DNA of 64,000 nucleotides, taken from Hymenobacter sp. CRA2 (GTDB lineage: Bacteria; Bacteroidota; Bacteroidia; Cytophagales; Hymenobacteraceae). The notes beneath the pieces were generated by a model. That model ran no database searches. It saw only the letters and a program-made list of their open reading frames with translations, and was not told the DNA's origin. This document shows positions 1 through 64,000 of the stretch, piece after piece; positions within the stretch are counted from its first letter, which is position 1; the number at the start of each line of letters is the position of its first letter. Where the stretch lies: assembly GCF_002007105.1 (NCBI RefSeq), contig NZ_MVBC01000001.1, positions 124,001-188,000 of the forward strand, read 5' to 3'. A program made the translations under genes and the position numbers.

Positions 1-1282
1 TATGGGGCGGGAAGCTGGCCCGGCCCGCAAACTGCCCCCCTACCAGCACCCGCCGCTGCCGCGGCCCGGCACCGGGCGCCACGGCCAGCCCTTCCGCCGA
101 CTCGACGCCGGTAGCCTGCTCTTCCCAGCTTATGGCGCCGGCATTGCTCAGGCCGAGCACCGCCGCTACCGTGGCCGAACGCTTGAGCAGCACCACGGGC
201 CCGGTATCGGCGCGGGCGACGCGGACGCCGGCCGTGGTAATGGTGCCCAGGGCTTTTAGCCAGGTCACGGCGCCGCCGGCCGTAAACCGGGCCAGAAAGG
301 CTTCGCGGGCCGCGCTGGCGCTGATACTGGCGGCGTCAAGCTGGTAGGTGCCGCTGAAGCTGCCCGCTACGTAGGCCCCGCCCTGTGGCTCCACGGCCAG
401 CGAAGTAGCCCCTTCCTGGTCGCCGCGGGCCCAGACCACCGTGCCGGTGCTGCTGTTGAGGCGAGCCAGCGCGGAGCCGGTCTGTCGGGCTAGCTCTACC
501 CCGCCGATGCTAAACGGCCCGACATACGAGCCCAAGACGTACACGCTGCCGACCTCATCGGCCGCAATATCGAGCCCGGACGCGCCCAGGTTGGCAAACG
601 TGGGCGTATTCCAGCGGAAGCTGCCGGCCCGGTTCAGGGATATCACGAACATCTGCCGGGCGCCCGTCGAGATAAGGGGGCCGTTGCTGAGTGCGAAGCC
701 GTAGCCGTTGCCGGTGATGTAGCTATTGCCTTGCGCATCCGTGGCAATGGCGTTGCCGCGCGTCGGGAACCCGGCACTGCTGCCGGCTTGCACCGCCCAC
801 TGTATTTGCCCGCTGGCCGACAGCCGGAGCACCAGCATGTTGTCGCCCTGGTAGCGGGTCGGGTCCAGGCTGATGCCCGGCACGTTGGGCCCGAATAATC
901 CGCTCATGCCGCCTACTACCGCTACGCCTCCATTCTGCGCATCCACGCTGATGTCGACGCCTGCCGCGTACGTGCGGTTGCTTACGACGGGCGAGGGCGC
1001 CAGCGCCCCCAGGGTAGTGGCCCACTCCGGCTGCCCTTGCGGGCTGAATTTGACTACAATCAGGTCGGCTATGGTGCTGGTACTCGTCAGTTGAAACCGC
1101 CCCACCCGGATGGTGCCGGTAAAGCTTCCGGTCACGTAGGCATTGCCGGCCGCATCGGCTGCCACGGCGCGCACCGTGAAGGGCTGCGCATCTGCCCATT
1201 GCCAGCGCGGCGCCTGCGCCCATCCCGGCTGCGCCAGCGCGGCGAGCAGCACCAACAAGAGGATACTCAGTACTCGTTTCAT
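1..1282 (-). CDS. Secreted beta-propeller-like (SBBP-type) protein, 3' end outside window
   Basis: The minus-strand frame is open from an ATG at 1282 to the window edge (427 codons visible), so the C-terminus is missing. The protein starts with a basic-hydrophobic signal peptide (MKRVLSILLLVLLAAL) ending near AQA. The rest is repeats of about 50 residues of the type 'DAxGNxYVTGSFxG', 'VVKFSPQGQPEWA', 'IATDAQGNSYITG' and 'LAVEPQGGAYVAGSFSG', the pattern of SBBP/beta-propeller repeat proteins, which in this phylum are often secreted and end in a type IX sorting domain (not visible here). The role is unknown; a surface or extracellular binding protein is the best guess. Family call from repeat pattern only. 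Confidence 0.75.
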   Translation of the reverse strand, partial: MKRVLSILLLVLLAALAQPGWAQAPRWQWADAQPFTVRAVAADAAGNAYVTGSFTGTIRVGRFQLTSTSTIADLIVVKFSPQGQPEWATTLGALAPSPVVSNRTYAAGVDISVDAQNGGVAVVGGMSGLFGPNVPGISLDPTRYQGDNMLVLRLSASGQIQWAVQAGSSAGFPTRGNAIATDAQGNSYITGNGYGFALSNGPLISTGARQMFVISLNRAGSFRWNTPTFANLGASGLDIAADEVGSVYVLGSYVGPFSIGGVELARQTGSALARLNSSTGTVVWARGDQEGATSLAVEPQGGAYVAGSFSGTYQLDAASISASAAREAFLARFTAGGAVTWLKALGTITTAGVRVARADTGPVVLLKRSATVAAVLGLSNAGAISWEEQATGVESAEGLAVAPGAGPRQRRVLVGGQFAGRASFPPH

Positions 1283-1382
1283 CAGATAACCCATCAATTG
1301 AACCAGACTCATGTTCTCTGTTCATCCCATGGATGCCCGTGGACGACACCGCGCAGCAGCTCACCAGCTTTGGCTCTGCTCC

Positions 1383-1450
1383 GAAAGCTGCCTAATATAA
1401 AACTTTAACAATTTTTATTATAAAATAACTTATCCAAAATACCGGCCACC
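1383..1450 (-). promoter_or_regulatory. AT-rich leader/promoter region of the propeller-like gene
   Basis: A short AT-rich block in otherwise GC-rich DNA, lying about 100-165 bases upstream of the minus-strand ATG at 1282. It contains TATAAT-like and TTG-like elements on the minus strand but no exact Bacteroidota -33/-7 pair, so the promoter call is positional inference. Confidence 0.25.
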
Positions 1451-1471
1451 ATTCCCTTTGCTTCAAAAGAA

Positions 1472-1502
1472 AACGCCCGGAACCTATACAGCTCCGGGCG
1501 TT
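1472..1502 (-). terminator. Rho-independent terminator after prmA
   Basis: A perfect 10-bp stem (AACGCCCGGA paired with TCCGGGCGTT) around an 11-base loop lies 24 bases after the prmA stop. Read on the minus strand it runs straight into a T-rich tract (TTTTCTTTT), the classical intrinsic terminator layout. Confidence 0.85.
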
Positions 1503-1525
1503 TGCCTTAGGGGGTTCAGGGCTTG

Positions 1526-2362
1526 TTACTTGTAGAAGATGGCCGATACCCAGTGGTTGCGCACCCGGTGCGACTCGTAGCGGAAGCCTTCACGCTCGGC
1601 CGCCTCGCGGATCAGGTGCAGGTCTTCTTCGTAGAAGCCGGAGAAAATGATGGGGCCGCCGGGCTGCAGGTACTGGTGATACGCGGCCATGTCGTCAAGC
1701 AGCACGTTGCGGTTGATGTTGGCCAGAATGAGGTCGAAAGGCTTCTCCCCTTCCAGGGCCGTGATGTCGCCGAGGCGAGCTTCCACCTTGTCCTGCACGT
1801 TGTTTTCCAGTGCGTTGTCGGCCGCGTTTTCAGCCGTCCAGGGCTCTACGTCCACAGCCAGCACGTAATCGGCGCCGAGGTGCACGGCCATGATGGCCAG
1901 AATGCCGGTGCCGCAGCCCATGTCGAGCACGCGCTTGCCTTGGTGGTCCACGGTCAGCTGGTTTTCAATCATCAGCGCCGTGGTGTTGTGGTGGCCGGTG
2001 CCGAAGGACATGCGCGGCATAATCACGATGTCGTAGGGCAGGTCGGGCCGGGCGTCGTGGAAGGGCGCGCGCACCGAGACTTTATCCCCGATGACCAGCG
2101 GCTCGAAGTTCTTTTCCCACTCCGTGTTCCAGTTCTGGCGCGTAATCACGCGGCTTTCCGCGGCGGGCATGCCTTCGGGCCAGTCCTGGTACTTGCCGAT
2201 GATGGCCTGGGTGCCGTCTTTATCGAAGGCGTCCTCGGTGGTATAGGCGCAGAAGCCCTGTTCGTTTTCCTCGAAGGTGTCGAAGCTGAGCTGGCCGAGT
2301 TCGGCAATGAGGATGTCGGCGAGGTCGGCCGGGCAGGTGACGCGCAGTTCGATGAAGTCCAT
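1526..2362 (-). CDS. prmA: Ribosomal protein L11 methyltransferase
   Basis: PrmA is a cytoplasmic SAM-dependent enzyme that methylates ribosomal protein L11. The N-terminal half is the L11-recognition domain (MDFIELRVTCP). The C-terminal half is a Rossmann methyltransferase with the motif FGTGHHNTT, the SAM-binding loop VLDMGCGTGILA, the acidic strand-2 end LAVDVE and the motif ILANINRN. I chose the ATG at 2362 because the family normally begins just before (D/E)(Y/F)IEL; an upstream in-frame ATG at 2419 would add 19 residues of no recognised similarity. The start gives 278 residues, normal for the family. It is followed by a strong terminator and preceded by one, so it is probably a single-gene unit. 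Confidence 0.93.
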   Translation of the reverse strand: MDFIELRVTCPADLADILIAELGQLSFDTFEENEQGFCAYTTEDAFDKDGTQAIIGKYQDWPEGMPAAESRVITRQNWNTEWEKNFEPLVIGDKVSVRAPFHDARPDLPYDIVIMPRMSFGTGHHNTTALMIENQLTVDHQGKRVLDMGCGTGILAIMAVHLGADYVLAVDVEPWTAENAADNALENNVQDKVEARLGDITALEGEKPFDLILANINRNVLLDDMAAYHQYLQPGGPIIFSGFYEEDLHLIREAAEREGFRYESHRVRNHWVSAIFYK

Positions 2363-2460
2363 GTCTTGAATGTGCTTGTGCTTGAATGTGCTGATGTGCT
2401 CAGGCAGCGGATTCGGCACATCGGGACTACAAAGATGCGGCGCTTTTTGGGTGCGGGCAC

Positions 2461-2494
2461 AAAAAAGCCGCCCCGGCTGGTAGCGCGGGGCGGC
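2461..2494 (-). terminator. Rho-independent terminator after the DUF6150 gene
   Basis: A 9-bp GC stem (GCCGCCCCG with CGGGGCGGC) with a 10-base loop, followed on the minus strand by six T residues, 29 bases after the stop of the upstream 128-residue gene. Confidence 0.85.
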
Positions 2495-2523
2495 AGATAA
2501 TCGGCCGGCGGCTGGTTTCTAGC

Positions 2524-2910
2524 TTAATCCTGCTTGCAGCCGGCAAAGGCGCGCACCTTGGTGTAGTAGATGCCGAAATCGGCGAAGCTGCGGTTGTTGG
2601 TGACCAGCACGGTGTAGTCAGCGAAGTCGCGGGCCTCGGTGATGTACCACAGGCCGGCTTTGTCGGCGAAGAGCTTATTGGCCTCCTGGTACACGACCAA
2701 GCTGGCAAAAGCCTCCTGCTGCTCTACATACACAGTGGCCGAGCAAAAGCCGCGGCGGCGCGGGTCACGCTCCAGGTAGATGGAGCCGTAGATTTTGCAC
2801 GGGTCGGCGTAGCCCCCGCCTTGCTGCACACGCGGCGCCAGGGGGGCGCTTACGGCCGGGGCGGCAGGCTGCCACCAGAGCAGCGCCGAAACGAGGGTAG
2901 TCAGGAACAT
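2524..2910 (-). CDS. Small secreted DUF6150-like protein
   Basis: A 128-residue protein with an N-terminal hydrophobic signal segment and a conserved-looking core: PCKIYGSIYLE, EAFASLVVYQE, ADKAGLWYITEA, FADYTVLVTNNRSFADFGIYYT and a final FAGC. I recall this aromatic, FAD-repeated pattern from the DUF6150 family of small exported Bacteroidota proteins. Two cysteines, one near the start of the core and one at the end, could pair in the periplasm. No function is known. It sits between tpiA and prmA on the same strand but has its own terminator and a 239-base leader, so it need not be co-transcribed with tpiA. Confidence 0.75.
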   Translation of the reverse strand: MFLTTLVSALLWWQPAAPAVSAPLAPRVQQGGGYADPCKIYGSIYLERDPRRRGFCSATVYVEQQEAFASLVVYQEANKLFADKAGLWYITEARDFADYTVLVTNNRSFADFGIYYTKVRAFAGCKQD

Positions 2911-3112
2911 GATGGAAACGGAAAGCTTTCAGCGCCGATGACAAGGACCGCGCCGCTTTGGTTCGTCTGCGGCCGCAAGGCTACGCGCCCGAGCTCTGTA
3001 AGCAGGTTTACTAAACTAATTCCTTTAGCCCGTAAACTCGTTTACAAAACCTAAAAACAGCGTTAGCGCGGCGGATAGCGGCTTCAATGCCTGAAGTATG
3101 CCGCTCAAAAGC

Positions 3113-3144
3113 GTGGTGCCACGACTCTGGAGTCATGGCACCAC
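3113..3144 (-). terminator. Hairpin terminator after tpiA
   Basis: A long stem (GTGGTGCCA with TGGCACCAC, one C/A mismatch, then GACT with AGTC) begins 5 bases after the tpiA stop. On the minus strand it is followed by a short CTTTTG tract, so termination is likely but less ideal than the neighbouring terminators. Confidence 0.7.
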
Positions 3145-3149
3145 AGGCA

Positions 3150-3914
3150 TTAGAACGACTTGATGATTTCGACGAAGTCGCGCGACTTCAGGGAAGCGCC
3201 GCCGATCAGGCCGCCGTCCACGTCGGGCTGGCTGAACAGCTCGCGGGCGTTCTGGGCATTGGCCGAGCCGCCGTACAGGATGGTGGTGTTCAGGGCCTGC
3301 TTGGCGTCGTAGGCGCGGGCAATCTGCTCGCGGATGAAGGCGTGCACCTCCTGGGCTTGCTGGCTGGTAGCCGTCTTGCCCGTGCCGATGGCCCAGATGG
3401 GCTCGTAGGCCACCACGACCTGCGCAAACTCCTCGTTGGAGAGGTGAAACAGGCCCTCTTTCAGCTGCTTCCCGATGTAAGCGAAAGTATCGTCGGCCTC
3501 GCGGGTTTCCAGCGACTCGCCCACGCAAAAGATGGGCTTCAGGCCGGCTGCCAGGGCCGCTTTTAGCTTCTGACTCAGCAGCTCGTCGTCTTCGCGGAAG
3601 TACTGGCGGCGCTCGGAGTGGCCCAGGATGACATACTCGGTGCCGATGGAGGCCAGCAGCCGGGCCGATACCTCGCCGGTGAAGGCGCCGCTTTCTTTCT
3701 GGTGGCAGTTCTGGGCGCCGAGGTGCAGCTGGCCGCCTTCAGGCAGCAGCCGGCCTACCACCGGCAGCAGCGGGAAGGGCGGGCAGATAACGACTTCTAC
3801 GGCCGAGCCGGTAGCTTCGTCCTGCACCATGTTCACGATTTCCGATACGAGTGCCTGGGCATCCTGGAGCGTGGTGTTCATCTTCCAGTTGCCGGCGACG
3901 ATGTTCTTGCGCAT
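3150..3914 (-). CDS. tpiA: Triose-phosphate isomerase
   Basis: Interconverts dihydroxyacetone phosphate and glyceraldehyde 3-phosphate in glycolysis and gluconeogenesis (cytoplasm). The 254-residue length is normal. The catalytic residues are all visible: N9 and K11 in GNWKMN, H99 in ILGHSERR, and E171 in VAYEPIWAIGTGK; the phosphate-binding C-terminal loop YGGSAN follows. The ATG at 3914 gives the standard MRKNIVAGNWKMN start. The gene lies 58 bases downstream of the TspO-like gene on the same strand. Confidence 0.97.
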   Translation of the reverse strand: MRKNIVAGNWKMNTTLQDAQALVSEIVNMVQDEATGSAVEVVICPPFPLLPVVGRLLPEGGQLHLGAQNCHQKESGAFTGEVSARLLASIGTEYVILGHSERRQYFREDDELLSQKLKAALAAGLKPIFCVGESLETREADDTFAYIGKQLKEGLFHLSNEEFAQVVVAYEPIWAIGTGKTATSQQAQEVHAFIREQIARAYDAKQALNTTILYGGSANAQNARELFSQPDVDGGLIGGASLKSRDFVEIIKSF

Positions 3915-3972
3915 AGCGGGGAGTTGGGGTTGGGGCGGCTAAGTTAGCACCCAATCAGCCCGCGTCACGCGC

Positions 3973-4764
3973 TTAGGCCCGGTGGCGGCGCCAAGCCAGG
4001 GTTATTCCGCCCACGGCCACCAGCAGGGCTCCGGCCAGGGCCAGCCACCCCAGCTCGGGCACATCGAAGCGGCGCACGTACCAGATGCCCAGCAGGCCCC
4101 AGGCCAGCACCACGGGATATACCGCGTCGCGGAAGAAAGAACTGAGCAGCAAGCCCAGCGCCACCACCACGGCCAGCAGCACCACGCTCAGTAGCACGCT
4201 CAGGTTGAGCGGCGCGGTCCAGCCCAGGTCGCGCAGGCCCAGGGTTACGTTGACCGCCGTAGCCACCGTTATCCAGCCCATAAACAAGGACAAGGGCCAA
4301 CTCGACGGCCGCGGCGAAGCACGCTCCAGCACCAGGCGGCGGGCCCGGCCATACGCCAGAATCAGCATGGACAGCGTGAGCAGCATGAGCACAGTGCAGA
4401 TTCCGATGGCCTCGTAACTGAAGCACACCACCCACAGCGCGGCGGCCACGCTGGCCACCGTCAGGGGGCGGGCCACGGCGTCGGGCAGCGGGTTGCGGCG
4501 CTGCGCGGGCAGCAGCTGCCACACCGCGTACACGGCCAGCGCCAGAAATATCACGCCCCAGATGCTAAAGGCCCAGCCCGCCGGCGTGAGCAGCATGGGA
4601 TACTGCGCCGACACGGTGCCCATGCTCTGTCCGTTGGCAGGGCGCGCGTTCCACCAATAGTTCAGGACGATGCACCCAAAGATGGCCGCGCTGCTCAGCC
4701 AGCGCCACAGCTGCACGGAAGCCCCGGAAGCGGGGTAAGAAGCGGAGTTAGCGGAAGTTTCCAT
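3973..4764 (-). CDS. TspO/MBR-like multi-pass membrane protein
   Basis: A 263-residue integral membrane protein with roughly seven hydrophobic helices. The segment LTPAGWAFSIWGVIFLAL resembles the Pro-Trp-rich second-helix motif of the TspO/MBR (tryptophan-rich sensory protein) family, but the protein is longer than the roughly 160 residues of classical TspO, like the long TspO-like proteins I recall from this phylum. Ligand and function are unknown. I prefer the ATG at 4764 (METSANS) over the longer in-frame start at 4791, which adds only nine residues. It is just upstream of tpiA with a short gap and may be co-transcribed with it. Confidence 0.6.
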   Translation of the reverse strand: METSANSASYPASGASVQLWRWLSSAAIFGCIVLNYWWNARPANGQSMGTVSAQYPMLLTPAGWAFSIWGVIFLALAVYAVWQLLPAQRRNPLPDAVARPLTVASVAAALWVVCFSYEAIGICTVLMLLTLSMLILAYGRARRLVLERASPRPSSWPLSLFMGWITVATAVNVTLGLRDLGWTAPLNLSVLLSVVLLAVVVALGLLLSSFFRDAVYPVVLAWGLLGIWYVRRFDVPELGWLALAGALLVAVGGITLAWRRHRA

Positions 4765-4819
4765 ACGTAGTACAACACGGCATCGAAGCATTGTTCTACG
4801 GCTACGGTCGACTTTCCGA

Positions 4820-5233
4820 TCAGGCGGCGAAGTACTGGTCCACCAGCTCGTCGGTCAGCTCGCGCGGGGCGGCCTGCTCGTGGCGGGGCGGCGGGAAGGC
4901 GTTGCGGCAGAAGCCCGCCTGCTGCCGAAAGTCGTAGAGGGCGTGGCAGTAGCCGTTGATGATGAAGGCCGCCGCGTCCTCGGCTTCGTTCCAGATGATC
5001 TGGGCCGTGACGGGCTTGTGCCGGTCGGCAATATCGTCCACGTTGTAGACGTGCAGGGCATCGGCAATTTCCGTCTCCGGCTTGTTGCGGATGGCGTAGA
5101 AATAGCCCGTAGTGCCGTCGTCCTCGAACATGACTTCGTAGACGCCGCCGGTGGCCTGGCTGTTCATCAGCCGGCTTTCGTCGCCCGGCTCGGGCTGGCC
5201 AATCATTAATTTTTCTTCGACTCCGGAAGGCAT
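4820..5233 (-). CDS. DUF2251-like cytoplasmic protein
   Basis: A 137-residue soluble protein without signal peptide. Readable conserved blocks are VMFEDDGTTGYFYAI, ADALHVYNVDDI and FIINGYCHALYDF, then a cysteine-containing GFCRNAFPPP; these resemble the DUF2251 family as I remember it (unknown function). The open frame extends back to 5386, but that extension overlaps the end of uvrA and is rich in Arg/Ser/Thr in the manner of a shadow frame; the ATG at 5233 (MPSGVEEK) is the sensible start and lies 17 bases downstream of the uvrA terminator. Confidence 0.75.
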   Translation of the reverse strand: MPSGVEEKLMIGQPEPGDESRLMNSQATGGVYEVMFEDDGTTGYFYAIRNKPETEIADALHVYNVDDIADRHKPVTAQIIWNEAEDAAAFIINGYCHALYDFRQQAGFCRNAFPPPRHEQAAPRELTDELVDQYFAA

Positions 5234-5250
5234 GGGTAACGGGGCAAATG

Positions 5251-5280
5251 AAAAGGAGCCGCACCAGCGCGGCTCCTTTA
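5251..5280 (-). terminator. Rho-independent terminator after uvrA
   Basis: A perfect 11-bp stem (AAAGGAGCCGC with GCGGCTCCTTT) with a 6-base loop; on the minus strand it is followed by TTTTC. It lies about 30 bases after the uvrA stop and just before the DUF2251-like start. Confidence 0.88.
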
Positions 5281-5309
5281 TTCTACGCTGAATTGCTTCG
5301 GTGGGACAA

Positions 5310-8147
5310 TTACAGCTTTTCGGCCAGGAACCGCGCCGTGTGGTTCGAGTCCTTGTGCTTGACAAACTCTTCCGGCGTGCCCTCAAACAAGAGGTGCCCG
5401 CCGTTGATGCCGCCTTCGGGCCCGAGGTCGATGAGCCAGTCGGCGGCCTTCACGATGTCCATGTTGTGCTCGATGATGAGCACCGAGTTGCCCTGCTCCA
5501 CCAGCGCGTTCAGCGCCGTGAGCAGCTTGTTGATGTCGTGGAAGTGCAGGCCGGTGCTCGGCTCGTCGAACACGAACAGGATTTTGTCGGACTGCAAGGT
5601 ATTGCCCTTCGTGAGGAACGACGCCAGCTTCACGCGCTGGGCCTCGCCGCCCGACAGCGTATTGGCCGACTGCCCCAGGCGGATGTAGCCCAGGCCCACG
5701 TCGTTGAGCGGCTTCAGACGCTCGGCCACCTTCGGCTGATCGGCGAAGAAGTCCAGGGAATCCTCCACCGTCAGCTCCAGCACCTCGTCGATGCTCTTTT
5801 CCTTGTACTTCACGTCGAGGATGTCCTGCTTGAACTTGCGCCCGCCGCAGGCTTCGCAGGTCAGGTAGATGTCGGCCATGAACTGCATCTCGATCTTCAC
5901 CTGGCCTTCGCCCTGGCACACCTCGCAGCGGCCGCCCTCGATGTTGAAGCTGAAGTGCGAGGGTTTGAGCCCGCGGGCCTTGGCCAACTGCTGGTCGGCA
6001 AACAAGGTGCGGATGGCGTCGTAGGCCTTCACGTAGGTCACCGGGTTCGAGCGGCTGCTCTTGCCGATAGGGTTCTGGTCCACAAATTCCACGTGCGACA
6101 CGGCCGACAGGTCGCCGCCCAGCTTGTCGAACTTGCCGATGCTCTCCGAGGCCGTGCCGCCCAGGTGCCGGGCCAGCCCCGGGTACAGAATGCGCTTCAC
6201 TAGGGTCGATTTGCCCGAGCCCGACACGCCCGTCACCACCGTCATCACGCCCAGCGGAAACTTCACCGTCAGGTTCTTCAGGTTGTTTTCGCGGGCCCCG
6301 ACGACCTCCAGCGCGTTGCGCCAGGGCCGGCGCACGGCCGGCACCGGCACCTCCATTTTGCCGCTGAGGTACTGGCCGGTGTAGGTTTTGTCGTCTTCGA
6401 GGATTTCCTGGTAAGTGCCCTGAAACATGAGGTTGCCGCCGCCCGAGCCGGCTTCCGGCCCGATGTCGATGATCTGGTCGGCCTCTTCCATCATCTTCTC
6501 CTCGTGCTCCACCACCACCACGGTATTGCCCAGCTGCTGCAGGCTGCGCAGCACGCCGATGAGCTGCTCCGCGTCCTTGGGGTGCAGGCCGATGCTCGGT
6601 TCGTCGAGCACGTACATGGAGCCCACCAGCGCCGAGCCCAGCGAAGTAGCCAGCTGAATGCGCTGCGACTCGCCACCCGAGAGCGTGTTGGAGAGGCGGT
6701 TGAGCGTGAGGTAGCCCAGACCCACGCGCACCAGATAGCTCAGGCGGTTGTGCACCTCCGTCACCAGCCGGTCCGACACGCCCTTCTCATGCTCGGTGAG
6801 CGAGAGGTTGTCGAAAAAGCCGAGCGCATCCGAAATCGGCATCAGCACGATGTCGCTAATGCTCTTGCCGTTGATTTTGACGTACTGCGCGTCTTTGCGC
6901 AGGCGGGTGCCGCGGCAGTCGGGGCACACGGTGCGGCCGCGGTAGCGCGAGAGCAGCACGCGGTACTGAATCTTGTGCGTCTGCTCCTGCACCCAGTCGA
7001 AGTAGTCGTTCAGGCCCTGGAAGTACTTGTTGCCTTCCCACAGCAGGCGCTGCTCGGCCTCACTCAGCTCGTTGTAGGGCCGGTGAATGGGGAAGTCGAA
7101 GCGGATGCCATTCTTGAGCAGCGGCTTCAGCCACTCGCTCTGCTTTTCGGTGCGCCAGGGCGCCACGGCGCCCTCAAACACGGTCAGCGTCTTGTCGGGA
7201 ATCACCAGTTCCGGGTCGATGCCGAGCACCGAGCCGAACCCTTCGCAGCGCGGGCAGGCGCCGTACGGGTTGTTGAAGGTGAAGAAGTTGACGTTGGGCT
7301 CCTCGAAGGTAATGCCGTCCAGCTCAAAACGGTCGGAGAAGGTGCGCGTCTCCTCGGCCAGCTTGATGAAGCAAGTGCCGTGGCCCTCGAAAAAGGCGGT
7401 CTGCACCGAATCGGAGAGGCGAAACTGCAGGTCTTCGTCGCCGGGCTGAATCACGGCGCGGTCAATCATGATCTGCAACTCCCCTGTCGGTTCCGGCTGC
7501 CCCTCGGCCAGCAGGTCCTCGATGAAGGCCATTTCGCCGTTGATGATGACGCGGGCGTAGCCTTTCTGCAGCAGCAGGTCCAGCTCCTTGCGCAGCGGGC
7601 GGCCGTCCTCAGCGGGCAGCAGCGGGGCCAGCACCATTACGCGGGTATCGGCGGGCAGCGAGAACAGGTAGTCCACCACGTCCGACACCTGGTCCTTGCG
7701 CACTTCCTGCCCTGATACGGGCGAGTAGGTGCGGCCCACGCGGGCGAAGAAGAGCTTGAGGTAGTCGTATATCTCGGTGCTGGTGCCCACCGTCGAGCGG
7801 TTGTTGCGCACCGTCACTTTCTGCTCGATGGCAATGGCCGGCGAAATGCCGCGGATGTAGTCCACATCGGGCTTGTCCATGCGCCCCAAAAACTGGCGGG
7901 CGTAGGAGCTTAGGCTCTCCACGTACATGCGCTGCCCCTCGGCGTAAAGCGTGTCAAACGCCAGGGAAGATTTGCCCGAGCCCGAGAGGCCCGTGACGAC
8001 GATGAACTTGTTGCGCGGAAAAGCCACGCTCAGGTTCTTGAGGTTGTGCACCCGCGCGTTCTTGATGATTATGTACTCGCGCGGATCGAGCTGATCAATC
8101 GGGTCGTCCGCCGGGGCGGCGGCGACTTGCAGGTTCTCCTGGGCCAT
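5310..8147 (-). CDS. uvrA: Excinuclease ABC subunit A (UvrA)
   Basis: The damage-recognition ATPase of nucleotide excision repair, which works with UvrB and UvrC. The 945 residues are full length. The tandem ABC architecture is visible: first Walker A GLSGSGKSSLAFDTLYAEG (about 53-71), zinc-binding CPRC region with FNNPYGACPRC, first signature LSGGESQRIQLA, Walker B VLDEPSIGLHP; then second Walker A GVSGSGKSTLV, zinc finger CEVC/CEACGG, second signature LSGGEAQRVKLA and Walker B VFDEPSTGLHF. The start MAQENLQ at 8147 leaves a roughly 30-residue lead before the conserved IIIKNARVHNLKN. Several long open frames on the opposite strand in this gene are codon-bias shadows. Confidence 0.98.
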   Translation of the reverse strand: MAQENLQVAAAPADDPIDQLDPREYIIIKNARVHNLKNLSVAFPRNKFIVVTGLSGSGKSSLAFDTLYAEGQRMYVESLSSYARQFLGRMDKPDVDYIRGISPAIAIEQKVTVRNNRSTVGTSTEIYDYLKLFFARVGRTYSPVSGQEVRKDQVSDVVDYLFSLPADTRVMVLAPLLPAEDGRPLRKELDLLLQKGYARVIINGEMAFIEDLLAEGQPEPTGELQIMIDRAVIQPGDEDLQFRLSDSVQTAFFEGHGTCFIKLAEETRTFSDRFELDGITFEEPNVNFFTFNNPYGACPRCEGFGSVLGIDPELVIPDKTLTVFEGAVAPWRTEKQSEWLKPLLKNGIRFDFPIHRPYNELSEAEQRLLWEGNKYFQGLNDYFDWVQEQTHKIQYRVLLSRYRGRTVCPDCRGTRLRKDAQYVKINGKSISDIVLMPISDALGFFDNLSLTEHEKGVSDRLVTEVHNRLSYLVRVGLGYLTLNRLSNTLSGGESQRIQLATSLGSALVGSMYVLDEPSIGLHPKDAEQLIGVLRSLQQLGNTVVVVEHEEKMMEEADQIIDIGPEAGSGGGNLMFQGTYQEILEDDKTYTGQYLSGKMEVPVPAVRRPWRNALEVVGARENNLKNLTVKFPLGVMTVVTGVSGSGKSTLVKRILYPGLARHLGGTASESIGKFDKLGGDLSAVSHVEFVDQNPIGKSSRSNPVTYVKAYDAIRTLFADQQLAKARGLKPSHFSFNIEGGRCEVCQGEGQVKIEMQFMADIYLTCEACGGRKFKQDILDVKYKEKSIDEVLELTVEDSLDFFADQPKVAERLKPLNDVGLGYIRLGQSANTLSGGEAQRVKLASFLTKGNTLQSDKILFVFDEPSTGLHFHDINKLLTALNALVEQGNSVLIIEHNMDIVKAADWLIDLGPEGGINGGHLLFEGTPEEFVKHKDSNHTARFLAEKL

Positions 8148-8393
8148 AGGTTCCTCTAACAGCGTTTCCTACCGCTAAGGTTTCGGCTAACGTGATTAGC
8201 GACGGAAAGGCCGGCGAAGGTACGACGGGGCGGGGTGTGGTTGGTAAGTGAGCAGACTTGCTTGCCCGTCAAAGCTTCTATATCTTCAAGCATCTGTCCT
8301 ACGCCGATTGCATTTGCAGATTTGTCGCGAATGAAAAACGGCTTATACAGATGCGAAAGAAGCCCCAGAATTCCACTATCAGCCTGAAAACAA

Positions 8394-8573
8394 ATGAAAA
8401 ATCACAGAAGCGCCTTCCTGTTTGCGGGGCTAATGGTTAGCACCGCAGCTCAAATAACCCTGCACTTCGCCCATGTATCCGACTTCGCCGCAGGATCATT
8501 AACGGGAGTTGGCATAGGCCTTATGCTTTTATCTTTTATAAACCCAAAGCCTACATCCACTCATCCGCTATAA
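8394..8573 (+). CDS. Small predicted membrane protein (59 residues)
   Basis: An ATG at 8394 opens a 59-codon frame ending in TAA at 8571-8573. The product reads as a basic N-terminus (MKNHR), a hydrophobic stretch (AFLFAGLMVSTAAQITLHF), a short polar turn (AHVSDF) and a second hydrophobic glycine-rich stretch (GVGIGLMLLSFI) before a Pro/Thr/Ser tail. This is a two-helix inner-membrane hairpin. I recall similar short proteins in Bacteroidota but know no function. A different frame over 8258-8440 has a less protein-like composition and is rejected. Confidence 0.6.
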   Translation: MKNHRSAFLFAGLMVSTAAQITLHFAHVSDFAAGSLTGVGIGLMLLSFINPKPTSTHPL

Positions 8574-8643
8574 CGAAAGGCCATATTAACAACAAGGCCT
8601 TTTCAACTCTAGCAGATTTTAAAAGCAATAATGCAGTCAAGAT

Positions 8644-9090
8644 ATGGAAGCACAAGAAAATAAGGCTGGAAGCGCCGCCGCAGCTACTGAGGCTATTCCT
8701 AAGGTGACTGGCATCGGTGGTATTTTCTTTTTCTCTGACAACCCCCAGGCAGCAAGGGACTGGTACACCAACAATTTAGGGATTGAAGTCAATGAGTGGG
8801 GTTCAACTTTTGAATCCAGGAATATTGACCGCCCTGACGAGGTAAACCAACTCCAATGGAGCCCTTTTAAAAAAGGCAGTGACTATTTCGCGCCTTCAGA
8901 AAAAGAATTCATGATTAACTACCGGGTGCAGAATATTGAAGGACTGGTAAGTAAGCTCAAGGACAACGGCGTAACCATTCTCGACGATATTGCGACTTAC
9001 GACTACGGAAAATTCGTCCATATCATGGATGCCGAAGGCAACAAGATCGAGCTATGGGAGCCCGCGGACGCTGCCACAGCTGGGCAATAG
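8644..9090 (+). CDS. VOC-superfamily (glyoxalase/bleomycin-resistance type) protein
   Basis: A 148-residue soluble protein with the vicinal-oxygen-chelate layout: start strand GIGGIFFFSDNPQAARDWYTNNLGIEV, a middle segment with YRVQNIEGLVSKLKDNGVTILDDI, and the end strand HIMDAEGNKIELWEPA, whose glutamate is the usual C-terminal metal ligand. The first-strand histidine ligand of glyoxalase I is not obvious (GIGGIFFF), so metal binding and substrate are uncertain. The gene is more AT-rich than the housekeeping genes around it and ends in a terminator hairpin. Confidence 0.85.
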   Translation: MEAQENKAGSAAAATEAIPKVTGIGGIFFFSDNPQAARDWYTNNLGIEVNEWGSTFESRNIDRPDEVNQLQWSPFKKGSDYFAPSEKEFMINYRVQNIEGLVSKLKDNGVTILDDIATYDYGKFVHIMDAEGNKIELWEPADAATAGQ

Positions 9091-9109
9091 ATAACCAACA
9101 GCACGCACC

Positions 9110-9144
9110 GCGCCGCCTGGTTCTACCGAGGCGGCGCTGTCTTT
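9110..9144 (+). terminator. Rho-independent terminator after the VOC gene
   Basis: A 9-bp stem (GCGCCGCCT with AGGCGGCGC), extendable inward by GGT/ACC with one bulge, followed on the plus strand by TGTCTTTT. It lies 20 bases after the VOC stop. Confidence 0.8.
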
Positions 9145-9240
9145 TGCATGCAGGCCCAATCAGCCGCATCCATTCCCGGCGCTGAAAGTCGTCCGCTTGT
9201 GCCTCAGCATGGCGGGTAGGCAGCCCTTTTCGCTCCTTTT

Positions 9241-10224
9241 TTACATTCCCAGCACCTGCTGCCAGATATCTTCCTGCACCGGAATACACTGCGCCAGGTT
9301 CTGCTGCCGCGTGGCCCAGGACTGCTCACCGGAGTAGCGCACCGCGCCGTCGGGGCTGCTGCTTTTGGTATAGCGGATGATGTCGTCGATGAGCGACGCG
9401 TGCATCTCGGGCCGGTGTAGGGCAATGAAGCACTGAGACACGCCGTACTCCTCGCCGCTTTGGCTGATGGCGGCAGTGGAGCGGCCGCCGGTCAGGGCAG
9501 TGAGTAATACATCGAGCACCAGGGAGAGGCCGGAGCCTTTCCAGAAGCCGATGGGCAAGCCGCGCTGCGAGGCCAGAATCTGCTTGGGGTCGGTGGTTAG
9601 TTGGCCCTGCTGGTCGTAGCCGCCGGGCACGGGCAGCGCTTCGCCTCGCGCCGCGTAGGTGCTGAGCTTGCCGTAGGAATACTGCGATAGGGCCATGTCG
9701 AGCACTACGGGTGGCTCGGGACTGCGCGGCACGGCTATGACGAGTGGGTTGTTGCCCAGCCGGGCATCCTGGCCGCCCCAGGGCGTAACGTTGGCAATGG
9801 TATTGGTAAAGCAGATGCCAATGCAGCCCGCATCGGCGGCCTGCCAGCCGTAGGTGCCGCCGCGCATCCAGTGGTTGGTGTTGCCTAGGGCCACGCAACC
9901 GATGCCGTGCTCTTTGGCCAGATCGATGGCCCGTGCCATGCCCTGCCACGCGCTGTACACTCCCGGCGCCAAATGCCCGTCCCAGCGCTCCAAGGCCCCC
10001 ATGCGCTCCACGCATTCCGGCTCGGCGGCCGGGTCGACGCGGCCCTGGCGCACAGCCTGCACAAAGGCCGGAAAGCGGTTCAGGCCGTGGGTGTACACCC
10101 CGTCGCGGCTGTTTTGGGCGAAAATGGTGGCACAGTGCTCGGCTTTGGCTTCGGAGAACTGCAGCGTTAGCAGCACGCGCTTGAATTCCTGCTGCAGTTG
10201 TTGGTAAGGAACGCGTAAGCTCAT
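9241..10224 (-). CDS. Ldh2/MDH2-family NAD(P)H oxidoreductase (2,3-diketo-L-gulonate reductase type)
   Basis: A 327-residue member of the malate/L-lactate dehydrogenase-2 family, closest in motif to YiaK/DlgD, which reduces 2,3-diketo-L-gulonate to 3-keto-L-gulonate with NAD(P)H. Visible motifs are the catalytic-histidine segment SRDGVYTHGLNRFPAF (H46, close to His44 in DlgD), GNTNHWMRGGTYGWQAADAG, the FTNT block, LGNNPLVIAVP, VVLDMALSQYSYGKL and GLSLVLDVLLTALTGG. No sugar-uptake partners are adjacent, so the physiological substrate is inferred only from family. It faces the VOC gene convergently. The ATG at 10224 gives the standard MSLRVPYQQL start. Confidence 0.9.
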   Translation of the reverse strand: MSLRVPYQQLQQEFKRVLLTLQFSEAKAEHCATIFAQNSRDGVYTHGLNRFPAFVQAVRQGRVDPAAEPECVERMGALERWDGHLAPGVYSAWQGMARAIDLAKEHGIGCVALGNTNHWMRGGTYGWQAADAGCIGICFTNTIANVTPWGGQDARLGNNPLVIAVPRSPEPPVVLDMALSQYSYGKLSTYAARGEALPVPGGYDQQGQLTTDPKQILASQRGLPIGFWKGSGLSLVLDVLLTALTGGRSTAAISQSGEEYGVSQCFIALHRPEMHASLIDDIIRYTKSSSPDGAVRYSGEQSWATRQQNLAQCIPVQEDIWQQVLGM

Positions 10225-10734
10225 ACGGCGGTAAGTCAGGTAAAAGGCTTCCTACGGCTGGCCCGGGCCTCTGGGCTTGTCGGCGCAAGGTATAGCTGCT
10301 ACCGTTGGTAGCGCCTCCCGCCGCATCAGGCTTAGTATGTACCCGTTCTGCCTGTTACACCGACCAAACCTTATCTGAAGGCGCTGAGCCGGGCGCTCCA
10401 ACCGGGGCTTGGTGAACCTAGATCTGGAATATCGCATAAATCACATGTCACACAATACGTTACCTGAGACGCCAAGCCTTGTCTTACAACAACGAACGCT
10501 TGAATATGACAGCAGACAATATCCCCTATTTCATAAATTAGCCAACTATAGTACAAGTCCTCAGCGAGTCAGCTTATGCCTGCTATGTGGCTGCATGTTC
10601 TCCTACTTTGAGGCATACTTACACACAGCGCGGTTCTGACGGGCTGACCACCCAGCTTTATGCAGCAGCTACTCCTACTTGAAATTCAGCTGTCTGAGTA
10701 CCATTAATACATAGTGCAATAACACCTACTTCCC
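10225..10734. other. Intergenic region without a convincing gene
   Basis: About 510 bases between the divergent dehydrogenase gene and the small secreted protein. Three short open frames (76 residues plus, two of 61 residues minus) overlap here but lack a signal peptide, hydrophobic pattern or any family motif, and the base composition drops toward the right end. I see no tRNA, no strong hairpin and no recognisable promoter pair. Confidence 0.5.
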
Positions 10735-10986
10735 ATGAAAAAAAGCTTAGTATTTGCCGCCCTGTTGTTTTCGTCTTTCTCAGTATTTGCAACGACCAGC
10801 CCCGTTGTAACCAAAGAAGACAAAACTGTCCCTACCGAAAACGCCCAATTGTCGGCCGCCGTTTTTGACTACAACTGCGTGGATGTAACCCTATCCTGTG
10901 GCCTGCACGGCCAGGAGTGCGGCGAAACGACCTCCGAAATTATAACCAAAGTAATTGCTGCTGAAGAAGCTTATTGCGGCGACTAA
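10735..10986 (+). CDS. Small secreted four-cysteine protein (83 residues)
   Basis: A clear signal peptide (MKKSLVFAALLFSSFSVFA) is followed by a Thr/Lys/Glu-rich spacer and a C-terminal part with four cysteines at 48, 55, 62 and 81; the first three are spaced exactly seven residues apart (Cx6Cx6C). No family is recognised. The cysteine pattern and small size suggest an exported, disulfide-stabilised protein or a precursor peptide; nothing in the sequence shows a leader-cleavage site other than signal peptidase. It has its own terminator and lies 72 bases before the GLPGLI gene. Confidence 0.75.
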   Translation: MKKSLVFAALLFSSFSVFATTSPVVTKEDKTVPTENAQLSAAVFDYNCVDVTLSCGLHGQECGETTSEIITKVIAAEEAYCGD

Positions 10987-11007
10987 TAATTGTCGTACGC
11001 ACAATAT

Positions 11008-11041
11008 GTGGGCGTCAACTTGTTTGGCGCCCACTTTTCTT
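11008..11041 (+). terminator. Rho-independent terminator after the small secreted protein
   Basis: A 7-bp stem (GTGGGCG with CGCCCAC, plus a T/G pair) with an 11-base loop followed directly by TTTTCTT on the plus strand. Confidence 0.82.
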
Positions 11042-11058
11042 GATGCCGCTCCCCGAAT

Positions 11059-11871
11059 ATGAAAAATCTACCCCACCTTCTGCTGTTAGCCGGGCTGGCT
11101 GGCGCTACCTACGCACAGGCCCAAAATCAGGCCAACATAAAGTGCATTTATAAAATAATGTTCCGGCCTGATTCGACCAATATCAATAACTTAAGAACTG
11201 AATACGGGGTATTGCTACTAGGAAATAATATATCCAAATACCAGACTATCAACAAGGCGCTTCTGGACTCTGTGGTCTTGAATGTACCCAAGGACGCCAT
11301 GGCCTTCCAAATGTCCTTCGACGCTTCCAAGCTGCCTAAGACCTATTTCAGCTCGATTATTTTTAAGGACCTGCGCAAGAAGGAAGTCGTGGTTTACGAT
11401 GAGGTGTACATCGACCAGTACCGCTACCAAGAGCCGGAGTCTTCATTTGCCTGGCAGATTACGCCCGAGAAAGCCGTAATTTCCGGTTACAAGTGCCAGA
11501 AAGCAACTTCGGCATTTGGGGGGCGGCGTTGGGAGGCGTGGTTTACCAACGAGGTTCCCAGCAGCGACGGCCCGTACAAGTTTCACGGCTTGCCGGGCCT
11601 GATTATAAAAGCCAACGATACCAAAAACTACTACACGTTTACGCTTAGCTCGCTGCAAAAACTGGCTAGCCCAGCCGTATTGGAGTTGCCAGCTCGTAAA
11701 GCCACGACCATCACCAAAGCAGAATACACCAAAGCCAAGCGCAACTACGACCTAAACGCCGTGGACATAATGGCACAGCGCGGGTCGGTTTATGGCGAGC
11801 CGGAGGAAATGAAGCGCCGGCACCAGGAGAAAATGAAGAAGCGCAATAACCCCATCGAACTTATGAAGTAG
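11059..11871 (+). CDS. GLPGLI family exported protein
   Basis: A 270-residue protein with signal peptide (MKNLPHLLLLAGLAGATYAQAQ). The family-naming motif is present as FHGLPGLIIKANDTKNYYTF near residue 175, preceded by the usual CQKATSAFGGRRWEAWFT block. GLPGLI proteins (TIGR01200 as I recall) are periplasmic or surface proteins of unknown function in Bacteroidota, very often followed by a TonB-linked outer-membrane protein; that partner follows here after 23 bases. The C-terminal tail is short and basic (MKKRNNPIELMK). Confidence 0.92.
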   Translation: MKNLPHLLLLAGLAGATYAQAQNQANIKCIYKIMFRPDSTNINNLRTEYGVLLLGNNISKYQTINKALLDSVVLNVPKDAMAFQMSFDASKLPKTYFSSIIFKDLRKKEVVVYDEVYIDQYRYQEPESSFAWQITPEKAVISGYKCQKATSAFGGRRWEAWFTNEVPSSDGPYKFHGLPGLIIKANDTKNYYTFTLSSLQKLASPAVLELPARKATTITKAEYTKAKRNYDLNAVDIMAQRGSVYGEPEEMKRRHQEKMKKRNNPIELMK

Positions 11872-11894
11872 CGAAGGCCTGCTCCCTGCCCGTT

Positions 11895-14546
11895 ATGTCT
11901 GTGTATCTCCGCATATGTGTATTATGGCTATATGCTTCGCTGGCTAGTGCCCAAACGCTAATTACCGGGCAGGTAAGCAGCCCCGAGCGCCGCCCGCTGG
12001 CCGATATCAGCGTTACGGTAGAATCGCGGGATAGCACCACCCTGGGCTTCGCCATTACGAATGCGGCAGGCAATTTTTCCATTACAATAACTTCAGCGGC
12101 TGATACGCTCGTGGTGCGGGCCCGCTCCCTAAATTATGTAGTCCAGTCTTTTGCCGTGGCCAACCGCAACCAGCAGGTTAATTTCCTGCTGCGCCCCGGA
12201 GAACAGCAGCTCAAGGAAGTGGTCATTCAGGGCAACATGCCCATCCGCCGACGCGGCGACACGCTTAGCTATTCGGTGGCGGCTTTTGCCGACCAAAAAG
12301 ACCGGGCCATCGTGGATGTGCTGCGCAAGCTGCCGGGGGTGGAGGTAGAAAGCGACGGCCGGGTGCTGTACGAGGGCAAGCCCATTCAGAAGTTCTACAT
12401 CGAAGGACTGGACCTGCTGGAGGGCCAGTACAACCTGGCTACCAAAAACCTGCCGGCCGAAACCGTGGAAGCGGTGCAGATCCTGGAAAATCACCAGCCC
12501 GTGCAAGTGCTTAGCGGCGTGGCGGCCTCCACGCGGGCTTCGCTCAATATCAAGCTCAAAAAAGCCATAACGACCACTGGTACCGCTACGCTGGGCCTGG
12601 GGCTGCCGCCGGTGCGCTGGCAAGCCAACGTAACGCCCATCGTTCTGGGCAGCGGGCAGCAGCTTCTGGCTTCCTACCAGGCCGACAACGTGGGCCACGA
12701 TCTGGGCGTGAACCTGAAGCAGCTGAGCCTGGAAGACCTGCGAACTTCTTCGGCCCGGGACCTAAACAAGCCCGAACTCGTAGGCATCCAGCGGCTTGCT
12801 ACGCCTGCCGTGGACAGTAAGCGCTATTTGTTCAACAACGCTCACCTGCTGACCTTAAACTACCTCCGGAAGGTATCGGATGAGTTGCAACTGCGCGTCA
12901 ATGCCTACTACCTGCAGGACCACCAGAAGCAGCGGGGCGCCACGGCTACTTTCTTCTACCTGCCGGATGACACCGTGCAGCTCACCGAAGCCAAAATCAA
13001 CCGCCTGACTTACCAATCGGCGCAAACCAACCTGACGCTGCTGAAAAACACCAAGCGCCAGTATTTCAAAAACACGCTTTCGCTGACGGGCTACTGCAAC
13101 AGGCAGCAGGGCGAAGTACAGCGCAGTCAGGGCCCTTCGCCGGTCAGCCAGGTACTACGAGTGCCTTACGCCGCCTTGTCCAACACCTTGCGCCTGGTGC
13201 AGCCGCTGGGCGGGCAGTTACTAACGCTGGCGTCTTACGTCTCGTTCGACCGGGCACCGCAGCAGTTAACCGTCGCCCCGGGTCCGTTTGCGGCGGTGCT
13301 CGGGGGCGGGCAGGCTTACCCGGGCGCGCGGCAGCAGGTCACTCTGGCCGAGTGGACCACCACCAACTCGCTGAGCAGCACCAGAACGTGGCGGCGCTGG
13401 ACGGCCACGGCGGGTGCCGGGTTCGAAGCCCGGCAGCAACGCCTCGCTTCCGCGCTGTATCGCCAGGAGCCGGCCGGTGAGACGCCGCTGGGCAAGAGCT
13501 TTGAGAATGCGCTGTCCTTGACCAGCTACCAAGGCAACGGGCAGGTGGAGGCAGCCTACAAAGCCCGTTCCTGGAATGCCAGCATCGCACTGCCCATCCG
13601 GCTATGGCACTTTGCAGTAACCGACGCCAACCTGGACCAAGGCCAGCAGCTGCGCGTGGTGACGGCAGAGCCGCAGGTGTATGCCCGCTACGACTTCACC
13701 CCGCAGTGGTACACCTCGGCCACCTACCAGCTTTCCCGGCATTTCGGCGACGCGACGCAGCTCAACTACGGCTACATTTTGCGCGACTACCGCAATCTGC
13801 AGCGCAACGCGGTTCCGCTTTCGCAGCGCACGGTGCAGAGCTACACGCTAAGCGTGTACCACAAGAATGCGCTCCGGGCGCGCTTTGCCCACCTGGCTTA
13901 TTCGTACGCTGAAACGGGCAATAACCTACTGTACCGCAGCCAGGTGCAGGAAGACGGCACCACTGAGCTGACGTACCGAAACCGATATAACTATTCGAGC
14001 CGGCACAACCTGTCGGGGCAGCTAAGCAAATTCGTTGGCGAACTTAAGACGACCGTCAGCCTCGGCGCGACGTTGCACAGCGGCAAACAGCCCCAGCTTC
14101 TGAACGAGGTGCTGACCCAGGTGCGCAACCAGGGGGCCACCGCCACCTTCAAACTAAATACGCAGCTGCGGCAGTGGTTTGGGCTGGACTATCAGGCCAA
14201 GGGTGTATTCCTGCGAACGGCAGTTGACGCAGGGGCTGCCACGTCCTCTTTCGGCCACGAACATGTGTTGAACCTGAACCTGTACCCCGCGCCCAATCAT
14301 TACGTGAAGCTGAGCAGTGATTATTACGAAAACAGGTATTTAGCCAATCAAAACAGAGCCGTATTCGGCGACTTGCTTTACCGCTATACCATTGGCGAAA
14401 AGAAGATAGACCTGGAAATACAATGGAGTAACATCTTCAATATCAAGGAGTACACCTCGAATACGGTAAACAGCTACACCTTTATCCAAAGTACTTACCG
14501 CTTGCGCCCCATGCAACTCCTGGCAGTAATCAAATTTTCGCTGTAG
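11895..14546 (+). CDS. TonB-linked outer-membrane protein with carboxypeptidase-regulatory domain
   Basis: An 883-residue outer-membrane beta-barrel protein. After a signal peptide (ending LASAQ) comes a CarboxypepD-regulatory-like beta-sandwich (about 20-105; ITGQVSSPERRPLADISVTV), then a plug-like domain (RRRGDTLSYSV, ADQKDRAIVDVLRKLPGVEV, AVQILENHQPV) and a long barrel of alternating aromatic strands to the C-terminus. This is the architecture of the barrel proteins that pair with GLPGLI proteins. The pairing suggests a shared transport or surface role; the cargo is unknown. The last residues LLAVIKFSL form a typical terminal strand ending in hydrophobics rather than the classical final Phe. 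Confidence 0.85.
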   Translation: MSVYLRICVLWLYASLASAQTLITGQVSSPERRPLADISVTVESRDSTTLGFAITNAAGNFSITITSAADTLVVRARSLNYVVQSFAVANRNQQVNFLLRPGEQQLKEVVIQGNMPIRRRGDTLSYSVAAFADQKDRAIVDVLRKLPGVEVESDGRVLYEGKPIQKFYIEGLDLLEGQYNLATKNLPAETVEAVQILENHQPVQVLSGVAASTRASLNIKLKKAITTTGTATLGLGLPPVRWQANVTPIVLGSGQQLLASYQADNVGHDLGVNLKQLSLEDLRTSSARDLNKPELVGIQRLATPAVDSKRYLFNNAHLLTLNYLRKVSDELQLRVNAYYLQDHQKQRGATATFFYLPDDTVQLTEAKINRLTYQSAQTNLTLLKNTKRQYFKNTLSLTGYCNRQQGEVQRSQGPSPVSQVLRVPYAALSNTLRLVQPLGGQLLTLASYVSFDRAPQQLTVAPGPFAAVLGGGQAYPGARQQVTLAEWTTTNSLSSTRTWRRWTATAGAGFEARQQRLASALYRQEPAGETPLGKSFENALSLTSYQGNGQVEAAYKARSWNASIALPIRLWHFAVTDANLDQGQQLRVVTAEPQVYARYDFTPQWYTSATYQLSRHFGDATQLNYGYILRDYRNLQRNAVPLSQRTVQSYTLSVYHKNALRARFAHLAYSYAETGNNLLYRSQVQEDGTTELTYRNRYNYSSRHNLSGQLSKFVGELKTTVSLGATLHSGKQPQLLNEVLTQVRNQGATATFKLNTQLRQWFGLDYQAKGVFLRTAVDAGAATSSFGHEHVLNLNLYPAPNHYVKLSSDYYENRYLANQNRAVFGDLLYRYTIGEKKIDLEIQWSNIFNIKEYTSNTVNSYTFIQSTYRLRPMQLLAVIKFSL

Positions 14547-14888
14547 CGCGGGGTTAAACGAAGCCGAACCGGCTCCTACAAGGTTATGCTTCGCCTGGGG
14601 TCTGTTTGCCGAAGGTTGATCCAAACCAAAGCTTAGTTGTGCAGCTAGCCAAAGCGCAGCGTAGGCCGGGCAGCACCGACGTTTTCTATTGTACCCAGCC
14701 TTCTTGCCGCGGCCTGCTGCCGGCCGGCTTGCCAGTCTTACCAAGGAAATGCAACGGTATGAGGGTGCTGGTGTCTCAACTTTAATTGTGTCCCCGCCGT
14801 AAGCGCTTCGCGCAGATTGCTTAATTTTGGTATTCTTCCAAAAGCAAACGCGCTTCACTCCTTCAATAAGGATTCTTTATAGAATTTT
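14547..14888. other. Intergenic region with a possible promoter element
   Basis: 342 bases without a supported gene between the barrel protein and the first hydrolase. The only signal is TAATTTTG at 14822-14829, an exact match to the Bacteroidota -7 consensus TAnnTTTG, about 60 bases upstream of the hydrolase ATG; no TTTG/TTG lies at the expected -33 distance, so it is a weak promoter candidate. A minus-strand open frame (14340-14858) overlaps the barrel gene and looks like a shadow. Confidence 0.35.
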
Positions 14889-16388
14889 ATGAGGAAAGTT
14901 TTACAAACTTCCCCGCTGCTCTGGCTTCTGCTGCTGCTGACTTTTGCCGGCGTGGCCAAGCCCGGCCCGGCCGATTCGCCGCTGGGCGGACAGTGGCGCG
15001 GCGAGCTGAAAGTGCCCGGCGGCAGCTGGGAATTGGTCATTACGGTCATTCCGTTGAGCAACGGCACGCTGTACGCCACCCTCGACGTGCCCAAGCAGAA
15101 AATCAGCCGCATGCCGGTAAAGATGGAGGTGAAGGGCACCGACGTGACCATGCGCATCGAGGAGGCGGCCAGCAAGTTCACGGGCAAGCTCGCCGGCGAC
15201 GGCAAGAAAATCAACGGCACCTGGTCGCAGCCCAGCCTGACTTCGGCCCTGGTGCTGGAGCGCACCACGGGCGCGGTAATCAACGCGGCTACCTTTAAGC
15301 CCGCCCTGCCCTACCGCGAGGAAGAAGTGGTGGTGCCCAACAAAGTAGCCAAGCTGCGCCTCACCGGCACCCTCACCATGCCGCAGGGCAAAGGCCCGTT
15401 CCCGGCCGTGGTGCTGATTTCCGACTCGGGCCCCCAGGACCGCAACGTGGTGGTGGACAACTACCGCATGTTCAATATCCTGGCCGACTACCTCACCCGC
15501 CGCGGCGTGGCCGTGCTCCGCTACGACGACCGCGGCGTGGGCAAATCCACCGGCAGCTACCAGAAAGCCACCACCACCGACCTGGTATCGGACGCGCAGG
15601 CGGCCATGGGCTTTTTGCGGGCCCACTACAAGGTAGACAAAACCCACGTGGGCATGGTGGGCCACGGCGAAGGCGCCAACGTGGCGCTGCTGGCCGCCGC
15701 CGACAAGAGTGCGCCCAACTTCGTGATTTCGCTGGCGGGCTACGGCCTGCCGGGCGCCGAGGTGCTGCGCCGCCAGCAGGTGGAAATCATGCGCCTGATC
15801 GGGGCCAATACCCAGCAGGTCAACTCCGCTCTGCAGCTGCACGAGCAGATGCTCGACATCATCCGGCAGACGCCCAACAACGACCTGGCCCGCGCTAAGG
15901 TGGCCGCCATGCTGCGCATCTCCAACGCCGACATCGACTTTACCATGGTGCAGGCCCGGGCCACGCAGCTCACCTCGCCGTGGTACCGCTTCTTCATCGA
16001 CTTCGACCCGCAAAAGCAGCTGCGCGCCGTGAAGTGCCCGGTGCTGGCCCTCAACGGCGGCGCCGACCTGCTGGTAGCGGCTAACCGTAACCTGCCAGTG
16101 CTGCAAAAGGAGCTCAAAGCAGGCGGCAACAAGCAAGTGGAAACCTATAAGCTGGCCGGTGTCAACCACTGGTTTCAGTCGGAGCGCGCCGAGTGGCCGG
16201 TGGTCAACGGGCAGCTGCAACCCACGTTTTCGCCCCGGGCACTGGTGCTGATTCACGGCTGGGTAGCCCAGAACAGCGCCCCGCCGACCTCGGTGGCCAA
16301 GTCGGCTCCGCCGCTGGCCAAGCAAGTAAAATCGGCCAGCAAAGCCCCCGGCGGTAGCACCGCCCAAACCAAACGAGCCGCCCGCTAG
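14889..16388 (+). CDS. Secreted alpha/beta-hydrolase paralogue lacking the nucleophile serine
   Basis: 499 residues: signal peptide (LLWLLLLLTFAGVAK), an N-terminal beta domain (about 30-130; GGQWRGELKVPGG), an alpha/beta-hydrolase fold (about 150-460; VLISDSGPQDR, VAVLRYDDRGVGKS) and a Lys/Ala/Pro/Ser-rich tail of some 40 residues. The downstream gene is a clear paralogue. Where that paralogue has the nucleophile elbow GHSEG, this protein has GHGEG: residue 260 is Gly (codon GGC at 15666-15668, one transition from AGC Ser). The acid (GGADLLVAAN) and histidine (GVNHWFQ) positions are kept. It is therefore probably catalytically dead or uses altered chemistry; it may have a binding or chaperone-like role beside its partner. 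Confidence 0.85.
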   Translation: MRKVLQTSPLLWLLLLLTFAGVAKPGPADSPLGGQWRGELKVPGGSWELVITVIPLSNGTLYATLDVPKQKISRMPVKMEVKGTDVTMRIEEAASKFTGKLAGDGKKINGTWSQPSLTSALVLERTTGAVINAATFKPALPYREEEVVVPNKVAKLRLTGTLTMPQGKGPFPAVVLISDSGPQDRNVVVDNYRMFNILADYLTRRGVAVLRYDDRGVGKSTGSYQKATTTDLVSDAQAAMGFLRAHYKVDKTHVGMVGHGEGANVALLAAADKSAPNFVISLAGYGLPGAEVLRRQQVEIMRLIGANTQQVNSALQLHEQMLDIIRQTPNNDLARAKVAAMLRISNADIDFTMVQARATQLTSPWYRFFIDFDPQKQLRAVKCPVLALNGGADLLVAANRNLPVLQKELKAGGNKQVETYKLAGVNHWFQSERAEWPVVNGQLQPTFSPRALVLIHGWVAQNSAPPTSVAKSAPPLAKQVKSASKAPGGSTAQTKRAAR

Positions 16389-16402
16389 GCGGCTCGTTTT
16401 TT
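16372..16402 (+). terminator. Rho-independent terminator overlapping the hydrolase stop codon
   Basis: An 11-bp stem (ACGAGCCGCC with GGCGGCTCGT, plus an A-T closing pair) with a loop CGCTA, followed by TTTTTT. The TAG stop at 16386-16388 straddles the loop and first base of the descending arm, so the last four codons and the stop are part of the terminator. Confidence 0.9.
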
Positions 16403-16558
16403 ATTATCCGGCCCGGCTGCAACCTGCCGGGACTGGGAAAATATCCTGAAAGAAATTGTTTGCTTTAACGGCCAGGCGGCCAGCCGTCGGTGCTCATTCT
16501 TCGGCCATGCCTTAGAATGCGGCTTCGGCTAATCTTACCACGCATCCTTTCCCAACGC

Positions 16559-17965
16559 ATGAAATTACTTTTCAGCCTCCGCCGCGGCGGCACCTTGCTG
16601 CTCTGCTGGTGGCTCGTGGCCCTGGCCCACGCTGCCCCAGCCCCCACGCTGACGGGCGACTGGCAGGGCGCGCTGCAGGTCATGGGCACCGAAATACCGC
16701 TGGTATTTCACCTGCGCCAGCAGCCCGATAACCAATACACCGGCACCATGGACAGCCCCAAGCAGCAGGCCTTCGGGCTGCCGCTGGCGGCCGTGACGGT
16801 GCGCGTCGACAGCGTGGTGCTCCGGCTCAGCCAGCCCGCCGCGCAGTTTGCGGGCCGGCTCTCCGCCGATGGCAAGCAACTCAGCGGCGCCTGGCAGCAG
16901 GCGGGACGCTCCGTGCCGCTCACGCTCACGCACCAGGCCGCGGGCACGGCCAGCCCGGCCGTGCGGCGGCCCCAGGATCCGCAGCCGCCCTTCCCCTACC
17001 GCGCCGAGGACGTGAGCTTCGCCAACGCCGCGGCGGGCATCAAGCTGGGCGGCACGGTGACGGTGCCGGCCGGTAAAGGCCCCTTCCCCGCCGTGGTGCT
17101 GCTCACCGGCTCCGGCGCCCAGGACCGCGACGAAACCATCTTTGGGCACCGCCCCTTCCGCCTGCTGGCCGATTACCTCACCCGCCGCGGCTTCGTGGTG
17201 CTGCGCTACGACGACCGGGGTGTGGGCCATTCGGGCGGCACGGCGGCCACCTTTACCATCACCGACGGCGTCACCGATGCGCAGGCTGCCATGGCCTACC
17301 TGCGTAGCCGCTCCGATGTAAAAGGCTCGCAGATTGGGCTGCTGGGCCACAGCGAAGGGGCCATGATCGGCCTGACTGCCGCCGCGTCGGCCACGTCGCC
17401 CGCGTTCCTGATTTCGCTGGCCGGCCCGGCCGTGCGCGGGTTGGAAAGCATACTGCGCCAGGCCGAGGACCTGGGCCGTGCCGCCGGCATACCCGCCGAG
17501 CAACTGGCCGCCAACAAAGCGGTGAATCAGCAGGTGTACATGACGGTGCTGTCGACGCCCGACAACGCGCAGGCCCAAACGCACGTGGTGGCCTTGCTGC
17601 AACAGGCCGGCCTGAGCGCCGCGCAGGCCCAGCAACAAGCCGCGCTGATGGTCGGCCCCGGCTACCGGCAGCTGCTGAGCTTCGACCCACAACCCTTGCT
17701 GACTAAAGTGAAGTGCCCGGTGCTGGCGCTCAACGGCAGCAAAGACCTGCAGGTGGCGGCCAGTGTAAACATTCCGGCTTGGGAAAAGGGCGTGCGCGCC
17801 GGCGGCAACCAGGACGTGACGGCGCAGGAATTGCCCGGCCTGAACCACCTGTTTCAAACGGCCAACACGGGCCTGAGCCAGGAGTACGGACAAATCGAGG
17901 AGACTTTTGCCCCTTCTGCCTTGGCCGTCATCGGCGACTGGCTGGCACGACACGTCAAGAAGTAA
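16559..17965 (+). CDS. Secreted alpha/beta hydrolase
   Basis: 468 residues with the same plan as its upstream neighbour: signal peptide (CWWLVALAHAAPAP), an N-terminal lipocalin-like or beta domain (LTGDWQGALQVMGTEIPLVFHL) and a C-terminal serine hydrolase fold. The catalytic machinery is intact: nucleophile elbow GHSEG with S265 (codon at 17351-17353), acid in NGSKDLQVAA and histidine in GLNHLFQT; the conserved YDDRGVGHS strand-loop is present. Substrate is unknown; the family includes periplasmic esterases and peptidase-like hydrolases. I chose the ATG at 16559 because it gives a proper signal peptide; the open frame begins earlier, at 16490. It probably arose by tandem duplication with the upstream gene. 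Confidence 0.88.
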   Translation: MKLLFSLRRGGTLLLCWWLVALAHAAPAPTLTGDWQGALQVMGTEIPLVFHLRQQPDNQYTGTMDSPKQQAFGLPLAAVTVRVDSVVLRLSQPAAQFAGRLSADGKQLSGAWQQAGRSVPLTLTHQAAGTASPAVRRPQDPQPPFPYRAEDVSFANAAAGIKLGGTVTVPAGKGPFPAVVLLTGSGAQDRDETIFGHRPFRLLADYLTRRGFVVLRYDDRGVGHSGGTAATFTITDGVTDAQAAMAYLRSRSDVKGSQIGLLGHSEGAMIGLTAAASATSPAFLISLAGPAVRGLESILRQAEDLGRAAGIPAEQLAANKAVNQQVYMTVLSTPDNAQAQTHVVALLQQAGLSAAQAQQQAALMVGPGYRQLLSFDPQPLLTKVKCPVLALNGSKDLQVAASVNIPAWEKGVRAGGNQDVTAQELPGLNHLFQTANTGLSQEYGQIEETFAPSALAVIGDWLARHVKK

Positions 17966-17985
17966 GACGCCATTGTATCCATAGC

Positions 17986-18044
17986 GGCGAGGCGCCGCAG
18001 GCACCGCTTTCCGGCTCGGAAAGCGGTGCCTGCGGCGCCTCGCC
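17986..18044. terminator. 28-bp perfect inverted repeat between convergent genes
   Basis: The arms 17986-18013 and 18017-18044 are perfectly complementary over 28 bases with only a GCT loop. It sits between the stop of the plus-strand hydrolase (17965) and the stop of the minus-strand STN protein (18060), the right place for a bidirectional terminator. Neither side has a convincing T tract, and the stem is far longer than a standard intrinsic terminator, so a repeated palindromic element is an alternative reading. Confidence 0.7.
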
Positions 18045-18059
18045 TGCTTCACTATCCAA

Positions 18060-19979
18060 TCAGAGACGCACGCCCACGCTGTAGCCAAACCACCCCAGTA
18101 CCCGCGTGCGCGCGTTGCCTTCGTTCAGCCATAGCTTGCGGCCGGCGCTGAGGTTGGAATACACGCCGCCTTCGGCCGTGTCGTAGCGCTGGGTCACAAG
18201 CACGCTCACGGTGGGGCCGGCCACAATGCGCACGTGGCTGCTGGCCTTGAAGGGGGTGATGCCCACGAGCAGGCGCAGCTGGTTGTGCAGGTTCAGCGCG
18301 TCGGTCCAGTGGCGCTGTTCCTCGTTGACGTGCATGGTCACCGCATCGAGGCTGAGGCTGAAGCGCCGCTGGGCCCACATATCGGTGCCCGCGCCGTAGC
18401 CCAGCGCCCAGCGCCGGGGGCCGGAACCGAATCCAGCGTAAGCGCCGGTGAAAAAGGTGTAGAAGGCCGCCGAGCCGCCGAGCTTCAGGCTGGCCGTGAT
18501 GGGCCACGTCTCGGAATAGGTGACTTCGAGCCGGTGGTAGCCGCGGCGCACGAAGTTCAGCGGAGCGATGCTCACGCCCTGCACCGAATCGGCAATGTTC
18601 AGCAGGCCCGCCAACTGCACGCCGTGCGAGGTGTGGGCCACGTTTAGCAGCCCGGCTGCCTGCAGGCCGTGGGTGGTTTTGGCTACGTTAAACAAGCCGG
18701 CCGCCTGCCCACCGCGCACGTCGGTCAGCGCCACATTGAACAAGCCGGCGGCCTGTACCGAGGCCCGGCTGCTGGGCGCCGGGGCCGTTTCGGCACTGAT
18801 GGCAGGCGCCGCATTGGCCTCCAGCACGGGGGCTTCGTTGCCGGGCTTCTTCCGGGGCCCGACGTAGTTGAACAGCCCCGCCGTCTGGGCGCCGGCAATG
18901 GGCCGGGTGGCAATGTTCAGCAAACCTGCCGCCTGCCAGCCCTTGCCGCCGCCACCGAGCACGTTCAGCAGGCCGGCGGCCTGGAACCCATCGAGGTGGC
19001 GCCCCACGTAGTTGCCGAGGCCAGCCAGCTGCGCTCCGTCCACGGTGTCGCGGTCAATATTGAACAAGCCGCCGACTTCCACGCCTTCCACGCCCGCTGC
19101 GTAGCCGCCCAGTATGTTTACCGAGAGGTGGTTGACTGTTTGCCCGCTGCGCAAACCGTTGGAGCCAAGCGGCCCGAGCAGAGAAATCTGGGCGGGCTGG
19201 GTGTACGTGGGCCGCGCCGACTCCTCGGCGTCGGCCGGTGCGGGTGCCGGCTGCGCGGCCCGCGCCGAATCAGCAGCTGGCGTGGGCGCTGCGGTAGCCG
19301 CTACGGTTCCAACTGGCGCAGCATTAGCCGTTTGATTCGCCGGAGCGTCAGGTTTGCTTACTGCCTTCGACCTGGGAGCCTTGGAGCTACCGGCCTTGCC
19401 GCCGCTGGTGGTACTTGCCGTGGCCGAAGGCACCGACGTGGCACCGGTCGGCTTGCTGCTCGTCGAAGTCGGCTTCTTTCTGGTCGGTGCGGGGTTTGGC
19501 AAGCTTGCCGGTTTGGTGGGTTCCGATGCTGGGAGCGGTTTCGGCGTCGGCGGTGTTTCCGCGGGGCGTTCCGCCGCCTTGCTGATGGTGGTTGTGGTAG
19601 ACGCGGCCGGCGCGGCGTCGGCAGGCTTAGCAGCGGCCCGGGGCGCCGCCGGGTGCAGCACCAGCTGGTCGCCCACCAGCTCGTAGCCGATGTTTTTACC
19701 CTCCAGTACCTCACTCAGTACCGTACGCAGCGGCTGGTTCTGAGCACTGAGCGTGACCGGCTGGCGCAGGTTCAGGGCTGTGTTGCTGTAGGAGATGCGC
19801 ACGCCGTACTGGCGCCGTAGCGTCCTCAGCACCGATTCCAGCGGCGCTTGTTGAAACGACACCGTCACGCGGCGGTCGAGCACCGAGCCGGTGCGTACTT
19901 GGGCGGAAGCGGCCGGCGCGCCGGCCAGTGCGCAGAGCACGGCCGCAGCCAGGCATACGCGGTTTCGCATAGCGGGCAA
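18060..19979 (-). CDS. STN-domain protein with LA_2272-type AGLFN surface repeats
   Basis: A 639-residue exported protein. Signal peptide (about 1-26, ending ASAQ); STN (secretin/TonB short N-terminal) domain at about 33-110 (VSFQQAPLESVLRTLRRQYGV, LSEVLEGKNIGYELVGDQLVL); a long Pro/Ala/Ser/Thr/Lys low-complexity linker (about 110-270); then repeats of the form QxAGLFNVA / LQAAGLLNVA (about 290-500) as in LA_2272-type surface repeat proteins, and a C-terminal segment of aromatic beta-strands. STN domains normally belong to TonB receptors or secretins that signal to FecR; here one is attached to a repeat protein directly downstream (24 bases) of a fecR gene, which suggests a FecR-regulated or FecR-sensing surface protein. 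An alternative ATG at 19970 is possible. Confidence 0.8.
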   Translation of the reverse strand: MPAMRNRVCLAAAVLCALAGAPAASAQVRTGSVLDRRVTVSFQQAPLESVLRTLRRQYGVRISYSNTALNLRQPVTLSAQNQPLRTVLSEVLEGKNIGYELVGDQLVLHPAAPRAAAKPADAAPAASTTTTISKAAERPAETPPTPKPLPASEPTKPASLPNPAPTRKKPTSTSSKPTGATSVPSATASTTSGGKAGSSKAPRSKAVSKPDAPANQTANAAPVGTVAATAAPTPAADSARAAQPAPAPADAEESARPTYTQPAQISLLGPLGSNGLRSGQTVNHLSVNILGGYAAGVEGVEVGGLFNIDRDTVDGAQLAGLGNYVGRHLDGFQAAGLLNVLGGGGKGWQAAGLLNIATRPIAGAQTAGLFNYVGPRKKPGNEAPVLEANAAPAISAETAPAPSSRASVQAAGLFNVALTDVRGGQAAGLFNVAKTTHGLQAAGLLNVAHTSHGVQLAGLLNIADSVQGVSIAPLNFVRRGYHRLEVTYSETWPITASLKLGGSAAFYTFFTGAYAGFGSGPRRWALGYGAGTDMWAQRRFSLSLDAVTMHVNEEQRHWTDALNLHNQLRLLVGITPFKASSHVRIVAGPTVSVLVTQRYDTAEGGVYSNLSAGRKLWLNEGNARTRVLGWFGYSVGVRL

Positions 19980-20003
19980 GGGGCAAAAAGCGGGAGAAGA
20001 ATG

Positions 20004-21083
20004 CTACAGGCTGGGGCAGCCTGGTCCGTCAAGGGTATAGCCGCCCTGGGCCGACTGCGTCACCGACAGGTTGGCCGACAGGCTCACGACGCGCAGCACC
20101 TGCGGCAGTTCGGCCTGGTGGAAGGTGCCGGTGAAGCGGCAGTTGGCCAGCTCGGGTCGGCTCAGGGCTACCGAGGTGCCGTAGTAGCGCGTCAGGGTCT
20201 GCGTTACCTGGCTCAGCGACTGGTTGTCAAACACCAGTTCGTCCTGCTGCCAGGCGCGGAAGTTCGGGTCGGTAATCTTGCGCTGCACCGCCACGGCCGG
20301 CGCCGAGCGGCGAATCACTCCCCGCAGGCCCGGGGTCAGCAGCACGGAATCCTGCACGGCCACTTTGTGGCGGTCGGGGCTGAAGGCCACGCGTCCAGTT
20401 ACCACGGCCACTTCCACCGAGTCTTCGGCGGCGTAGGCGCGCACGTTGAAGGACGTGCCGAGCACCTGGGTGCGGGTATCGTTGGCCAGCACCGTGAAGG
20501 GCCGGCCGTGGTCTTTTTTCACCTCGAAGAAAGCCTCCCCTTTCAGCTGCACCACGCGCCGGGCGTCGTTGAAGTCGGCGGCGTAGCTGAGCGTGGAGTT
20601 ACGGTTGAGCCACACACGGCTGCCGTCGGGCAAGCTGGTGAGCTGGCGCTGGTTACCGGCGGCCACCGTCACCGGCGCCGCTTGACGGGCACCGAGGAAG
20701 TTTCGCGCTACGGCCCAGAAGCCGACGAGCAGCAGCACAGCCGCCGCCACGCGCATCCACGATTGGGCATGGCTCCACAGCGGCACCACACGGGCTTCGC
20801 TTCCGGCCACCACGGGCTTAGGTGCATCAGCTGGAGTTGTTTTCAGGCCCGCCGCCGCGCTGAAGCGCTGCCAGGCGCGGTCCGCGTCGGCTTCGGTGAA
20901 CACCTCGGCTACGTGGCCGCCCCGCTCCCAGGCCCGGGTGGCATCGGTGAGCAGGCGCAGGCGCTGGGGTACGGCCGTCAGCCAGCGGTGCAGCTCTTCC
21001 TGTTCCGACGCAGAAGCCTCGCCCGCCAAGTGCTTGGCCAGCAAATCCCAGGGGGCTTCCGGTTCGGGGTACAGGTGAGGCAT
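20004..21083 (-). CDS. FecR-family anti-sigma/regulator protein
   Basis: A 359-residue single-pass inner-membrane protein: N-terminal cytoplasmic part (about 1-120) with the LAGEASASEQEELHRWL anti-sigma-like helix, one membrane helix (AAAVLLLVGFWAVARNFL, about 125-142), the periplasmic FecR domain (GNQRQLTSLPDGSRVWLNRNSTLSY, VQLKGEAFFEV, TQVLGTSFNVRAY, VVTGRVAF) and a DUF4974-like C-terminal domain (LVFDNQSLSQVTQTLTRYYG). FecR proteins transmit a signal from an outer-membrane receptor to an ECF sigma factor. No sigma factor gene lies beside it within the window, which is unusual. It is the first of two genes with the STN protein and follows DUF4249 after 81 bases. Confidence 0.93.
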   Translation of the reverse strand: MPHLYPEPEAPWDLLAKHLAGEASASEQEELHRWLTAVPQRLRLLTDATRAWERGGHVAEVFTEADADRAWQRFSAAAGLKTTPADAPKPVVAGSEARVVPLWSHAQSWMRVAAAVLLLVGFWAVARNFLGARQAAPVTVAAGNQRQLTSLPDGSRVWLNRNSTLSYAADFNDARRVVQLKGEAFFEVKKDHGRPFTVLANDTRTQVLGTSFNVRAYAAEDSVEVAVVTGRVAFSPDRHKVAVQDSVLLTPGLRGVIRRSAPAVAVQRKITDPNFRAWQQDELVFDNQSLSQVTQTLTRYYGTSVALSRPELANCRFTGTFHQAELPQVLRVVSLSANLSVTQSAQGGYTLDGPGCPSL

Positions 21084-21164
21084 GGGGGAGAATCGGGTTT
21101 TAAGTTAAGCCGAAATCGTCATTTCGCGCTTAAGCTTTCGGGCAGGCGGCGCTGCTCATACTTC

Positions 21165-21995
21165 CTACGGCTGAATGGTCAGGTGGGCCGAGCGCATGGC
21201 CGTGCCGGCAAAGTAGCCCACGGCTTTCGGCCCCTTGGCGTTGACGTTGACGATGTTGCTGCGCACGTTGGCCGGAGGCGCGGAGAACAAGCCTACGTTG
21301 TTGATCTGGGTGTACATCTCGTTGAGGAAGTAGTAGTAATCCCGCGGCAAGGACAGCAGCTGCACCCGCACGCTGTCGCCCACCTGCAGCGGGTCGCCGT
21401 TCAGCTCGATGCTGCCGATGTAGTTGCCGTCCACCAAGGCGTCGTCGCGCACGATGAGGTCGTCGGGGTCGTTTTGCAGCTGCCCGTTGATGAAGACCTT
21501 GAAGCGGTAGTAGTCGCCCACGCCGGGCAGTTCGGGGCCGTTGTAGAGGGCGTAGTAACCATCGTCCCAGCCCGGCTCGTTGGTTTTCACCTGCTGGGCC
21601 AGGCCGTCGATGCGGGGCACGCGCTTGATTTCGGTGGCCGCGCGGTATTCCTCACCCTCGGTCTTGATGGTGAGCGTGTACTGGTTACCAATTTTGCCCT
21701 GGATACGGCTGGTCTGGTACACGCCGGGGGCGGTTTCGCGCAGGGTTTCGGTAGTGCCTTCGTTGTCGGTTAGCGTCAACTCGGCGCCGCGCACGGCGGG
21801 CAGTTCCTGCTCGGTGAAGTAGGCGCCGGTCTTGGTCAGGCGGATGGTGTAGGGCCCGGGCTGGTCGGTGATGTTGCCCTCCACGGCCAGCTGCGGCTCG
21901 GGCTCGGGCAGATCCACGGGCACCACGTCGGTGCAGCTGCTGAGCAGGCCGAGGCCGGCCGCCAGCAAGGTCAGGAATAAGGGGAAGCAGTTCAT
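21165..21995 (-). CDS. DUF4249 lipoprotein
   Basis: A 276-residue predicted lipoprotein: the signal peptide ends in the lipobox LLSSC (Cys about 21), followed by PVDLPEPEPQLAVEGNITDQPGPYTIRLTKTGAYF, the normal opening of the DUF4249 family. Members are encoded next to TonB receptors in Bacteroidota and are thought to sit at the outer membrane; function unknown. The start overlaps the stop of the upstream 89-residue gene by four bases (ATGA), implying translational coupling within a receptor operon. Confidence 0.9.
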   Translation of the reverse strand: MNCFPLFLTLLAAGLGLLSSCTDVVPVDLPEPEPQLAVEGNITDQPGPYTIRLTKTGAYFTEQELPAVRGAELTLTDNEGTTETLRETAPGVYQTSRIQGKIGNQYTLTIKTEGEEYRAATEIKRVPRIDGLAQQVKTNEPGWDDGYYALYNGPELPGVGDYYRFKVFINGQLQNDPDDLIVRDDALVDGNYIGSIELNGDPLQVGDSVRVQLLSLPRDYYYFLNEMYTQINNVGLFSAPPANVRSNIVNVNAKGPKAVGYFAGTAMRSAHLTIQP

Positions 21996-22261
21996 AGCTC
22001 AGAAGGGCACGGCGGTTCGGGGGAGTATTCGATTTCGATGGTTAGCACGCGGCGGCCGGGGGTAACACTATCCGCGAAGGCGAAGCGCAGGTGCTCGGGC
22101 TGTACCTGGCAGCCAGCCTCGTAGAAGAGCGAGAGGCCCACCGTGGTGGCGGCCACGTACAGCCGCGTCCCCACCGTAGGGTAGTAGGTTTCCGGCTCGC
22201 AGGCGGGCAGCCCCAGGGCTCCGGGCTCGGCGGCGGGGCGAGTGGTGGCGAAGCAGACCAT
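21992..22261 (-). CDS. 89-residue protein overlapping both neighbouring genes
   Basis: An ATG at 22261 overlaps the receptor stop by one base (TGATG arrangement) and the frame ends in an ATGA overlap with the DUF4249 start. The product has three or four cysteines (CF, ACEPE, GCQVQ, PPCP), a moderately hydrophobic middle (LYVAATTVGLSLFYEAG) and no clear signal peptide, so it may be short and cytoplasmic or need a different start. I do not recognise a family. The paired overlaps are the best evidence that it is real and translated with the receptor and lipoprotein. The open frame extends back to 22414 inside the receptor, but that part is shadow-like. Confidence 0.6.
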   Translation of the reverse strand: MVCFATTRPAAEPGALGLPACEPETYYPTVGTRLYVAATTVGLSLFYEAGCQVQPEHLRFAFADSVTPGRRVLTIEIEYSPEPPCPSEL

Positions 22262-24630
22262 CAGAAGTTGAAGTTGTAGGACACCGACGGGATGACCGAG
22301 CCAAACACCGACAGGCGCACGGCCTCGGTTTTGCGCGGGTCGTCCTCGTTTTGGCGGAAGTAAATGCCGTAGGCGTTGCGGCGGCTGTACACGTTGTACA
22401 CCGAGAAGACCCACTCGCTGCGCCAGCGCCGGTCGGGCCGCACGCGGTTCTTGAGCGTGGCGCCGAAGTCGAGGCGGTGGTAGGCTGGCACGCGGTAGTT
22501 GTTGCGCCGGTCGCCGCTCACCACGGGCACCACCAAGCCTTCGTACACGAAGCGGGCGTTGGGGAAGGTGGTGGCCACGCCGGTGCCGTAGGCGAAGTTG
22601 CCCGACAAAGTCAGCCGCGGGCTCAGTGCATACATGGCCACCACGTTGAGGTTGTGCGTCTTGTCGTACTTATTCGGGTACCAGGCATCGGCATTGATGC
22701 CGTTGATCTGCCGCTCCGAGCGCGACAGGGTGTAGCTTACCCAGCCGGTCAGCGCGCCCTGATTCTTCTTCACGAAGAACTCGGCGCCGTAGGCCCGGCC
22801 CCGGCCGTAGAGCAACTCGCCTTCCAGGTCTTTGTTGAGCAGGGTGTTGGCCCCGTTCACGTAGTCGATCTGGTTGTCCATGCGCTTGCCGAATACCTCC
22901 ACCGAGGCTTCGTAGGCGTTGTCCTGGAAGTTGCGGAAGTAGCCCACGGCCACCTGGTCGCCGCGCTCGGGGCGGATGTTGTTGGTGCTCGGGCTCCACA
23001 CGTCCAGCGGTGAGGCAGCCGTGGTGTTCGAAATCAGGTGGATGTACTGCGCCGTGCGGTTGTAGCTGGCTTTCAGGGAGCTGGTTTCCGTCAGGGTGAA
23101 GCGCAGCGAGGCCCGCGGCTCCAGGTTGGCGTAGCGCTTCACCACCGCGCCGTCCTTGGCAATGCGCGTGTTCGTCGGGTCCTTGCGCTGGCCTTCGGCG
23201 CCTACGTAATCCGAAATGGCCGTGCCACGACCCAGGAAGTCGAAGGCCGATACGCGCAAGCCGTACTGCACCTGCAGGCGGGGCGAGAGGGTCTGCTCGT
23301 TATCGATATAGGCGGCGTACTCGCCGGCCTGCTGGTTGTCCACCTTCAGGGCCACGAAGATGGATTCGGCGTTCAGCGGCTTCACCGTGGCCGGCTCAAA
23401 CTGGTAGCGCGTGCTGCTCACGCCGGCGCTGAGCGTGTTCTGGGCGTTGAGCTGGTAGCTGAAGTCGGCCTTGCCGGTGTAGTTGCGGATGTTGGAGGTC
23501 CACTCGAAGGCCTGCGTGCCCTTGGGTACGCCCAGGCCGTAGTCGTATTGGCCCACCACGGCCGTGGCCGAGCCTACCAGCCGGGGGGTAAACTGGTGCG
23601 TCCAGCGGGCCGAAGCACCCATGTTGCCCCAGTCGTTCTGGAACACGTCGGCGAAGTTGAACACGTCGCGGCCGCGGTAGCCGGTCAGCGTCAGCTGGTC
23701 GCGGGCGCTGAAGCGGTGGTTTACCTTCAGGTTCAGGTCGTAGAAGTAAGCCTGGTTTTTCCGCTGCTCGGGAATGAGCTTCAGGAACAGGTCGCCGTAG
23801 GAGCGCCGCGCCGACAAGGCCACCGACGTGCGGTCCTTGATCAGCGGGGCTTCCACCGACAGCCGACTGGAAATCAGGCCGATGCCGCCGTTGACCGTCA
23901 GCCGCTCGGCCTGCCGCCCGTCGCGCATCTTCACGTCGAGCAAAGAGGCGAGGCGGCCGCCGTAGCGGGCCGGAATGCCGCCCTTGTACAGCGTCATGTC
24001 CTGTACCGCATCGGGGTTGAAGGCCGAGAAGAAGCCGAACAGGTGCGAGACGTTATAGACCGGAATTTCATCCATCAGGATCAGGTTCTGGTCCACGGCC
24101 CCGCCGCGCACGTTGAAGCCCGAAGCGCCCTCCCCCACCGTCGTGACGCCGGGCAACAGCTGAATGCTGCGCACCACGTCCACCTCGCCCAGCAGCGCGG
24201 GCATCAGCTTCACGGTCTTCATGTCGAGGCGGTTGACGCCCATTTCGGCCTTTTTCACGTTGTCTTCGGCCCGCACCCCGGCAATGACGACTTCCTGGGT
24301 TTGCTGCGTCTGCGCGCCGAGCTTGACCGAGCGCGTCGCGTCGCCGCTGAGCGTGAGCGTGACCTGCTGCGGCTCGTAGCCGATAATCTGGTAGGTGATG
24401 GTGTGGGTGCCCTTGGGCAAAGGCAGGCTGTAAGCGCCGGTTTCGTCGGTGTTGGTACCCAGGCCCAGCGCCTTGACGAAGACGCTGGCTCCGACGAGCG
24501 GTTCGTTGGTAACCGCGTCGCGCAGGGTGCCGCTCAGCGTCACCTGCCCGGCCGGCACGGTTTGACTCCAGGAGGGCGTGGCCGTGAGCAAGAGCCCGGC
24601 GGCCAGCCCCCATTGGATGGTGTTTTTCAT
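22261..24630 (-). CDS. TonB-dependent outer-membrane receptor with carboxypeptidase-regulatory domain
   Basis: A 789-residue receptor: signal peptide ending WSQ, CarboxypepD-regulatory-like domain (about 28-115; LSGTLRDAVTNEPLVGASVFV, LPLPKGTHTITYQIIGYEPQQVTL), plug domain (about 130-250; MPALLGEVDVVRSIQLLPGVTTVGEGASGFNVRGG, GGIPARYGGRLASLLDVKMRDG) and a 22-strand-type barrel ending SVIPSVSYNFNF with the canonical C-terminal Phe. It should import or bind a substrate across the outer membrane using TonB energy; substrate unknown. It heads an overlapping three-gene unit with the 89-residue protein and DUF4249 lipoprotein. A strong stem-loop lies just before its start codon. Confidence 0.93.
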   Translation of the reverse strand: MKNTIQWGLAAGLLLTATPSWSQTVPAGQVTLSGTLRDAVTNEPLVGASVFVKALGLGTNTDETGAYSLPLPKGTHTITYQIIGYEPQQVTLTLSGDATRSVKLGAQTQQTQEVVIAGVRAEDNVKKAEMGVNRLDMKTVKLMPALLGEVDVVRSIQLLPGVTTVGEGASGFNVRGGAVDQNLILMDEIPVYNVSHLFGFFSAFNPDAVQDMTLYKGGIPARYGGRLASLLDVKMRDGRQAERLTVNGGIGLISSRLSVEAPLIKDRTSVALSARRSYGDLFLKLIPEQRKNQAYFYDLNLKVNHRFSARDQLTLTGYRGRDVFNFADVFQNDWGNMGASARWTHQFTPRLVGSATAVVGQYDYGLGVPKGTQAFEWTSNIRNYTGKADFSYQLNAQNTLSAGVSSTRYQFEPATVKPLNAESIFVALKVDNQQAGEYAAYIDNEQTLSPRLQVQYGLRVSAFDFLGRGTAISDYVGAEGQRKDPTNTRIAKDGAVVKRYANLEPRASLRFTLTETSSLKASYNRTAQYIHLISNTTAASPLDVWSPSTNNIRPERGDQVAVGYFRNFQDNAYEASVEVFGKRMDNQIDYVNGANTLLNKDLEGELLYGRGRAYGAEFFVKKNQGALTGWVSYTLSRSERQINGINADAWYPNKYDKTHNLNVVAMYALSPRLTLSGNFAYGTGVATTFPNARFVYEGLVVPVVSGDRRNNYRVPAYHRLDFGATLKNRVRPDRRWRSEWVFSVYNVYSRRNAYGIYFRQNEDDPRKTEAVRLSVFGSVIPSVSYNFNF

Positions 24631-24644
24631 GTTTGTTTTCAGAG

Positions 24645-24688
24645 CTGCCCTGCGCCCGGCCTCTGTTCGTCGGCCGGGCGCAGGGCAG
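24645..24688 (-). promoter_or_regulatory. Strong stem-loop in the 5' leader of the TonB receptor
   Basis: A perfect 17-bp GC-rich stem (arms 24645-24661 and 24672-24688, 10-base loop) ends 14 bases before the receptor ATG on the minus strand. No T tract follows, so it is not a standard terminator; it could hinder ribosome access or stabilise the mRNA. Confidence 0.55.
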
Positions 24689-24711
24689 TGGTTGGAATAA
24701 GGAGAGGCGGT

Positions 24712-24897
24712 GACGTTTAGGAGTTGTCGAGTTAGAGAGTTTGTGAGTTGAGCAGGCCATTAGCGTGCGGTAGGGAGTGGCGGCAACGGACCGTTTCGTT
24801 GTATCCGACGCCGTTACCGAACCTTTGCCTTATGGGTCAAGGCAAGTCGGCTCACCGAACTCTTAAACTCCTAAACTCAATAACTCTTAAACTCCAA
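24712..24897. repeat. GAGTT/AACTC short-repeat intergenic segment
   Basis: Between the receptor and head-GIN genes the plus strand shows several spaced GAGTT/AGTTT units (24717-24753) and, 100 bases on, several AACTC units (24861-24895, with two copies of CTTAAACTCC). The two clusters are in opposite orientation and could pair imperfectly. No gene or clear promoter is seen. Confidence 0.4.
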
Positions 24898-25635
24898 TCA
24901 GTTACTCGACAGCACTTTGCCTGAGCCGCTGATGCGCGAGGACACGGTGGGGTTGCCGCGGTAGTAGATGGTGCCCGAGCCGCTGATTTCGGCCGAGAGC
25001 GTGCGGGCGGCCCGCACGTAGGCTTTGCCCGAGCCGCTGATGGAGGCGTAGGTGTCCTGCGTGCTCAAGTCGTAGGCCGAGACCTTGCCCGAGCCCGAAA
25101 TATTGATGTTGTTGGTGGCCGCATTGCCGCGCAGCTTCACCTCACCCGAGCCCGAAACGCTGGTGCGCAGCCCGTCCACCTGGGCCAGGTTCATTTCGGC
25201 TTCGCCCGAGCCCGACACCTGCACGCGGAAGGAACCGGCCGTCCAGGGCGAAGCACTGCGCAGCGCCCCCGAGCCCGATACCTCCACCTCCGACAGCGAA
25301 GGCACCGTGATGTAGACTTTCACCGGGTCGTGGCCGACCACGCGGGCGTGGCCATACTCGATTTGCAGCTCGTCGCCGTTGAGCTCGGTTTCCAGCACAT
25401 CGAGGATGTTGCGCTGGCCTTCCACACGTACTTCCTGCCGGCTGCCCTGGGTCAGAATCACCTCGGCGTCAATCTTCAGCTCCACGCGGCTGAAGTTGCT
25501 GACCGTGCGCGTTTCCGTTTCCGTCGGGCCGACGCCCCGGACCCGGGGGCCGAAGGCGTCGCCCTCGTGCGAGCAACCGGCAGTAAGTAGCAAAGCGGGG
25601 AACAGGAGGGTCGGCAGCCAGTGTGCGTTTTTCAT
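24898..25635 (-). CDS. Head-GIN domain (DUF2807) lipoprotein
   Basis: A 245-residue lipoprotein with lipobox LLTAGC (Cys about 21). The body is the head-GIN/DUF2807 pattern: an opening TRTVSNFSRVELKIDAEVILTQG, then a beta-helical array in which the tetrad SGSG recurs seven times (VSGSGA, VSGSGE, VSGSGE, ISGSGK, ISGSGK, ISGSGT, ISGSGK), one per coil. Such proteins are predicted adhesive or surface beta-solenoids of unknown function. It lies upstream of the receptor operon on the same strand but is separated by 267 bases. Confidence 0.9.
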   Translation of the reverse strand: MKNAHWLPTLLFPALLLTAGCSHEGDAFGPRVRGVGPTETETRTVSNFSRVELKIDAEVILTQGSRQEVRVEGQRNILDVLETELNGDELQIEYGHARVVGHDPVKVYITVPSLSEVEVSGSGALRSASPWTAGSFRVQVSGSGEAEMNLAQVDGLRTSVSGSGEVKLRGNAATNNINISGSGKVSAYDLSTQDTYASISGSGKAYVRAARTLSAEISGSGTIYYRGNPTVSSRISGSGKVLSSN

Positions 25636-25970
25636 AGCGGTAGTGGGTTTGTGTGGTCTGGTTTAAAGCTTTCTGGTACTAAGACCCACAACCCCGCACC
25701 TACCCCTACGCCCCCGCTGAAAAAATTCAAACTTTTTTGCGCGCCCTAACCTTGGCCCCAATTTCTCATTCCTGTAGTTGCTGATACTTTTGAGCGCTGA
25801 GCTTAGCTAACAGCACGTACTTGCCTTTCTCCTAAGCTCGCCGAGACTATCCACGCCTGTGTACCCACTTCGGCACGGGTTTGAAAATGGAAGCTCTGAT
25901 TATACTGAGTTCCGCTTGTACCAAACTTATCTGCTTACACACGCTGCGCCTGCTACCTAACCTTATACCT
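25636..25970. other. Divergent intergenic region between head-GIN and PPTase genes
   Basis: 335 bases separating two divergently read genes, so it must hold both promoters. A homopolymeric AT-rich block at 25730-25750 (runs of A and T) is the most promoter-like part. I see no exact -33/-7 pair, no RNA gene and no strong hairpin. The PPTase reading frame extends back to 25881 but that stretch is treated as leader. Confidence 0.4.
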
Positions 25971-26606
25971 ATGCGAGTGATATACTCCAGCACCCAGGAC
26001 CTGAACGAAGATGCTTTTTATGATTGTCTGCGCCTGTTACCGCCGGGAATGAGGAGCTATATAGAACGTTACAGGAACCCAAATGACCAAAAACAAAGGC
26101 TACTAGCCAGGCTTCTTCTCCGGCAATGCCTGATTCAGACAACGGGCACGGATGAGCTGCTCAACGCCTGGCGAACAGACAATAAGAACAAGCCATACAT
26201 CAGTAACTGGTATCCATTCAATATATCGCATGCCGGTAATTATGTAGTGCTGGGGTACGACGAGGCGGCAATCGGCATCGACATTGAAGAGCATGTGCCT
26301 CTGGACTATACCAGCATGAGTGATTATTTCCATCTGGCTGAAAAGCACTTTATTGAAAACTCAGCCAATCAACAGCTTGATTTTTATACAATCTGGACAA
26401 AAAAAGAGGCTATGCTTAAGGCCCTTGGCACGGGCTTGGTTTCTGGCTTGCAGGAATTCAGCTGCCTATCCGAAAGCATAGACTTCGAGGGTAAAACGTG
26501 GTTTTTCTCCCCTCTCACTATAGACCCGGCCTATACCTGCTATGTGTGCAGCCCTACCCGGGGCCATGCTTTAGCAGTAGAGAAATTCACCTTGCCTGCC
26601 TGCTAG
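25971..26606 (+). CDS. 4'-phosphopantetheinyl transferase, Sfp type
   Basis: Transfers phosphopantetheine from CoA to the conserved serine of carrier domains, activating the megasynthases downstream. The 211-residue product from the ATG at 25971 (MRVIYSS) shows the Sfp-family motifs in order: NKPYISNWYPFNISHAGNYVV (about 74-94), the Mg-binding GIDIEEH (102-108) and WTKKEAMLKALGTGL (142-156). An in-frame ATG at 25881 would add 30 residues with no family match. The gene is visibly more AT-rich than the synthetase genes, which points to a separate origin or different expression. It is on the same strand as the cluster but 1,053 bases upstream of it. Confidence 0.93.
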   Translation: MRVIYSSTQDLNEDAFYDCLRLLPPGMRSYIERYRNPNDQKQRLLARLLLRQCLIQTTGTDELLNAWRTDNKNKPYISNWYPFNISHAGNYVVLGYDEAAIGIDIEEHVPLDYTSMSDYFHLAEKHFIENSANQQLDFYTIWTKKEAMLKALGTGLVSGLQEFSCLSESIDFEGKTWFFSPLTIDPAYTCYVCSPTRGHALAVEKFTLPAC

Positions 26607-27659
26607 CCGAGCATCTCCCCGGCTTTCCGCCAAGACGCACCTAGCGTTGCTGCAGCCTTCGGGTCACAGCTTCGCCTGCGGCCCGCGCCTCTACAGAATT
26701 GGGGTGGCGCACAGCCGGGCCTTGGCAGAATAGCATAGCGCTGTTCCTGGCGTTAGGCAGCAGCAGCACATCATCTTTCAATGCACCCCAATAAAGCGCT
26801 ACAAAAAGGCCTGGGGTAATGCTATGGTGCCGGCTGGAAAGTGAACGTGCTAGCGCCGACGTGCGCATAGCATGGCTGCGTAGCTGACTAGTCCACGTCG
26901 CGTCATAACTATCGTATTGTATATAAGTAAGCAAGCTGCGAAACTGCGCGGCTGGCTACCCTCCCTATTCCGGAAGCGCTGAAACCTTCGGTTGGTACAT
27001 GGCGCGTCAGCTTGCTTGGCGCAGTGCACAACGCGGCGCGACTTGGGCTGAGAGCCGGCTGACTATAGCCTGTCGGGCACATACACTCCCTACCTCTGCT
27101 ACGCCTAGAGGTGCCCCTCTGACTTCGGGCCGTCACTGCCAACCTCTCAATGTTCCTTGTAGCATGCTCCCAGAGTTCTTCGGGAGAGACGAAGGGGATG
27201 TTGCAGCTATAGATGGTGCCAGCCTATTGGCAACTGGCTGACCGAATATGCAATTGCTACGATGTCACAAATGATGGCTTTTTTTCAAGCCCGCAATTGA
27301 TGTAACCGAATACTGTCGAGCCTGAACACGGCTTTTATTAAATATTAACAAGTACAAATTTGACTATAACAATAAATAATCAATATACGCCTCACGTCAA
27401 AAAAGCGGCATTCTTCCTTGAGCCACCGAAAAGGGGGGCAATACATTTAGCTACGCTTAAGACCATGCAAAAGAAGATGTCACACCTAAGCAGATAAGTT
27501 GTGCAATTACTTCTTCTCCGCTAGTCCTGTCACGCGGTCAATTACCTCTCAGATTCACTCGACTATACGCAGGTCGAAGACGGCCGGTTTTTAGGAAAAG
27601 TCCGCATCAGCAGCTCCCGTGTAGCCCCTTCTCTCCAAAACAGCTTCAACGTAGACAGT
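26607..27659. other. Long non-coding stretch upstream of the synthetase operon
   Basis: About 1 kb between the PPTase and the first synthetase. Short frames exist (97 and 77 residues minus, 80 residues plus) but none has a signal peptide, domain or protein-like composition. The right half (27240-27430) becomes AT-rich with runs such as TTTTTTT, and TTTG occurs at 27359-27362, but no matching -7 box at the right spacing is visible. It presumably carries the promoter and a long leader for the 34-kb operon; it may also hold gene remnants too decayed to recognise. Confidence 0.5.
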
Positions 27660-30600
27660 ATGAATCCTTTAGAGATTTTAATCGAGTTAAAAAAACTGGG
27701 CATCACCCCTGGAACTGACGGTAGCCAGCTAAAACTAACCGGGGATGTTCAGAAGCTGCCAAGCGCCTTGCTGGAACAAGTCAAAGCCAGCAAACAGGAA
27801 TTGCTGGCCTTCCTGCGGGCATCGGCAGGCCAAGCCGCCGCTGCGCCTATTAGCCCGGTTGCCCTTCAGGACCATTACCCCACGTCGAATGCGCAGAACC
27901 GGCTTTGGGTGCTTAGCCAGTTCGAAGGTGGCGCAACCGCTTATAATATCGTCACCGGCTTATACCTGAAGGGGCAGGTGGACCGGAAACGGTTGGAGCG
28001 GGCGTTTCAACTGGCCATTCAGCGCCACGAAAGCCTGCGCACGGTATTCCAGGAGGTGGAAGGTGAGCCGCGGCAGATCATTCGCCCCCACATGCCCTTT
28101 ACCATAGGCTACGGCGAGGCCCCGGCCGGTACCGAGCAGCAGGCAGTGTTGCAGGCCGAACTGGAGCAGGCCACTTCCTGGGCATTTGATCTGGAAAACG
28201 GGCCGCTGCTGAAGGTAAAGCTGCTCCGCATGGCGGACGAGGCGCACGCCATGCTCTTTGGCATGCACCACATCATCAGCGACGGATGGTCGGTGGGCGT
28301 GCTGATTCAGGAGGTAATGCACTCGTATGTGGCGCTGGGCCAAGGGCAGGAACCTCTGCTGAGCCCCCTAAGCATACAGTACAAGGATTACGTGCACTGG
28401 CTGGACGAACGCATGGCCGGTGCGCGGGGCGAGCAAGCCCGCACCTTCTGGCTAGCGGAGCAGCCCCAGGCCGTTGAGCCGCTTGAACTGCCTGCCGACT
28501 TTGCCCGGCCGCCGGTACGCTCCTTTGAGGGCGCCATGGCCAAGTACTATTTCTCGGGCGAGTTGCACGACGCAATCGAGAAGCTTTGCAAGCAGCAGCA
28601 AGTAACGCTGTTCAGTTTCCTGCGCGCAACGCTCACGCTCCTGCTGCACAAGCTGAGCGGCCAGGAAGCCGTTGTACTGGGCACGCCGGTATCAGGCAGA
28701 AATCATATTGAGCTGGAAAACCAGGTAGGGCTGTATACCAATACCGTGGCGCTGAAAAGCCACGTGAATGCCCAAGAGCGGTTCGTGGATTTCCTCAAGC
28801 AGACCTCCGACCATTCGCTGCGCGCATTCGAGTTTCAGGACTACCCGCTGGACAAAGTCATTGAGGATTTGGGCGTCAAGCGCGACCCCAGCCGTAACCC
28901 CTTGTTTGACGTCATGCTTGTGTTGCAAAACACAAGCATGGGCGACGGGGCAATGGATACCCAGGCCCAAGGGGGCTTTGCCCTTAGCTTTCTGGATCGT
29001 TACCTGCGCGAGGCAGGCAACGAACAGGCAGCCGGGCGGGCGGCCAAGTTCGACCTGACCTTCAACTTTAGCCAAGATCCTGACGGCGCATTCTTCGCTG
29101 AAATTGAATACGCTACCCGGCTGTTCAGCCGCGAGCGGGTGGGCAAGTTCTGGCGCGTATACCAGTTCCTGCTCACGCAGATTCTGGCCAACCCCGCTCA
29201 GACTATTGCGGGATTGGAAATCGTGGATGCCGAGGAGCGGCGGCAGCTACTGGAAGAATTCAACGTGCCCGTTGAAACCGTGGATACGCTTAGCATCAAC
29301 GAGTTGCTTCGGGAGCCGTTTCACCGCTACGCGCAGCGCCCTGCCCTCCTGCACGGAGAGCAGGTGCTTACCTACGCCGAGGTGGAGGCCCAAGTGGACG
29401 CGGCAGCCCGGTACCTCGCGCAGCTGACGGCCACTAGCCCGGCGCCTTTCGTGGGGCTGTTGCTGGGCCGCTCGGAGTGGACGGTTATGAGCGTGCTGGC
29501 CATCCTGAAAGCCGGGGCCGCCTACGTGCCCATCGACATTCGTTACCCAAGTGCCCGCATCGAGTACATTCTGGCGGATGCCCGCCCGGCCTGGCTGCTG
29601 GTAGACGACGAGGGGCAGGCGCTGGTGCCGGCCGATTATGCGGGCACCGTGCTACACCTCAACGAGCTCAAGGCCCGGGCCGCCACGGCCAACCTGGCAC
29701 CGCTCCCCACGGCGGATTTGCGCGAGCAAACGGCTTACCTGATCTACACCTCCGGCTCGACCGGTCAGCCGAAGGCCGTCAACATCTGCCACCGCAATAC
29801 CATTGCCTTCCTGGACTGGTGCCGCGAAGAGTTTGCCGCCACGCCCTTCGACGTACTCTACGCCGCTACCTCCTACTGCTTCGACCTGTCGGTATTTGAG
29901 TTCCTTTACCCGCTCATGGCGGGCAAGGCCATTCGCGTGCTGGCGTCGGCCTTGGAAATACCCACGTACGCGGGCCAGGACCGCAATGTCCTGCTGAACA
30001 CGGTACCGGCCGTAGTGAAGGGCTTGCTGGAGGAACGCTTCTCCTGGGCCAATGTCACTGCCCTGAACATGGCCGGCGAGCAGGTGCCTTACCTGCTAAA
30101 ACAGGAGCTGGACTTTGCCCGCATCGAAATCCGGAACCTGTATGGGCCTTCGGAAGACACCACTTACAGCACGGTCTACCGCTTCGCGGCCGATGGCCAC
30201 GCAGGTGTACCCATCGGCAAGCCGGTGGGCTACACCCAGCTGTATATCCTGGACAAGCAGCAGCGGCTGGTGCCGGTGGGCGTGGAAGGTGAAATCTACC
30301 TGAGCGGGCAGTCGGTGGCCAAAGGTTACGTCAACAAGCCCGAGCTGACCCAGGAACGGTTCCTGCCCAACCCCTTCGTGGAAGGGCTGACGATGTACAA
30401 AACCGGGGACGCCGGCAAGTGGCTGCCCGACGGAAACGTGGCGTTCTGCGGGCGCCTGGACGACCAGGTGAAGGTACGCGGCTACCGCATCGAGCCGGGC
30501 GAAATCCAGTACCTGCTGGAGCAGCACCCGGAAGTAGAGCGCGCCGTGGTCAACGTGCCCTCCGTAGCGGGCGAACCGTGCGTGGTGGTCTACTGGAAGG

Positions 30601-33600
30601 GCACCGATGCCGTAAGCGCCGCCGAGCTAAAGGCGACCCTGGCGGCCCAGCTGCCCTCGTACATGGTGCCGGATTACTTCGTGCGCCTGGCCGAAATTCC
30701 GCTGAACAGCAACGGCAAAGTAGACAAGCGCCAGCTGCCGCTGCCCGAAGTGCAGGCAACCGGCACGCAGGATGCCGTGCCGCCGACCGACTTCTGGCAA
30801 ACCAAGCTGTGGGCCCTGTGGCAGGAAGTGCTGCGTACCGAGTCCTTCGGCGTCACCGACAACTTCTTCGAGCTGGGCGGACATAGCCTGAAGGCCGCCC
30901 GCCTGCGCTACCTGGTGCTCAGCCAGCTGCAGCGCAACCTGAGCCTGAACGAGCTGTTTCAGTACCCGACCATTGCGCAGCAAGCTACCCTGCTGGAAGC
31001 CCGCGGCGTAGCGACGGCCGCCGTTATTCAGCCCGCGGCTGAGCGCCCCTTCTACCCGATTTCCTACGCCCAGGAGCGGCTGTGGGTGCTCACCAAGTTT
31101 GCGGAGGCGTCCACGGCCTACCACATGCCCGCGGCTTTCCGCGTAAAGCAGGCCCTGAACGTGTCGCTGCTGGAAGCCGCCTTCCGCCACGTAATAGCGC
31201 GGCACGAAGTGCTACGGACTGTGTTCACGGAAGCTGCCGGTCAACCGGTGCAACGCGTGCTGGAACCGGCGGACCTGGAATTCAGCATCGACGAAATCAC
31301 GCTGGACCAAACGCTGACGCCGGAAGAGGAAACGGCCTTCCTGCAACAGGAGTGGAACAAGCCCTTTGACCTGGAAACCGGGCCGCTGCTGCGCTGCTTC
31401 CTGCTGCACATGCCCGGCGGCAGCCTGCTGTCCGTGTGCATGCACCACATCATCAGCGACGGGTGGTCGGTAGGCGTATTGCACGCCGACGTGATGCGGG
31501 CCTACCAGGACTTGCTGCACGGGCAGTCGGGGCAGCTGCCGACGCTGGGGCTGCAGTTTAAGGACTACGCCACCTGGCAGCGCGAACAGCAGAGGGAAGA
31601 CGCCCTGCAGCCCTCGCGGGAGTTCTGGGCGACCATGTTCGCGGGTGACATTCCGGTGCTGGAACTGCCCACCGATTTTCACCGGCCCGAAGTCAAAACC
31701 TACCGCGGCACTACGCACCTGCACCAGTTCGATCAGGCCGCTACGGCCCGGCTTACCCAGCTGGCCACCAGCTCGGGCGTGAGCCTGTTCATGGCCTTGA
31801 TGGCGGGGGTGAAGGTGCTGCTGAAGAAGTATTCCAACCAGCAGGACATTGTGGTGGGCACGCCCGTGGCTGGGCGCAACCACCAGCAGTTGCAGGATCA
31901 GATCGGGTTCTACGTGAACACGCTGGCGGTACGCACCCAGATTGACTCGCTCGCGTCGTTCCAGGCCTTGCTGTGGCAGGAGCGCGACACGCTGCTGCAA
32001 GCCTTCGAGCACCAGGCGTTTCCGTTCGAAACGCTGGTTGAGAGCCTCGGCCTCAAGCGGGATTTGGCCCGCTCGCCCCTTTTCGACGTGATGGTGGTAC
32101 TGCAGAACCTGGAGGGCGGCCTGTCGGAAACCGAATCGGGCCTGCCCCTGCAACATCTGAAGCTGCCCAGCGGCACGGCCAAGTACGACCTGACTTTCAC
32201 CTTCGCCGAAAACCAGCACGGGCTGCTCCTGGAGTTGGAGTACAACACGGACCTGTTTGCGGCTGATACCGCCGCGCGGCTGGGCCAGCACCTGGCCAAG
32301 GTGTTCGAGCAGGTAACGCAGAATCCGGAGCTGCCCGTCAAGAACATTACCCTGCTCGACGAGGCTGCTTACGAAGTGCTGCTCTCCAAAGCCGACCAGA
32401 CCGCTGCCGCTTACGACGAAACGGCCACGCTGGTCAGCCTTTTCCAACAAGCCGCCGTGCGCTTCCCGGACCGCATAGCCCTGGTGGTGGGCGCCCGGCA
32501 GCTCACGTACCGCGAGCTGGACCTGCGTAGCGGCCAGCTGGCCCGCGTGCTCATCCAGGAGCACCACGTGCAGCCGGAAGACCTGGTAGCGCTGCACTTC
32601 GGCCGCAGCGAATGGATGCTGGTAGCCATTCTGGCCGTGCTCAAGGCTGGAGCGGCCTACGTCCCCATCGACCCCACTTACCCCACCGCCCGCATCAACT
32701 ACCTGCTGGAAGACAGCGGCACCCGGCTCCTGCTGTACGACGCGGCGCCCTCCGCTGCTACCCGCGAGCAGTGGGCCAGCGTAGCCTTCTTAAATGTGGC
32801 TGAAGTGGCCTACACCGGGCCGGGCGCACAGGTCAGCGTGGAGCCCGAGCACCTGGCCTACGTCATCTACACCTCCGGCACCACCGGCAACCCCAAGGGC
32901 GTGCTCATCGAGCACCGCAACGTCACGCGCCTGCTGTTCCACGAGGGCAACCATTTCGCCTTCCGCGAAACCGATAACTGGTCGTTGTTCCACTCCTACT
33001 GCTTCGATTTTTCGGTGTGGGAGATGTACGGCGCCCTGCTCTACGGGGGTACGCTGGTGATGGTCCCGAAGGAGGTGGCCCAGGACAGCGTGGCGTTCTA
33101 CGACTTCCTGCTGGAAGAGCAGATAACTGTGCTCAACCAGACGCCCACCGCCTTCCGCAGCTTGGTGCAAAGCAACCAGGAGCGGTTTGCCGACGCACCG
33201 CTGGCCGTTCGCTACCTCGTCTTTGGCGGGGAAGCACTGATGCCCGAAGTGCTGCGCACCTGGGCCGCCGCCATGCCACAGTGCCGCAACATCAACATGT
33301 ACGGCATCACCGAAACCACCGTCCACGTCACCTTTAAGGAACTGACCGCGGCGGAGATTGAGGCCAACAAGAGCAACATCGGCCTGCCCATTCCCACGCT
33401 GAGCTGCTACGTACTCGACGCCGACCTGCAACAGGTTCCCGTCGGCGTCATCGGGGAGCTGTGCGTGGGCGGCGCCGGCGTAGCCCGCGGCTACCTCAAC
33501 AAGCCCGCCCTGACGGCGGAGCGGTTTGTGGCCGACCCGGTGCGCAAACCCGGCCGGCTGTACCGCTCCGGCGACTACGCCCGCATTCTGGCCAACGGCG

Positions 33601-34229
33601 ACCTGGAGTACATCGGCCGCAAGGATGACCAGGTGAAAATCCGCGGCCACCGCATCGAAACCGCCGAAGTCGAGGCGGCCATCATGCGCCAGGAGGGCGT
33701 GAAAGACGCGGTGGTACTGCCCTACAAAAACAAAGAGGGCGAGTACGAGCTCAGCGCCTACTACATCACGCCCGAGAGCCTGACCTGGCAAGAGTTGCGC
33801 CAAGCGCTGATCAAAGCCCTGCCGGCTTACATGGTGCCTTCGCACCTATTTGCCCTCGCGGCCTTCCCCATTAACAGCAACGGCAAGCTCGACAAAACCG
33901 CTCTGCCCCAGCCCACGAGCGGAGGAACCCAGTCCGCTTTCGTGGACTACCGCCACGCACTGGACCGGCAGATTGCCGCCATCTGGGAGGAGATTCTGGA
34001 AAAGGAAAACATCGGCATCCGGGACAATTTCTTCGAGCTCGGCGGCCACAGCCTGAAAGCCACCCGCGTGCTTTCGCGCATTCATGCCGAGTACGGGGTG
34101 AAGGTGGACCTGCGCAACCTCTTCCTGGACCCCACGGTGGAGCACCTGGCCAACTACATCGAGACGGTGCGCTGGATGGATAATCAAGAAGCAATTCTGC
34201 AAGAGGATCAAGACGAACTGATTTTTTAA
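27660..34229 (+). CDS. NRPS 1: dock-C-A(Ala)-T-C-A(Thr)-T
   Basis: A 2,189-residue two-module synthetase. Order: TubC-type N-terminal docking domain (about 1-55; LIELKKLGITPG, ALLEQVKASKQELLAFL); C1 (about 70-500; HHIISDGWS near 203); A1 (about 545-1025; YTSGSTGQPKA near 695, NGKVDK near 1017); T1 (ELGGHSLKA, about 1070); C2 (about 1116-1540; HHIISDGWS near 1261); A2 (about 1580-2080; YTSGTTGNPKG near 1736); T2 (GGHSLKATR, about 2130); acidic C-terminal tail EDQDELIF. My manual ten-residue codes are DLFNNALTYK for A1, a published Ala code as I recall, and DFWNVGMVHK for A2, one change from the Thr code. The leading C domain would accept the acyl chain from the FAAL-ACP. Next gene starts one base after the stop. 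Confidence 0.95.
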   Translation: MNPLEILIELKKLGITPGTDGSQLKLTGDVQKLPSALLEQVKASKQELLAFLRASAGQAAAAPISPVALQDHYPTSNAQNRLWVLSQFEGGATAYNIVTGLYLKGQVDRKRLERAFQLAIQRHESLRTVFQEVEGEPRQIIRPHMPFTIGYGEAPAGTEQQAVLQAELEQATSWAFDLENGPLLKVKLLRMADEAHAMLFGMHHIISDGWSVGVLIQEVMHSYVALGQGQEPLLSPLSIQYKDYVHWLDERMAGARGEQARTFWLAEQPQAVEPLELPADFARPPVRSFEGAMAKYYFSGELHDAIEKLCKQQQVTLFSFLRATLTLLLHKLSGQEAVVLGTPVSGRNHIELENQVGLYTNTVALKSHVNAQERFVDFLKQTSDHSLRAFEFQDYPLDKVIEDLGVKRDPSRNPLFDVMLVLQNTSMGDGAMDTQAQGGFALSFLDRYLREAGNEQAAGRAAKFDLTFNFSQDPDGAFFAEIEYATRLFSRERVGKFWRVYQFLLTQILANPAQTIAGLEIVDAEERRQLLEEFNVPVETVDTLSINELLREPFHRYAQRPALLHGEQVLTYAEVEAQVDAAARYLAQLTATSPAPFVGLLLGRSEWTVMSVLAILKAGAAYVPIDIRYPSARIEYILADARPAWLLVDDEGQALVPADYAGTVLHLNELKARAATANLAPLPTADLREQTAYLIYTSGSTGQPKAVNICHRNTIAFLDWCREEFAATPFDVLYAATSYCFDLSVFEFLYPLMAGKAIRVLASALEIPTYAGQDRNVLLNTVPAVVKGLLEERFSWANVTALNMAGEQVPYLLKQELDFARIEIRNLYGPSEDTTYSTVYRFAADGHAGVPIGKPVGYTQLYILDKQQRLVPVGVEGEIYLSGQSVAKGYVNKPELTQERFLPNPFVEGLTMYKTGDAGKWLPDGNVAFCGRLDDQVKVRGYRIEPGEIQYLLEQHPEVERAVVNVPSVAGEPCVVVYWKGTDAVSAAELKATLAAQLPSYMVPDYFVRLAEIPLNSNGKVDKRQLPLPEVQATGTQDAVPPTDFWQTKLWALWQEVLRTESFGVTDNFFELGGHSLKAARLRYLVLSQLQRNLSLNELFQYPTIAQQATLLEARGVATAAVIQPAAERPFYPISYAQERLWVLTKFAEASTAYHMPAAFRVKQALNVSLLEAAFRHVIARHEVLRTVFTEAAGQPVQRVLEPADLEFSIDEITLDQTLTPEEETAFLQQEWNKPFDLETGPLLRCFLLHMPGGSLLSVCMHHIISDGWSVGVLHADVMRAYQDLLHGQSGQLPTLGLQFKDYATWQREQQREDALQPSREFWATMFAGDIPVLELPTDFHRPEVKTYRGTTHLHQFDQAATARLTQLATSSGVSLFMALMAGVKVLLKKYSNQQDIVVGTPVAGRNHQQLQDQIGFYVNTLAVRTQIDSLASFQALLWQERDTLLQAFEHQAFPFETLVESLGLKRDLARSPLFDVMVVLQNLEGGLSETESGLPLQHLKLPSGTAKYDLTFTFAENQHGLLLELEYNTDLFAADTAARLGQHLAKVFEQVTQNPELPVKNITLLDEAAYEVLLSKADQTAAAYDETATLVSLFQQAAVRFPDRIALVVGARQLTYRELDLRSGQLARVLIQEHHVQPEDLVALHFGRSEWMLVAILAVLKAGAAYVPIDPTYPTARINYLLEDSGTRLLLYDAAPSAATREQWASVAFLNVAEVAYTGPGAQVSVEPEHLAYVIYTSGTTGNPKGVLIEHRNVTRLLFHEGNHFAFRETDNWSLFHSYCFDFSVWEMYGALLYGGTLVMVPKEVAQDSVAFYDFLLEEQITVLNQTPTAFRSLVQSNQERFADAPLAVRYLVFGGEALMPEVLRTWAAAMPQCRNINMYGITETTVHVTFKELTAAEIEANKSNIGLPIPTLSCYVLDADLQQVPVGVIGELCVGGAGVARGYLNKPALTAERFVADPVRKPGRLYRSGDYARILANGDLEYIGRKDDQVKIRGHRIETAEVEAAIMRQEGVKDAVVLPYKNKEGEYELSAYYITPESLTWQELRQALIKALPAYMVPSHLFALAAFPINSNGKLDKTALPQPTSGGTQSAFVDYRHALDRQIAAIWEEILEKENIGIRDNFFELGGHSLKATRVLSRIHAEYGVKVDLRNLFLDPTVEHLANYIETVRWMDNQEAILQEDQDELIF

Positions 34230-34230
34230 G

Positions 34231-37200
34231 ATGAAAAAAGTACTAGAGTTTCTGGGAGGCTTCCGAGAAAAAGGCATTCATCTTTCCATCGATCAATCCG
34301 GCTCGCACCTAAAGCTGAAGGGCAACCTGGCGAGCCTTTCCGCCCAGGACAAAGAAGACCTGGCCTTTCACAAGGCGGCCATCCTAGCCCTGCTGCGGGA
34401 CAATAGCACCTCTTCTTTCGACTCCATTGCGCCCGTTGCGCAGCAGGCGAACTATGCCCTCTCCTCCTCCCAGATGCGGCTGTGGGCGCTAAGCCAGTTC
34501 GAAGCCGCCAGCATTGCCTACAACGTGCCCGTCGCCTACCAGTTCGACGGCGCCTTGGACGTGCCGTTGTTTGAGGCCACGCTGCAGGAAATGATTGCCC
34601 GGCACGAGATTCTACGCACCGTGTTCCAGGAAGACGAGCATGGAGAAGCGCGGCAGTACGTGCTGGAGCCGGCGGCCAGCCGCTTTCGGCTCGAGTGCCA
34701 GGACCTGCAACTAGAAGCCCAGCCCGAACAGGCGGCGCGCGCCTTGGTAAACCGCGCCACGAATACAGCCTTCGATCTGCGGCAGGGCCCACTGCTGCGG
34801 GCACAGCTGCTGCAGGTGCGCCCCACGCGCTGGGTGTTTGCGTGCACGCTGCACCACATCATCAGCGACGCGTGGTCGATGCAGGTGCTCATGCAGGAGC
34901 TGCTGCTGCTCTACAACGCCAAAGTCCGACAGGAACCCTCACCGCTGGCGCCGCTGCGCATTCAATACAAGGACTACACGGCCTGGCAGGCGCGGCAGCT
35001 AAGCGGAGCATTCCTGCACGAGCACCAGATCTACTGGCAGCAGCAGCTGGCGGGCGAATTGCCGGTGCTGGCGCTGCCGACGGATATGCCCCGGCCGACC
35101 ACCAGAACCTACAACGGCGACGTAGTTCATCACCTGATTGAGGCTTCGTTGTGCGAGGCTCTGCGGACGCTAACCCAGGCGCATGGCGGCACCTTATTCA
35201 TGGGCTTGCTGGCCGCGGCCAATGCCCTGCTCTACCGCTACACGCAGCAGGAAGACCTGATTATTGGCAGCCCGGTGGCTGGGCGGGAGCATGTGGACCT
35301 GCACAACCAGATCGGCTTCTACGTCAATACGCTGGCGCTGCGGACCCGCCTGACCGACACGGACAGCTTCACCGACTTGCTGCTCAAGACCAAGCAAACG
35401 GTACTGGATGCCACCAAGCATCAAGTCTACCCGTTTGAGCGCTTGGTAGAGGACTTGCAGTTGCCGCGCGATACCAGCCGCAACCCGCTGTTCGATGTAA
35501 TGGTGGTGCTCCAGAACGCCGAAGGCAAAAGTGCCTCCACGCAGCAGCTGGAAGGCATCACCATCAGCCCCCTGCCCGAAGAGCAGGTAGTCAGCAAGCT
35601 CGACCTCATCTTTCATTTCACGGAAAAGGAAGGCACCCTGCAGATGCAGGTGGAGTACAACCGGGACCTGTTCGAGCGGGCGACGGCCGCGCGGCTGGCG
35701 GCGCACTTCGCCCAGCTGCTGCAGGCCCTGGTGCACGCCCCCGCCACGCCCGTGCACGCGCTCGACTTCCTCTCCGCCCCCGAGCGCGAGCAGTTGCTGC
35801 ACGCCTTCAACGACACCGACCAGCCCTATCCCCGCCACCACTCCGTCGTGGACCTGTTCGAGCAGCAAGCCCTCGATAACCCCGACCACGTGGCGCTGAT
35901 CTGCCAGCAGCGCACGCTCACTTACCGGCAGCTCAACGCGCACGCCAACCGCCTGGCGCACTACCTGCAAGCTCAGTATCAACTACAGCCCGACGACCTG
36001 GTGGGCCTGCAGCTGGAGCGTAACGAGTGGCTGCTCATCAGCATCCTCGCCATTCTGAAAGCGGGTGCCGCCTACGTGCCCATCGACCCGGAGTACCCGC
36101 AGGAGCGCATTGACTTCCTGGTGCAGGACAGCCAGTGCAAGGCCGTGGTGAACGTGGCCGCGCTGCGCGCCTACCGGACCGTGGCTGCCGAGTATCCGAT
36201 CCACAACCCCACGGCTACGGCTGGGCCCGAGAACCTGGCTTACATCATCTACACCTCCGGCACCACGGGCCAACCCAAGGGCGTGATGATCGAGCGCGGC
36301 AGCCTGCTGGCCCGCATGCATTACTTCCAGCACCTCTACCAGCTGGGCCCCGACGACCGTGCCCTGTTCTACCATTCGTACAGCTTCGATGCGTCCGTCG
36401 AGGAGTACCTGCTGCCGCTGCTGTCTGGCGCCACCTGCGTCATTGCCCCCTCCGACATCAAGCAGGATCTGGTAAACAACCTGGTAAACCTTATTGGAGA
36501 GCACCGCATCACGAAAATGAATGCGCCGCCTCTGCTGCTGGGTGAACTAGCCCTGACGGCTGATCATACGACGCAAGCTCAACTCTCGACGCTTCGGCAC
36601 GTGGTGTCGGGGGGTGACCAGCTGACGCTGGCGGTGGTGCGGGCCTTCCAGCAGCGCTTCGCCGCGCGCCTCTACAACTCCTACGGGCCGACGGAAAACA
36701 CGATCGACTCCACCAACTGGCCCGTGCCCGCCGCCCCGGCCCGCGTCAGCATCGGCGCCCCCGTGCCCAACGCCGAGGCCTACGTGCTCGGCCCGCTGGG
36801 CCAGCTGCAGCCGCTCGGGGTGCCCGGCGAGCTGTACGTGGGCGGGGCGGGCCTGGCCCGCGGCTACTGGCAGCGGCCCGAACTCACGGCCGACAAGTTC
36901 GTCCCCCACCCCTTCCGCCCCGCCCCGGCCCGCCTCTACCGCACCGGCGACCGGGCCCGCTGGCTGCCCGGCGGCACGCTCGAGTTCCTCGGCCGCCTGG
37001 ACCAGCAGGTCAAGGTGCGCGGCTTCCGCGTCGAGCTGGGCGAAATCGAGGCCGCCCTGCTGCGCCACCCCCGGGTCACGGCCGCCGCCGTGCTGGCCCG
37101 CCCCCACGGCGCCGACAAGCTGCTGGCCGCCTACCTGGTGGCCCCCGACCCGCTCAGCGCCCCCGAGCTGCGCGCCTTCCTGGCCCGCCTGCTCCCCCAC

Positions 37201-40200
37201 CACCTGCTGCCCCACCACTTCGTCCAGCTCCCGGCCCTGCCCCGCACCCCCCACGGAAAACTCGACCGCAACGCCCTGCCAGAACCCGACCACCACTCCC
37301 TCGGCGCGGGTACTCCGTTCCTGGCGCCGCGTACGGAGAATGAGCAACAGCTCGTGCAGGTACTGGAAGACGTGCTCAAACACGGATCCATTGGCCGCCA
37401 GGACGACTTCTTTGCCCTGGGCGGCGACTCTATCAAGTCCATCCAAATCGTCGCACGTCTCCGGCAGCGGGGCCTCGCCCTCTCCATCCGCGACATCCTG
37501 CTGCATCCGGTGGTGGAAGAACTGGCCACCTACCTGCAGCCGGTGCAACGCGTCAGCGAGCAAGGCCCGGTAACAGGCCTGATTCCGCTGAGCCCCGTAC
37601 AGGCAGCATTCTTCGAACGCGCCGCCCCAGCCCCGCACCACTACAACCAATCGGTGCGGCTGCAGAGCCGGGAACCGCTGGCCACGGCGAGTGTGCAGGC
37701 AGCCCTTGATGCGCTGCTGGTTCACCACGATGCGCTGCGCATGCGCTTCCGGCCAACGCCGCAGGGCTGGGCGCAGGAAAACCTAGCTCCCGGCGAGCAC
37801 GCCGCACTGGAAGTGCTGACCGTGGCCGACGAGGCCGAGCTGGTGGCGCACTGCGAGCGTCTGCAAGCTGCCCTCAGCCTGGAAGACGGCCCCCTGCTGC
37901 GGGCCGGGCTCTTCCACACCCCGCAGGGCGATGAGCTGCTGCTGGTGGCGCACCACTTGGTGGTTGATGGCGTCTCCTGGCGCATCCTGCTGGAAGATAT
38001 GGCCACGCTCTACCAACAGCATCAGGCGCAGGCACCGCTGCAACTGCCGCAAAAGACGGATTCCTTCCTGTACTGGCAACAGCAGCAGGTGGCCTACGCT
38101 CAGAGCACGCAGTTGCAACAGGAAGAGGCTTACTGGACCGAGCTGGCCGCCACGCCGCTAGCAGCCTTGCCCCTCGACAAGCCGGCCGGGCGCAACACCG
38201 TGCAGGATGCAGCGGCCGAGGCCTTCGTGCTCGAAGAAGCCACGACGACCCGCCTGCTGACCAAGTGCCACGCGGCCTACCGGACCGAGATAAACGACGT
38301 GCTGCTGACGGCGCTCGGCCTGGCCATGCAGGAAACGTTCGGCCTGAGCCGCGTCGGCGTAAACCTGGAAGGTCACGGCCGCGAGCCGCTGGGCTCCGAT
38401 GCGGACGTGACCCGCACGGTAGGCTGGTTCACAACGGTGTATCCCGCCGTGCTGGACCTGCAGCACCGCCACGACCGGGTGCGGCAGCTGATTGCCGTCA
38501 AGGAGCACCTGCACCGCATCCCCAACAAAGGCATCGGCTTTGGCGTGCTGCGTTACCTGGCTGGCAAAGAGCTGGCTATCAGCCCAGAAATCACCTTCAA
38601 CTACCTCGGCGACTTTGGGGCGGGCGTAGCCTCGGCCGAGGGCACCCCGCTGTTCACCTTCTCCGGTGAAGAACGCGGCCGCGAAACGGCCGATGACCGT
38701 CGGCGCGAATCGGTACTGGATGTGGGCGCCATGGTAGTAGCGGGGCAGCTGCGCCTGTCCGTCGCCTACAGCACCGAGCAGTACGAGGCGGCTACCATTC
38801 AGCGGCTTACGCAGGCTTACCAGCAGCACTTGCTGGCCCTGATCGACGTGCTGGCCGCGACTGCCGAGCCGCAGGCTACGCCCGTGGACTTCACTTGGAA
38901 GCACCTTCCGGTGGAACAGCTGCTGAGCTGGCAGCCCCACCATCGTCTGGAGGATGTGTACCCGCTCAGCCCCTTGCAGGAAGGTTTCTTCTTTCACTGG
39001 CTGAGCCAGCCCGACGGCCCGGTTTACTTCGAGCAGACCAATTACCGCGTGAAGGGCAGCCTGGACGTAGCCCTGCTGCAGCAGAGCTACCAGCAGCTGG
39101 TGAGCCGCCACGCCGCCCTGCGCACCGTGTTCACGCAGGAATTCGGCGACCAGCCCCTGCAAGTGGTGCTGAAAGATGCTGCGCCCACCTTTCGTTTCTG
39201 CTCGCTGGCTGGCGAGCCGCAGCCGGAAATGGCGGTGGTGGCCAGCAAGCAAGCCGACCGGGCCGAGGGCTTTGACTTGCGCGCCGAGGCCCCGATTCGC
39301 CTGACAGTGCTGGAAGTCGCGGCGCAGGAATACGAGTTTATCTGGAGCCACCACCACATCCTGATGGACGGCTGGTGCGGCAGCATCCTGATTAAGGAGT
39401 TCTTCCAGCTGTACTACGGCCTGCTCACCGGCCAAGCGCCCGCCTTGCCGCCGGCGCCGTCTTACGCCACTTACATCGCGTGGCTGATGCAGCGCGACCA
39501 AGCCACGGCCACGCAGTACTGGTCCCGTTATCTGGCTGGTTACGATACGGTTCGGGCGCTGCCCCAGCAGCCCGACGAGCAGCTCACCGGCCCGGCCCAC
39601 CGCCAGCACGAATTTGCCCTGGCCGAGCCGCTGCGCCAGCGCCTGCGGACGTACTGCGCCAGCGCAGGCCTGACCGAAAACACCTTCGTGCAAACGGCGT
39701 GGGGGCTGCTGCTCAGCAAGTACACCAACGCCGAAGACGTGGTGTTCGGCGCCGTCGTTTCGGGCCGGCCGGCCGAGCTGGCCGGGGTCGAGGACATGAT
39801 TGGCCTGTTCATCAACACGGTACCGGTGCGCGTGCACGCCCCCGGCGCGGTGACGGTAGCTGAGTTATTGCAGCAAGGTCAGCAGGCCGCTATTGCCGGC
39901 GTGGAGCATCATTACGCCCAGCTGGCTGACATCCAGAGTGCTTCGGGCCTGGGCCAGCATCTGTTCGACCACGTACTCGTGTTCGAGAATTACCCCGTGC
40001 AGCAGCTGGTGGAAAACAGCCTCGCGCCGGGCGAAGCCAACGGGCTGAGCCTGGTGTCGGTCGATGTATTCGAGCAGGGCAACTACGACTTCTCGGTCTT
40101 GGTAGCACCGGGCGAGCAGCTGACCTTCCAGTTCCGCTACAACGCCGCCAAGTTCTCGGCCGCGCAGATGCGCCGCATGCAGGACCACCTCGGTCACCTG

Positions 40201-42102
40201 ATCGAAGCCATGGTGAACGACCCCGAGACGCGGGTGCAGGACTTGGCTTACCTCTCGGTTGCTGAGCGGCACCAGCAGCTGGCCGGCTTCAACGGCCGGA
40301 CGGCGGCTTACCCCATTGAGCAAACGCTGACGGCCTTGTTTGAGCAGCAGGCCGCGGCCACGCCCGAGCGCCCGGCCCTGGTCTGCGCCGAGAGTAACCT
40401 GACGTACCGCGAGCTGAACGAGCAGGCCAACCGCCTGGCCCATTACCTGCAAGCCCGGCACCAGCTGCGCCCCGACGAACTGGTGGGCCTGCAGCTGGAG
40501 CGCAGCGAATGGCTCATTGTCAGCATCCTGGCCGTGCTCAAAACCGGCGCCGCGTACGTACCGGTCGATCCGGAATACCCGCAGCAGCGCATCGAGTACA
40601 TCATGCGGGACAGCCAGTGCACCACCGTGCTCGACGCGGCGGCCCTGGCAACCTTCCGCGAGGTAGCGGCGCAATACCCCGTCACCAACCCCGCAGCGAC
40701 GGCCAGGCCCGACGACCTGGCTTACGTCATCTACACTTCCGGCTCCACGGGTCAGCCCAAGGGCGTGCTCATTCCGCACGCGGCTATCATCAACACGATC
40801 TGGGCCCAACAGGAGGCTTTCGCCGTGGTGCCCGGCGAGCGGCACCTGCAGTTTGCGTCCCCGGCTTTCGACGCCTCAGTGTCGGAAATCTTCGTGGCGC
40901 TGCTTTCCGGCAGCACACTCTACGTGGTCAGCGAAACCCTGAAACGCAACCCCTCGCTCTTCCAGGAGTACCTCACGGCCAACGCGCTTGACCTGGCCAC
41001 CATTCCGCCGGCATACCTCAAGCTGCTGGATATCGAGCAGCTGCCGACGCTGCGCAAGCTGGTAACGGCGGGCGAGCCGGCCGTAGCCGAAACCGCGGCC
41101 GCTTTCACCCGCACGGGCGCTTACTTCAACGCTTACGGCCCCACCGAAGTCAGCATTTGCGGCTCGGTGTACCGCCTCGACGCGCCAGTGCCCGAGGCGA
41201 TGCGCGAAGTGCCCATCGGGGTGCCGCTGCCCAACGTGCAGCTCTATGTCACCGATGAGCACCTGAACCTGCTGCCGCTGGGTGCGGTCGGGGAAATCTG
41301 CATCGGCGGCGCGGGCCTGGCGCGGGGCTACCTGCGCCGGCCCGAGCTGACGGCCGAGAAGTTCGTGCCCAACCCCTTCCGGGCCGGCGAGCGGATGTAC
41401 CGCACCGGCGACCTGGGCCGCTGGCTGCCCGACGGCAATCTGGTGTTCGTCGGCCGCAAGGACGACCAGGTGAAGATTCGGGGCCACCGCGTGGAACTGG
41501 GCGAAATAGAAGCCGCCCTGCTGCTGCACCCCGCCGTGACGGCCGCCGTGGTAACGGCCCGCACCGATGCCGAAGGCGAGCGGTACCTGGTGGCCTACGT
41601 GGCGGGCAGCGCCGAGCTGCCGGCCTCCGAACTGCGCGGCTTCCTGGCGCGCACGCTGCCCGGCTACATGCTGCCGGCGCATTACGTGCAGCTGCCGGAG
41701 CTGCCGCTCACCCAGCACGGCAAGGTGGACCGCCGCCAGCTGCCCGACCCGGCTACGGGCGAGGGCGCAGCCGGCCGCGCCTACGCTCCGCCGCGCACCG
41801 AGCTGGAAACGCAGCTGGTAGAAATCTGGCAGCAGATTCTGGGCCGCAAGCAAGTCGGCATCCAGGACAACTTCTTCGAAATAGGCGGCAACTCTATCAA
41901 AATCATTCGGTTGGCACAGGCCATCAGCCGGGTGCTGGGCCAGGACCTGAGCGTGACCGTGCTCTTCCAGTACGCCAGCATTCAGGAGCTGGTCGATTAC
42001 CTCACCAGCGAGCCGGCCCCCGTGGAGGAGGACGTCTTCGAACGGGACGAACTGCTGGCCGACCTCGACAAATTCAACTTTAGCGCAGATGACTTCAGCT
42101 AG
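34231..42102 (+). CDS. NRPS 2: dock-C-A(basic)-T-E-C-A(Tyr)-T
   Basis: A 2,623-residue synthetase. Order: TubC-type docking domain (1-56; FLGGFREKGIHLSID); C3 (about 70-500), whose active motif reads HHIISDA (H208-A214) instead of HHxxxDG; A3 (about 535-1020); T3 with the GGDSIKS form typical before epimerases; E domain (about 1110-1540; HHLVVDG, EGHGRE, VGWFTTVYP, NKGIGFGVLRYL, FNYLGDFG); C4, D-accepting type (about 1570-2000; HHHILMDGW); A4 (about 2020-2510); T4 (GGNSIKI); acidic tail. Codes: A3 DAENVGSIDK, near the Lys and Orn codes (acidic at 239 and 331), so a basic residue turned D; A4 DASTVAAICK, near a Tyr code. The C-terminal half of A3 (36720-37290) is much richer in G and C-ending codons than the rest. 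The stop overlaps the next start by 14 bases. Confidence 0.95.
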   Translation: MKKVLEFLGGFREKGIHLSIDQSGSHLKLKGNLASLSAQDKEDLAFHKAAILALLRDNSTSSFDSIAPVAQQANYALSSSQMRLWALSQFEAASIAYNVPVAYQFDGALDVPLFEATLQEMIARHEILRTVFQEDEHGEARQYVLEPAASRFRLECQDLQLEAQPEQAARALVNRATNTAFDLRQGPLLRAQLLQVRPTRWVFACTLHHIISDAWSMQVLMQELLLLYNAKVRQEPSPLAPLRIQYKDYTAWQARQLSGAFLHEHQIYWQQQLAGELPVLALPTDMPRPTTRTYNGDVVHHLIEASLCEALRTLTQAHGGTLFMGLLAAANALLYRYTQQEDLIIGSPVAGREHVDLHNQIGFYVNTLALRTRLTDTDSFTDLLLKTKQTVLDATKHQVYPFERLVEDLQLPRDTSRNPLFDVMVVLQNAEGKSASTQQLEGITISPLPEEQVVSKLDLIFHFTEKEGTLQMQVEYNRDLFERATAARLAAHFAQLLQALVHAPATPVHALDFLSAPEREQLLHAFNDTDQPYPRHHSVVDLFEQQALDNPDHVALICQQRTLTYRQLNAHANRLAHYLQAQYQLQPDDLVGLQLERNEWLLISILAILKAGAAYVPIDPEYPQERIDFLVQDSQCKAVVNVAALRAYRTVAAEYPIHNPTATAGPENLAYIIYTSGTTGQPKGVMIERGSLLARMHYFQHLYQLGPDDRALFYHSYSFDASVEEYLLPLLSGATCVIAPSDIKQDLVNNLVNLIGEHRITKMNAPPLLLGELALTADHTTQAQLSTLRHVVSGGDQLTLAVVRAFQQRFAARLYNSYGPTENTIDSTNWPVPAAPARVSIGAPVPNAEAYVLGPLGQLQPLGVPGELYVGGAGLARGYWQRPELTADKFVPHPFRPAPARLYRTGDRARWLPGGTLEFLGRLDQQVKVRGFRVELGEIEAALLRHPRVTAAAVLARPHGADKLLAAYLVAPDPLSAPELRAFLARLLPHHLLPHHFVQLPALPRTPHGKLDRNALPEPDHHSLGAGTPFLAPRTENEQQLVQVLEDVLKHGSIGRQDDFFALGGDSIKSIQIVARLRQRGLALSIRDILLHPVVEELATYLQPVQRVSEQGPVTGLIPLSPVQAAFFERAAPAPHHYNQSVRLQSREPLATASVQAALDALLVHHDALRMRFRPTPQGWAQENLAPGEHAALEVLTVADEAELVAHCERLQAALSLEDGPLLRAGLFHTPQGDELLLVAHHLVVDGVSWRILLEDMATLYQQHQAQAPLQLPQKTDSFLYWQQQQVAYAQSTQLQQEEAYWTELAATPLAALPLDKPAGRNTVQDAAAEAFVLEEATTTRLLTKCHAAYRTEINDVLLTALGLAMQETFGLSRVGVNLEGHGREPLGSDADVTRTVGWFTTVYPAVLDLQHRHDRVRQLIAVKEHLHRIPNKGIGFGVLRYLAGKELAISPEITFNYLGDFGAGVASAEGTPLFTFSGEERGRETADDRRRESVLDVGAMVVAGQLRLSVAYSTEQYEAATIQRLTQAYQQHLLALIDVLAATAEPQATPVDFTWKHLPVEQLLSWQPHHRLEDVYPLSPLQEGFFFHWLSQPDGPVYFEQTNYRVKGSLDVALLQQSYQQLVSRHAALRTVFTQEFGDQPLQVVLKDAAPTFRFCSLAGEPQPEMAVVASKQADRAEGFDLRAEAPIRLTVLEVAAQEYEFIWSHHHILMDGWCGSILIKEFFQLYYGLLTGQAPALPPAPSYATYIAWLMQRDQATATQYWSRYLAGYDTVRALPQQPDEQLTGPAHRQHEFALAEPLRQRLRTYCASAGLTENTFVQTAWGLLLSKYTNAEDVVFGAVVSGRPAELAGVEDMIGLFINTVPVRVHAPGAVTVAELLQQGQQAAIAGVEHHYAQLADIQSASGLGQHLFDHVLVFENYPVQQLVENSLAPGEANGLSLVSVDVFEQGNYDFSVLVAPGEQLTFQFRYNAAKFSAAQMRRMQDHLGHLIEAMVNDPETRVQDLAYLSVAERHQQLAGFNGRTAAYPIEQTLTALFEQQAAATPERPALVCAESNLTYRELNEQANRLAHYLQARHQLRPDELVGLQLERSEWLIVSILAVLKTGAAYVPVDPEYPQQRIEYIMRDSQCTTVLDAAALATFREVAAQYPVTNPAATARPDDLAYVIYTSGSTGQPKGVLIPHAAIINTIWAQQEAFAVVPGERHLQFASPAFDASVSEIFVALLSGSTLYVVSETLKRNPSLFQEYLTANALDLATIPPAYLKLLDIEQLPTLRKLVTAGEPAVAETAAAFTRTGAYFNAYGPTEVSICGSVYRLDAPVPEAMREVPIGVPLPNVQLYVTDEHLNLLPLGAVGEICIGGAGLARGYLRRPELTAEKFVPNPFRAGERMYRTGDLGRWLPDGNLVFVGRKDDQVKIRGHRVELGEIEAALLLHPAVTAAVVTARTDAEGERYLVAYVAGSAELPASELRGFLARTLPGYMLPAHYVQLPELPLTQHGKVDRRQLPDPATGEGAAGRAYAPPRTELETQLVEIWQQILGRKQVGIQDNFFEIGGNSIKIIRLAQAISRVLGQDLSVTVLFQYASIQELVDYLTSEPAPVEEDVFERDELLADLDKFNFSADDFS

Positions 42103-45100
42103 GAAGTACGACGGCTTGGAAATAGCCATTATCGGCATGTCCGGGCGCTTCCCGCACAGCGCCGACCACCGGCAGTTCTGGCAGCACCTCAAGCAGGGCC
42201 ACGAGTTGCTGCACACCTTTAGCGACGAGGAGCTGCGGCAGGCAGGCGTGCCCGAAAGCAGCCTGCAGGACAGACGCTACGTGAAGACCGTGGGCGTGGT
42301 CGACGACAAGGACTGCTTCGACGCCAGCTTCTTCGGCTACAGCGTGCCCGAAGCCACGTTTATGGACCCGCAGATCCGGCTGTTCCACGAGCAGTGCTGG
42401 ACCGCCCTGGAAGACGGCGGCTACACCGGCCAGCTGGACAAGCAGCGCATCGGCCTGTACGCCGGCGCCTCGGTGAACGACAACTGGAAGCTGCACGCTT
42501 ATGAGCACGCGGCTACCTCGGGCGTCGATCCGTTCTACCTGAACATGATTTCGGCGCACCGGTTCATCACCACCCTGGTGTCGTACAAGCTGAACCTGCG
42601 CGGCCCCTCGGTATTCACCGATACGGCCTGCTCTACCTCGCTGACGGCCGTGCAGCTGGCCTGCCGCAGCCTGCTCATGCGCGACTGCAGCCTGGCGCTG
42701 GCCGGGGGCGTGTCGCTGAAAACGCTGAAGAGCAAGGGCTACTTCTACGAGGAAGGCATGGTGTCCTCGGCCGACGGCCACTGCCGCACGTTTGACGCCT
42801 CGGCCTCCGGCACGGCTTCCGGCGAAGGCGCCGGCGTGGTGCTGCTCAAGCGCCTGAGTGAGGCCATCAAGGACGGGGACCATATCTACGCCGTCATCCG
42901 GGCGGCCGTGCTCAACAACGACGGCAGCCAGAAGGTGGGCTACACCGCGCCCAGCGTGAAAGGCCAGGCCGACTGCATCCGAACGGCGCAGCGCCTGGCG
43001 GGTGTGCCGCCCCAGAGCATCAGCTACGTGGAGGCCCACGGCACGGCCACCCGCCTCGGCGACCCGGTGGAAATCCGCGCCCTCAACGAAGCGTTTGGGG
43101 TCGGCGGCCAGGGAAAATACTGTGCCATCGGCTCGGTGAAGTCCAACATGGGTCACCTCGACGCGGCCGCGGGCATTGCGGGCCTGCTCAAAGTAGCCCT
43201 GAGCCTGAAGCACCGCCTGCTGCCGGCAAGCCTGCACTTCAAGAGCCCGAACCCGGAAATTGACTTTGCCAGCGGACCTTTCCACGTCAATACTGAGCTG
43301 CGCCCTTGGGAGCCGCGCGACAATTTCCCCCTACGGGCCGGGCTTAGCTCGCTGGGCATCGGCGGTACCAATGCCCACCTGGTGCTGGAAGAAGCGCCCG
43401 AGCAGCCGGCTACCGGCCCGGGGCGGCCTCACCAGCTGCTGACCGTATCGGCCAAAACGCCGGGTGCCGTGGGCCGCTACCTGGGTGCGCTGGAGCAGTT
43501 TCTGCACTCCGATGAGCCCCTGAACCTGGCCGATATGGCCTACACCCTGCAGGCCGGTCGCAAGCACTTCCCCTACCGCAAGACGCTGGTGTTCCAGGAC
43601 CGCGCCGGGCTGCTCGAGCAGCTGCAGGCCGCTAAGGCAGAAGCCCAGTTTCCGAAGGCCAACGAGCAGCGCAGCAAGGTGGTGTTCATGTTTTCGGGGG
43701 CCGGCTCGCAGTACGTGACCATGGGCCAGGGCCTGTACGAAACGGAAGAAGTTTTCCGTCAGGCCATGGACCAGGGCTTTGAGCAATTGCGGCAGCTGAC
43801 CGGCGAAGATTACCGCACCTTGTTCTACCCGGCCGAACCGGGCGAGTACCGCATCAACCACATGCTACACGCGCAGCCGGCCATTTTCTTGTTCGGGTAC
43901 GCGCTGGCCAAGCTGCTCATGTCGTACGGCGTGACGCCGGATTACATGATGGGCCACAGCGTGGGCGAGTATGCGGCGGCCTGCCTGAGCGGCGTGTTTT
44001 CGTTTGAAGACGCCCTTAAGCTGGTAGTGCGCCGCGGGCAGCTGATGCACAGCCTGCCCGAGGGCGCCATGCTCAGCGTGCCGCTACCGGAAGCCGAGGC
44101 CCAGCAGTACCTGAATTCGCAGGTGTCGCTGGCCGCCGTCAACGGCCCGGAGCAAGTTGTGCTGTCGGGCACCATTCCAGCCATTCATGTGCTGATGGCC
44201 CGCCTGGAGGCCGACGACATTCCCAGCACCCTGCTGCACGCCACCCACGCCGGGCACTCGTTCATGCTCGACCCCATTCTGGCGGCTTACCGCGCCGATG
44301 TGCAAAGCGTGACGCGCCATGCCCCAACCATCCCCTTCGTCTCGTGCCTGACGGGTCAGCTGGTAACGGCCGACGAATGCCAGTCGGCCGACTACTGGGT
44401 GCGGCACATGCGCGAAACGGTGCGCTTCTCCGACGGCGTGGCCACCCTGGCGGCGGCCCACAGCTCGGCGGTATTTGTGGAGCTGGGCGCCAGCAACGCC
44501 CTGACCAGCCTGCTGCGCCAGCGCAAAGACGGCCCCTTGGCAGCCGTGAACCTGGTGAAGCACCCGAAAGAAGCCGAGCACGACGCTCCCTACCTGCTAA
44601 GCCGGCTGGGCCAGCTCTGGGTGCGGGGTCTGGACCTTGACTGGTCGGCGCTGCACCGCCACGAAGCCCGGCGGCGGGTATCACTGCCGACCTACGCCTT
44701 CGAGCCCCTTCGGTTCCCCGCAGAGGTTGAGCCCTTTGCCTCGGGCTTAATGGCTGCTCCGGGCCTTCCGCAGCCGGGCGCTCAGCAGAGCCTGCGCGAC
44801 TGGCTGTATTACCCGACCTGGAAGCGCGCGGAGCGCCTGGGCACCGCCGTACTCGGCCCGCGGGAAAGCTTTGTTTACTTCTCTCCGGGCGGTGAGTTTG
44901 CCCAATCCCTCGCCATTGCCCTGCGTGAGGCCGGCCACACGGTAGTGGAGGTAGTAGCCGGCGAAGCCTACCAGTCATTGGAGGACGGACGCTACGCGCT
45001 GAACCCGACGCAGCCCACCGATTTCACGCAGTTGGTGCGGGCCTTGCAGGCTGAGGGCCTCGGCGCCACCACCGTACTCTACGCCTGGCCCCTGGCCGCC

Positions 45101-47998
45101 ACCGAGCCCCTTACGTCGCTGTCGGCCGAGGCCCCGGCGTTCGGGCTGGCGTACCTGGGGCTGGCTCACGCCATGCAGGCCCTGGCCCCGGAGTTCACGC
45201 TCAAAAGCGTGGCCGTCCTCACCAGCGGCTTGCATCAGGTGCTGGGCTCGGAGCAACTGGCCTACGTACAGTCGTTGGCGCTGGGCCTGGTTCGCGTTAT
45301 TCCGCAGGAATACGGCATTCCCTGCTCCAACATCGACCTGGACCCGCAGAACCCGGGCAGCCTGACGGCCCTGGTACAGGAAATCGGGCAGCACAGCAGC
45401 GGCAAAGACCGCGTGGTGGCGCTGCGCCACGGCAAACGCTGGGTGGAGGATTTCGAGCACCACGTCGCCGACGAGCAGCCCCTGCTGCCCGGCGGCCGAC
45501 AGGGTGGCAAATACCTGCTGACGGGCGGGCTGGGCAACGTGGGCTATACCCTGGCCCAGCACCTACTCACGCGCTACGATGCCACCATCATCCTGCTGGG
45601 CCGCCGCGACCTGGCGCAGCTGCCAGCCGCAGCCCAGCAGAAGTGGCAGCACCTGCGCAGCCTTAGCACCCGGGTCAGCTACCACAGCTTCGACGTGGCC
45701 GATGCCGCGGCGCTGGAGCGTCTGGTGGCCGCCGAAGAAGCCGCAGGCCAGCCCATCGATGGGGTTATTCACGCCGCGGGCGTCACCGACGAGCGGTACT
45801 TCGAGCTCATCGACGACCTCACCCCGGCCAGGGCCTTGACCATGCTCAGCCCGAAGGTGATGGGCCTGGAAAGCCTCTATGCCGTTTTCAAGTACCGCAA
45901 CCCTGATTTCGTTTGGCTCACGTCCAGCATGTCGACCGTTCTCGGGGGCTTGAGCTTTGCCTCTTACGTGGCGGCCAACGCCTACATGAACCACTTCATG
46001 ACGGCGCGGGCAGCCGAGCTGCCGGGCTGGAAATGCATGGTGGTGGGCGGTATTGCCTTCGACGCCGACTCCCCGGCAGCCAACGACGCTACGCGCTCCG
46101 CCCTGCGGCCGCAGGAAGTCGTGGAGCTGTTCGAGTGGCACGTGGGCGGCCCAGCCCAGCCGCTGGTGCTGCAATCGACGCAGGATATCTGGGCCCTGAA
46201 ACGCCTCTCCCTCCGCAAGCCCGACGAGGCCCTGGCAGCTCAGCCCGAGCCCACCACGACGACTGGCGCCCACAAGCTGGAACGGCCGCATCTGCTCAAT
46301 AGCTACGTAGCGCCCGCCACGGCCACCGAGCACAAGCTCCAGGGCATTTTCGAGGACTTCTTCGGCATTGCCGGCATCGGGGTCGAAGACCTGTTCTTCG
46401 ATTTGGGCGGCGACTCGCTCAAGGGTATGATGCTGCTCAAGCGCATCAAGCAGGGCTTCAACGTGCAGCTGCCTCTGCGCGACTTCCTGCTCAACGCCAC
46501 CATCCGCTTTATCGCCGAAAAGCTAGACGAGCTGGCGGCTGCGCCCGCCGAGGAGCACAAGGCGGAAGTGAGCATCGAGCCGGTGAGCCCGCAAAGCTCC
46601 TACGCCCTGTCGACCTCGCAGTTCCGGATGTGGCTGCTGAGCCAGATGCCCGAAAGCAACGTGGCCTACAACATGCCGGGCATGTACGAGTTCGAGGGCG
46701 AACTGGACCAGACAGCCCTGGCGCAGGCTTTTCACACGCTGATTGAGCGCCACGAAAGCCTGCGCACGGTGTTCCGGGAAGAAGCCGAAGGCGAAGTCCG
46801 CCAGTACATTCTGGAGCCGGCCGCCGTGGGCTTCCGCATCGCCCACCACGATGCGCGGACGGTAGCCAACCAGGCCGACTGGTTGCAGCAGCAGGTTCAG
46901 GCCCTGTTTGTGCAGCCCTTCGATCTGGCCCAGGGCCCGCTGCTGCGCGCCAGCCTCTACCAGGTGGCCGACGACCAGTGGGTGTTTGCCTACGTGATGC
47001 ACCACATTGCCGGCGACGGGTGGTCGATGGGCATCGTGATGAAGGAGCTGATGCTGCTCTACCACGCCTACTGCGCCGGGCAGCCCTCGCCGCTGGTGCC
47101 GCTGCGCATTCAGTACAAGGACTACGCCGCCTGGCAGCAAACCCAGCTCAGCGGGGCCAACCTGGAAAAGTACCACGCCTACTGGCAGCAGCAGCTGACC
47201 GCACCGCTGCCGGTGCTCGATATTCCCGGCAGCCGGCCGCGCCCGGCCATGAAAACCTACCGCGGCGACGCCGTGGCTAAGGTATTCGGGGCCGAGCTGA
47301 GCCGCGACTTCCAGAGCCTGGTGCAGGGCTACGGCAGTACCCTGTTTATGGGCCTGCTGGCCGCCGTGAACGTGCTGCTGCACAAGCACGCCGAGCAGGA
47401 TGACCTGATTCTGGGCACGCCGATTATGGGCCGGGAACACCTGGACCTGGAAGACCAGGTGGGTTTCTACCTGAACACCCTGGCGCTGCGCACCCGCCTC
47501 ACGCCCCAGGACAGCTTCCGCTCGGTGCTTGATCAGGCGCGCAACGTCACGCTCGGGGCCTTCGAGCACCAGCTCTTTCCCTTCGACCAGCTGCTGGACG
47601 AGCTGCAACTGCCGCGCGACATCAGCCGCAACCCGCTGTTTGATGTGATGATCATCCTGCAGAACACGCAGGGCAGCAACCCCTTGCCGCCCCCGGAGGA
47701 CGGACGCCTGCGCATTCGCCACTACCAGGGCCGCCAGACGCTCACCAGCAAGTTCGACCTCACTTTCGACTTCGTGGAGGCCGGCGACGAGATACACCTC
47801 AAGCTCGTCTTCAACCGCGACCTGCTGCCGCGCAGCACGGCCGAGCAGCTCGTCGAGTACCTGGAGCGCCTGCTGCAAGCCATTGTGGCCCAGCCCCACG
47901 CTCCGCTGCGGCAGCTGCAATACCTCAGCCCGGCCGAGCAGCAGCAGCTGGCGGTGCTGCAAGGCGAGTTCAACGCCGCCCTGAGTGACGAATTCTAA
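42089..47998 (+). CDS. PKS-NRPS hybrid: KS-AT-KR-ACP-C
   Basis: A 1,969-residue protein: ketosynthase (about 10-435) with C181 in DTACSTS, H317 in EAHGTAT and H356 in NMGHLDAA; acyltransferase (about 530-835) with S624 in GHSVGE and a HAGHS motif nearer the malonyl (HAFHS) than the methylmalonyl (YASHS) form; ketoreductase (about 1000-1350) with NADPH loop TGGLGNVG, Ser in TSSMST and Tyr1293 in SYVAAN; ACP (LGGDSLKGM, about 1443); condensation domain (about 1490-1915; HHIAGDGWS). No dehydratase, enoylreductase or methyltransferase is seen, so it should extend the Tyr-loaded chain by one malonate and reduce it to a beta-alcohol, giving a statine-like unit. The final C domain has no A partner in this protein; the next gene begins with one. 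Confidence 0.95.
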   Translation: MTSARKYDGLEIAIIGMSGRFPHSADHRQFWQHLKQGHELLHTFSDEELRQAGVPESSLQDRRYVKTVGVVDDKDCFDASFFGYSVPEATFMDPQIRLFHEQCWTALEDGGYTGQLDKQRIGLYAGASVNDNWKLHAYEHAATSGVDPFYLNMISAHRFITTLVSYKLNLRGPSVFTDTACSTSLTAVQLACRSLLMRDCSLALAGGVSLKTLKSKGYFYEEGMVSSADGHCRTFDASASGTASGEGAGVVLLKRLSEAIKDGDHIYAVIRAAVLNNDGSQKVGYTAPSVKGQADCIRTAQRLAGVPPQSISYVEAHGTATRLGDPVEIRALNEAFGVGGQGKYCAIGSVKSNMGHLDAAAGIAGLLKVALSLKHRLLPASLHFKSPNPEIDFASGPFHVNTELRPWEPRDNFPLRAGLSSLGIGGTNAHLVLEEAPEQPATGPGRPHQLLTVSAKTPGAVGRYLGALEQFLHSDEPLNLADMAYTLQAGRKHFPYRKTLVFQDRAGLLEQLQAAKAEAQFPKANEQRSKVVFMFSGAGSQYVTMGQGLYETEEVFRQAMDQGFEQLRQLTGEDYRTLFYPAEPGEYRINHMLHAQPAIFLFGYALAKLLMSYGVTPDYMMGHSVGEYAAACLSGVFSFEDALKLVVRRGQLMHSLPEGAMLSVPLPEAEAQQYLNSQVSLAAVNGPEQVVLSGTIPAIHVLMARLEADDIPSTLLHATHAGHSFMLDPILAAYRADVQSVTRHAPTIPFVSCLTGQLVTADECQSADYWVRHMRETVRFSDGVATLAAAHSSAVFVELGASNALTSLLRQRKDGPLAAVNLVKHPKEAEHDAPYLLSRLGQLWVRGLDLDWSALHRHEARRRVSLPTYAFEPLRFPAEVEPFASGLMAAPGLPQPGAQQSLRDWLYYPTWKRAERLGTAVLGPRESFVYFSPGGEFAQSLAIALREAGHTVVEVVAGEAYQSLEDGRYALNPTQPTDFTQLVRALQAEGLGATTVLYAWPLAATEPLTSLSAEAPAFGLAYLGLAHAMQALAPEFTLKSVAVLTSGLHQVLGSEQLAYVQSLALGLVRVIPQEYGIPCSNIDLDPQNPGSLTALVQEIGQHSSGKDRVVALRHGKRWVEDFEHHVADEQPLLPGGRQGGKYLLTGGLGNVGYTLAQHLLTRYDATIILLGRRDLAQLPAAAQQKWQHLRSLSTRVSYHSFDVADAAALERLVAAEEAAGQPIDGVIHAAGVTDERYFELIDDLTPARALTMLSPKVMGLESLYAVFKYRNPDFVWLTSSMSTVLGGLSFASYVAANAYMNHFMTARAAELPGWKCMVVGGIAFDADSPAANDATRSALRPQEVVELFEWHVGGPAQPLVLQSTQDIWALKRLSLRKPDEALAAQPEPTTTTGAHKLERPHLLNSYVAPATATEHKLQGIFEDFFGIAGIGVEDLFFDLGGDSLKGMMLLKRIKQGFNVQLPLRDFLLNATIRFIAEKLDELAAAPAEEHKAEVSIEPVSPQSSYALSTSQFRMWLLSQMPESNVAYNMPGMYEFEGELDQTALAQAFHTLIERHESLRTVFREEAEGEVRQYILEPAAVGFRIAHHDARTVANQADWLQQQVQALFVQPFDLAQGPLLRASLYQVADDQWVFAYVMHHIAGDGWSMGIVMKELMLLYHAYCAGQPSPLVPLRIQYKDYAAWQQTQLSGANLEKYHAYWQQQLTAPLPVLDIPGSRPRPAMKTYRGDAVAKVFGAELSRDFQSLVQGYGSTLFMGLLAAVNVLLHKHAEQDDLILGTPIMGREHLDLEDQVGFYLNTLALRTRLTPQDSFRSVLDQARNVTLGAFEHQLFPFDQLLDELQLPRDISRNPLFDVMIILQNTQGSNPLPPPEDGRLRIRHYQGRQTLTSKFDLTFDFVEAGDEIHLKLVFNRDLLPRSTAEQLVEYLERLLQAIVAQPHAPLRQLQYLSPAEQQQLAVLQGEFNAALSDEF

Positions 47999-48061
47999 TG
48001 CCGGCCGACGGCCCCGGCTCCGCCGCCGGTGGCCCGTCGTCTTCAAGAGTTAACCAGTACC

Positions 48062-51000
48062 ATGGACAAGAAAGTAATCCACCGTGTATTCGAGGCGCAG
48101 GTCGGCACCTTCGCCGACGCTGTTGCCATAGAATCGGGCAGCCGCCGCATTACCTACCAGGAGCTCAACGGGCAGGCCAACCGGCTGGCCCACTTGCTGC
48201 AGACCACCGGCTGCGGCCGCGAAACCATCGTGCCCGTGGTGGCCCCGGCCTCCATCGAGCTGGTGGGTGCCATGCTGGCCGTGTTCAAGAGCGGCGGCGT
48301 TTACCTGCCCGTCGACTTAGCCTTCTCCGAACGGCTCCTCACGCAGGTCTTCACCGACACTTACGAGGGCATCGTGGTGGTGGCCGCCGAGTGGGAGGCC
48401 GAGCTGCGGCAGCTCACCGAGCGGCTGGGCGTCGTTATCCAGCACCTCATCGTGCTTGAGACAGCCCAGGCGCCGCGCCTGCTCAGCCAGACGGCCGCGG
48501 GCTTGCAGGCCGTGGCCTACGCCGAAACGCCCGCGTGGCAGGACAACCTGACCCAGGTAGTCACCGGTACCGACAGCAACTACATCTTCTATACCTCCGG
48601 CTCCACGGGCGCGGCCAAGGCCATTGTGGGGGCGCACGCCAGCCTGAGCCACTTCATTCACTGGGAGGTGCGCGAGTTCGGGCTCGGACCCGACACGCGG
48701 GTCAGCCAGCTCATCCAAGTGACGTTCGATGCCTCACTGCGCGACATGTTCGTGGCGCTGCTCTCGGGCGGCACGCTCTGCATCCCGCCCGCTGCCGTCA
48801 AGGAAAACCCGCTGCAACTGCTGGACTGGCTGGCGCGCACCGGCATCACCCTGGTACACTGCGTGCCCTCGTTGTTTCGGGTGCTCACGGCGGAGTGGCA
48901 GAAGAACCCGGATGCCTACTTCGACCTCAGCCAACTCGCTCACGTGCTCATGTCGGGCGAGGCTCTGTTTGCCCGCGACGTGGTGAACTGGCGCAGTGTA
49001 GCGGGCTTTGGCACCCAGCTTGTTAACCTCTACGGCGCCACCGAAACCACGCTGATCAAAACCTTTTACCGCATCGGGGAAGTGGGCCCCAACCCCGCCC
49101 AGCCCATTCCCATCGGCGTGCCCATCAGCAATACCAGCGTGGCAGTGGTGAAGGACGGGCGGATGTGCAAGCCCGGCGAAGTCGGTGAGCTGTACATCAA
49201 AACGCCGTTTGCCACCAAAGGCTACTTCCGCAACGAGGCCCTGACCCAGCAGTGCTTCGTGCAAAACCCGCTGCAGACGCAGGATAAGGACATCGTCTAC
49301 AAAACCGGCGACCTGGGCTGCTGGCTGCCCGACGGCAACCTGGAACTGCAGGGCCGCCTCGATGGGCAGGTGAAAGTAAACGGCATTCGGGTAGAGCTAC
49401 CCGACGTGGAGCGGGCCCTGCGCACCGTGGCCGGCGTAACGGGCGCGGTGGTAAAGCCCCACCACTCCGAGCGCGGCACAAGCCTGGCCGCCTACTACAC
49501 CGGCACGCAGCAAGACCCGGCCCAGCTGCGCGAGGCGCTGCTGCAAGAGCTGAACGCGCAGGTAATTCCGTCCTGGTTTGTGTGGCTGCCGGCGTTTCCG
49601 CTGAACCTGAATGGCAAGGTGGACAAGCATGCCCTGCCGCAGCCGCAGCAGGTGGCAGGCGAAACCCGCTTTCAGCCGCCCGTGGGCGAGGTCGAAACCA
49701 CGCTGGCCGCCTGCTGGCAGGATGTGCTGGGCCACGAGGCATTCGGCCGGCTCGATTCCTTCTTTGGCGTGGGCGGGCACTCCCTGCGCGCCATCCAGCT
49801 GGTGTCGCGCATCAGCAAGGCTTTTGGCGTGCAGCTGCGGGTGGCCGACGTGTTTACCCGCCCTACCCTGGCGGCCCAGGCCGCGCTGATCGGCGGCAGC
49901 CTGCAAACCACGTACGAGCAGATTCAGCCCGTACCGGCCAGCGCCCACTATCCGCTGTCGCCGGCCCAGCGCCGCCTCTGGATCCTGAGTCAGTTTGAGG
50001 AAAGCGCCGTGGCCTACCACATGCCCAGCGCGTTTGTGCTGGAAGGGCAGCTTCAGCTCGATGCCCTCCAGACAGCGCTGGCCGGGCTGGTGGCCCGCCA
50101 CGAAATTCTGCGCACGGTGTTCCGCGAAGATGAGCGCGGCGAAGTGCGCCAGTTCGTGCAACCGGCCGACAATGAATTCCCACTGAATTACATCGACTTC
50201 CGGGGCGTGGCCGAGCAGCTGACGGCGGTGCAAGCGGCCGTGCAAGCGGCGGCTATGCAGCCTTTCGACCTGGCCCACGGCCCCCTGTTGCGCGTCAGCC
50301 TGTTTCAGACGGCGGATGACCGGTGGGTGTTTGCCTACGTGATGCACCACATCATCAGCGACGGGTGGTCCATGGGTATCCTCGTCAGCGAGCTGCTGGC
50401 GGCTTACAATGCCCTGGTACGGCAGCAGCCGTACGCGCCGGCGCCGCTGCGCATTCAGTACAAAGACTACGCGGCCTGGCAGCAGGCGCAGCTCAGCGGC
50501 GAGTTGCTGGTAGCCCACCGTCAGTTCTGGCTCACGCAGCTGGGCGGGGAACTGCCCGTGCTCGAGCTGCCGCTGGACAAAAAGCGTCCGACCCAGCAGA
50601 CGTTCAATGGCGCGAGCCTTTCCCGGCGCTGGGATACCGCTACGGGTGGTGCGCTGCGCGCCCGCTGCCAGGAGCAGGACGGCACCTTGTTTATGGGCTT
50701 GGTAGCGGCCATCAACGCGCTGCTTTACCGCTACACCGGCCAGGAAGACATCATCCTGGGTAGCCCCACGGCCGGCCGGGAGCACCTGGACCTGGAAAAC
50801 CAGATTGGCTTCTACATCAGCACGCTGGTGCTCCGCAACCGTTTCAGCGGCCAGCAGAGCTTCCAGGAGTTGCTCGGCCAGGTGCGGCAGGTGTGCCTCG
50901 ATGCTTTCGAGCACCAAGCTTATCCCTTCGACACCCTGGTGGATGACCTGCGCCTGAAGCAGGACCGCAGCCGCAACGCCTTGTACGACGTGGCCCTGAC

Positions 51001-54000
51001 GCTGCAGAACACCAGCCGCCGCGACGACGGGCCGCAGCACATGGAGCAGGTCAGCATCCTGCCCTACGAGAGCAGCGAGCGGTTGATTTGCCGCTCCGAC
51101 CTGCTGTTCGTCGTCACCGAAGATGGCGACGCCCTTCATGTGGTGCTGGAATACAACCGCGACCTGTTTGAGCAGGCTACCGCCGAGCGGCTGCTCACGC
51201 ACCTGGAGCAGCTCATCCAGGGGCTCACAGCCAATCCGGCAGCACCGATTCGGGACATCAACTACCTCAATGCACAGGAGCAGGCCCAGTTGGTGACGGG
51301 CTTCAACGGCGTGGCCGTACCCTACCCGCAGCAGACCATTGTGGCGCTGTTCGAGCAGCAGGTACGCACGTACCCCGAGCAGCCGGCCGTCGTTTTTGAG
51401 GGCACTACGCTGACCTACCGCGAGCTGGACGAGCAAGCCAACCGCCTGGCCCATCACCTGCAGGGGGCTTATGGCGTGGGTCCCGATGAGCTGGTTGGCA
51501 TCATGCTGGACCGCTCCGAGAAGATGATCATCAGCATCTTGGCGGTGCTCAAGGCCGGGGCCGCCTACGTGCCGATCGACCCGGAGTATCCAGCGGCCCG
51601 CAAGGATTACATTCTGCAGGACACCGGCCTGAAGCTGCTGCTCACCCAGCTCGACTACCTGTTTGACCTGACGCAGTTCACGGGCGAGCTGTTTGCGGTG
51701 GACGTGCAGCTGGACGGGCTCGACACGCCCATCACGGCGCCCAACGCCGGTATCCGCCCCGAGCACCTGGCCTACGTCATCTACACCTCGGGCTCGACGG
51801 GCATGCCCAAGGGCGTAATGATTGAGCACGCGGGCATTGCCAACACTATTCAGGCCCAGTGCGCCGCCTTCGACATTCGGCCCGGTGAGCGGGGGCTGCA
51901 GTTTGCGTCTTCGTCGTTTGACGCCTCCGTATCGGAAATCTTCATCATCCTGGCCGCCGGCGGCACCCTGCACGTCATCGGCGAAGGCACCAAGAAGAAC
52001 CCCGCGCAGCTGGAGCGCTACCTCGCTACCCACCAGATTGACATTGCGACGCTGCCGCCGGCCTACCTGCAGCTGCTGAGCCCCGAGGGCCTGCGCCCTA
52101 TGCGTAAGCTGATTACGGCCGGGGAAGCCGCCATCCGCCACAAGGTCAGCGAGTATGCGCGGCACGGTCAGTATTACAACGCCTACGGCCCCACCGAGGT
52201 GAGCATCTGCGGCACCATTTACCCGGCGGCCATGGGCCAGCCCATCGAAGCGCCGAGCGTGCCCATTGGCGCACCCATTGCCAACGCGACCATCTACATC
52301 GTTGACGACGCGCTGGCCCTCACGCCGGTCGGGGTGGTTGGTCAGATTACCATCGGCGGCGCGGGCTTGGCCCGGGGCTACTGGCACAACCCGGAGCTGA
52401 CGGCGGAGAAGTTTGTGCCAAACCCCTTCGTGCCAGGCCAGCGCATGTACCTCACCGGCGACCTGGGCCGCTGGCTGCCCGACGGCAACGTAGAGTTCGT
52501 AGGCCGCAAGGACAACCAGGTAAAAATCAACGGCTACCGCATCGAGCTAGGCGAGATAGAGCAAGTCCTGCTGCGCCAGCCCACCGTGAAGGAAGCGGCG
52601 GCGCTGGTGCGGGAAGACCGGGACGGCAACCGCAGCCTTGTGGCGTACTACGTGCCTACCCATCCGGACGCGCCGCAGCTGGAAAGCCTGCGCGCAGCCC
52701 TCACCGAGCAGCTCCCGGGCTATATGGTGCCTGGCTACTTCGTACCAGTGGATCAGATTCCGGTAACGGCCAGCGGCAAAATCGACCGGAAGAAGCTGCC
52801 CGAGCCCGCCGGCCTGGCCCAGGCCGACGAAGCCACGCACGTGGCCCCGCGCACCGAGCTGGAGCACCAGCTCACGGCCATCTGGGAGAAGTACCTGGGC
52901 CGCACCGACGTGGGCGTCACCGACGACTTCTTCGCTTTGGGCGGCAGCTCGCTCAAGGCCATGCTCATCATCAAGCAGATTACCGACGAGCTGGGCTACA
53001 GCCTGCCCATCAAGGTGCTGTTTGCCGAAAAGAGCGTGGAGGGCGTGGCGCAGTACCTGCTCAGCCAGGAGCCAGCGCCGACAACTTCCTTGGCCCCGCT
53101 GCCCGCCGAGCCGGCGCTGCACATCCCCGTTTCCTACAACCAGCGGAACTACTTCTCCGCCTGGAACATGGGCACCGACGTGGTGGTGGAAAGCTACGAG
53201 TACGAACAGCTGGATCTGCCCGCTTTCCAGTGGGCCGTCACGCAGCTGGTGCACCGGCACGAAATCCTGCGCACGGTATTCGTGGAGGAAGCCGGCACGG
53301 TGCGGCAGCAGGTGCTGCCGCCAGCGGCGGTGCCCAGCGCCGTAGCGGCTCCGGTGATACTGGCCTCGGACGAGCAGCTGCAAGAGCTGCTGACGCAGGA
53401 AAGCCGGCGCACTTTTGACCTGAGCAGGGCTCCGCTGTTCGGGGTGAGCATTTACCAGCTTGCTGGCGCGGCCGGCTTCCGGGTGGTAGCCACGCTGCAC
53501 CACATCCTCACCGATGGGTATTCGGCCGGCGTGCTGCAGGCCGAGCTGCAGCAACTGTACGCGGCGTACCTGCAGCACGGCCCGGATGCCCCGGCCCTGC
53601 CGCCGCTGCCCAACCAGTACCAGGATTTTGCGCGCTGGCAGCACGAGTTTGTGCGCTCGGCCGAAGGGCAGGCACACCGCACCTACTGGCTGAACAAGCT
53701 GCGCGGCATCGAGGCGAGCATTCCGCTGCTTTCGCCGGCTGAACTGGCGGCCCGCCGCAGCACCCCAGCTGTGCTGATGACCACCGCCGTGAGCGGGGAG
53801 CTGTACGCCGAGCTGCAACGCTTCGTGCGGGAGCAGGGCCTTACCCAACCGGCCCTGCTGCTGGCCACGCTGGCGCTGTTTGTGCACCAGCTGCAAGGGC
53901 ATACCGATGTCACGCTGTCGGCCACCGTGTCGAGCCGGAACTCCCGCTTCTACCGCGACCTGGACGTGAGCGGGCTGATCGGCTTCTTTGCCAACGTGCT

Positions 54001-54466
54001 GCTGCTGCGCAACACCGTCCAGCCCGAGGAACCGGTAGCCGATTACCTGCAGCGCGTGCAGGACAGCTTCCTCGAAGACCTCAGCTACGACTCCTACCCC
54101 TTCCTGCGGCTGGTAGACGAGCTGCCCGGCGTAGGCCCCGAGCTGCTGCCGGCCACGGGCTTCCTGAATTACCACAACTACCAGCACGTCAGCACCTCCG
54201 TCTACGAGGCGGCGCTACTGGACGCGCCGAGCACCCTCGAGCTGATAGCGCCCATGCAGCGCGCCTTCGGCCTGACCGTGACGGAATACGCCAACTGCCT
54301 GCAGCTGCAATTCAAGTTCAACCCCGCCGCCTTCCCGGCGGTCAGCAGCCAGGTCACGGTGGACAACTTCCTAGCTCTGCTTCGGCAGGTCATCCATCAT
54401 CCGCTACGTCGCCTCGACGAGCTCCGGCAGCGCGCGGCCGCTTCCGCCGATCTGCTCAACCAGTAA
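48062..54466 (+). CDS. NRPS 3: A-T-C-A(Tyr/Phe)-T-C, terminal condensation domain
   Basis: A 2,134-residue synthetase that begins directly in an A domain. Order: A5 (about 1-525; YTSGSTGAAKAI near 177, NGKVDK near 516); T5 (GGHSLRA, about 573); C6 (about 615-1040; HHIISDGWS); A6 (about 1075-1580); T6 (GGSSLKA, about 1627); terminal C7 (about 1685-2120; HHILTDGYS). No thioesterase or reductase follows. A5 has an unusual core-3 motif and the code DARHLSLLIK, which I cannot assign (its middle resembles the Ser code). A6 code DASTIAAICK suggests Tyr or Phe. I prefer the ATG at 48062 (MDKKVIHRVFEAQ); a GTG at 48029 is the only in-frame alternative. C7 is the likely release or ring-closing domain. 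Confidence 0.93.
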   Translation: MDKKVIHRVFEAQVGTFADAVAIESGSRRITYQELNGQANRLAHLLQTTGCGRETIVPVVAPASIELVGAMLAVFKSGGVYLPVDLAFSERLLTQVFTDTYEGIVVVAAEWEAELRQLTERLGVVIQHLIVLETAQAPRLLSQTAAGLQAVAYAETPAWQDNLTQVVTGTDSNYIFYTSGSTGAAKAIVGAHASLSHFIHWEVREFGLGPDTRVSQLIQVTFDASLRDMFVALLSGGTLCIPPAAVKENPLQLLDWLARTGITLVHCVPSLFRVLTAEWQKNPDAYFDLSQLAHVLMSGEALFARDVVNWRSVAGFGTQLVNLYGATETTLIKTFYRIGEVGPNPAQPIPIGVPISNTSVAVVKDGRMCKPGEVGELYIKTPFATKGYFRNEALTQQCFVQNPLQTQDKDIVYKTGDLGCWLPDGNLELQGRLDGQVKVNGIRVELPDVERALRTVAGVTGAVVKPHHSERGTSLAAYYTGTQQDPAQLREALLQELNAQVIPSWFVWLPAFPLNLNGKVDKHALPQPQQVAGETRFQPPVGEVETTLAACWQDVLGHEAFGRLDSFFGVGGHSLRAIQLVSRISKAFGVQLRVADVFTRPTLAAQAALIGGSLQTTYEQIQPVPASAHYPLSPAQRRLWILSQFEESAVAYHMPSAFVLEGQLQLDALQTALAGLVARHEILRTVFREDERGEVRQFVQPADNEFPLNYIDFRGVAEQLTAVQAAVQAAAMQPFDLAHGPLLRVSLFQTADDRWVFAYVMHHIISDGWSMGILVSELLAAYNALVRQQPYAPAPLRIQYKDYAAWQQAQLSGELLVAHRQFWLTQLGGELPVLELPLDKKRPTQQTFNGASLSRRWDTATGGALRARCQEQDGTLFMGLVAAINALLYRYTGQEDIILGSPTAGREHLDLENQIGFYISTLVLRNRFSGQQSFQELLGQVRQVCLDAFEHQAYPFDTLVDDLRLKQDRSRNALYDVALTLQNTSRRDDGPQHMEQVSILPYESSERLICRSDLLFVVTEDGDALHVVLEYNRDLFEQATAERLLTHLEQLIQGLTANPAAPIRDINYLNAQEQAQLVTGFNGVAVPYPQQTIVALFEQQVRTYPEQPAVVFEGTTLTYRELDEQANRLAHHLQGAYGVGPDELVGIMLDRSEKMIISILAVLKAGAAYVPIDPEYPAARKDYILQDTGLKLLLTQLDYLFDLTQFTGELFAVDVQLDGLDTPITAPNAGIRPEHLAYVIYTSGSTGMPKGVMIEHAGIANTIQAQCAAFDIRPGERGLQFASSSFDASVSEIFIILAAGGTLHVIGEGTKKNPAQLERYLATHQIDIATLPPAYLQLLSPEGLRPMRKLITAGEAAIRHKVSEYARHGQYYNAYGPTEVSICGTIYPAAMGQPIEAPSVPIGAPIANATIYIVDDALALTPVGVVGQITIGGAGLARGYWHNPELTAEKFVPNPFVPGQRMYLTGDLGRWLPDGNVEFVGRKDNQVKINGYRIELGEIEQVLLRQPTVKEAAALVREDRDGNRSLVAYYVPTHPDAPQLESLRAALTEQLPGYMVPGYFVPVDQIPVTASGKIDRKKLPEPAGLAQADEATHVAPRTELEHQLTAIWEKYLGRTDVGVTDDFFALGGSSLKAMLIIKQITDELGYSLPIKVLFAEKSVEGVAQYLLSQEPAPTTSLAPLPAEPALHIPVSYNQRNYFSAWNMGTDVVVESYEYEQLDLPAFQWAVTQLVHRHEILRTVFVEEAGTVRQQVLPPAAVPSAVAAPVILASDEQLQELLTQESRRTFDLSRAPLFGVSIYQLAGAAGFRVVATLHHILTDGYSAGVLQAELQQLYAAYLQHGPDAPALPPLPNQYQDFARWQHEFVRSAEGQAHRTYWLNKLRGIEASIPLLSPAELAARRSTPAVLMTTAVSGELYAELQRFVREQGLTQPALLLATLALFVHQLQGHTDVTLSATVSSRNSRFYRDLDVSGLIGFFANVLLLRNTVQPEEPVADYLQRVQDSFLEDLSYDSYPFLRLVDELPGVGPELLPATGFLNYHNYQHVSTSVYEAALLDAPSTLELIAPMQRAFGLTVTEYANCLQLQFKFNPAAFPAVSSQVTVDNFLALLRQVIHHPLRRLDELRQRAAASADLLNQ

Positions 54467-54509
54467 GCTTTTACCTCTCCCCACCACTACCCGAATTCTT
54501 TCACCAACC

Positions 54510-56147
54510 ATGAAAAACGAACTGTACTACCTCAAGCCTAACGTTATCATCGAGCCGCTGGTGGACCGCTGGTATGCCTGGACGCACCTCATCTCGCCCG
54601 CCACGGGGGCGATGAACCTGCTGGGGCGCCACCTGAAAATCATGAACTCCTACATCCAGGCGCCGCACATTCACGCGGCGGCGGTCAAAAACCCCAAAAT
54701 GCTGGGCGGGCCGTTCATGGACTACGGCGGCAAGCGCGTGGACGAGGTGAAGCAGCTGCGCAGCGAAACCATGGCCCGGCAGGCCAAGGCCATTGAGCTG
54801 GGCGAAGCCATCAGCGAGTTGGACAAGCTGCTCAAGGCGCACCCCAAAGGCTATTCGCTGGAGGGCCTGTACGCGCAGGTGCCCGAGCCGCTGAAAGGCT
54901 ACGTGGAGCTGGTATACGACTTGAACAACAACCTCTCGTTCCGCGTGTTTGAGTCTCTGCTCTACAAGAGCGAGTACTACTCGAAGGCTTCGCAGAGCAT
55001 CGCGCTGTGGGAAACCAACAACGACGAGCGGCCTTTCTGCCTGAGCACCCCGCAGCTGGATGCCCCGCACATCCTGCACCTGGACATGCCCTTCGACCAC
55101 GCCGGCATCGATGCGCTGAGCCGCATGAAGCGCACGCCCCGGCCCATCGACGAGATTGCCGAAATCATGGGCATTGAGGCCGCCGACCGCCCCTTGTTCG
55201 ACACCTTCTTTACCCAGCAGGCCCACCCTACTTACCAGAAGTACACCGGCGACAAAGCCCGCATGCGCTACTTCGGCCACGCCTGTATTCTGATCGAGAC
55301 GAAGGACGTCACCATCCTGGTCGACCCGCTCATCAGCTACTACGGCTACGAGTCCAGCGTCGACCACTTCTCCGACATCGACCTGCCGGACGAAATCGAC
55401 TACGTGCTCATCACGCACAACCACCAGGACCACATCGTGCTGGAGACGCTGCTGCCGCTGCGCCACAAGATCAAGAACATCATCGTGCCCACCACCACCA
55501 GCGGCGCCCTGCAGGACCCCAGCCTTAAGCTGGCCTTCAAGAGCATTGGCTTCGATCAGGTGCGGGAAATCGACGAGATGGAGGAGATTAAATTCGGGGA
55601 CTGCACGATTACGGGGCTGCCCTTCACGGGTGAGCACAGTGACCTGAACATTCACGCCAAGATGTGCTTCCACGTGGCGCTGAACAAGTTCAGCTTCCTG
55701 TTCGTGGCCGACTCGCGGGTGATGGAGCCCAAGCTCTACCAGCACGTGCACCGCGACCTGGGCGACGTGGACGTGCTCTTCGTGGGGATGGAGTGCGAAG
55801 GCGCCCCGCTCTCGTGGCTGTACGGCCCGCTGCTCACCGAGGAACTCGCGCGCGAGCATGACCAGTCGCGCCGCCTCGCCGGCTCCGACTTCGAGAAGGG
55901 CATGCACCTCGTGGACATCTTCCGCCCCAAGGAGGCTTACGTGTACGCCATGGGCCAGGAGCCGTGGCTGGAGTTTATCAGCAGCCTGAAGTACACCGAG
56001 GAGTCCAAGCCCATCGTGCAGTCCAACATGCTGGTGGCGGAGTGCATCAAGCGCGACATCGTGGCCGAGCGCCTGTTCGGCGAGAAGGAGCTGCTCTACG
56101 ACTACGAAACCAAGCTGGCCGAACGCCTGGAGGCCGTCAGCTTATAG
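54510..56147 (+). CDS. CmlA-like di-iron beta-hydroxylase (metallo-beta-lactamase fold)
   Basis: 545 residues: a roughly 245-residue N-terminal domain and a C-terminal metallo-beta-lactamase-type domain. The size and plan match CmlA, the chloramphenicol-pathway mono-oxygenase that beta-hydroxylates an aromatic amino acid held on a carrier domain. Candidate metal ligands are H303, H305, D307 and H308 (THNHQDH), E375 (FTGEHSD), D401 (FVADSRV) and E428 (GMECEGAP). With CmlA numbering as I remember it (H305, H307, D309, H310, E377, D403, E430) every position matches at a constant offset of two, including the Glu replacing the third MBL histidine. It should therefore be an O2-dependent hydroxylase rather than a hydrolase, perhaps acting on one of the Tyr-type residues. 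It follows NRPS 3 by 43 bases. Confidence 0.82.
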   Translation: MKNELYYLKPNVIIEPLVDRWYAWTHLISPATGAMNLLGRHLKIMNSYIQAPHIHAAAVKNPKMLGGPFMDYGGKRVDEVKQLRSETMARQAKAIELGEAISELDKLLKAHPKGYSLEGLYAQVPEPLKGYVELVYDLNNNLSFRVFESLLYKSEYYSKASQSIALWETNNDERPFCLSTPQLDAPHILHLDMPFDHAGIDALSRMKRTPRPIDEIAEIMGIEAADRPLFDTFFTQQAHPTYQKYTGDKARMRYFGHACILIETKDVTILVDPLISYYGYESSVDHFSDIDLPDEIDYVLITHNHQDHIVLETLLPLRHKIKNIIVPTTTSGALQDPSLKLAFKSIGFDQVREIDEMEEIKFGDCTITGLPFTGEHSDLNIHAKMCFHVALNKFSFLFVADSRVMEPKLYQHVHRDLGDVDVLFVGMECEGAPLSWLYGPLLTEELAREHDQSRRLAGSDFEKGMHLVDIFRPKEAYVYAMGQEPWLEFISSLKYTEESKPIVQSNMLVAECIKRDIVAERLFGEKELLYDYETKLAERLEAVSL

Positions 56148-56171
56148 CCAGCTCACAGCCAATGCCATAAC

Positions 56172-56202
56172 CCGCTCCACCGACTCCAAACCGGTGGAGC
56201 GG
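56172..56202 (+). other. Intra-operon stem-loop
   Basis: A perfect 11-bp stem (CCGCTCCACCG with CGGTGGAGCGG, 9-base loop) between the hydroxylase and thioesterase genes. No T tract follows, so it is more likely an mRNA-stability or attenuation element than a full terminator. Confidence 0.5.
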
Positions 56203-56260
56203 CCGCCGGCTCCGGCTGACGGCCGTGTCCATTCCAAGAATTAACGTCCGCTCTGTTTTT

Positions 56261-56983
56261 ATGAAAAAAGTTCAGCTGTTTCTCTTGCATTTCGCCGGCG
56301 GCAACCGCTATTCCTTCCAGTTCCTGGAGCCCTACCTGCCGGAGGTAGAATTTATCCCGCTGGAGCTGCCCGGCCGGGGCCGCCGCCACGCCGAGGCGCT
56401 GCTGCTAGATATAGACGCCGCCGCCGATGACCTCTGCCGCCAGATTATCGCGCTGGGTCCTACCGATTACGTGCTCTACGGGCATAGCATGGGCGCCTTG
56501 CTGGCCCTGAAAGTTGGGGCCCGGCTCGAAGCGGCCGGCTACCCGCCCGCGCACGTGGTGGTAAGCGGCAACGCGGGCCCGGGCAGCAGCCGGGGTCTGA
56601 AGCGCTACCAGCTGCCCCGTACGGCCCTAAAGGCCGAGCTGCAGCAGATGGGTGGGGTGCCGGCCGAGTTTTTGGAGCACGAGGAGCTTTTTGACTTCTA
56701 CGAGCCCATCCTGCGCGCCGACTTCCAGCTGGCGGAGCTAGGCAGCCACGCCTCGTTTGCGCCCCTGCAGGCGCCGCTCTTTGCCCTGATGGGCGACGAG
56801 GAAGCCACCAGCCCGGAGATAGGCAACTGGGCACGCTTCACCGCGGCAGAGCTGAAAGCGGCCCTACTGCCGGGCGGGCACTTCTTTATTCATCAGCACG
56901 CCGAGCGGCTGGCCGACATCATCCGGGGCTGCTACCAGCGCCGCCGCACTGCTGCCGCTCACGCTGCTCACCTCACCTGCTAA
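56261..56983 (+). CDS. Type II thioesterase
   Basis: A 240-residue stand-alone editing thioesterase of the kind that removes mis-primed acyl groups from carrier domains of NRPS/PKS lines. Visible: FLLHFAGGNRYSF oxyanion region, LELPGRGRR, nucleophile S76 in YGHSMGAL, acid D179 in LMGDEEAT and H207 in LPGGHFFI. The ATG at 56261 (MKKVQLFLLH) gives the normal start; the frame is open back to 56225. It is too short and of the wrong type to be the chain-terminating domain, though it could assist release since no in-line thioesterase exists. FAAL starts four bases after its stop. Confidence 0.93.
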   Translation: MKKVQLFLLHFAGGNRYSFQFLEPYLPEVEFIPLELPGRGRRHAEALLLDIDAAADDLCRQIIALGPTDYVLYGHSMGALLALKVGARLEAAGYPPAHVVVSGNAGPGSSRGLKRYQLPRTALKAELQQMGGVPAEFLEHEELFDFYEPILRADFQLAELGSHASFAPLQAPLFALMGDEEATSPEIGNWARFTAAELKAALLPGGHFFIHQHAERLADIIRGCYQRRRTAAAHAAHLTC

Positions 56984-56987
56984 GCCC

Positions 56988-59027
56988 GTGCAGACACCCC
57001 GTACTATAGCGTCTTATCTTCGGGCCGGCGCCGCTGCTTTCCCCCACAAGCGAGCCTTTGGCTACCTGGAGGACGGCAGCACGATTGGCCCCGAGTGCAC
57101 GTATGCCTCCCTGCTGACGCGCGTCTTGGCGCTGGCCGATTATCTGCGCGCCAGTGGCCTGAGCGGGCACCCCGTGCTGCTGCTTTATCCGGAAGGCCTG
57201 GAGTTCGTCACGGCTTTTCTGGCCTGCCAGGAAGCGGAAGTGGTGGCGGTACCCATGTTCCTGCCCCGCAGTACGCGGCACATGGCCCGCCTGGGCCACA
57301 TCATTGCCGATGTGGACGCCCGCGTTATCCTGACCACATCGGGCCTCGTTAACAAGATCCAAACCGGCTTGCGGGACTACTCCGGCTTCGAGCAGCTGCA
57401 CATCCTGCCGACGGATGCCGATCAGCTGGCGGGGGGCGTGCCGCAGCTGCTGACGCCCGTTGCCAGCCGCGGGTTGGCCTTTGTTCAATACACCTCCGGC
57501 TCCACCGGTAACCCCAAGGGCGTGGTCATCAGCCACGAGAACTTGCTGCACAACCAGGCCTTGCTCGCCGAAACCTTCGCGGGCAATGCCGAGAGCATCA
57601 TCTTTTCCTGGCTGCCCTTCTACCACGATATGGGGCTCATCGGCAATATCCTGCACGCCGTGTACCTGGGCGCTACCTGCCTGCTCATGTCGCCGCTGCA
57701 CTTTATGCAGCAACCGATGCGTTGGCTCAAGGCCATCGACCGGTACCGGGTGACGCACAGCGGCGGCCCCAACTTCTGCTACGACCTTTGCGTCGACAGC
57801 GACCCGGAGGTGGCGGCGCTGGACTTGTCCAGCTGGCAGGTGGCCTACAACGGCGCCGAGCCGGTGAAGCGCGCTACCATGGAGCGGTTTGCGGCTCACT
57901 TTGCCGGTCGCGGCTTCCACCGAAACGCCTTTTTCCCCTGCTACGGCCTGGCCGAGGCCACGCTGCTGGTAGCCGGTGTCAAAGCCCCGGGCGCGGCCTT
58001 CCGGTCGGTGCTAGTGGAGCGGGCCGCGCTGAACCAGGGGCGAGTAACGCTGCTGCCGGAGGAAGCAGCTGCCGACGACCACGGGACGTACCTGGTGTCG
58101 TCGGGGCGGGTGCCCGCCGGCATGGACGTCCGCATCCTGGCGCCCCCGACGGCGGAGGGCACTGCCATCGGCGAAATTGTGCTGGCCGGGGCTAGCGTGA
58201 GCCGCGGCTACTGGCCGCTGCGGTCCGAGGATGCGCTTACGTCCGCTACGACAGAGGCTTACCTGCCCACCGGCGACCTGGGCTTCGTGCACGACGGGCA
58301 CCTGTACGTGACGGGCCGCAAAAAGGAGTTGCTCATCATCCGGGGCAAGAACTATTATCCCTACGACATCGAAAGTGCCTGCGCTACGGCCCACCCAGCC
58401 CTGCAGCGCAACGCCGCCGCGGCCGTGGCCGTCGAGGTAGAGGAGCAGGAGCAGCTGGTAGTGGTGGCCGAGGTCAAACGCGCTTTCATGCGTAACCTCG
58501 ACGTGGCCGCCATCAAGCACAGCCTGGCCAACCGCGTGGTGGAAGCCGTGGGCCTGGCCCCATTCGACGTGGTGCTCGTCGGGCCGCTGCGCATTCCGCG
58601 CACCTCGAGCGGCAAGCTGCAACGCACCAAATGCGCGCAGCTGTACCAGGAAGGCGCCTTCGATCAGGAACGGCTGGATAAAAAGCCCCTGCCGGTGACA
58701 GCGCAGTGGAGTGCTCGGACCGCCTTGCTGGCCGAGCTGAAGACCACCAAAGACCCGGATCTGGTTCGGCAGTACCTGCAGGAGCTCTTCCGGACGCGCC
58801 TGCATCAGCCGGCGCTGGAGCTGCAGCCGGATGATGAGCTGGCAACGCTGGGCATTGATTCGGTGCGGGCCATGGAGCTGGTGAACACGCTCAACCAGGA
58901 CCTGCGCATCAGCCTGGAGCCCACCTGGGTGTTCACCGCCAATACCGTGGGGGGCCTGGTGGCCACCATCGAAGTGGCCCTGTGGGTGGCCGAACCGCAA
59001 GCGGCGGGGCAGGGCATTTTACTCTGA
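56988..59027 (+). CDS. Fatty acyl-AMP ligase fused to an acyl carrier protein
   Basis: 679 residues starting at GTG. The first about 560 residues are a fatty acyl-AMP ligase: TYASLLTRVLALADYL, PMFLPRSTRHMARLGHIIADVDA, the AMP loop FVQYTSGSTGNPKG, WLPFYHDMGLIGNIL, SGGPNFCYDLCV, PCYGLAEATL and TGDLGFVHDGHLYVTGRKKEL. The C-terminal about 90 residues are a carrier domain with LGIDSVRAMEL (modified Ser about 624). FAALs activate free fatty acids and pass them to a carrier protein instead of CoA. The likely job is to supply the N-terminal acyl group to the first C domain of NRPS 1, although the gene lies at the other end of the operon. Chain length cannot be read. Confidence 0.93.
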   Translation: MQTPRTIASYLRAGAAAFPHKRAFGYLEDGSTIGPECTYASLLTRVLALADYLRASGLSGHPVLLLYPEGLEFVTAFLACQEAEVVAVPMFLPRSTRHMARLGHIIADVDARVILTTSGLVNKIQTGLRDYSGFEQLHILPTDADQLAGGVPQLLTPVASRGLAFVQYTSGSTGNPKGVVISHENLLHNQALLAETFAGNAESIIFSWLPFYHDMGLIGNILHAVYLGATCLLMSPLHFMQQPMRWLKAIDRYRVTHSGGPNFCYDLCVDSDPEVAALDLSSWQVAYNGAEPVKRATMERFAAHFAGRGFHRNAFFPCYGLAEATLLVAGVKAPGAAFRSVLVERAALNQGRVTLLPEEAAADDHGTYLVSSGRVPAGMDVRILAPPTAEGTAIGEIVLAGASVSRGYWPLRSEDALTSATTEAYLPTGDLGFVHDGHLYVTGRKKELLIIRGKNYYPYDIESACATAHPALQRNAAAAVAVEVEEQEQLVVVAEVKRAFMRNLDVAAIKHSLANRVVEAVGLAPFDVVLVGPLRIPRTSSGKLQRTKCAQLYQEGAFDQERLDKKPLPVTAQWSARTALLAELKTTKDPDLVRQYLQELFRTRLHQPALELQPDDELATLGIDSVRAMELVNTLNQDLRISLEPTWVFTANTVGGLVATIEVALWVAEPQAAGQGILL

Positions 59028-59060
59028 AGCCGGCAGACAGCATACGCAAGCAGCGCCTCT

Positions 59061-59765
59061 ATGAAAACGCTAGGTATCATCTCGGGCATGGGCACGCGGG
59101 CGGGCTTGTACTTCGTCGACAAGCTCATTGCGGGCCTGGATGCAAAACGGGACCAGGACTTCCCCGAGTTCTATTTGCACAACAACAGCCGGATTCCGGA
59201 CCGCACCCGTGCCATCGTCGGCAACGAAACGTCGCCGGAAGCGGAGCTGCTCCGCTCGTTCTCGGCCCTGGACCAGTGCAAGGCCGAGGTCATCGTCTCC
59301 ACCTGTGTGACGTCGTACTACTTCATCAACAAAATCAAGACCCGCACCCGCGCCACGGTGCTTAACCCGGTGGAGCTCCTGCGCGACAAAGTACAGCAGG
59401 AGTACGCGCCGGGCCGCAAAATCGGCCTGCTGTGCACCTCCGGTACGCTTCGCTCGCAGCTGTTTCACACGGCTTTTGCCGGCACCGGGCACGAGCTACT
59501 CACCCTCGACGCCGACCAGCAGGAGGACTTGTTCATGCGCTCGGTGTACATGGACAACGGCCTGAAATCGGCCGTCATTTCGCCGGAAGCCTACCGCCTG
59601 CTGAACGCTGCAGTGCAGGAGCTCTGCGGCCGCGGCGCCGATATCATCGTCGGGGGGTGCTCCGAGGTGCAGATCGGCATGCGGCACTGCGTACTGGACG
59701 CGGCCGTGTACCTCGATACCATGGACGTGCTGGCCAGTGCCACCCTGCGCGCCATCCAAGCCTGA
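59061..59765 (+). CDS. Aspartate/glutamate racemase family protein
   Basis: A 234-residue two-domain racemase-family protein. Motifs: GIISGMGTRAGLYFVDKL (start), HNNSRIPDRT, first catalytic cysteine C82 in STCVTSYYF and second C200 in VGGCSEVQIG. Both cysteines needed for cofactor-independent racemisation are present, but the first motif, usually CNTAH, reads CVTSY, so substrate preference may differ from Asp/Glu. In this cluster it could supply a free D-amino acid to an A domain (for example the unassigned A5). None of my specificity codes is a clear Asp/Glu code. It lies 33 bases after the FAAL gene and 28 before the exporter. Confidence 0.85.
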   Translation: MKTLGIISGMGTRAGLYFVDKLIAGLDAKRDQDFPEFYLHNNSRIPDRTRAIVGNETSPEAELLRSFSALDQCKAEVIVSTCVTSYYFINKIKTRTRATVLNPVELLRDKVQQEYAPGRKIGLLCTSGTLRSQLFHTAFAGTGHELLTLDADQQEDLFMRSVYMDNGLKSAVISPEAYRLLNAAVQELCGRGADIIVGGCSEVQIGMRHCVLDAAVYLDTMDVLASATLRAIQA

Positions 59766-59793
59766 TTTTTCTGTATTCCCTCCGTATCCGCGC

Positions 59794-61449
59794 ATGAAGA
59801 ACATCTTTCTGATAGCGGGCAAACCTGCCCGGCTCGTCTATTATATCTTCTTAAGCATCGTCTCGGGCCTGCTCAGCTTTGCCTTCATGGCCTTCGTTAA
59901 CTTCCTGATTAACGAGCTGCTGGCGGGCAAGGCCAAGACGGTGAACCTGCAACACGCCGTTGCCTTCGCCTTCATCGTCTTCTTTTTCGTCTCGTCGCGC
60001 CGGCTGCTGGCGTCCGTCATCATCGACTTTTCCCAGCGGGTGTTCTGGCGCACGCGCCGCGACATCATCGACCTGATGCTGCAAACCAGCTACGAGCGGT
60101 TTGTGCGGTACAAGACGGCCCTGCACGCCTCCCTGGTGCGCGACGTGAACATCCTCACGGCGGCCAGCATGAACATCATCCAGTTCTCGTCGTCGGTCAT
60201 CATCATCCTGGCCTCGTTCGTCTACATGGCCCTGATTTCGCTGCCGCTCTTTGCCTGCTCCTTCGTGGTGCTGGGCCTGGGGGTGCTGGTGTACAGCCAG
60301 AGCATGAAGCGCAACGAGCGGCACCTCACCACGGCCCGAAACCTGGAGGACGTGTTCATCCTGAACTTCAACTCTCTGCTCCACGGCTTCAAGGAAATCC
60401 ATTTGGCACCGGCCAAGGGCGACGACATCGTGCAGTCGGAACTACAGGTGCTCGAAGACAAGTCGGTGGCCAACAACCGCAAAGCCTACGTGGGCTTTCT
60501 GAACAATCAGATTATCGGGCAGGTACTCTTCAACTGCCTCATCGGCGCCCTGCTGCTGGGGCTGACCTACTGGCTCAACCTCAGCGCCTCGGTGGTAGTC
60601 AACTTCCTGTTTATCCTGCTGTTTCTGCTCAGCGCCACCGAAAGCGCCATGGTCATCCTGCCCAGCCTGATTGAGGCCAAGGTGTCGCTGGACCGCGTAG
60701 TGACGCTGAAGAACGAGCTGCAGGGCGAGGGTACGCACAGCCCCCAGGCCCTGCGCCCGCAGCCGCTGACGGATTTCCAGGAGATTGTGCTGTCCGGCGT
60801 TACGCACACCTACCGCACGGAGAAAGATGGGGCGGGCTTTTCCGTCGGCCCCGTGGACCTGGAGCTGCGCAAGGGCGAGGTGGTATTCATTTATGGCGGC
60901 AACGGCAGCGGCAAGACGACTTTCATCACGCTGCTGCTGGGCCTGTTTAAGCCCACCCAGGGCGGCATCTTCTGCGATGGGCACGCCATTCAGGGGACCA
61001 GCTACAGCAGCTACCAAGCGCTGTTTGGGGTCGTATTCAACGACTTCTACCTGTTCAACAAGCTGTTTGGCCTGACGCACGTCGACGAAGACCTCGTCGT
61101 GCGCTACCTCAAGCTATTCGAGCTGGAGCACAAAGTGACTTACCAGGACCGCGCTTTCTCTTCGCGGGACCTCTCGACGGGGCAACGCAAGCGCTTGGCC
61201 CTCATTTCGGTGCTGCTGGAGAAAAAACCGGTATTGGTGCTTGATGAGTGGGCCGCCGACCAGGACCCCTACTTCCGGAAGAAGTTCTACACCGAAATCC
61301 TGCCCCAGCTGCGGGACGAGGGCTTTACCATCCTCGCCATTACGCACGACGACAAGTACTACAACTGCGCCGACCGGGTATTCGAGATGGACTACGGCAA
61401 GCTGAAACAGGTCTGGCTACAAGACCCCGCCCTGGTCTCGCATATCTGA
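59794..61449 (+). CDS. Cyclic peptide export ABC transporter (fused permease-ATPase)
   Basis: 551 residues: six hydrophobic helices in the first about 310 residues, then one nucleotide-binding domain. Walker A is GGNGSGKTTF, the signature is DLSTGQRKRLAL and Walker B runs LVLDEWAADQDPYFRK; the LSTGQ signature and the DEWAADQDP form are typical of the PvdE/SyrD/YojI type of exporters of siderophores and lipopeptides. It should pump the finished product, or an acylated precursor, out of the cytoplasm. The ATG at 59794 (MKNIFLIAGKP) gives the normal family start; an upstream in-frame start at 59737 would overlap the racemase gene. It is the last gene of the operon. Confidence 0.95.
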   Translation: MKNIFLIAGKPARLVYYIFLSIVSGLLSFAFMAFVNFLINELLAGKAKTVNLQHAVAFAFIVFFFVSSRRLLASVIIDFSQRVFWRTRRDIIDLMLQTSYERFVRYKTALHASLVRDVNILTAASMNIIQFSSSVIIILASFVYMALISLPLFACSFVVLGLGVLVYSQSMKRNERHLTTARNLEDVFILNFNSLLHGFKEIHLAPAKGDDIVQSELQVLEDKSVANNRKAYVGFLNNQIIGQVLFNCLIGALLLGLTYWLNLSASVVVNFLFILLFLLSATESAMVILPSLIEAKVSLDRVVTLKNELQGEGTHSPQALRPQPLTDFQEIVLSGVTHTYRTEKDGAGFSVGPVDLELRKGEVVFIYGGNGSGKTTFITLLLGLFKPTQGGIFCDGHAIQGTSYSSYQALFGVVFNDFYLFNKLFGLTHVDEDLVVRYLKLFELEHKVTYQDRAFSSRDLSTGQRKRLALISVLLEKKPVLVLDEWAADQDPYFRKKFYTEILPQLRDEGFTILAITHDDKYYNCADRVFEMDYGKLKQVWLQDPALVSHI

Positions 61450-61489
61450 GCGGCTACCCCGCCCACTGCCTAGGCCGCGGTCTGAGACA

Positions 61490-61518
61490 CGAGCCTGCCG
61501 CTATGGGCGGCAGGCTCG
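61490..61518 (+). terminator. Hairpin at the end of the biosynthetic operon
   Basis: A perfect 12-bp stem (CGAGCCTGCCGC with GCGGCAGGCTCG, 5-base loop) 40 bases after the exporter stop. No T tract follows, so strong termination is inferred mainly from position. Confidence 0.55.
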
Positions 61519-61623
61519 GTCAGCTCACCAGTCTCCATTACCTACCGCGGCCCTGATCCAGGGTTTCAGCGGCACCCGCAATCAGTTTAGAAGCCGTTCG
61601 GCCAGCTTACCGCGCCTGCCCTT

Positions 61624-64000
61624 ATGCCTACGCCTACCAAGCCAATCCCCACTTCCAGCGCTTCCAAGCCGTCTGCGGCAGCTTCCTTCCTCACCGGCCT
61701 GGCAGGTGGTGCGCGCCCACGCCCGAACACGCCAGCTTCGATCATCAGCCGCTGGCTGCCATTCGGCCTGCTCGTGTCGTTTGCGTGGCTGACTATCTAC
61801 CTAGTACGGCCGCCCGAGCCGGTACCGGCCGATTCTCCGGCCTCGGCCTTTTCGGCGGTTCGGGCGGTGGAGGCCCTCAGCACCATAGCGCGCGCGCCCC
61901 ACAGCATTGGTACGCCAGCCCACGCCGCGGTACGTGCTTTTCTGGTTCAGCGCTGCCAGTCATTGGGCCTGCTCACCCGCGTGCAAGATACCACCATCGT
62001 AACCGGTAGCGAAGGTGTACTGACGGCTGCCCGGGTACAAAACGTCATTGCCCGCCTGCCTGGCCGCCAGCCGGGCGGGCGGGCCGTACTGGTGCTCACG
62101 CATTACGATTCCCAACCCCATACCCTCGGCGCCAGCGACGATGGCGCGGGCGTAGCAGCAGCCCTCGAAACGATGCGCGCCTTGCGGGCCGGGCCGCCGC
62201 TGACGCACGACGTGATTTGGGTATTTACCGACGGCGAAGAAGCCGGCCTGCTCGGCGCCCGGGCTTATGCGGCCGATACGGCCCGGCTGCGGCGGAAGGT
62301 GGGTGTGGTGCTCAATTTTGAAGCGCGGGGCAACGCGGGCGCCAGTTCGCTTTTTGAGGTGAACAGCGGCTGGGCGCTGGGCGAATTTGCCCAAGCCGCG
62401 CCGGTGCCCGTGGGCTCGTCGCTGGCCTACGAAATCTACCGGTACCTACCGAACAATACCGATTTCACCGCGTTTCGCGCGGCGGGGCTGCCCGGGCTCA
62501 ATTTTGCCTTCAGCGAGGGGTATTCGTACTACCACAGCCTGGCTGATACGCCCGAGCATCTGGACCTAGGCTCGCTGCAGCACCAGGGCGAGTACATGCT
62601 GCCCCTGGTGCGGCACTTCGCCAACATTCCGCTGATAGCCCAGGCTACGCCCGCTCGCACGTTCTTTAATCCCCTGGGCAAGTGGCTGGTTCTGTACGAC
62701 GCCCGCTGGAATTACGCCCTGAGCGTGCTGGCCGGGACGGCGCTGCTGGCCGCCGCCGGTCGGGCCCGCCAGCGGGGCCAGCTACGCGTCGGCGGGCTGC
62801 TGGGCGGGGCGCTGGCCTGGCTTGGCGGCCTGGTGCTGGTGCTGGCCACCGGCTGGGCCCTTACCCGTCTGGTAGCCGAGGCGTATCCGCAGTACGCGGT
62901 TTTTTACGACCAGGCTTTTTACAACGTCCGCTGCTACCACCTGGCCCTGATAGCCTTGGGCGGGGCGGTATTCGGCGCCTACTACCGGATGCTGCGCCGA
63001 TGGCTACGCCCGGAGTCGTTGTACGGCGGCGCGCTACTACTCATGGCGGTTCTGCAGCTAGCCATACAAGTGCAGGCCCCGACGCTGGGCTTTCTGCTGG
63101 GCTTACCGCTGCTGTTTGGCGGCCTGAGCTGGCTCTGGACCCAGCGGCAAGACGCGTACTCGCTGGAGGCAGAAGCTTCCTCAAGCAGCCAGCCGTTCGG
63201 CCTGCTGCCTCTGCTGCTGGGTGCGTTGCCGGCCGTGGCACTGTTAGCGCCCCTCCTTTCGGCGGTACTGACGCTGGCAGGCTTGGGGGCGTTGGTACTG
63301 GTGGCTATGTTCCTGCTTACCGTGTTGCTGGGGCTGCTGCTGCCCACGCTTCTGCCCCTGCTGGACCGCGTGGCTTTCACCCCGGCGCGAATGGGCTGGG
63401 GGCTGCCGGTGCTTACGAGCCTCGTCGGCATGGGCGCTTTGGCCGCCGGCCATGCCAGCAGCCAGCCCACGGCCGAGCACCCGCAGCAGACGCACTTGTA
63501 CTACCTGCTTGATGCTGACCAGGCCCAGGCGCACTGGCTGAGCGCCAATCCTCAACCCAATGCCTGGACCCGCCAGCTACTCCCGGCCCCCACGTTCAGC
63601 CCGCTGCCGAACCTGTTTCCCGGCTCGGCCCAACCACTGCTACACCAAGTGGCCCCAGTGCTGGCACTGGCAGCCCCTACTATTGAGGTGCTGGCGGATA
63701 GTATAGTTCCCAACGGTCGTCACTGCCGCGTGCAGGTACGGCCGCGCCGCGCCGGGGTCGTCAGCCTGCGGCTTAGCTGGGAGCGTGGCCGCCTCCGCGG
63801 CTTGCGCGTGGCAGGGCATCCCGTCGAGCCGGCCAGCTTAGCCACCAGTAACGGCTATGTCACCCTCACCTTCTTCGCGCCCGGTCCGGAAGGCGTGCTG
63901 CTTGAACTGGACGCCGCCGACGGCCGCCCACTGCCGCTGCTCGTCACCGACCGTAGCCTGCAGCTACCCGCCGTGGCTGGCACTCCGCCCTTACCCGCCA
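61624..64000 (+). CDS. M28-family zinc peptidase with multi-pass membrane domain, 3' end outside window
   Basis: The frame is open from the ATG at 61624 to the window end (792 codons). After a Pro/Ser/Thr-rich cytoplasmic lead and one membrane helix (WLPFGLLVSFAWLTIYLV) comes an M28 aminopeptidase-like domain with the metal ligands in order: LTHYDSQP, GASDDGAGVAAALE, FTDGEEAGLLGARAY, LNFEARGN and SYYHSLADTPEH. The region from about residue 350 holds several more hydrophobic helices, then a soluble domain with beta-strand character. This is the layout of large membrane-bound M28 peptidases. No direct link with the lipopeptide cluster is evident, though its location leaves a role in peptide processing open. 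Confidence 0.88.
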   Translation, partial: MPTPTKPIPTSSASKPSAAASFLTGLAGGARPRPNTPASIISRWLPFGLLVSFAWLTIYLVRPPEPVPADSPASAFSAVRAVEALSTIARAPHSIGTPAHAAVRAFLVQRCQSLGLLTRVQDTTIVTGSEGVLTAARVQNVIARLPGRQPGGRAVLVLTHYDSQPHTLGASDDGAGVAAALETMRALRAGPPLTHDVIWVFTDGEEAGLLGARAYAADTARLRRKVGVVLNFEARGNAGASSLFEVNSGWALGEFAQAAPVPVGSSLAYEIYRYLPNNTDFTAFRAAGLPGLNFAFSEGYSYYHSLADTPEHLDLGSLQHQGEYMLPLVRHFANIPLIAQATPARTFFNPLGKWLVLYDARWNYALSVLAGTALLAAAGRARQRGQLRVGGLLGGALAWLGGLVLVLATGWALTRLVAEAYPQYAVFYDQAFYNVRCYHLALIALGGAVFGAYYRMLRRWLRPESLYGGALLLMAVLQLAIQVQAPTLGFLLGLPLLFGGLSWLWTQRQDAYSLEAEASSSSQPFGLLPLLLGALPAVALLAPLLSAVLTLAGLGALVLVAMFLLTVLLGLLLPTLLPLLDRVAFTPARMGWGLPVLTSLVGMGALAAGHASSQPTAEHPQQTHLYYLLDADQAQAHWLSANPQPNAWTRQLLPAPTFSPLPNLFPGSAQPLLHQVAPVLALAAPTIEVLADSIVPNGRHCRVQVRPRRAGVVSLRLSWERGRLRGLRVAGHPVEPASLATSNGYVTLTFFAPGPEGVLLELDAADGRPLPLLVTDRSLQLPAVAGTPPLPA

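What the first reader, a model, noticed from the sequence alone, without database searches (positions are those of the whole stretch)
25971..61449. Complete hybrid lipopeptide cluster in a Hymenobacter-like genome
The sequence shows PPTase, four megasynthases, a CmlA-like hydroxylase, type II thioesterase, FAAL-ACP, racemase and exporter in one direction with gaps or overlaps of 1 to about 113 bases after the first synthetase. Known family functions give a coherent pathway: FAAL-ACP primes, six amino acids and one malonate are added, one residue is epimerised, and the product is exported. I do not recognise the combined architecture as any characterised compound.
Basis: partly seen in the sequence, partly recalled or inferred. 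Interest (0 to 1): 0.82.

Follow-up and report, generated by a model that had tools for sequence, protein, structure and literature searches.

The report
Lipopeptide gene cluster with D-aspartate cassette
A Hymenobacter-like bacterium carries an intact, apparently undescribed set of genes for a fatty-acid-tailed peptide, and one part of it, a racemase paired with an unusual amino-acid-selecting enzyme, recurs in related bacteria and probably inserts a mirror-image aspartate linked through its side chain.

Summary
The cluster is real and intact: PPTase, four megasynthases (CATCAT, CAT-E-CAT, KS-AT-KR-T-C, AT-CAT-C), CmlA-type hydroxylase, type II TE, FAAL-ACP, racemase and peptide exporter, + strand, 25971-61449. 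There is no cis thioesterase: the line ends in a C domain. And the racemase belongs to a recurrent pair. Racemase and D's first A domain (pocket DARHLSLLI, Arg at "239") occur in the same 3 of 204 family genomes. A wider scan gave 12 genomes with Arg-type domains of this kind, 9 with the racemase in the flank. Arg-type domains start their protein in 19 of 21 cases, others in 3 of 99. The next C domain scores L-type in 20 of 20. One Chitinophaga has a methylaspartate mutase between the two genes. Best reading: D-Asp joined through its side-chain carboxyl (D-isoAsp), as with microcystin McyF/McyB, in another gene arrangement. Against: the racemase's best NCBIfam model is cysteate racemase (below cut-off), and some Arg-type domains lack a racemase. 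Product and linkage are predicted, not shown. New variant of a known kind.

The parts
25971..26606 (+). 4'-phosphopantetheinyl transferase, set 1,053 bp apart from synthetase A
   Evidence: PF01648 and PF22624 over cut-off; G+C 0.48
27660..34229 (+). Synthetase A: (weak TubC_N-like N-terminus)-C-A1-T-C-A2-T; codes DLFNNALTY (Ala, recalled) and DFWNVGMVH (Thr)
   Evidence: TubC_N 20.7 bits, under cut-off 26; 60% identical homologue behind a FAAL-ACP gene in genome G047
34231..42102 (+). Synthetase B: C-A3-T-E-C(DCL)-A4-T; codes DAENVGSID (basic residue, Lys/Orn, recalled) and DASTVAAIC (aromatic, recalled)
   Evidence: E clade and D-type clade in quick tree; D-type score +278 leave-one-out
42089..47998 (+). 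Synthetase C: KS-AT-KR-ACP-C; its last C would serve the Arg-type A domain of the next protein
48062..54466 (+). Synthetase D: A5-T-C-A6-T-C(terminal); A5 code DARHLSLLI (Arg-type), A6 DASTIAAIC (aromatic, recalled)
48062..49651 (+). A5, the N-terminal Arg-type adenylation domain paired with the racemase
53120..54427 (+). Terminal condensation domain (HHILTDG), probable release domain
   Evidence: groups with terminal C domains of four other genomes of the family in a quick tree
54510..56147 (+). CmlA-type non-haem diiron beta-hydroxylase
   Evidence: PF18456 E 1e-94; nearest solved 8a90 (E 1e-141) and CmlA 4jo0 (E 4e-113)
56261..56983 (+). Type II thioesterase
   Evidence: PF00975
56988..59027 (+). 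FAAL-ACP, fatty acid loading
59061..59765 (+). Aspartate/glutamate-family racemase
   Evidence: TIGR00035 122.3 bits over cut-off 93.1; higher-scoring but under its cut-off: cysteate racemase CuyB 149.9 of 190; nearest solved aspartate racemase 1jfl E 3e-33; both Cys motifs in 11 of 11 relatives
59797..61449 (+). Cyclic peptide export ABC transporter
   Evidence: TIGR01194 315.9 bits over cut-off 286.2

Best explanation
An intact FAAL-primed NRPS-PKS line for an exported lipopeptide. Fatty acid is activated by FAAL, loaded on its ACP and joined by the first C of A to Ala, then Thr (A), D-basic residue (B: A3 plus E), aromatic residue (B: A4), one ketoreduced malonate (C; makes a statine-like unit), then an aspartate-type residue by D-A5, then a second aromatic residue (A6); the terminal C releases or cyclises. 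The racemase makes D-Asp. A5 grips the alpha-carboxylate with its pocket Arg and activates the beta-carboxylate, so the chain continues through the side chain (D-isoAsp) and the next C domain need not be D-specific. CmlA hydroxylates a carrier-bound residue, perhaps an aromatic one. Shown: domains, intact motifs, racemase/A5 co-occurrence, gene order, L-type downstream C. Inferred: substrates, linkage, release, target of CmlA, the product.
For: Racemase at E<=1e-30 in 3 of 204 family genomes and A5 at E<=1e-75 in the same 3 of 204. In a phylum sample racemase (E<=1e-35) in 2 of 385 (own, G450), A5 in 4 of 385 (own, G450, G375, G557). Of 12 genomes whose matched domain has Arg at that position, 9 hold the racemase in the flank (8; Hymenobacter sp. 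CA2-7), 8 of these 9 with no gene between it and the A-first gene. Arg-type A domains are protein-initial in 19 of 21, others in 3 of 99. Downstream C domains L-type in 20 of 20; controls: D-type 6 of 6, L-type 38 of 39 called correctly. Methylaspartate mutase E (402.1 bits, cut-off 390.1) between racemase and Arg-type gene in Chitinophaga sp. YR627. Racemase nearest to solved aspartate racemases. A5 has the highest aminoadipate-model to general A-domain score ratio, 0.62 against 0.36-0.48. Literature: DPRHLALLAK listed for alpha-aminoadipate (PMC12283262, section 12 read); McyC's C domain groups with L-donor domains although it takes D-MeAsp through the beta-carboxyl (PMC2174460, passages); an Arg proposed to hold the alpha-carboxylate of Asp so that the beta-carboxylate is adenylated (AfcQ, PMC12186527, section 9 read).
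Against: In the window the racemase is not beside A5 but three genes and 4.6 kb downstream. Its best-scoring NCBIfam model is cysteate racemase CuyB (149.9 bits, under the cut-off of 190), above the aspartate model (122.3). Arg-type domains without a racemase seen: L078, L081, L082 (3.7 kb contig) and G557. The Arg-equals-side-chain-activation rule is recalled; PMC12283262 also lists a similar code (DPRHVSLLAK) for Asn, and in AfcQ the Arg is elsewhere. An L-type downstream C would equally fit an L residue. In one search, 4 of the 6 D-type controls were picked by their own motif, not by an E domain in cis. The racemase/A5 distance correlation is r 0.92 on 11 pairs (0 of 10,000) but 0.54 (399 of 40,320) on 8 and 0.38 (275 of 5,040) on 7 after removing near-duplicates, then YR627. 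Solved McyB and McyF are distant.
Confidence: 0.6

Rival explanations
1. The racemase feeds D-Asp or D-Glu to A5, which activates it in the normal way through the alpha-carboxyl.
For: Racemase/A5 pairing.
Against: A D residue linked through its alpha-carboxyl would normally need a D-type C next; 20 of 20 downstream C domains score as L-type.
Confidence: 0.15
2. A5 takes L-Asp, L-Glu or L-alpha-aminoadipate through the side-chain carboxyl, and the racemase acts elsewhere (on a precursor, in the cell wall, on another residue, or on cysteate).
For: Similar codes listed for aminoadipate and Asn; Arg-type A domains with no racemase seen in the flank in 3 of 12 genomes and in G557; L-type downstream C; cysteate racemase model scores best, below cut-off.
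Against: Pairing of racemase and A5 in 11 clusters including the window; mutase beside the pair in one.
Confidence: 0.2
3. Everything is an ordinary lipopeptide cluster and the racemase pairing is shared descent of a few clusters, without functional meaning.
For: Three near-duplicate pairs among the 11 clusters (racemases 87-98% identical); five of the 11 (L072, L073, L074, L077, G450) share much of their order and codes; distance correlation weakens without near-duplicates.
Against: The window, the Hymenobacter pair, L069, L070 and L071 have other orders and codes around the pair.
Confidence: 0.1
4. The terminal C domain only hydrolyses or is inactive, and the separate type II TE releases the product (independent of the other rivals).
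For: No other TE in the cluster; related terminal C domains of G099 and G115 lack the HH motif.
Against: HHILTDG is intact in the window; a separate TE gene also occurs in G047, whose line ends in its own TE.
Confidence: 0.25

Closest known systems
Microcystin D-MeAsp unit: McyF aspartate racemase with the McyB module (PMC6950048 and PMC2174460, passages)
   Same: Dedicated aspartate racemase; A domain with an Arg-type pocket (McyB code recalled); following C of L-donor type; D-Asp/MeAsp in iso linkage there
   Different: Other phylum; A domain is protein-initial, split from its C; racemase next to it in most relatives; only distant likeness to solved McyF and McyB chains; no dehydrogenase gene like McyI among the cluster's genes; methylaspartate in one relative would come from a mutase
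Uncharacterised clusters of two other genomes of the family, G047 and G076
   Same: CmlA 78%, TE 52%, exporter 44% identical in both; in G047 also a FAAL-ACP directly upstream of a 60% identical synthetase A
   Different: G047: A-T-TE ending, with penicillin amidase, TonB-type receptor and FAD oxidase genes nearby; neither has a racemase (E<=1e-30) or A5 relative (E<=1e-75); both run over contig ends
Chitinopeptins (PMC9248904; passages and section 8 read)
   Same: Bacteroidota cyclic lipopeptides with CmlA-like beta-hydroxylation, assigned there to Asp, Phe and Ile, and an ABC transporter
   Different: 14-15 residues; authors report no racemase in trans
AfcQ/VinN-type beta-Asp activation (PMC12186527; section 9 read)
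   Same: Arg proposed to hold the alpha-carboxylate so that the beta-carboxylate is adenylated; a FAAL in the pathway
   Different: Stand-alone A enzyme, L-Asp, Arg at another position, residue decarboxylated to beta-Ala
Speirobactin cluster (PMC12406682; passages)
   Same: Aspartate racemase gene in an NRPS cluster
   Different: Two-module NRPS with other codes

Membership tests
FAAL-primed NRPS-PKS lipopeptide cluster | FAAL with its own ACP | tested here: met
FAAL-primed NRPS-PKS lipopeptide cluster | First C domain takes a fatty acyl donor | tested here: inconclusive
   First C sits in the L-type part of the quick tree; relative in G047 has FAAL-ACP directly upstream
FAAL-primed NRPS-PKS lipopeptide cluster | Intact modules and export | tested here: met
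McyF/McyB-type D-isoaspartate module | Aspartate racemase encoded in the cluster | tested here: met
   TIGR00035 over cut-off, nearest solved aspartate racemase; but CuyB scores higher, below its cut-off
McyF/McyB-type D-isoaspartate module | Arg in the A-domain pocket (recalled feature) | tested here: met
McyF/McyB-type D-isoaspartate module | Next C domain of L-donor type | tested here: met
McyF/McyB-type D-isoaspartate module | Close sequence relation to McyF/McyB | tested here: not met
   McyF 5wxx only E 3e-4; McyB fragment 8hlk far down the lists (which McyB module it holds was not checked)
McyF/McyB-type D-isoaspartate module | D configuration and beta linkage in the product | not testable with these tools
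   needs assay or structure
CmlA beta-hydroxylase | CmlA_N domain plus metallo-beta-lactamase fold with HxHxDH | tested here: met
CmlA beta-hydroxylase | Hydroxylates a carrier-bound amino acid | not testable with these tools
   needs assay
Chitinopeptin family | Line of 14 or more modules, no racemase in trans (as described in PMC9248904) | tested here: not met
   6 A domains, racemase present

The most novel reading that the evidence does not exclude
Bacteroidota carry a mobile-looking biosynthetic cassette, an aspartate racemase plus an A-first, Arg-pocket A-T-C unit, that inserts beta-linked D-Asp (or D-methyl-Asp) into otherwise different lipopeptides; it arose apart from the cyanobacterial one, and the window's line places it straight after a statine-like unit and ends by terminal-C release.
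Probability: 0.45. Interest if true: 0.65.

Novelty: new variant of a known kind. Interest (0 to 1): 0.52.

Why it matters
General knowledge: side-chain-linked D-Asp resists peptidases and leaves a free alpha-carboxylate, which shapes metal and target binding. If the reading holds, a simple sequence signature (protein-initial A domain, TFDASLRD, DARH code, racemase nearby) would let genome miners predict such residues, and it would separate substrate chemistry from the standard D/L logic of condensation domains. The A domain and racemase are small, separable and testable.

Tried and rejected
Genome scan with synthetase C as query: 5 stretches, none confirmed. CmlA as a marker of the cluster: 3 of 204 family genomes (own, G047, G076) and 5 of 395 phylum genomes, 4 over the cut-off, in other clusters where looked at (G047, G076, G446), so it does not define this one. 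Empty-site test in the genus: upstream neighbour in 8 of 8 genomes (E<=1e-25), downstream M28 gene in 1 of 8 (own; E<=1e-60), so no junction to compare. Aminoadipate model as a test of A5: only weakly supportive, A5 and A6 score alike in bits (213.5, 213.6). Solved-structure search for A5: no informative nearest relative. The careful C-domain tree did not finish; the quick tree is used, with SH-aLRT support only and long branches flagged by the tool. Paper searches for recalled codes found nothing or only the Thr code. RNA families and tRNAs in the window: none. A paper searched inside for these terms without a hit: PMC12677607. Dropped rows: 6 A domains of cut-off genes (5 other, 1 Arg-type) and duplicate loci L075, L076, L079, L080; these loci, L084, and C domains under 380 residues. 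In one search the ORF filter hid the CA2-7 racemase, which searches show.
Full report
Observation. The window is G000:C11:124001-188000 of a 5.88 Mb, 45-contig genome. Domain order by Pfam and by profiles built here: A = C-A-T-C-A-T, B = C-A-T-E-C-A-T, C = KS-AT-KR-T-C, D = A-T-C-A-T-C, then CmlA-type hydroxylase, type II TE, FAAL-ACP, racemase, exporter. Junctions range from a 14 bp overlap to a 113 bp gap; only the PPTase stands apart, 1,053 bp upstream and with lower G+C. Key catalytic motifs are intact on reading the translations. The exporter passes TIGR01194 and the racemase TIGR00035, though cysteate racemase CuyB scores higher on the racemase while staying under its own cut-off. The hydroxylase's nearest solved relatives are a diiron monooxygenase (8a90) and CmlA; the FAAL's are FAALs.

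Assembly order. Pocket residues were read from an alignment of 64 A domains, with positions set by motif anchors recalled from GrsA. Codes: DLFNNALTY, DFWNVGMVH, DAENVGSID, DASTVAAIC, DARHLSLLI, DASTIAAIC. Thr for the second is supported by PMC12283262 (passages: DFWNIGMVHK in its Thr/Dhb section); Ala, basic and aromatic are recalled. B carries an E domain (E clade, support 100) and a D-type C after it. The KR implies a hydroxy, statine-like unit after the aromatic residue. There is no TE in cis: D ends in a C domain with HHILTDG that groups, in a quick tree only, with the terminal C domains of G099/G115 (support 93) and G015/G033 (82). The target of the hydroxylase is a guess; chitinopeptin authors assign CmlA-like hydroxylation to Asp, Phe and Ile (PMC9248904, section 8).

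Front end. Genome G047 holds a protein 60% identical to A over 2,197 aligned positions, with codes DLFNNALTY and DFWNIGMVH and a FAAL-ACP gene directly upstream, and a 78% identical CmlA on another contig. That supports the FAAL to A hand-off in the window, where FAAL is encoded near the end. The G047 cluster has an A-T-TE end and other neighbours, so the window's back end (PKS, racemase, Arg-type module, terminal C) differs from it.

The racemase pair. Racemase relatives at E<=1e-30 occur in 3 of 204 family genomes (own, G099, G115); at E<=1e-35 in 2 of 385 of a phylum sample (own, G450). A5 relatives at E<=1e-75 occur in the same 3 of 204 and in 4 of 385 (own, G450, G375, G557). G375 has Lys in place of the Arg (DAKQVALVL) and no racemase in the stretches read; G557 has the Arg-type code DPRHFAILV behind a C domain, also with no racemase in the stretch read. 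A pattern-based scan of one genome per species for 84,980 species (not exhaustive) gave 17 loci from 15 genomes; in 12 of the 15 the matched domain is Arg-type (11 Bacteroidota, one Acidobacteriaceae MAG). In 9 of these 12 the racemase lies in the flank: Chitinophaga tropicalis, C. rupis, Chitinophaga spp. YR627 and GbtcB8, Flavitalea sp. BT771, Chryseobacterium rhizoplanae, Spirosoma utsteinense, Hymenobacter spp. HSC-4F20 and CA2-7 (CA2-7). It was not seen in L078 (Flavobacteriaceae MAG), L081 (Chryseolinea, flank cut short) and L082 (a 3.7 kb contig). In 8 of 9 no gene lies between racemase and the A-first gene. In the window the racemase lies downstream, between FAAL and exporter.

Gene boundary. 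Of 126 A domains in the examined loci, 6 in cut-off genes were dropped; Arg-type domains begin their protein in 19 of 21, others in 3 of 99. Those 3 are the Lys-type domain of G375 and two domains of G557 with no usual pocket code; the 2 Arg-type exceptions are G557 and L082. Fisher p is 5e-17, but rows are not independent and the Arg-type rows were partly found by similarity to A-first ones. The upstream C is then the last domain of the preceding protein, as in the window.

Why side-chain linkage. If a D residue were joined through its alpha-carboxyl, the next C should be D-type. Profiles were trained on 6 D-type C domains (2 directly after an E domain in cis, 4 N-terminal ones picked by their motif) and 39 C domains after ordinary carriers; leave-one-out calls were right in 6 of 6 and 38 of 39. 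All 20 C domains after Arg-type modules score L-type, the window's by 388 bits; several of the 20 are near-duplicates. The same oddity is on record for microcystin: McyC's C domain groups with L-donor domains though its donor is D-MeAsp through the beta-carboxyl (PMC2174460, passages), with McyF as aspartate racemase and iso linkage (PMC6950048, passages). An Arg holding the alpha-carboxylate of Asp so that the beta-carboxylate is adenylated is proposed for AfcQ (PMC12186527, section 9). DPRHLALLAK, 7 of 10 like A5's code if the last Lys is assumed, is listed for alpha-aminoadipate, but the equally similar DPRHVSLLAK for Asn (PMC12283262, section 12).

Why aspartate. The racemase's nearest solved relatives are aspartate racemases. 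In Chitinophaga sp. YR627 it overlaps a gene whose E part is methylaspartate mutase E (over cut-off) with an S-like N-terminus (90.2 bits, under the cut-off of 110), followed by the Arg-type gene. In that locus and in G099 an asparagine-synthase-like gene lies directly upstream of the racemase, which could amidate a free alpha-carboxylate; that is a guess. The window's cluster has no such gene.

Limits. Racemase and A5 distances correlate (r 0.92, 0 of 10,000) mainly through near-duplicate pairs; with 8 clusters r 0.54 (399 of 40,320), with 7 r 0.38 (275 of 5,040). No substrate, linkage, release mode or product was shown. MIBiG was not available. That this pairing is not in print rests in an open-access library only, mostly seen as listings.

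Verdict. An intact, apparently undescribed lipopeptide cluster, ordinary in kind, holding a recurrent racemase/A-domain cassette that makes a sharp, cheap prediction: beta-linked D-Asp.

Noticed in passing
G000:C24 (locus L007, 1-14487): A second NRPS fragment in the same genome: a contig made of NRPS genes and a TauD-type dioxygenase, with codes DLTKIGEVG (twice) and DAFWVGGTF; both ends run off the contig.
   Followed up: partly
L071:3740-9328: Chitinophaga sp. YR627: TauD, asparagine-synthase-like, racemase and methylaspartate mutase genes in a row before an Arg-type A-first NRPS.
   Followed up: partly
L038:13647-15530 (G099): Asparagine-synthase-like gene directly upstream of the racemase in a second cluster; may amidate the free alpha-carboxylate.
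   Followed up: no
L078:6090-16004 and L081:1-13435: Three single-module A-T-C genes each with Arg-type codes (DVRHFALLA three times; DARHLCLLA in a cut gene, DVRHLSLLA, DLRHLALLA) and no racemase seen: possible repeated side-chain-linked residues.
   Followed up: no
L004:17333-19765 (G047) and L006:4676-7141 (G076): A gene of similar size near the CmlA relative in both; in G047 it is a penicillin amidase, perhaps removing a fatty acyl group after synthesis as in pyoverdine maturation (recalled) (the G076 copy was not scanned).
   Followed up: no
G099 and G115 terminal C domains (L038, L041): Terminal C domains after an E domain lack the HH motif yet group with the window's intact terminal C in the quick tree.
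   Followed up: no
window 25636-27659: PPTase and its surroundings have lower G+C (0.48-0.52) than the synthetases (0.62-0.66), suggesting separate origin.
   Followed up: partly
window 61624-63999: M28 peptidase gene just after the exporter; no relative at E<=1e-60 in the 7 other genomes of the genus.
   Followed up: partly
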